Part shown: positions 1 to 20,581 of the stretch, piece by piece
Layout: the number at the start of each line of letters is the position of its first letter
Numbering within the stretch: the first letter of the stretch is position 1
Source: a virus
Reading direction: 5' to 3' (one strand)
IMG/VR virus record: IMGVR_UViG_3300033149_004276
Location: 1 to 20,581 of that record
Length of the DNA: 20,581 nt
Program-made: the position numbers and the translations under genes
Notes under the pieces: model-generated
What the model was told of the DNA's origin: nothing
Seen by the model: the letters and a program-made list of their open reading frames with translations, nothing else
Databases searched by the model: none

Positions 1-149
1 CGGGCGCGGTCCCAGTTGTCCCGCGCCCAGATAAACCGGTCATCGTCCGGTATGCCGCGGACGCTGCGGATGCCGAACCGGACGATTGGCCAGGCTGCTT
101 CGTCCAGCAGCCTAGCCAGTTCGTACAACCCTGAGACCGTCAACCTCAT
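1..149 (-). CDS. Small phage hypothetical protein, 3' end cut by window edge
   Basis: This minus-strand frame is open from an ATG at 147-149 to the window edge, giving 49 codons without a stop. The start is supported by an AGGAGG ribosome binding site a few bases upstream, which overlaps the end of the preceding minus-strand gene. The stop of that gene and this ATG are one base apart, so the two are probably translationally coupled. The visible peptide begins MRLTVSGLYELARLL, probably a helix, and has later charged and aromatic residues. I recognise no family. It is probably the third gene of a small leftward operon. Confidence 0.6.
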   Translation of the reverse strand, partial: MRLTVSGLYELARLLDEAAWPIVRFGIRSVRGIPDDDRFIWARDNWDRA

Positions 150-150
150 G

Positions 151-393
151 TTATGCCTCCTGATCGATACTGATATACCAGACCGCGCCGGTCCCATCTC
201 GGCGCGTAATCTGGTAGTGGCCCACACGTGCCGAACCCGTGACGTAGTAGATGGGCTTGTTGGTGCTTGGGTCCCATTCCTCCCGCCACGTTCTGGCGAG
301 GTCCGCGGCGTAGGCGCGGGCTTCGCCAAGTGTGGGGAAGGACTCCGCAATGTCCGGCATATAGCCGGGCATCCGCTGGCTTACTACATACAT
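151..393 (-). CDS. Small phage hypothetical protein (80 aa)
   Basis: An 80-residue ORF starts at an ATG preceded by GGGAGG with ideal spacing. It contains a helical stretch (GEARAYAADLARTWREEW, residues about 25-42) followed by a beta-rich C-terminus with the pattern YYVTG...HYQITRRDG...VWYIS. This looks like a small alpha/beta protein of the kind common in phage early or accessory operons. No domain is recognised. It lies downstream of the gene at 454-678, with a perfect hairpin between them, and one base before the next gene at 1-149. A genuine gene is likely because of the ribosome binding site, the coupling and the ordinary amino-acid composition; the function is unknown. Confidence 0.7.
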   Translation of the reverse strand: MYVVSQRMPGYMPDIAESFPTLGEARAYAADLARTWREEWDPSTNKPIYYVTGSARVGHYQITRRDGTGAVWYISIDQEA

Positions 394-412
394 GATAACC
401 TCCCTTCGGTTT

Positions 413-442
413 CCCCGTGAGGGATATCATTCCCTCACGGGG
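413..442. other. Perfect 12-bp inverted repeat between two minus-strand genes
   Basis: CCCCGTGAGGGA (413-424) and TCCCTCACGGGG (431-442) are perfect inverse complements around a 6-nt loop. In minus-strand RNA this forms a strong hairpin about 20 nt upstream of the start of the 151-393 gene. No T tract follows on either side, so an intrinsic terminator is not well supported. An mRNA stability, processing or protein-binding site is equally possible. Confidence 0.6.
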
Positions 443-453
443 TAAGACCTAAC

Positions 454-678
454 CTAAAGCGGACGCGCCCAGTACAGCGCCCAAGTGAGACCGTCGGGCA
501 CGTCCTGCGGTCCGAGGGTGCGCCAGGTACCATTGGCGGCATATGCCGCAATGGTCCGGTGACCCTGCCGCTTGGTCACGACGTACTCGGTGCCGTTGTC
601 GCCGATGGCAACGGCGACCGGGTGGCCGTGGTAGCCGTAGAAGTGGCTGATGAAGTTGTGAACCTCGGACGGTAGCAT
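454..678 (-). CDS. Small phage hypothetical protein (74 aa)
   Basis: I chose the ATG at 676-678 because AAGGAGG sits directly upstream of it. The frame is open further upstream to 729, but that start would lie on the promoter -10 region. The 74-residue product (starting MLPSEVHNFISHFYGYHGHP) has the pattern VAVAIGDNGTEYVVTKRQGH, beta-strand-like, and a Trp-rich C-terminus. No family is recognised. It is the first gene of the leftward set and sits about 40 nt behind a clear promoter, so it is probably expressed separately from the rightward structural operon. Confidence 0.7.
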   Translation of the reverse strand: MLPSEVHNFISHFYGYHGHPVAVAIGDNGTEYVVTKRQGHRTIAAYAANGTWRTLGPQDVPDGLTWALYWARPL

Positions 679-715
679 GGGAAACCTCCTTGGTGGTGAT
701 GGGTGTGTGCGACGC

Positions 716-737
716 TTACAATGTAACACACAGTTAC
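716..737. promoter_or_regulatory. Operator-like palindromes over the leftward promoter
   Basis: TTACAATGTAA (716-726) is a perfect 5+1+5 palindrome overlapping the -10 box. GTAACACACAGTTAC (723-737) is a second inverted repeat with 5-bp arms within the spacer. Placement over a core promoter suggests a repressor or activator site. No cognate regulator gene is visible in the window. Confidence 0.4.
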
Positions 738-748
738 GATTTTGTCAA
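720..748 (-). promoter_or_regulatory. Sigma70-type leftward promoter
   Basis: Read on the minus strand there is a perfect -35 TTGACA (743-748), a 17-bp spacer (726-742) and a -10 TACATT (720-725). Transcription would start near 712, giving a leader of roughly 35 nt before the gene at 454-678. The palindrome TTACAATGTAA (716-726) covers the -10 box, and GTAAC...GTTAC arms (723-737) lie in the spacer, so a repressor could bind here. The promoter is read directly from sequence; regulation is inference. Confidence 0.7.
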
Positions 749-819
749 GTCCCCGGGGCCTAGATTCGGGGATTCGTTGGAGATTTTCACAAAGTCCGCG
801 GTGGCAATCTGGGAGGAGG

Positions 820-1215
820 GTACACGGGGAACTTGGACGACATACATATATAGGTAGTGCGATCCCGGCACTTGGGGAACTTGGGCGAGGACCCGCGGAC
901 TTGGAGGATTGGCCGAGGATACGACATATATATGTGACGTGTTGATGGTGTAGGCTCGGGGATTCGCGGACTTGGAGACTTGGGGGATTCGCGGACTTGG
1001 ATACCTCCGCCCGGCGAGGACGGTAGGATTGGAACACGGAGCCCCTACCGTAGACTTGGAGGATTGCAGACTTGGGGATTGGCGGACTTGGTGAATGGTA
1101 GGCTTGGAGGACCTAGATACCTCCACCCGGTGACGATGATAGGCTTGGTTTGCTGATGGTAGGCTTGCGGACTTGGAGGATTCGCGGACTCGGGGATTGG
1201 AGACTTGGAGCCCTT
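820..1215 (+). repeat. Degenerate G-rich ACTTGG repeat array upstream of the TerS-like gene
   Basis: The plus strand holds at least twelve copies of ACTTGG, mostly inside longer variants of GCGGACTTGGAGGATT, with related GGCTTGG copies. Two larger related blocks share GATACCTCC(G/A)CCCGG near 998 and 1116. ACGACATA recurs at 837-844 and 921-928. A similar fragment, GGCTTGGGACATGGAGCCCC, follows the TerS-like gene at about 1740. The array occupies most of the non-coding interval 749-1220, and weaker copies begin near 762. The long minus-strand frames across it are repeat artefacts. It could be a terminase (pac/cos) recognition region or a replication origin; the sequence shows only the repeats. 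Confidence 0.65.
924..935. repeat. 12-bp perfect AT palindrome
   Basis: ACATATATATGT is a perfect palindrome within the ACTTGG array. A related ACATATATA string occurs at 845-852, 80-odd bases upstream, in the same repeat context. It is an AT-rich island in a G-rich stretch, which fits a protein binding or duplex-unwinding site, but no function can be assigned. Confidence 0.4.
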
Positions 1216-1220
1216 GGACG

Positions 1221-1739
1221 ATGACAAGCGAAGGCAAGTATAGCCACGAGCTGCGGGAAGTGCTAGCCCGGTTGTCTCCCGCTGCGCTGCGAATGGTTGA
1301 GACACGGCTTAGCTGTCGGAGCGAAGCGGAGACCGCCCGGCGTCTTGGTCTGGACCCGTCAACGATATATACCTGCGCCGAGATAGACGATATACGCCTA
1401 GCCGTCTCGCTGTGTATGCGCGAGCGAATAGCGTTACATCAAGAACGCCTTACACGATTGGCTAGCCGTGCTATCGAGGTACTAGAATCCGAGTTAGATA
1501 ACCCTAGCCCACGCGGTCACAGATACGACGCTGCTATCGCAATATTAGACCGTGTGCTTGGCAAGCCGACGGAACGGGTACAACTACAGTCAGACGCCCT
1601 AGCCGAAGTCTCCCGCCTAGTCTCGACCCTACGCCAACGCATCCCGACCGTAGAAGAGTCACAACGCCGCAAACAGGCACAGATAGCAGCACCGGACCCG
1701 GAGCCCGCCCTACCCCCGTCTGGTCCCGCCGAGCAGTGA
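1221..1739 (+). CDS. HTH protein, probable terminase small subunit
   Basis: The start at ATG 1221 (172 aa) is preferred; an in-frame TTG at 1173 would translate repeat-array sequence. Only a weak GGAG lies 10 nt upstream. Residues about 32-53 (CRSEAETARRLGLDPSTIYT) form a clear helix-turn-helix. Residues 70-120 are helical and end in AILDRVLGKPTERVQ, a pattern typical of phage small-terminase-like proteins, where the helix-rich centre precedes an oligomerisation region. The C-terminus is charged and Pro-rich. Known role of the family: TerS binds the packaging site and regulates TerL. Position just upstream of TerL and next to an iteron-like array supports this. A plain transcriptional regulator is the alternative. 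Confidence 0.6.
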   Translation: MTSEGKYSHELREVLARLSPAALRMVETRLSCRSEAETARRLGLDPSTIYTCAEIDDIRLAVSLCMRERIALHQERLTRLASRAIEVLESELDNPSPRGHRYDAAIAILDRVLGKPTERVQLQSDALAEVSRLVSTLRQRIPTVEESQRRKQAQIAAPDPEPALPPSGPAEQ

Positions 1740-1826
1740 GGCTTGGGACATGGAGCCCCTCCCCTCCCGTTTTTGGAAACCCTTTTGCCCATTTCCCCTC
1801 CGCCCTGTATCCGCCAGAGTGACCGT

Positions 1827-1911
1827 GTGGCAGGGCCGCCGCGACTCTTGTCGCCGGCGATTGCAATCGCGGCGATTGGAAGTGGCAAGGCCACCGGCGA
1901 TTGGAAATCGC
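1827..1911 (+). repeat. Double-hairpin elements, first cluster (one variant and one canonical copy)
   Basis: The canonical copy is 1882-1911: hairpin 1 is GTGGC-AAG-GCCAC, then CG, then hairpin 2 GCGAT-TGGAA-ATCGC. Before it, 1827-1854 has GTGGC-AGG-GCCGC (one G-T wobble) and GCGAC-TCTT-GTCGC. Next comes an extra hairpin GCGAT-TGCA-ATCGC (1857-1870) and a half copy GCGATTGGAA (1872-1881). The stems keep pairing while their bases change, which points to a structured nucleic acid rather than simple repeats. The cluster lies in the non-coding stretch after the TerS-like gene; 1740-1826 and 1912-2019 show no further gene. Confidence 0.85.
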
Positions 1912-2019
1912 ATCGCTTTGCAGGATCAGTAAACAAAACACGGGGTTTAGGCCATGCTTAGCACCGTTTCGTTCGTCAAAATGCAGGATATGCTGCTAGG
2001 AACCGCAAGGAGGGAATGC

Positions 2020-2049
2020 ATGGCAAGGCCATCGGCGATTGGAAATCGC
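2020..2049 (+). repeat. Double-hairpin element containing a start codon
   Basis: Hairpin 1 is ATGGC-AAG-GCCAT, a compensatory change from GTGGC/GCCAC. Hairpin 2 is the canonical GCGAT-TGGAA-ATCGC. The first three bases are the likely ATG of the small ORF ending at 2280, with AAGGAGGG (2007-2014) at good distance. Confidence 0.85.
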
Positions 2050-2280
2050 ATAGTGACCACATGCAGCGCGGCGAGGCCCCCGACGATTGGAAATCGCGCC
2101 GCCGACGATTGGGAATCGTATCGTGACGACTGGGGGTCGTATGATGGTTGGTGGTTCCGGCTTGCTGATATTGATGCGGTGAAGCGTTACTTTGGTGGTT
2201 GTACGATTGTGCTCAAATCCGGCAACACGGTTAGTCTACAGGGTGAGGAGGCCGACAGGTTTATGGCCGACTTGACATAG
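2020..2280 (+). CDS. Small ORF largely built from palindromic elements (86 aa)
   Basis: The ATG at 2020 is chosen because AAGGAGGG (2007-2014) is spaced 6 nt from it; an in-frame ATG at 1954 exists without a ribosome binding site. The first half is element-encoded (MARPSAIGNRIV, then ARPPTIGNR, DDWESY, DDWGSY). Residues about 44-86, from WWFRLADIDAVKRYF through GNTVSLQGEEADRFMADL, look like an ordinary small alpha/beta protein unrelated to the repeats. It may be an older small gene whose 5' end was overwritten or extended by element insertion. The function is unknown. The stop codon is immediately followed by another element at 2281. It could also be non-functional. Confidence 0.45.
   Translation: MARPSAIGNRIVTTCSAARPPTIGNRAADDWESYRDDWGSYDGWWFRLADIDAVKRYFGGCTIVLKSGNTVSLQGEEADRFMADLT
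2068..2140 (+). repeat. Degenerate double-hairpin copy plus two second-hairpin copies
   Basis: 2068-2097 is a full-length copy with one mismatch in each stem (GCGGC/GCCCC and ACGAT/ATCGC). 2105-2119 is ACGAT-TGGGA-ATCGT and 2126-2140 is ACGAC-TGGGG-GTCGT, both with fully paired covarying stems. All three are read through in frame by the ORF 2020-2280, giving the repeated peptide DDWESY/DDWGSY. Confidence 0.8.
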
Positions 2281-2308
2281 GTGGCAGAGCCACCGACGGT
2301 TGAAACGT
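2281..2308 (+). repeat. Double-hairpin element, diverged copy
   Basis: GTGGC-AGA-GCCAC is followed by CG and a diverged second hairpin, ACGGT-TGA-AACGT (4 of 5 pairs, short loop). It starts directly after the TAG at 2278-2280. Confidence 0.7.
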
Positions 2309-2376
2309 GAATAAAAGTCACGAGTAAATGCGTATATATAAGTGAAGAGTTTCTCTGGACGTTTTCACCACGCTGT

Positions 2377-2406
2377 GTGGCAAGGCCACCGGCGATTGGA
2401 AATCGC
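2377..2406 (+). repeat. Double-hairpin element, canonical copy
   Basis: GTGGC-AAG-GCCAC, CG, GCGAT-TGGAA-ATCGC, identical to 1882-1911. It lies in the gap between the small ORF and TerL. The AT-rich stretch 2309-2376 before it holds no gene that I can support. Confidence 0.9.
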
Positions 2407-2433
2407 AACGTAGAGATATTCTCCTGGCCTTCC

Positions 2434-2463
2434 GTGGCAAGGCCACCGGCGACTAGAAGTCGC
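2434..2463 (+). repeat. Double-hairpin element with covarying second stem
   Basis: Hairpin 1 is canonical. Hairpin 2 is GCGAC-TAGAA-GTCGC, where a T-A pair of the canonical stem has become C-G on both sides. Confidence 0.9.
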
Positions 2464-2490
2464 CCAGAATCCCCCCTACTTTCCCCCAAC

Positions 2491-2521
2491 GCGGCATTTG
2501 CCGCCGACGATTAGAAATCGT
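2491..2521 (+). repeat. Double-hairpin element abutting the TerL start codon
   Basis: GCGGC-ATTT-GCCGC, CG, ACGAT-TAGAA-ATCGT: both stems are changed in a compensatory way and fully paired. The last base is immediately followed by the TerL ATG at 2522. No Shine-Dalgarno sequence lies between, so the second hairpin occupies the place where ribosomes would bind. Confidence 0.9.
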
Positions 2522-3844
2522 ATGGCAGAGTTAGCCCTTTGGGACATTCCGCTGGAGCTCAAGGAAGCCTTATGGGCGCACAGCGGTTACGTTCCCACCC
2601 CCGAACAACTAGCTGTCCATGCGGACAACTCCAGGATCAAGCAGGTCGTTGGCGGAGAGCGGGCCGGCAAGTCTCGCCTGACCGCCGAGGAGCTGTACTG
2701 CTGGGCCACCTACGATCCGGGTCTCTACTGGATTGTAGGCCCGGACTACGATCTAGCCAGACCGGAGTTTGAGCACCTGGTCAGGGCTTTGGGAGTACAG
2801 ATCAAAGACCTCTCTCAGCCGAAAGCAGGCTCCTGGGAGCTCAAGACCCACCTCGGGTCCCATGTAGTTACGAAGACCTCCACTGATCCTATGTCCCTGG
2901 CCGGGCGTGCTCCCAAGGGCATTGCTATGGTGGAGGCCGCCCAGCAAACCTACGAGGCCTTTCTGAGGGTACGGGGGCGGGTGGCCGAGACCCGGGGGCC
3001 GCTGATCCTTTCCGGGACTCTGGAGGGTGTCGCCTTCGTATCTTGGTATCACGACCTGTACAGGCGCTGGCGGGCCGACAACCCTGACGACGCTCGTTCT
3101 TTCTCCATCCCCACCTGGTCCAATACTGCCATTTTCCCCGGCGGCAGGGATGATCCCGAGATCAAGTCTCTGGAGGCCACCTACCCTCGGGACGTGTTTC
3201 TGGAGCGGTTCGGGGCCGAGCCCTCTATGCCTCTCAGTCTGGTCTTTCGTGAGTTCAGCCATCCGGAGCACGTTCAGACCTGCGTTCTCGACAAGAAGGA
3301 GGGTGTTCAGCTCTGGATAGACCCCGGATATGCGGGGGCTTACGCAGTGCTGGCCGTGCAGGTTCGGGACGAGCACGTGTACGTGCTGGACGAGGTTTAC
3401 GAAAGGGGCCAGACCGCACACCAAGTCATTCAGGAGTGCAGGAGCCGCCCCTGGTGGAAGTATGTCAAAGCCGGGGTGATAGATATTGCCGCCAGGCAGC
3501 ACCACGGTCAAGAGTCCCAACTGGAGATATGGGCGCATTTGACCGGCCTCCGACTCCATTCCCAGAAAGTCCCTATTCCCGATGGCATTCTCCGTCTCCG
3601 AACCTTCCTCGTTGATCCCGAGACCGGGAAGCCCCGCATTACTTTCGACCCGAAGTGTGTCAACACTATCCGCGAGTTTGCCCTCTATCGGTACAAGGAC
3701 GCAAAAGAGGGCCGCCCCATCTCAGAAACCCCGATTAGCGCCGACAACCACGCGATATCTGCTCTCATTTACGGCCTGGTGTCTAACTTTGGCTTTGTGC
3801 GGCTTCGCCGTGAGCGTATACGGGCCAGGATCAGCCGTAACTAA
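2522..3844 (+). CDS. terL: Phage terminase large subunit (ATPase and nuclease)
   Basis: TerL is the motor that translocates DNA through the portal and cuts the concatemer. The 440-residue length fits the family. The N-terminal ATPase has a Walker A motif GGERAGKS (residues 44-51) and a Walker B-like segment GIAMVE (133-138, with E138 as likely catalytic glutamate). The C-terminal RNase H-like nuclease shows WIDPGY (D268), VLDEVYE (D290/E291), GVIDIAAR (D321) and ADNHAISAL (D408). ATG 2522 is preferred over the in-frame TTG at 2498, which lies inside the preceding palindromic element. Neither has a clear ribosome binding site, which is odd for an essential gene. TerS-like protein lies upstream and portal downstream, the standard packaging order. 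Confidence 0.93.
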   Translation: MAELALWDIPLELKEALWAHSGYVPTPEQLAVHADNSRIKQVVGGERAGKSRLTAEELYCWATYDPGLYWIVGPDYDLARPEFEHLVRALGVQIKDLSQPKAGSWELKTHLGSHVVTKTSTDPMSLAGRAPKGIAMVEAAQQTYEAFLRVRGRVAETRGPLILSGTLEGVAFVSWYHDLYRRWRADNPDDARSFSIPTWSNTAIFPGGRDDPEIKSLEATYPRDVFLERFGAEPSMPLSLVFREFSHPEHVQTCVLDKKEGVQLWIDPGYAGAYAVLAVQVRDEHVYVLDEVYERGQTAHQVIQECRSRPWWKYVKAGVIDIAARQHHGQESQLEIWAHLTGLRLHSQKVPIPDGILRLRTFLVDPETGKPRITFDPKCVNTIREFALYRYKDAKEGRPISETPISADNHAISALIYGLVSNFGFVRLRRERIRARISRN

Positions 3845-3866
3845 GCGATCTTTGCGGCCTTGCCGT
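3845..3866 (-). repeat. Degenerate reverse-oriented double-hairpin element
   Basis: Immediately after the TerL stop, GCGATC begins as in the intact reverse copy at 12745, which also directly follows a TAA. Hairpin 1 is present as GCGGC-CTT-GCCGT (one wobble pair), but the second half of hairpin 2 is missing. It sits head to head with the forward copy at 3868-3897. Confidence 0.6.
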
Positions 3867-3867
3867 G

Positions 3868-3897
3868 GCGGCAAAGCCGCTGACGATCACGAATCGT
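3868..3897 (+). repeat. Double-hairpin element upstream of the portal gene
   Basis: GCGGC-AAA-GCCGC, TG, ACGAT-CACGA-ATCGT: both stems are fully paired, with changes from the canonical copy on both sides. The portal ribosome binding site AAGGA (3899-3903) begins two bases after the element, so this hairpin lies directly against the initiation region. Confidence 0.85.
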
Positions 3898-3908
3898 GAA
3901 GGACCACC

Positions 3909-6104
3909 ATGAGTGACGAATACCCCGATCTGGACGCCCTGAAGGACCGCCTGAGGTCAGACTGGTCGGAGCGGGACCGCGTTATCAAGGAAATGCGCTC
4001 TCTGCGCTTTATGGAGTGGGAGCCAGAGGTCCCCGTAAGCATGGAGCCGGAGACGGTGAGATCGCCGATTGCTCACCAGATCGTGGAAAGAATGACCGGC
4101 ACACTGACGGCCAACCCCCCAACCATCACAGTTCCCCCTGCTGACGAGACCCAGGATGCCAGGGAACGATCCTCCAAGATGGAGAAGTTCCTGGCAGCGG
4201 GTATGCACAGGTTGCAACAGCAGTCGGACCAAGATGTCGTAGATCGGTTTATCGAGTCGCTCATCGCCGATGGTCACGGTTGTATGCGGATGCTCTATGC
4301 GCCGCAGCTGTGGCGCGGTTTCCCCCGCAAGACCAAGGATGAGGAAGACCGCGAGTACAACAAGCGGACCGAGATATGGAAAAAGGGGCGCTCCTTGCCG
4401 ATTGCCTGGAACTGGGTAGACCCCCTTACTGTATATCCGCTGTACGGCGAGTTCGGGCTCTATGGCGTTCTGGAGATTGACGAAAGGGATCTTCTCACCC
4501 TCCACCCCGACAAGTGGAACATACAGAAGCCCGATTTGGAAAACCTATCCCGGCTCAACCGACGTAAGGGCACCTCGGTGGAGTTCGCTCAGTGGTGGAC
4601 TCCAGAGACTCTCACCTACTGGGTGGAGGGGGAGATCGTCCATCATCAGAAGCACAAGTACGGTGCTCCGCCCTATGTCTATGCCATGGGACTGGGCGCT
4701 GCCAGTACGGACCCCAAATACATGGGCATGTCCTGTATCTGGCCCATTCGGGAGCTCATTCCCTACCTGGATCGGCTGCTTTCCCAGAAGGCCACGGCTA
4801 TTCGCATGTGGTGTTGGCCCACCGTGGTGGTCAGGCAAACGAACTTGAGCGATCTCATTGGCGCTGGGGAGGGGGAGACTCCGCTTAGGGAGATAAACAT
4901 TGCTCCCGGTTCTACGGTAAGTCTCTACCAGGATGAGGAGATCAGCTTCCTGACCTGGCAGGGGAACGGCCCCGATGCCGACGAGATGGTCCGGCTGGTG
5001 ATGTCCATGATCGAGCGGGCCGGGCTCTCCGATGCCATGTACGGACAGTCTGCCGGCGAGTCGGGCTATGCACTGAACCAACTCATCGCCGCAGCCCGGA
5101 TGCGCTTCAAGCCCATCATCGCCCACGCGGAGCGGGCTCTGGAGATGCAGATGGAGGTGTTGCTGGACATCATCGAGAATCACGCCAAGCAGAAGCTCTA
5201 CGTCTACCCCCGTGGGGAAAAGGGATGGATCGGTCTGGGTCCGGACGATATCAGGGGCTATCGCCAGGTTCGGGTAGAGCTGAACCCGGTTATGCCTACC
5301 GACGCCTATGCCAGGAGCTCCCAGGCTATCAACGAGGTGAACGCGGGACTTCGGAGCCGCGAGTCGGCCATGGAGATGATCGACATTCCCCAGCCCGATG
5401 AGGAGATGCGCCGCATTCTGCTGGATAAGTGGAAGGCTGATCCCAAGGTGCAGCAGTGGCTCATAGACCAGGCTCTCAAGAAGGCCGGAATCATGCTCTC
5501 CCAGGGCGATATGACTATGAGCCAGATACAGAAGGCGTATCCCGATATGCCCCCAGGATTGCAGCAAGCGGTATCGGCCAGGTTGCAGGCCAGCGCCCCT
5601 CCGGGGATGAGCGTACAGCAACTGGGCATGAGGGAGCCTCCGCAGGGTGGATTTAGGCCCGGAGAGTCTCCCGGGATTGAGCAGGCCGGAATACCCATGG
5701 GGCTACCAATGGGACAACCAATGGGACCACCAGTGGGGTTTCCAAGCGGCCCGGTAGCCATGGGTAACCCCCAGGAGCTGGTACAGCAGTATGCGCAGCT
5801 TGTTCAGGTGCTGGCCCAGAGGATGGGGATAACCGAAGAGCAACTGGTGCAGTGGCTCATTCAGCAAGCTCAGCAGCTGGGTATCCCGTTGCAGCAACTT
5901 ATTCAGCAGTTAGCGGAAAGGATACTGGGCGGCGCTACGCCCACCGCCACGGGACAACAGTTTCGTGGGGCTGGGCCGCAGGTGATGGCTACACCCGGGG
6001 TTAGGGCTACGCCACAGCCAGCTCGCGTAGGCAGAAGAGTGATGCCAAGTGGCATTGCTACAGGAATGGCACCCGCAGCAAAGCGCAGAGGAATAGAGTC
6101 CTAG
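3909..6104 (+). CDS. Phage portal protein
   Basis: The portal forms the dodecameric ring at the capsid vertex through which DNA is packaged and ejected. The 731-residue length is close to P22-type portals. The N-terminal region (residues about 1-120) with SPIAHQIVERMTGTLTANPP resembles the start of this family. The middle (about 130-480) is the mixed core, including AGLSDAMYGQSAGESGYALN, typical of the portal clip/stem region. Residues about 590-620 are a Pro/Met/Gly-rich repeat (GLPMGQPMGPPVG), followed by Gln-rich helices (about 620-675), a plausible barrel-like C-terminus. AAGGA precedes ATG 3909. The stop overlaps the next start by one base. The last codons (AAKRRGIES) recur in degraded form at 6314-6364. 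Confidence 0.88.
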   Translation: MSDEYPDLDALKDRLRSDWSERDRVIKEMRSLRFMEWEPEVPVSMEPETVRSPIAHQIVERMTGTLTANPPTITVPPADETQDARERSSKMEKFLAAGMHRLQQQSDQDVVDRFIESLIADGHGCMRMLYAPQLWRGFPRKTKDEEDREYNKRTEIWKKGRSLPIAWNWVDPLTVYPLYGEFGLYGVLEIDERDLLTLHPDKWNIQKPDLENLSRLNRRKGTSVEFAQWWTPETLTYWVEGEIVHHQKHKYGAPPYVYAMGLGAASTDPKYMGMSCIWPIRELIPYLDRLLSQKATAIRMWCWPTVVVRQTNLSDLIGAGEGETPLREINIAPGSTVSLYQDEEISFLTWQGNGPDADEMVRLVMSMIERAGLSDAMYGQSAGESGYALNQLIAAARMRFKPIIAHAERALEMQMEVLLDIIENHAKQKLYVYPRGEKGWIGLGPDDIRGYRQVRVELNPVMPTDAYARSSQAINEVNAGLRSRESAMEMIDIPQPDEEMRRILLDKWKADPKVQQWLIDQALKKAGIMLSQGDMTMSQIQKAYPDMPPGLQQAVSARLQASAPPGMSVQQLGMREPPQGGFRPGESPGIEQAGIPMGLPMGQPMGPPVGFPSGPVAMGNPQELVQQYAQLVQVLAQRMGITEEQLVQWLIQQAQQLGIPLQQLIQQLAERILGGATPTATGQQFRGAGPQVMATPGVRATPQPARVGRRVMPSGIATGMAPAAKRRGIES

Positions 6105-6310
6105 TGAAAGCACAGCGCGCCCTGGCCTGGATCGAAGCTGACGACGATCACCTCCCCGAGGATGGACAAGACGTTGTGGTACAGACCTTCGAGGGGGATG
6201 AATACGTACTGGACTACGACGGCAGCGACCTAGATAAAGGCTTTATGGTGGAGTGGGAGCATGTAATGCGTTGGCGTCCGGCCATCGACGAGGACTACGA
6301 GGGGTGGTGA
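6104..6310 (+). CDS. Small acidic protein, translationally coupled to portal (68 aa)
   Basis: The GTG start at 6104 shares its first base with the portal TAG stop. AGAGGAA inside the portal tail serves as ribosome binding site. The product is very acidic (DDDHLPEDG, DYDGSDLDKG, DEDYEGW) with a central beta pattern VVVQTFEGDEYVLDYD. No family is recognised. It sits between the true portal end and a duplicated portal tail, which suggests that it arrived by insertion or by a duplication spanning this point. It may be a small virion or accessory protein; an acidic DNA-mimic role is only a speculation from composition. Confidence 0.65.
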   Translation: MKAQRALAWIEADDDHLPEDGQDVVVQTFEGDEYVLDYDGSDLDKGFMVEWEHVMRWRPAIDEDYEGW

Positions 6311-6313
6311 CAT

Positions 6314-6364
6314 GATGCGAGCGGCGTGGCGACGGCAGCTAAGCGCCGGGGCATAGAGAGGTAG
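6314..6364 (+). pseudogene. Orphan duplicate of the portal C-terminus
   Basis: Read from 6314, the codons give DASGVATAAKRRGIER and then TAG. The true portal ends SGIATGMAPAAKRRGIES and TAG. The match is in frame and ends at the same position, but the fragment has no start codon. An in-frame TGA (6308-6310) precedes it, so it is a remnant. It supplies GAGAGGTAGG as the ribosome binding region for the next gene, as the real portal tail does for 6104. Confidence 0.7.
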
Positions 6365-6370
6365 GTACAC

Positions 6371-6697
6371 ATGATCTGTTTGCTGAATAGCGTAACTGAG
6401 TCCAAGAATCGTGTTCGTGTTGGTGTCATTCACTACAAGCCTGAGCGCCTGAGCGCTGGGGTGCGCAACGCGGGCATCATGGTGGACAAGACGGAGGCAG
6501 ACCTGCCGCGACCCGAGCAGCGAAGGGGTATGACGGGGGTGCTCTACTTCAACCCGGCCACTAAGGCGTTCTGGTACGAGTATGTGCCGAGGCCATTGAC
6601 GCAGGAGGAGTTGCTTGAGGACCTTCTGAGCCGGCTTGATGAGACCAATGCTCGATTGGACAACCTGATAGCACGGTTAGAGGCATCACGGAGCTAA
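6371..6697 (+). CDS. Hypothetical phage protein with C-terminal coiled coil (108 aa)
   Basis: ATG 6371 follows GAGAGGTAGG at suitable distance. The centre has TGVLYFNPATKAFWYEYVPR (residues about 54-73), a pattern I associate with small tail-region proteins encoded beside fibre genes. Residues about 77-105 form a leucine heptad helix (LLEDLLSRLDETNARLDNLI), a coiled coil that could oligomerise or anchor a fibre. It ends one base before the first propeller gene's GTG. Its last about 20 coding bases are copied upstream of the second propeller gene, at 8747-8767. The function is not known. Confidence 0.7.
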   Translation: MICLLNSVTESKNRVRVGVIHYKPERLSAGVRNAGIMVDKTEADLPRPEQRRGMTGVLYFNPATKAFWYEYVPRPLTQEELLEDLLSRLDETNARLDNLIARLEASRS

Positions 6698-6698
6698 C

Positions 6699-7545
6699 GT
6701 GACGCGGTATATTTACTGTGGGGGCTATACAACCCAAACGGTCTGGCAGATCGACCCCTCGGACATGTCCAAAGTGGCGGAGAGCGCCGACTATGGGGGG
6801 GCTATCTACGAGCTCACTACGGATGCTAGCTACGTCTACTGTGGGGGCTATACTCAAACGGTCTGGCAGATAGACCCGTCAGATATGTCAAAGGTAGCTG
6901 AGAGTGCTAGCTACGGCGGGTATATCAACGCTCTTGCTACGGACGCTAGTTACATCTACTGCGGGGGGGCTGGAAGCTACAAAGTCTGGCAGATAGACCC
7001 CTCGGACATGTCCAAGGTAGCAGAGAGCGCCGGCTATGGGGATCGGATCGAGGCTCTTGCTACGGACGCTAGTTATATCTACTGCGGGGGTCGCACCGAA
7101 ACAGTCTGGCAGATAGACCCCTCGGATATGTCCAAGGTGGCAGAGAGTGCTGACTATGGCGGGGCTATCAACGCTCTCGCTACGGATGGTACTTACGTTT
7201 ACTGCGGGGGCAATACCGGAACAGTTTGGCAGATAGACCCCTCGGATATGTCCAAGGTAGCAGAGAGTGCCGACTATGGGGATCGGATCTACGCTCTTGT
7301 TACGGACGCTACTTACGTCTACTGCGGAGGCTATATAATCAACAAAGTCTGGCAGATAGACCCCTCGGACATGTCCAAGGTAGCTGAGAGCGCTAGCTAT
7401 GGGCAGACTATCTACGGTCTCGCTACGGATGCTAGTTACGTCTACTGTGGGGGCTATAGCAAAGTCTGGCAGATAGACCCCTCGGATATGTCCAAGGTAG
7501 CAGAGAGCGCTAGCTATGGGGGGACTATCAGCGCTCTCACTGTCA
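6699..7545 (+). repeat. Seven tandem ~120-bp repeats (first propeller)
   Basis: Seven copies share a near-identical core encoding VWQIDPSDMSKVAES. Variation in the core is nearly all synonymous (for example GGACATG/GGATATG, GTAGCAGAG/GTGGCGGAG), while the loop after YCGG varies in sequence and length. Confidence 0.92.
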
Positions 7546-8741
7546 CGAAGCAAGAGGAGGGAGGTGAGGAGGTCTACGCTGACCTCACGCTGAACCGCGT
7601 GATGGCACTTAGCGATACCGGCCAAGCAGATGCGGCGGCTGGTCTGAACCTCGCTCGCACTTTGGATACTGTAAGCGGCCCAGGGGCAGCAGATGCAAAT
7701 GGTCTGGCCACGCTTACACGCCTGCTCGGTCTTGCTGATACAGGGCAAACCGATGCTGAGGGTAGTCTGAGCCTTGCTGCGCTGAGGGCATTGAGCAGCT
7801 TGGGATACTTGGAGGCAAGCCGAGCGGTGACGCTAAGTCATAGCCGCACTGCAACCGCTACAGCCATGGCTGACGGCCAAGGAGTGGTCAACCTGGCGTC
7901 CTCACGAGCTATCGCCGGGGCGAGTGAGGCGCAAGCCGAGGCATATGCAGCGTTGGCGCGGATAGTGGCCCTAAGTTTGGCCCGTGAAGCAACTGTGGAC
8001 CAGACCCTCATGCTGGCGCTTGTCAGGGCTTTGGATGCCGGGGCAGAGGCAGGCGCCCAGGGAGCTAGCGTGCTTTCGCGGGCGCTGGCTCTGACTGACG
8101 CGGCGGAAGCTGACACGGACGGCGTCCTGTCGCTACTGCGCTCACTCGGTGCTGATGCCGCAGCGCTGGCGGACGCAAGCGCGATGCTCACGCTGACACG
8201 TAGTGTGGCAGTGAATGCGCTCGGCGCAGTGGAGGCCGCAGCAGGGCTTACACTGGCCATTCTCCAGGGTCTGGCCACGGTCGCCGACGTGGAGGTCCCA
8301 GGCGCTGTTGATGTCGCTTTGGCGCTCTCCATGGGGCTGGGTTTTGAAGCAACATCTCAGGCAATCGCCGAGGCTGAGGCCGCTCTGGGTCGCTACCTTG
8401 CGATGCTCCTAGAGAGCGAAGCTCAAGCTACTGTGACGGTGAGTCTGTCTCGCAGCGCGGGGCTGGACAGCGAGGCACAGCGTGTTGCAGATACCGAGGT
8501 TGTGTTGGCTGTAGACCTTGGGGCAAGCGCCGGCAGCGAAGCTGTAGCAGACGGTGGGGTTGGCCTCGACCAGGTGCGGGCGGCGTTGGTCGTGGCGCAG
8601 GCCGTTGCAGCAGCTGGGATCGCTCTGGAGGCGATACGCGATATACAGATTGTCCGGGGTGTGCTGCTTGCCACCATCGTTATGCCGGCGAAGCGGACCT
8701 ATCAGGTAGAGGCAGAAAATCGTGCACATACGGTACGGTGA
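6699..8741 (+). CDS. Seven-repeat beta-propeller and alanine-rich stalk protein (680 aa)
   Basis: GTG 6699 follows GGAG at 6690-6693. Residues 4-285 hold exactly seven roughly 40-residue repeats with the core VWQIDPSDMSKVAESA, an aromatic Y(I/V)YCGG start and a variable loop of 3-5 residues between them. Seven such repeats fit a closed seven-bladed YVTN/WD40-like propeller. Residues about 292-645 are about 17 repeats of a 20-residue Ala-rich unit (pattern AxLTLxRxLALxDxGxADAx), probably a helical or fibrous stalk. The end (DIQIVRGVLLATIVMPAKRT) is shared with the next gene. It stops at HTVR, about seven residues shorter than the paralogue. A surface adhesin or receptor-binding tail protein is the likely role; this is inference from architecture and position. 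Confidence 0.75.
   Translation: MTRYIYCGGYTTQTVWQIDPSDMSKVAESADYGGAIYELTTDASYVYCGGYTQTVWQIDPSDMSKVAESASYGGYINALATDASYIYCGGAGSYKVWQIDPSDMSKVAESAGYGDRIEALATDASYIYCGGRTETVWQIDPSDMSKVAESADYGGAINALATDGTYVYCGGNTGTVWQIDPSDMSKVAESADYGDRIYALVTDATYVYCGGYIINKVWQIDPSDMSKVAESASYGQTIYGLATDASYVYCGGYSKVWQIDPSDMSKVAESASYGGTISALTVTKQEEGGEEVYADLTLNRVMALSDTGQADAAAGLNLARTLDTVSGPGAADANGLATLTRLLGLADTGQTDAEGSLSLAALRALSSLGYLEASRAVTLSHSRTATATAMADGQGVVNLASSRAIAGASEAQAEAYAALARIVALSLAREATVDQTLMLALVRALDAGAEAGAQGASVLSRALALTDAAEADTDGVLSLLRSLGADAAALADASAMLTLTRSVAVNALGAVEAAAGLTLAILQGLATVADVEVPGAVDVALALSMGLGFEATSQAIAEAEAALGRYLAMLLESEAQATVTVSLSRSAGLDSEAQRVADTEVVLAVDLGASAGSEAVADGGVGLDQVRAALVVAQAVAAAGIALEAIRDIQIVRGVLLATIVMPAKRTYQVEAENRAHTVR
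7576..8640 (+). repeat. About 17 tandem ~60-bp repeats (20-residue Ala-rich units)
   Basis: The translation can be cut into successive 19-23-residue units such as ADLTLNRVMALSDTGQADAA, AMLTLTRSVAVNALGAVEAA and VTVSLSRSAGLDSEAQRVAD. The units are well diverged in DNA, so they are older than the propeller repeats. The last unit is a half copy that leads into DIQIV. Confidence 0.75.
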
Positions 8742-8767
8742 AGCGCTAGAGCCATCACGGAGCTAAC

Positions 8768-9620
8768 GTGACGCGATATATCTACTGCGCGGGTGAGGCA
8801 GACGCCCCAACAGTTTGGCAGATAGACCCCTCGGACATGCTCAAGGTAAGAGAGAGTGCCGACTATGGTAGCTACATCGACGTTCTGGCTACGGATGCTA
8901 GTTATATCTACTGTGGGGGTTCTATCAAAGTCTGGCAGATAGATCCCTCGGACATGTCCAAAGTAGCGGAGAGCGCCGACTATGGTAGCTACATCTACGC
9001 CCTTGCTACTGATGCTAGTTACATCTACTGCGGAGGCCACGCAACCCAAACAGTTTGGCAGATAAACCCCTCGGATATGTCAAAGGTAGCGGAAAGCGCC
9101 GATTATGGGGGGATTATCTACGCTCTCGCTGCGGATGCTAGTTACATCTACTGCGGAGGCCACGCAACTCGAACAGTTTGGCAGATAGACCCCTCGGACA
9201 TGTCAAAGGCAGCAGAGAGTCCCAACTATGGCGGATATATCCGCGCTCTTGCTACCGATACTAGTTATATCTATTGCGGGGGTTCTACAACTCACACAGT
9301 TTGGCAGATAGACCCCTCGGATATGTCCAAGGTGGCCGAGAGTGCCGACTACGGTAGCGATATTGAGGCTCTTGCTACCGATGCTAGTTACGTTTACTGT
9401 GGAGGAGATAGTTGCACAGTCTGGCAGATAGATCCCTCAGACATGTCGAGGGTGGCAGAAAGTGCTAACTATGGAGATTGGATCTACGCCCTTGCTACGG
9501 ATGGCACTTATCTGTACTGCGGGGGCTACACAAACTCAACAGTTTGGCAGATAGACCCTTCGGACATGTCCAAGGTAGCAGAGAGCGCTACATATGGCTG
9601 GTGTGTCCGCGCTCTTGCTG
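8768..9620 (+). repeat. Seven tandem ~120-bp repeats (second propeller)
   Basis: Same unit as at 6699-7545, seven copies, with slightly more coding change (MLKVRES in copy 1, SKAAESPNYG in copy 4, SRVAESANYG in copy 6). Confidence 0.92.
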
Positions 9621-9793
9621 TCGCACAGTTGAAGGCGGTCTACGCTGACCTCACACTAAACCGCGTACACGATATACAGATTATCTGGGATGTATTGCTT
9701 GCCAACATCGCTATGCCGGCGAACCGGACGTATCGGGTAGAGGCAGAAGATCGTACATATACGGTACGGCGTCGGGAACACTTCATTGCGTAG
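8768..9793 (+). CDS. Seven-repeat beta-propeller protein, stalk-less paralogue (341 aa)
   Basis: GTG 8768 follows the same GGAGCTAAC leader as the first paralogue. Residues about 4-285 again contain seven VWQIDPSDM repeats (one copy is WQINPSDM). After the last blade, ADLTLNRV joins directly to HDIQII and then a tail homologous to the end of the first gene. The Ala-rich stalk is therefore reduced to a single hybrid unit. The tail carries RREHFIA beyond the point where the first gene stops. Loops after YCGG differ from those of the first gene (HATQT, DSCT, YTNST). It may be an alternative receptor-binding head or a short fibre that assembles with the long form. The role is inferred. Confidence 0.75.
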   Translation: MTRYIYCAGEADAPTVWQIDPSDMLKVRESADYGSYIDVLATDASYIYCGGSIKVWQIDPSDMSKVAESADYGSYIYALATDASYIYCGGHATQTVWQINPSDMSKVAESADYGGIIYALAADASYIYCGGHATRTVWQIDPSDMSKAAESPNYGGYIRALATDTSYIYCGGSTTHTVWQIDPSDMSKVAESADYGSDIEALATDASYVYCGGDSCTVWQIDPSDMSRVAESANYGDWIYALATDGTYLYCGGYTNSTVWQIDPSDMSKVAESATYGWCVRALAVAQLKAVYADLTLNRVHDIQIIWDVLLANIAMPANRTYRVEAEDRTYTVRRREHFIA

Positions 9794-9815
9794 ATGCAGA
9801 GAATAAGGAGAGATA

Positions 9816-10322
9816 ATGGAAACGAGGGTAAGGGTCAAGCTGGCCAATCACTTTCGGGTCGAGGCGTGGCGTGGCGACAGGCTACTCTGGGTTGATGAGT
9901 TTGACAACTTGGTGGTCAACGAGGGCCTGGATGACGCGCTGGACAAGCACCTCAAGGGATCGAGTTATACAGCGGCTTGGTATGTCGGTCTGGCCGATGG
10001 TACGCCCAGTTTCGCCGCCGGCGATACGATGGCTAGCCACGCGGGTTGGTCGGAAGTTACAGCCTATGATGAGGCCAACAGGCCGACCCTGACGCTGGGC
10101 ACCGTGTCCGGCCAGTCGGTGGACAACTCGGCCAGCAAGGCAGAGTTCACCATTAGTAGCAATGACACGACCATCGGTGGCGCATTCGTCGTGAGCGATA
10201 ACACCAAGGGCGGGACGACAGGCGTGCTCTACGGCGGTGGCGCGTTCAGCGCCGGTGACAAGACGCTCGACGACAACGACGTGCTGCGGGTGACGGTGAC
10301 TTGCACGGCATCTGCGTCCTAA
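9816..10322 (+). CDS. Probable virion or tail-associated beta-rich protein (168 aa)
   Basis: ATG 9816 follows a strong AAGGAG. The N-terminus (VKLANHFRVEAWRGDRLLW) is strand-rich. The rest has WYVGLADGTPSFAAGDTMAS, TLGTVSGQSVDNSASKAEF and GGAFVVSDNTKGGTTGVLYG, a pattern I recall from hypothetical phage structural proteins found next to fibre-adaptor genes. The composition (Gly, Ser, Thr, Asp rich, beta-prone, no cysteine until the last strand) fits a virion protein. It lies between the propeller genes and an adaptor-like gene, so a decoration or tail-tip role is plausible. No specific function is proven. Confidence 0.7.
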   Translation: METRVRVKLANHFRVEAWRGDRLLWVDEFDNLVVNEGLDDALDKHLKGSSYTAAWYVGLADGTPSFAAGDTMASHAGWSEVTAYDEANRPTLTLGTVSGQSVDNSASKAEFTISSNDTTIGGAFVVSDNTKGGTTGVLYGGGAFSAGDKTLDDNDVLRVTVTCTASAS

Positions 10323-10334
10323 CGGCGGTGTAGC

Positions 10335-10604
10335 ATGGCTCGGACAATGTACAAAGACCCCGACGCCCGACTGGACTATGTTATCGACTGGTCAAAGTGG
10401 CTGGGGGACGACACCATCGTAGATAGCGAATGGATCGTCCCCGACGGCCTGGTTCTCGATGACGAGAGCTTTACTACTAGCAAGACCGTGGTCTGGCTGA
10501 CTGGTGGTACCGCAAAGACCCGTTATGAGGTCACGAACCGTATCACTACGTCAGATGGGCGAATAGACGACCGCACTATTCTTATCTACGTTATCGAGCG
10601 ATAG
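10335..10604 (+). CDS. Phage fibre-tail adaptor-like protein (89 aa)
   Basis: ATG 10335 has a weak GGCGG upstream and lies 12 nt after the previous stop. The sequence KDPDARLDYVIDWSKWLGDD, the IVPDGL segment, the VVWLTGG turn and the end YEVTNRITTSDGRIDDRTIL match my memory of a small phage family with an Ig-like beta-sandwich, described as fibre-tail adaptor (Gp80-like). These proteins connect fibres to the tail or baseplate. Neighbouring putative adhesins support this. Family assignment is from recognition of the pattern, not from a search. Confidence 0.65.
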   Translation: MARTMYKDPDARLDYVIDWSKWLGDDTIVDSEWIVPDGLVLDDESFTTSKTVVWLTGGTAKTRYEVTNRITTSDGRIDDRTILIYVIER

Positions 10605-10629
10605 GGATAGGTGGAGGAGGAAATATCCA

Positions 10630-11457
10630 ATGGCTATGACGATTGAGGAGCGTCATGCGTACTGCCTCTACCCCGCAGTTCGTGTGAAGTCCGGGAAGAC
10701 CATGGGGTCCGGAACGGTGGTCTACGTGGAGCCGGCTCCTGGTGAAGAGGGCCTATACGATATCTACGTTTTGACCAACGAACACGTTGTTGATGATCTC
10801 ATCAAGGTGGAGAAGAGGTGGAGCTCTCTGCTGAAGCGGGAGATTCCCACCGATGTGACGGGGCAGCCCGATGTGGAGTTCTTCACCTATGCCTATCGGT
10901 CTCGAACTGTAGGTGCTGCCGCCTATCAGTCAGAGATTGTAGCCTACGACAAGGATGAGGACTTGGCTCTGCTGAGGATTCGTTCTCCCTACAAGCACGA
11001 GTACACGGCGCGACTGGTTCCCGAGGAGGAGATCAAGCAGCTGTGGGCCTTTGAGGAAGTCTGGAACGTTGGTTGTGGCATGGGCGCAAAGCCGGTTATT
11101 ACCCGGGGCTATCTGAGCTCTTTCGGTTGGGATATTGACAACCGCGACTACATGCTTATCTCTGCTGCCAGCTACTTTGGGAACTCCGGTGGGGCAACCT
11201 TCCTGGAACGAACCGGTTGGATGATTGGCATTCCGGCCAGGATCGCGGTGGCCAACCTGGGGTTTAGCCCCGACGTGGTGACTCATCTGGGCTTCAGCAT
11301 CTCTCCGGCGCGCATCTACGATTTCCTCAGAGCGCAAGTCTTCGACTTTATCATCGACCCGGACAAAACGTCACAGCAGTGCGAGGAAGAGCGGGGGCGT
11401 CGCAGGAAAGAGGACCAGTACCTCCAACTTCGAGAGGAACAGGAAAAGATAAGTTAG
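10630..11457 (+). CDS. Trypsin-like serine protease (275 aa)
   Basis: ATG 10630 follows GGAGGAGG (10613-10620). A chymotrypsin/HtrA-type catalytic triad is visible: His52 in VLTNEHVVDD, Asp111 in DEDLALLRI and Ser186 in GNSGGATF. The oxyanion-region context is typical. There is no signal peptide, transmembrane segment or PDZ domain. The C-terminal about 35 residues are a charged helix (CEEERGRRRKEDQYLQLREE). Phage morphogenesis proteases are usually of the U35/HK97, ClpP-like or Mu I types, so a trypsin fold inside a virion operon is less common. It could mature structural proteins, process the giant downstream protein, or act in the infected cell. Catalysis is well supported; substrate is unknown. 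Confidence 0.88.
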   Translation: MAMTIEERHAYCLYPAVRVKSGKTMGSGTVVYVEPAPGEEGLYDIYVLTNEHVVDDLIKVEKRWSSLLKREIPTDVTGQPDVEFFTYAYRSRTVGAAAYQSEIVAYDKDEDLALLRIRSPYKHEYTARLVPEEEIKQLWAFEEVWNVGCGMGAKPVITRGYLSSFGWDIDNRDYMLISAASYFGNSGGATFLERTGWMIGIPARIAVANLGFSPDVVTHLGFSISPARIYDFLRAQVFDFIIDPDKTSQQCEEERGRRRKEDQYLQLREEQEKIS

Positions 11458-11469
11458 AGGGGTGCGGAT

Positions 11470-11640
11470 ATGCCCTACAAACTAAGCAAAAGCGGCAAGG
11501 CGGTGCTTGTCAAGCGGGGCAATCGTTGGGTTGTGCTGAAGCGTCATCCGACACGAGAGAAGGCGAGAAAGCACGTGGCGGCGCTCAACATAAATGTGCA
11601 CCATCCCGAAAAGGCTCGGAAGAAGAGAAAGAAGAGATGA
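11470..11640 (+). CDS. Small very basic protein (56 aa)
   Basis: ATG 11470 follows GAGGGG. The product (MPYKLSKSGKAVLVKRGNRW then VVLKRHPTREKARKHVAAL) ends in a poly-basic tail, EKARKKRKKR. This layout, a short beta hairpin and a helix that begins TREKARKHV, is common among tiny phage proteins of unknown function. The charge suggests nucleic-acid contact. Its TGA overlaps the next ATG (ATGA). Confidence 0.7.
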   Translation: MPYKLSKSGKAVLVKRGNRWVVLKRHPTREKARKHVAALNINVHHPEKARKKRKKR

Positions 11641-12020
11641 GCGAGCGGAACACTTTCGAGATTCTGCGTGATGCTCTGGTCGAGGATTTGCTGAATACTG
11701 TTGAGGCCATGGTCACTGAGCCGCCTTATGAGAGCGTGAAGCTGACCCAAGACGAGCAGCTAGAGCGTTATGCGAAGTACCGAGATGATCCCCAGCACTG
11801 GGAGCAACTGCTGGACAAGGAGGGGTGGAGCCAGACGATACACGACGCTCTGATTCTGGAGCGTCGGTACAAGGAGCGTGAAAATGCCGAACCCGATTAT
11901 GGACTGGGTTCTGAACGCCTTGAAGACCGGGGGGCTCGACCCGGGAGAGGTGGCGAAGATATTCGACCCAATCCGACGAGCACTGTCCGGGGAGGCCCAG
12001 GCCCTCGCCAATCTCTTTAG
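11637..12020 (+). CDS. Hypothetical acidic protein overlapping the next gene (127 aa)
   Basis: The ATG at 11637 overlaps the previous stop in an ATGA arrangement, which marks translational coupling. Residues 1-80 are helical and acidic (TFEILRDALVEDLLNTVEAM, then DEQLERYAKYRDDPQHWEQL). From about residue 83 the frame overlaps the next gene by 137 nt and reads a Gly/Arg/Pro-rich tail (GARPGRGGED) that looks like a shadow of that gene. The N-terminal part is therefore probably the functional body. The long tail may come from loss of an earlier stop. No family is recognised. Confidence 0.6.
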   Translation: MSERNTFEILRDALVEDLLNTVEAMVTEPPYESVKLTQDEQLERYAKYRDDPQHWEQLLDKEGWSQTIHDALILERRYKERENAEPDYGLGSERLEDRGARPGRGGEDIRPNPTSTVRGGPGPRQSL

Positions 12021-12744
12021 CGGCGCACAAGCCCAGAACATATCTCCTACGCGATTCCCGATTACGCCCGGAGGCGTGGCGGGGTACGAAGGCTCTCGAA
12101 CCACAACCCGTCCGTCCACGCTGGAAGCCACCCGTCTTCAGGCGGGTACGAGTCTCATCCCTGGGGCTAGTATCACGCCGACCGGCGGCGCTTATCCCGC
12201 CACACCCGGCGGCGTGGCGGGATACGAAGCCTCTCGACCCCCTGCTGTGCCGGGCTACATGGATGAGATGGCTTGGATCTTCTTCGGCAAGAGCTATGAC
12301 CAACTGACCCCTGCCGAACAGCAACAACTCCATGCCAAGGTTCAGCAGGCTTACGGCCTTGGTGGTACAACTGGTCGCCCCTACATGGCCGAACTTGCCG
12401 AGCAGCAGAGACAGTTCGATCTCACTCAGCAGTGGCTTAGAGAGCAACTTGCTGCACAGCAGGCTATGGAGCAGGCGGCATTGGCCCAGAGACGTAGGGA
12501 GATGGCTGCCAACCTTGGGCAGGGTATTGCCGGTTTGCAGTCCCAGCAGTGGGCGCAGGCCCTCCCCTATCAGCTGCCTGCTGGCGCTCAATACACCCCG
12601 GGGTACGAGCCTGGTGGGTTGATGTCTCAGATGGCGCGGCAGGCCGGAGTGCGATTTACCCCGGCACCAGTGGCTGAATCACCAGCGCCCACTAGAGAGC
12701 AGATGGAAGCTTGGCTCGCCGATGCCATAGCCAGATTCGGCTAA
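11884..12744 (+). CDS. Gln-rich helical phage protein, possible virion component (286 aa)
   Basis: ATG 11884 is chosen because AAGGAG lies seven bases upstream; a GTG two codons earlier is an alternative. The N-terminus (PIMDWVLNALKTGGLDP, IFDPIRRALSGEAQALANLF) is amphipathic. Residues about 60-120 contain two related segments, PITPGGVAGYEGSR and PATPGGVAGYEASR. The middle is a Gln/Ala-rich helix (LAEQQRQFDLTQQWLREQLA), probably a coiled coil. The C-terminus is Pro/Ala-rich with a final helix. This composition resembles internal or ejection proteins, but no domain is recognised. The stop is directly followed by a reverse double-hairpin element. Confidence 0.65.
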   Translation: MPNPIMDWVLNALKTGGLDPGEVAKIFDPIRRALSGEAQALANLFSGAQAQNISPTRFPITPGGVAGYEGSRTTTRPSTLEATRLQAGTSLIPGASITPTGGAYPATPGGVAGYEASRPPAVPGYMDEMAWIFFGKSYDQLTPAEQQQLHAKVQQAYGLGGTTGRPYMAELAEQQRQFDLTQQWLREQLAAQQAMEQAALAQRRREMAANLGQGIAGLQSQQWAQALPYQLPAGAQYTPGYEPGGLMSQMARQAGVRFTPAPVAESPAPTREQMEAWLADAIARFG

Positions 12745-12774
12745 GCGATCCCCAATCGCCGGTGGCCTTGCCAC
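12745..12774 (-). repeat. Double-hairpin element, reverse orientation
   Basis: Read on the minus strand: GTGGC-AAG-GCCAC, CG, GCGAT-TGGGG-ATCGC. It starts on the base after a TAA stop and sits about 25 nt before the next ribosome binding site. Confidence 0.9.
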
Positions 12775-12798
12775 TATATCTTATAAGAGAGGTTGCGG

Positions 12799-14223
12799 AT
12801 GGATGCGATAACGGCAGGTGGTTATGGATGGTATCAGCCACTCATAAACCAGACGTTGGGCTATCTAGACTACCTGCTATCTCGAGCCGGACTGACCGGC
12901 TATTACCAGGAACCCGAGGTGCCAGCGCCCACGGAGCGCGAAGCGCTCATGGCGATCTGGAATGACAGGCCGGACATAAAGGACTTATACGATAAGAACT
13001 GGGGCGAGGGCCAGTACGCCCCCTGGCGTGCTGTGGCCGACTGGCTGTCCTGGACCCCCGAAACGGAGGTGGAGCAGGCGGGTCGTGACCCTATTCAGTA
13101 TGCCATTTCCTTGGGCCTGATCGAGCCGGGGAAAGAGGCCGGCGAGAAGGAGCCCACCCTGGCCATGCGGCAGTTCGAGGAGGCCCAGAAGGAGTGGTGG
13201 GCGTCTTTTGAGGAGGACCAACGCCGGGCGGATCGGGAGTTCTTACGACAGCAAGGGCTCGATGAGGAGGCTATTCGTCAATATGAGGAAGCCAAAGAGG
13301 AGCGATACTACCGCTACGGCGTCGTTGATGAGCAGTGGGAGAAGGAGTATCTCCGGCAGATTGGCCTCGATGAGGAGGACATTCGGCGCTGGGATCTGGA
13401 TCGGCAGGATCGCCTGGATGCCTTTGCCGAGGATACGCGACGCTGGGAGGCGGAACAGGCCCGCCTGCTGAATCTGGATAAAGAGGACGTTCGGCGCTGG
13501 AACGCCATGTTTGCCCAGGAGCAGCTCAGGGATGAGCGGTCTTGGCAGCAGTGGTCTGACGAGTTCGAGTTCAAGAAGCAGGCCTGGGCGGAGGAGCTGG
13601 GGCTGGAGCGCGAGAAGTTCCGGTTCGAGTCCGGGCTTGCCGAGCGCCAGCAGGAGTTCTACGAGCGCATGGCCGAGCAGGGGTTGGGACTGGATTACCT
13701 CAATCTCTTGTCTGGGCTTCGCGGCCCCCAGGACTGGTTGCGGTACAGTCAGGCCAAGCGTGCTGCCCAAACGACGGAACTGCCGGGCTTTGCTCAATCT
13801 TTCCTCACCGGGCAACCGATGGCCGGCTTCCAGGGAGCGGCTCCCGTTCCCGCAGCTAGTCCCGAGGGGTTACTGACCTGGCAGGAGCAGCTGGCTAAGG
13901 GTCTTGGTGTCTTGCCGGGTGCCGGGGCGCAGGCTGGTCAGGTCGTAGCAGAGCCCCAGCTTCAGCAGCCGGTCTCCACGGCCTGGAACCCCTATACGGT
14001 TCAAGCCCAGCAGCAGACGCCCGCTGATTTCTGGTCGTTGCTGGCCCAGAATCCCCACAAGGTCAGTGCCGCTCAGGTTGCCCAAATGACCCCCTCTGAG
14101 CAGCAGATGCTGGCGGGGGCCGTGGAGAGCTATGGCGGCTGGTGGGAAGACTGGCTACGTGGGCTTAGTCAATCGGCCCCCAGAGGACAGGCTAACCCCT
14201 GGTCTACATGGAGGGGTTGGTAA
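12799..14223 (+). CDS. Long coiled-coil phage protein (474 aa)
   Basis: ATG 12799 follows AGAGG with 6-nt spacing; an in-frame TTG lies two codons upstream. Residues about 1-100 are mixed (TAGGYGWYQPLINQTLGYLD, GEGQYAPWRAVADWLSW). Residues about 115-290 are a long charged helix region with a loose repeat, LDEEAIRQYEEAKEE, LDEEDIRRWDLDRQD, LDKEDVRRWNAMFAQ, spaced 31-37 residues. The remainder is Ala/Gln/Pro-rich with aromatic ends. It could be a scaffold, internal core or ejection protein; the sequence shows only structure type. Its TAA overlaps the next ATG by one base (TAATG). Confidence 0.75.
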   Translation: MDAITAGGYGWYQPLINQTLGYLDYLLSRAGLTGYYQEPEVPAPTEREALMAIWNDRPDIKDLYDKNWGEGQYAPWRAVADWLSWTPETEVEQAGRDPIQYAISLGLIEPGKEAGEKEPTLAMRQFEEAQKEWWASFEEDQRRADREFLRQQGLDEEAIRQYEEAKEERYYRYGVVDEQWEKEYLRQIGLDEEDIRRWDLDRQDRLDAFAEDTRRWEAEQARLLNLDKEDVRRWNAMFAQEQLRDERSWQQWSDEFEFKKQAWAEELGLEREKFRFESGLAERQQEFYERMAEQGLGLDYLNLLSGLRGPQDWLRYSQAKRAAQTTELPGFAQSFLTGQPMAGFQGAAPVPAASPEGLLTWQEQLAKGLGVLPGAGAQAGQVVAEPQLQQPVSTAWNPYTVQAQQQTPADFWSLLAQNPHKVSAAQVAQMTPSEQQMLAGAVESYGGWWEDWLRGLSQSAPRGQANPWSTWRGW

Positions 14224-14744
14224 TGCCCGGCATAAGAGATTGGGTAGAGCGCGCTTTGGTCTCGGCCGCAACAGCTGCCTCTGCGCTGGAGCGGCTGCCT
14301 GGTGAGGGCTATCGGGCTTACGAGGATTGGTTTTATGAAACAACGGCTCCGGGACAGGAGTTGATCGGTGACCTTGTAAAGGCCTGGTATCGTGGAGTGG
14401 CCGATCCTGTAGTAGGTGGTCTTTGGGCTGGCCTTACTGAAGCAAAGCCACCTATACAAAAGGATATCTCCGCGCTGTCTCCTCAGCAGATATATGAGGG
14501 ATTGCAGGGAGGTCGTAGTTATCTGACGCCAGAAGAGAACCGGACATTGTTGGAGTGGCAGCGTCAGCAGGCCCTCGAAGCCCCCGAGTGGTTCCGAGTA
14601 GCGGGGCGTTACTATTACGACCCGTTTATGTGGGGCAACCTTCTGCTGGGTAATGTTTCTCATGTGCTTCGGATTCCCGACTTTTCCGTGCCGGTACTCC
14701 GGGAAATGTTTGAGGAAGAGCGCGAGCTCTCTGGGAGGATATAA
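14223..14744 (+). CDS. Hypothetical phage protein (173 aa)
   Basis: ATG 14223 overlaps the previous stop by one base and is served by GGAGGGG inside the preceding gene's end; an in-frame ATG at 14208 lies within that gene and is less likely. The product has an N-terminal amphipathic helix (IRDWVERALVSAATAASALE), a Tyr/Trp-rich segment (GYRAYEDWFYETTAPGQELI), then ADPVVGGLWAGLTEA and an acidic end. No signal peptide or clear membrane span is present, although ATAASAL and VVGGLWAGL are mildly hydrophobic. No domain is recognised. Its tight position between a coiled-coil protein and the giant protein suggests a shared assembly or ejection module. Confidence 0.7.
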   Translation: MPGIRDWVERALVSAATAASALERLPGEGYRAYEDWFYETTAPGQELIGDLVKAWYRGVADPVVGGLWAGLTEAKPPIQKDISALSPQQIYEGLQGGRSYLTPEENRTLLEWQRQQALEAPEWFRVAGRYYYDPFMWGNLLLGNVSHVLRIPDFSVPVLREMFEEERELSGRI

Positions 14745-14746
14745 CC

Positions 14747-17700
14747 GTGCCGCTGGCCGATTTCTGGCGATACATTCCAATCCGGGAGCACCTTTTCCAG
14801 GAAGAAGAGGAAGAGGAACCCCTGCGGCCCCCGCCTCCCGGTATGCGTCCTCCTGCCGGCATCCCGCCCGGCATAGCTCTCTCGGAGATTGCCACCCCAG
14901 AGGGGATGATCCCCGGTGGTGCCAGGGCGCCGCAGTTACAGCCCACTCCCACTCCGATCCCGACCCCTGTACAACCCGATTCCCAATCGCCGGTGGCCCT
15001 GCCACCAATGCCGGTTCCCGTACAGCCAACACCGGCTCCTGTACAGCCAACGCCCCCTCCAGTAGTACGACCACAACCTGCTCCTGGTCCTGAGACCTGG
15101 GCGCGGGAACCCTCGCTCTGGGAAGCTATTGTGCAATCTGCGGAGGCGGCGATTGAGCCGATAGAGGAGCTTTTCGAGGGTCTACTCGCGCCGCCGGAGC
15201 CCATACAGCCTCCGCAGCCCCAGGAATACCGACGGCCTGCTGCCCCCTTCTTAGAAGAGCTGGCTGCGAGCTACGGCCTAGGTAAAGAAGCCACGGAGGT
15301 CTCTCCGGCTATTACCACGCTGGGGAGTGCGATTCAACTCTACGAAGAGCTTAGCGGACGGCGAACTCCCGAGGAGGTGATCGCTGAGTACGAGGAGAGA
15401 GTCCGGGCGCTGGGTGGCGAGCCCTTGTATGGTCCAAAGCCTACTCGTGAGGAGACTCTGGCTCTCTTCCAGTTGGCCAACGAGCGGGCTCTCTCGGTAC
15501 CCCAAATCGCTAAGATATATCAGCTGGCTGACCAGGCGGGCATGGCCTCACGAGAGTACGTTGCTGCACCCGCAGGTGGAGCCGTGCAGACTGCCATTGA
15601 CATATTACGTGGGAAGATGTCTGTACACGACTTCGCCACGGTAGCGGGGGCGCTGGGCGGTGTTAGCCCCGACCAAGACCTCATCGAGCGGACGGCTCGC
15701 GCACTGGCGGGTGCCTATGCCTATGTGCGTCTCCGCGAGTACGAGATGCCCTGGCTAAGCCGTATTGTCGCAGAGACGACACTCGATCCCTTTGGGCTCG
15801 TTGTGAACTCGTTGCTTTTCGGCTTGAAGCCCACCTCTCGTATTGGTCAGATACTACTGTTCGCATACAAGGCGCTGGACAAGGTGGACTTAGCCTGCAA
15901 CTACGCGACCATGACTCCCGAGCAGTTTATGACTGCCATGGCCTTCAATACTCTGGTCAGGCTGGGCATTGATTTTACTGGCAAGGGTTTGGCGCGGCTA
16001 AGCCAAGAGTGGCAGGGCTTGGGCGATGCTCTGAAGACAAGCCGTAACAGGGCTGAGCTAGAACGCGAGCTTCTGCGCTGGGCGCAGAGGGATATCAAGG
16101 ACGAGATTCTGCGCGGCGTAGATTACGATTCGGCCACAAACATAGGACGGAGCGTGGGGGCTAGTCCTGAGGAGGTGCAAAAGGTTCTGGCGGAGGTCTT
16201 GGCTTCTGAGGGTAAGACTGCCGAAACCTCAAACCCCGCCTTGGCTCGGCGTCTGTGGCTGCGGTTTGCTGGACCCTTGTGGGACTATGGACGCATTCAA
16301 CAAAAGTACGCTCAGGCCATGTTAGAGGGAGCCAAGCGCGACCCGCACACTTTGGACGAGATTGTAGAGGGAGCCAAGCGAGCAGAGATTCCCGGCCGCG
16401 TTGAGGAGACTCTGGAGTACGCTGCCGGTCGTTATCAGCCCTCCATTGAGCGACGCTATCGCCCCGAGGTGGTTGAGGAGCCCAAGCTCCCCACAGAACC
16501 TCCTACAGAGCCCCTTCGTCGTCATGTTGCCCCACGAGAGAGGCGTTGGGGACCAGAGCGCCCTACGCCAAAGCAGTTAGAGGAGACGGTTGAGCCGGAA
16601 GAGGCCATCCTTCGTTTCTGGAGCGAGTTCGGTTACGGGGCTATGAGCCCGGGGGAGTTTATGAAACGCCTCGAGCAAATGGAGGCAGAGATTGAGCCCC
16701 GTTTGCCCGAGGAGCCTCGGCCCGCTGAGACAGGGCGTCCTCCCGAGGAATACCGGCCGTATGGGGAGCCCCCGGAGCTGCAGGCCTATTTTACCGAGGC
16801 GGATATCGAACCCATGAGCCCAGTGGACGCCCGATGGACTTTTGGGACTGATGAGGCATTCCGTTGGCGAGACCGCGGAGATGTTCAGAAGGGCAGGCCA
16901 CTGAACATTGAGGAGGTCCCCGAGGTTGTCTATCACGCAACAGTGGATCTGCCCACCGTGCTCAAGCAGGGCGTCCTGCGAGGCCAAGTCGGTGGCGGCG
17001 GGCTGGGTGGTGGACAACGCTCCGGGGTTTCCGTAACGACGAAAGCCGAAGAGGCTCTACTTATTGTTCGTGAGTTCAGGCGGGCCGCCGAGATCGCCAG
17101 AGGCGGAGATCTGTCCGTACTGCTGCCACAGTGGGCGAGAGAAGACGCCCGGCTTGCCGGCTTGCCAGAAGACGCCCTGGACAAACTCGCTCAGAACTTT
17201 GTCAGAGAGTATCAGTGGCGGCAAAAGGAATACCCACAGTACGGCGCAGATAATGCCTGGACGAGTTATCGAACCTATTTGATTACGCGCCAGAGTGCTG
17301 GCGGGCCACGTAACCCGATTCTATACGGAACTGTGGAGCAATATGCTGCTCTCGACCCCGAAAAGCTTGGCGTATTGAGCATTCCCAGGGAGAACCTTTA
17401 TGCCTCCGGTGCTCTGGTAGTCCCTCGAGACGATGCCCTAAGCGAAATCCGGGTCTATGGCGATGTGCCGGTCCGCGATGCGCAAGTAGTAGACCTTACA
17501 ACGGGTCGGCCGTTACCTGCTGTAGAAACTCGCCCCTCTGAGGAATACAGGCCCTCCGAGAGACCCTTGGAGACAGAGCCGGAAATGGGTAAAAGACTGC
17601 CCGAGTATCCGTTCCCGCCGGGCGCATATACCCCAGAGGAGTTTGCCCAGATTCTGCGCGATATGGAAGAGCGGGGTCGGTTCCCCATGGGTACGGGCGC

Positions 17701-20581
17701 TGGTGGGTATGTGGAACCCGGTCGTGTTCCAGAGTTTGATCCGACTACACTACACCCCGCCCCTGAACTCGGACCCATAGTTAGAGACGCCCTGGCTTGG
17801 CGGTATCTTACCGCGAAGCAAGGCCGCATGGCGCGCAAATCCGATCTGGACGACTGGCTTATGGATAGGTTCGGCCTGTCGGAAATAGAAGCACGCGACA
17901 TCAGCAACTACATCGAAAGCCACTATCCCTTCTCTTTCAGAATCCGCGGCGGGCGGGCGGAGTGGTCTGTCAAAGAGTCCGGCGGTATGCCTGAGCCAAA
18001 ACTCTCTGATTACCCTGACCTGGCAGTTTCTCCCGTATCACGAGCAGAAGAAGTGGAGGTTCAAGAACCTCGTCCGGCTGTTTCTGAGAAGCCGGAGCCA
18101 GAGCTGGGAGAGGCGAGAGAAGAGCCACTGGTGACTGCACGTTACGTCGTCTTCCCCCCATATACAGCCGGTCCTGGCGGTTCTGACAAGCGCAGACGCT
18201 TCCGACAGCGCCTGCGGCGGTATCGTGAGCGCATGGAGCAATACGGTCTCGAGGTGCGTTTCATCTGGGATGAGTTGGGTCCGCCCGAGTTCGAGGTACG
18301 CGGCACCCGCGAACAGATAGAAGCAGCCAAGGAAGGTACCAAACGTCTCAAACTGGAGTGGCAGCCGGAACGTCCTCCTGCCGTAGCGGAAAGGCCAGTA
18401 CCGGAGCTGGGAGAACCTGCTGAGGAGCCTCGCCCAGAACGTCCTCCTGCCGTAGCGGAAAGGCCGGTACCGGAGCTGGGAGAAGCCAGAGAACAGCCGC
18501 TAGCAACTGCGCATTACGTCGTCTTTCCCGCAGATACAAACAGTGCCACCCGACGACGCTTGCGGCGCTATGCTGAACGCATGAGGGAGTATGGGCTCCA
18601 TGTACTTCCTATCTGGCGTGACGTGGGTCCCTGGGGCAAGATGGGTCCACCTGAGTTCGAAGTACGCGGCACCCGCGAACAGATAGAAGCAGCTAAGGAG
18701 GGCACTAAGCGTCTCCAACTGGAGTGGCAACCAGAGTTCGAAAAGCCCGCCGAGGAACGTCGCCCGGAACGTCCCCCTGCGATAGCCGAGAGACCTCAGC
18801 CAGAGTTAGGAGAAGCCAGAGAAGAACCAATAGCAACCGCCCGTTACGCTGTCTTTCCCGCAGATACGGACAGTGCGACCCGACAGCGCATACGGCGCTA
18901 TGCTGAACGCATAAAGCAGTATGGGCTAAATGTACGTCCTGTCTACGTACCTTCTACCGAGCAGGAGGTAGGTCTGCCCGAGTTCGAAGTATTTGGTAGC
19001 CATGAGCAGGTAGAAGCAGCCAAGGAGGGCACTAAGCGCCTCCAACTGGAGTGGCAAGCGACAACAGAGTGGCAACCAAAGTTCATGAGGCCCGCTGAGG
19101 AACGTCGTCCGGAGCGTCCTCCCGCTGCTGCTGAGAGACCCGAACCAGAGCTGGAAAGGCCGCTGGAAAGAGAACCTAGACCTCCCGCTGCCGCTGAGAG
19201 ACCAGCACCAGAGTTAGGAAAGCCAGCCGAGAGGCCTCGTCCAGAACGTCCTCCCGCTGTAGCAGAAAGACCCGAACCGGAGCTGGGAAAGCCGCGAGAG
19301 AGAGAACGTAGACCTCCCGCCATTGCTGAGAGACCAGTGCCAGAGCTGGGAAAGCCACCAGAAGAGGAGCGCAGACCTCCTGCCGTTGCTGAGAGACCGG
19401 TACCGGAGTTGGGAGATATCACGGTTCCAGAGCGAAAGACCTTCCCCGAGGAAAAGTTCGGCCCAGAGCCACACATCGTTGTGGCTACCGGCCCTGATCC
19501 CAACAAGGGTTATGAGTTTGTCGTTGATGTAGTTCCCGAAGATGAGCTGGTCACTTCTCACTCTTGGACCGGTGAGGAACACATAGAGTACCCCCGTAAC
19601 CTTCAGCCCCGCATAAGTCGGGCAGACCGGCCCTCGCGGGAACAGATCGCTCACATAGCTGCGACTCTACAGCCTCGAGAGCTGACCAAGGGTCTGGACA
19701 TAGATCAGCCGGGGACCCTGGATACCGGCGCTCCCATCGTAGCCGACCACCTAAGTCCCGATGGTGAGCCCATCACTGCCGTAGAGTCCGGGAACGCCCG
19801 GGTCGAAGCCATCAGACTAGCCAAGGAGCAGTTTCCAGACCGTTACGAGGACTATCAGGTCCGGCTGCTGGAGGAGTTGAAGCGTTACCCCGACCTTGCA
19901 GCCAAAGCTGAAGACTTGATAGAGGAGGGGCGTGCCCCGATAGCGGTACGTCATCGGGTGAGTGACGTAGACCCCGAGGCCTTTGTAGATGAGGCCAATG
20001 TACCGGCTGTACAGGCGTACACTCCCGCGGATCAGGCCGGGGTGGATGCCCGACGCTACCTGACCGACGACATAGTACGTAGCCTGGACGTTGAGAGAGA
20101 CGAGGCCGGCGTCGAGCAACAACTGCGAGCACAACCCGAGTTCGTCCGGGGGTTCGTCAAGAAACTCCCCCAGCGAGAACAGGCCGTGGATGAGCGGGGT
20201 GAGCCCACGCCCCAGACGATACAGCGTTTGGCCAACGCGCTTCTGGCCAAGGCGTTTCCCGGACCGGAGGGAGAGGAACTTCGCAAGACCCTCACGGCGC
20301 GTTACCCTACCAGCATTCAGCAGGGGGTTCTGGACGCTGCGCCACAACTGGCCGTTGCCGAGACTCTGATCGCTGCGGGGGAAAGAGACCCAAGCCTGAG
20401 CATTGCCAAGGACTTGGCTAAGGTAGTCAACGTTTTGACCATCGTTGAGGATAGCAACACGACGGTGGCCAAATGGCTGACCAAAGAGCGGACCGAGCCC
20501 CGACTGCCGGGTGTGGAGAGTGTGCTGACTCCGGTACAGGAAGCTTTATTGGAGGCCCTGGACACGGTACGTCGTCAACCA
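14747..20581 (+). CDS. Giant polyvalent protein with ART-like, KH-like and DdrB-ParB domains (partial)
   Basis: One frame is open from GTG 14747 (GGGAGG upstream, at 14733-14738) to the last base, at least 1,945 codons. Residues 20-130 are Pro-rich. About 165-560 are helical and unassigned. About 725-920 (VVYHATVDLPTVLKQG, SVTTKAEEAL, DVPVRDAQVVDL) resemble an ADP-ribosyltransferase-like domain, with His730 as candidate. About 1005-1080 may be a winged helix. 1128-1445 hold three repeats ending FEVRGTREQIEAAKEGTKRL or similar (KH-like), joined by PPAVAERPVPELG linkers. About 1600-1720 match the DdrB-like ParB domain (QPRISRADRPSREQI, TGAPIV, ESGNARVEAIRLA with GNAR at 1682-1685), and the helical tail follows that family. 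Known polyvalent proteins enter the host with phage DNA and counter defence; that role is inferred here. Confidence 0.75.
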   Translation, partial: MPLADFWRYIPIREHLFQEEEEEEPLRPPPPGMRPPAGIPPGIALSEIATPEGMIPGGARAPQLQPTPTPIPTPVQPDSQSPVALPPMPVPVQPTPAPVQPTPPPVVRPQPAPGPETWAREPSLWEAIVQSAEAAIEPIEELFEGLLAPPEPIQPPQPQEYRRPAAPFLEELAASYGLGKEATEVSPAITTLGSAIQLYEELSGRRTPEEVIAEYEERVRALGGEPLYGPKPTREETLALFQLANERALSVPQIAKIYQLADQAGMASREYVAAPAGGAVQTAIDILRGKMSVHDFATVAGALGGVSPDQDLIERTARALAGAYAYVRLREYEMPWLSRIVAETTLDPFGLVVNSLLFGLKPTSRIGQILLFAYKALDKVDLACNYATMTPEQFMTAMAFNTLVRLGIDFTGKGLARLSQEWQGLGDALKTSRNRAELERELLRWAQRDIKDEILRGVDYDSATNIGRSVGASPEEVQKVLAEVLASEGKTAETSNPALARRLWLRFAGPLWDYGRIQQKYAQAMLEGAKRDPHTLDEIVEGAKRAEIPGRVEETLEYAAGRYQPSIERRYRPEVVEEPKLPTEPPTEPLRRHVAPRERRWGPERPTPKQLEETVEPEEAILRFWSEFGYGAMSPGEFMKRLEQMEAEIEPRLPEEPRPAETGRPPEEYRPYGEPPELQAYFTEADIEPMSPVDARWTFGTDEAFRWRDRGDVQKGRPLNIEEVPEVVYHATVDLPTVLKQGVLRGQVGGGGLGGGQRSGVSVTTKAEEALLIVREFRRAAEIARGGDLSVLLPQWAREDARLAGLPEDALDKLAQNFVREYQWRQKEYPQYGADNAWTSYRTYLITRQSAGGPRNPILYGTVEQYAALDPEKLGVLSIPRENLYASGALVVPRDDALSEIRVYGDVPVRDAQVVDLTTGRPLPAVETRPSEEYRPSERPLETEPEMGKRLPEYPFPPGAYTPEEFAQILRDMEERGRFPMGTGAGGYVEPGRVPEFDPTTLHPAPELGPIVRDALAWRYLTAKQGRMARKSDLDDWLMDRFGLSEIEARDISNYIESHYPFSFRIRGGRAEWSVKESGGMPEPKLSDYPDLAVSPVSRAEEVEVQEPRPAVSEKPEPELGEAREEPLVTARYVVFPPYTAGPGGSDKRRRFRQRLRRYRERMEQYGLEVRFIWDELGPPEFEVRGTREQIEAAKEGTKRLKLEWQPERPPAVAERPVPELGEPAEEPRPERPPAVAERPVPELGEAREQPLATAHYVVFPADTNSATRRRLRRYAERMREYGLHVLPIWRDVGPWGKMGPPEFEVRGTREQIEAAKEGTKRLQLEWQPEFEKPAEERRPERPPAIAERPQPELGEAREEPIATARYAVFPADTDSATRQRIRRYAERIKQYGLNVRPVYVPSTEQEVGLPEFEVFGSHEQVEAAKEGTKRLQLEWQATTEWQPKFMRPAEERRPERPPAAAERPEPELERPLEREPRPPAAAERPAPELGKPAERPRPERPPAVAERPEPELGKPRERERRPPAIAERPVPELGKPPEEERRPPAVAERPVPELGDITVPERKTFPEEKFGPEPHIVVATGPDPNKGYEFVVDVVPEDELVTSHSWTGEEHIEYPRNLQPRISRADRPSREQIAHIAATLQPRELTKGLDIDQPGTLDTGAPIVADHLSPDGEPITAVESGNARVEAIRLAKEQFPDRYEDYQVRLLEELKRYPDLAAKAEDLIEEGRAPIAVRHRVSDVDPEAFVDEANVPAVQAYTPADQAGVDARRYLTDDIVRSLDVERDEAGVEQQLRAQPEFVRGFVKKLPQREQAVDERGEPTPQTIQRLANALLAKAFPGPEGEELRKTLTARYPTSIQQGVLDAAPQLAVAETLIAAGERDPSLSIAKDLAKVVNVLTIVEDSNTTVAKWLTKERTEPRLPGVESVLTPVQEALLEALDTVRRQP
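14976..15005 (-). repeat. Double-hairpin element inside the giant gene
   Basis: Read on the minus strand: GTGGC-AGG-GCCAC, CG, then GCGAT-TGGGA-ATCGG (one mismatch at the end pair). On the plus strand it encodes PDSQSPVALPP in frame within the Pro-rich N-terminal linker, so the protein tolerates it. Confidence 0.85.
16323..16380 (+). repeat. Short direct repeat in the giant gene
   Basis: TAGAGGGAGCCAAGCG occurs at 16323-16338 and 16365-16380, encoding (L/V)EGAKR twice, 14 residues apart. It probably reflects a small helical duplication. Confidence 0.6.
18070..19420 (+). repeat. Three KH-like domain repeats and nine Pro/Glu linker repeats
   Basis: Domain copies start near 18128, 18500 and 18830, each 70-85 codons, with shared TARYVVFP-type starts and FEVRGTREQIEAAKEG-type ends. 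Nine copies of a linker of the type RPPAVAERPVPELG occur: one before domain 1, two between 1 and 2, one between 2 and 3, and five after 3. Several linker copies are near-identical in DNA, for example at about 18370 and 18440. Confidence 0.85.

Follow-up and report, generated by a model that had tools for sequence, protein, structure and literature searches.

A 30-letter repeat built of two short hairpins occurs in a phage genome in about ten related copies, and it looks like a bacterial genomic repeat, of a type found in part of the inferred host class, not a phage-specific signal. The explanation that we favor, with a probability of roughly 0.6, is that a bacterial miniature palindromic repeat of a Chloroflexota class entered the phage and multiplied there. 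Work on short palindromic repeats has mostly dealt with bacterial chromosomes. With about ten related copies, most of them in one small gap, a phage offers a small and closed system: insertion sites, the empty sites of relatives and the covariation of stems can be read directly, and such a system could reveal how palindromic repeats travel.

Double-hairpin copies in the phage genome

The window, i.e. the whole stretch of DNA analyzed, is the 20,581-bp virus record IMGVR_UViG_3300033149_004276. It also lies within a 58,150-bp IMG/VR record (IMGVR_UViG_3300033141_003493, here G001) at 99.97-99.99% identity, the two differing in addition by one 62-bp indel. Given that the gene set includes a TerS-like gene, TerL, portal, SU10-like capsid and adaptor proteins, an amidase, a tyrosine integrase, a Rad52-like protein, DnaB and a DNA methylase, the virus is taken, from its genes, to be a temperate tailed phage and the window to be part of its genome. 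Those phage ORFs that were scanned revealed neither a transposase nor a RAYT, and phage and plasmid records queried with TerL, integrase and amidase returned distant matches only, with no clue to the host.

The repeat consists of a first hairpin (hp1, 5 bp), a 2-nt spacer and a second hairpin (hp2, 5 bp). The original prediction described a dispersed double hairpin with at least ten full or near-full copies plus partial ones; the window holds nine full copies (seven on the plus strand, two on the minus strand), a decayed tenth and several partials, at the positions that had been given, and all the stem variants that had been named are present. The copies and the neighboring genes are as follows.

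1221-1739, plus strand: TerS-like gene (phrog_2538 terminase small subunit, E=1.5e-4; weak Sigma70_r4_2; frame open from 1173)
1827-1870, plus strand: partial cluster of hp1-like GTGGC-AGG-GCCGC, GCGAC-TCTT-GTCGC, CG and GCGAT-TGCA-ATCGC (21.9 bits for 1841-1870)
1871-1881, plus strand: half hp2 (GGCGATTGGAA), abutting the full copy 1882-1911 (read from the sequence)
1882-1911, plus strand: full copy, GTGGC-AAG-GCCAC-CG-GCGAT-TGGAA-ATCGC (51.3 bits; folded)
2020-2049, plus strand: full copy, hp1 ATGGC/GCCAT (48.0 bits)
2068-2097, plus strand: full copy, hp1 GCGGC/GCCCC with one mismatch, hp2 ACGAT/ATCGC with the outer pair mismatched (42.5 bits)
2098-2119, plus strand: partial copy, GCCGCCG followed by hp2 ACGAT-TGGGA-ATCGT (23.8 bits)
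2126-2140, plus strand: single hp2, ACGAC-TGGGG-GTCGT (position 3411 of G001)
2281-2309, plus strand: hp1 GTGGC-AGA-GCCAC kept, hp2 decayed (34.3 bits)
2377-2406, plus strand: full copy, identical in sequence to 1882-1911 (51.3 bits)
2434-2463, plus strand: full copy, hp2 GCGAC-TAGAA-GTCGC (48.4 bits)
2491-2521, plus strand: full copy, GCGGC-ATTT-GCCGC-CG-ACGAT-TAGAA-ATCGT, abutting the TerL ATG at 2522 (40.6 bits)
2522-3844, plus strand: TerL (phrog_2, E=1e-15; Terminase_3C)
3845-3866, minus strand: partial copy, ACGGC-AAG-GCCGC plus the remnant GATCGC, directly 3' of the TerL stop
3868-3897, plus strand: full copy in the TerL-portal gap, spacer TG, hp2 ACGAT-CACGA-ATCGT (38.2 bits)
3909-6104, plus strand: portal gene (phrog_64 portal, E=1e-11)
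12745-12774, minus strand: full copy directly 3' of a TAA stop, between the ORFs 11884-12744 and 12799-14223 (46.9 bits)
14976-15005, minus strand: double hairpin with the outer hp2 pair broken, in-frame within a proline-rich linker encoded by the reading frame that begins at 14747 (45.5 bits; translation)

The hairpin-rich gap between TerS and TerL (782 bp) contains seven of the ten full or near-full copies, and the 64 bp between TerL and portal are nearly all hairpin elements. Scored against a covariance model trained on ten copies, all nine full ones among them, the full copies reach 38-51 bits. The half hp2 at 1871-1881 and the full copy that it abuts form a direct repeat of CGGCGATTGGAA interrupted by hp1, and the stretch 1860-1911 resembles an internal 25-nt duplication. 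Outside the window, two further elements occur in G001: at 27599 a pair of the hp1 type, and at 36927 a lone hp2, which is the tRNA arm of the likely attP. The copies had been said to touch gene boundaries; several indeed abut start or stop codons, but one sits in-frame inside a long reading frame. Likewise, the layout of 5-bp hairpins holds, although in several copies a 6-bp stem closing a 3-nt loop (GCGATT-GGA-AATCGC) describes hp2 better.

The window contains 11 perfect double hairpins of any sequence, compared with 1.7 +/- 1.6 in order-1 Markov resamples. Folding of eight copies yielded exactly both hairpins in seven, while the minus-strand copy at 14976 lost the outermost pair of hp2. Among nine distinct sequences, which are related and so represent few independent events, 94% of the cells were paired versus 89% upon shuffling, four of ten pairs had changed on both sides as predicted, and the covariation score reached 0.217 versus 0.140 +/- 0.021, a value attained in 0 of 500 shuffles; slid controls gave at most one double change. 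The step from covariation to a folded nucleic acid that is selected or propagated as such is less secure. Because template switching during DNA replication can yield hairpins and compensatory changes without selection on the fold (PMC8794818), covariation alone is no proof of such selection, and the two copies lying opposite to the late-gene orientation count against an RNA function specific to the loops. The idea of a CsrA sponge, based on GGA in the loops, was rejected since GGA does not occur in the loops TAGAA, CACGA and TGGGG and since two of the copies lie antisense to the late genes. Rfam 15 gave no match above the gathering score in the window.

Phage relatives and the probable host

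Searching the element patterns against IMG/VR returned G001 as the sole match outside the record of the window, and no other contig searched. In the TerL relatives the element is absent and double-hairpin counts are close to expectation. In two of them (L022 and L023), TerS abuts or overlaps TerL; in L023 the TerL stop overlaps the portal start, and in L022 the stretch between TerL and portal is longer and of other sequence. The inserts are missing at the corresponding junctions of both, which are only 55-57% identical to the phage in TerL, so that differences in the gaps could have other causes. Given its absence from TerL relatives, in which TerS-TerL and TerL-portal abut, the element does not represent a packaging signal conserved in this group, and the other outcome that had been considered, confinement to one phage group or a function in packaging, did not hold up in the relatives or in IMG/VR beyond this phage.

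The sequence CACGATTGGAAATCGTGTAGGCGAAAAGCCTCGCGGGTTCAAATCCCGCCCTCTCCG, located upstream of the integrase, is the 3' half of a tRNA-Ser(GGA), with three copies of GTCCACACGAT within and around it; judging by this arrangement, it is likely the phage attP. Among 301 Chloroflexota genomes, a set whose phylum label rests on its center genome G002 (Thermoflexus hugenholtzii), the best attP match was G138 (95%). Within the family of G138 (15 genomes, here the attB family) the match rises to 97% over 58 bp, with G309, G312 and G315 reaching 97%. As the comparison was made within the Chloroflexota, the assignment of the host to a Chloroflexota bacterium is only probable.

Hairpin repeats in Chloroflexota genomes

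We surveyed 298 genomes of the class to which the attB family belongs for hp2 of the phage type, GCGAYTNGAARTCGC. It is multi-copy in a minority of them, with 138 copies in G328, 37 in G507, 35 in G491, 32 in G546 and 21 in G438, while a reversed-pattern control gave 0-1 in each of these five (0 versus 138 at the maximum); many single matches may be tRNA-Ser(GGA) genes (L205 is one), and the multi-copy genomes alone count. Many copies in host genomes had been named as the outcome that would indicate a host-derived element, and the result points in that direction. The bacterial copies covary T-A/C-G as in the phage: across nine of the multi-copy genomes, a Watson-Crick pair occupies this position in 69 of the 73 copies listed, versus 53 +/- 3 when shuffled within genomes. 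Copies in G328 read CGGCGATTRGAAATCGC, with the same CG before hp2 as the phage copies. They continue past hp2 into other hairpins, as bacterial copies usually do and phage copies do not. The phage copies at 1882, 2020, 2377 and 2434 fit a hairpin of CG plus GCGAYTNGAARTCGC with a covarying Y-R pair, whereas the remaining ones diverge from it in the outer pair or the loop. Half of the bacterial hp2 copies examined (9/18) lie inside an open frame of at least 150 aa on either strand, a fraction that is uninformative in G+C-rich DNA.

The whole layout recurs at low number. A pattern of GGC-N3-5-GCC, up to 6 nt and then hp2 matched 12 times versus once for the reversed control in 35 bacterial genomes chosen for having hp2. 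One bacterial copy alone is close to the phage element over its whole length, that of G426 (GTGGC-GGA-GCCAC-CGG-GCGAC-TGGAA-GTCGC; 35.6 bits with the phage model); its E-value of 2.8e-6 for 58 kb scales to ~0.01 for the ~165 Mb searched, in genomes preselected for hp2. In G431 there is a related series whose hp1 ends in CCGCCG and whose hp2 is CCGATTRGAAATCGG. The strict double-hairpin pattern matched 11 times over GTDB contigs, all judged chance or coding, and the pattern GCCRCCGRCGAYTN{1,4}ARTCG was found in 6 of the 301 Chloroflexota genomes, no more than its reversed control. Among the GTDB matches, those in Thermoflexus (L032) and Chloroflexi (L040) were rejected as copies of the element, being near-identical stretches that resemble coding sequence.

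In the 15 attB-family genomes the phage covariance model remained at chance level (best 26.5 bits, E 0.0135 per genome), and the 15-nt phage hp2 pattern was found 0 times in the members sampled within the class survey. Two members, G307 and G309, carry 19 and 13 hairpins of the type GCGATTGAAATCGC, one base shorter than the phage hp2 (control, 2 each). G307 also has arrays of further hairpins with stems varying together (GCGAT/GCAGT/GCGGT on one TGAA loop) and 44 double hairpins in 158 kb versus 8 in a resample, on contigs chosen partly for holding copies. A Y1 transposase (PF01797) is present in 7 of the 15 genomes. Our literature search found no description of a hairpin family of these Chloroflexota, Anaerolineae repeats included, and no paper on dispersed palindromes within a phage.

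Origin of the phage copies

Entry from bacteria is favored because hp2 is dispersed in the class with the same covariation and the whole layout recurs there, if rarely, and because the junctions of the relatives lack the inserts and the 3' half of tRNA-Ser(GGA) lies beside the integrase. An inserting element is also consistent with the mixed orientation and with the copy that lies in-frame inside a gene. Against this reading count the chance-level result in the attB family, the single close full-length copy, that of G426, the further hairpins into which bacterial copies usually run, the chance or coding matches over GTDB, the lack of evident target-site duplications and of a transposase in the ORFs scanned, and the distance of the relatives that serve as empty sites. 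On this reading the element is of a kind of small, non-coding palindromic repeat scattered over chromosomes in the inferred host class; a copy probably entered the temperate phage, e.g. during lysogeny, and would then have given rise to further copies there, chiefly at intergenic places that tolerate them. Movement or copying might occur in trans as a hairpin, through a bacterial Y1/HUH-type transposase recognizing single-stranded hairpins or through replication template switching aided by phage recombination functions. Host species, host-to-phage direction, mobility and the moving enzyme are what we infer. A wider proposal, which we put forward tentatively, is that a class-wide modular family of covarying hairpins in Chloroflexota, distinct from the REP superfamilies described so far, shuttles between chromosome and phage and multiplies in the phage, with phages as its vehicle.

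The clustering between TerS and TerL, the copies abutting start or stop codons and the compact, stably folding layout common to the copies would also suit phage-specific functional sites, i.e. protein-binding hairpins for packaging (pac/cos), antitermination or mRNA processing. We consider this unlikely, as the element is missing from the TerL relatives found and from every other IMG/VR contig, occurs in both orientations and once within a coding region, and shares its hp2 with repeats scattered over bacterial chromosomes in the class. Neutral expansion, in which template switching duplicates an initial pair locally and intra-strand correction keeps the stems without transposase or selection, draws on the known capacity of template switching to create hairpins with compensatory changes (PMC8794818), on the mostly local position of the copies, on the duplication-like stretch 1860-1911 and on the Rad52-like protein encoded by the phage. 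For the oppositely oriented copies 10-12 kb away, however, and for the identical sequence found in bacterial chromosomes, transport beyond local duplication is required, so that as a full account neutral expansion appears improbable; it is compatible with entry from bacteria, for which it could serve as the copying step.

The hp2 copies (CGATTGGAAATCG) might instead mimic the core site of the integrase, which might bind or recombine them, since hp2 equals the tRNA-Ser(GGA) anticodon arm of the likely attP core. An identity of 13 nt links hp2 and the attP/attB core, one bacterial tRNA-Ser(GGA) has exactly GCGATTGGAAATCGC, and the structure of 1860-1911 would suit recombination at GGCGATTGGAA. 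But the loops TAGAA, TGGGG and CACGA and the GCGAC stems deviate from the core, the bacterial repeats vary likewise with no known integrase nearby, and the GGA anticodon loop constrains much of the sequence, so that the match may be coincidence; we regard such mimicry as very improbable.

Among known repeats, the double-hairpin elements of fungal mitochondrial DNA have two hairpins, a short spacer, covarying stems and a dispersed distribution; they belong to an unrelated genome and differ in sequence. The cyanobacterial SDR elements of Elhai et al. are reportedly (2008) hairpin modules of 21-27 nt with compensatory changes, mobile between places. They resemble the phage element as small hairpin modules with compensatory changes and differ in sequence and phylum. 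SDR5 reportedly inserts in HIP1 sites (PMC4390886), which is not seen for the phage element. Rickettsia palindromic elements are ~150 bp long, each with an ORF, and often lie in-frame in genes (PMC10969869); the ability to sit in-frame is common to both, and the phage element departs from this description in being 30 bp long and mostly intergenic, with one in-frame copy (14976). REPINs, inverted pairs of the same REP mobilized by RAYT transposases, are likewise short non-autonomous hairpin DNA spread inside a genome (PMC3116915), but hp1 and hp2 are unlike in sequence and form separate hairpins in a fixed order.

The likeness to REP/BIME that had been suggested is one of concept. In common are palindromes of 20-40 bp in many copies, clustered and mostly extragenic, with alternative complementary stem residues, and an occurrence in some Chloroflexi (PMC3733652). 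REP/BIME fall into GTAG- and CGTC-tagged families (PMC3733652), whereas the phage element has neither tag and its copy flanks share no tetranucleotide tag by eye; it also differs in comprising two dissimilar hairpins with 5-6 bp stems in fixed order and in residing in a phage, and any RAYT linked to it would be putative. High copy number and dispersal in bacterial chromosomes, as in REP, hold for hp2 in some of the class genomes.

The likely attachment site and the anticodon arm of tRNA-Ser(GGA)

Comparing hp2 of the element with the anticodon arm of tRNA-Ser(GGA) from the inferred host family, we found a 13-nt identity (loci L205, L130, L150 and L121); the exact GCGATTGGAAATCGC was found in one tRNA, that of the bacterial locus L205. 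The 3' half of tRNA-Ser(GGA) is also the likely attP on G001, the 58,150-bp contig of the same phage that contains the window:

G001 36,798-37,040 (L030:16798-17040), - strand: likely attP, 3' half of tRNA-Ser(GGA), adjoining the tyrosine integrase

This region carries GTCCACACGAT as three direct repeats, which look like integrase arm sites.

Hairpin modules in a bacterial genome and a frame within the phage cluster

In G307, a bacterial genome of the inferred host family, hairpin modules form dense mosaic arrays (L160-L167), in which the common loops TGAA, CTTC, CAAG and TGCA are carried by differing, covarying stems. Within the phage cluster, a small open frame (window 1954-2280) runs through several hairpin copies, with recurring DDWxSY peptides encoded by hp2; its 3' half is plausibly coding.

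Other repeats and an indel

Upstream of terS, window 730-1210 holds an array of degenerate GACTTGGAGGATTCGCGGACTTGG-type repeats, the start of which is overlapped by 87 bp (window 713-799) with an identical second copy at G001 57534-57620. Hairpins of the GGGGTTAT-N-CCCC type lie at G001 47, 1150 and 56896, i.e. close to both ends of the 58-kb contig. The genes at window 6699-8741 and 8768-9793 encode about a dozen 40-residue, seemingly propeller-like repeats (WQIDPSDMSKVAES...YIYCGG), and the long reading frame that starts at 14747 contains recurring RPxPAVAERPxPELGE-type segments at window 18062-19417. A 62-bp segment of the window (10336-10397), lying where a small ORF begins, is absent from G001.
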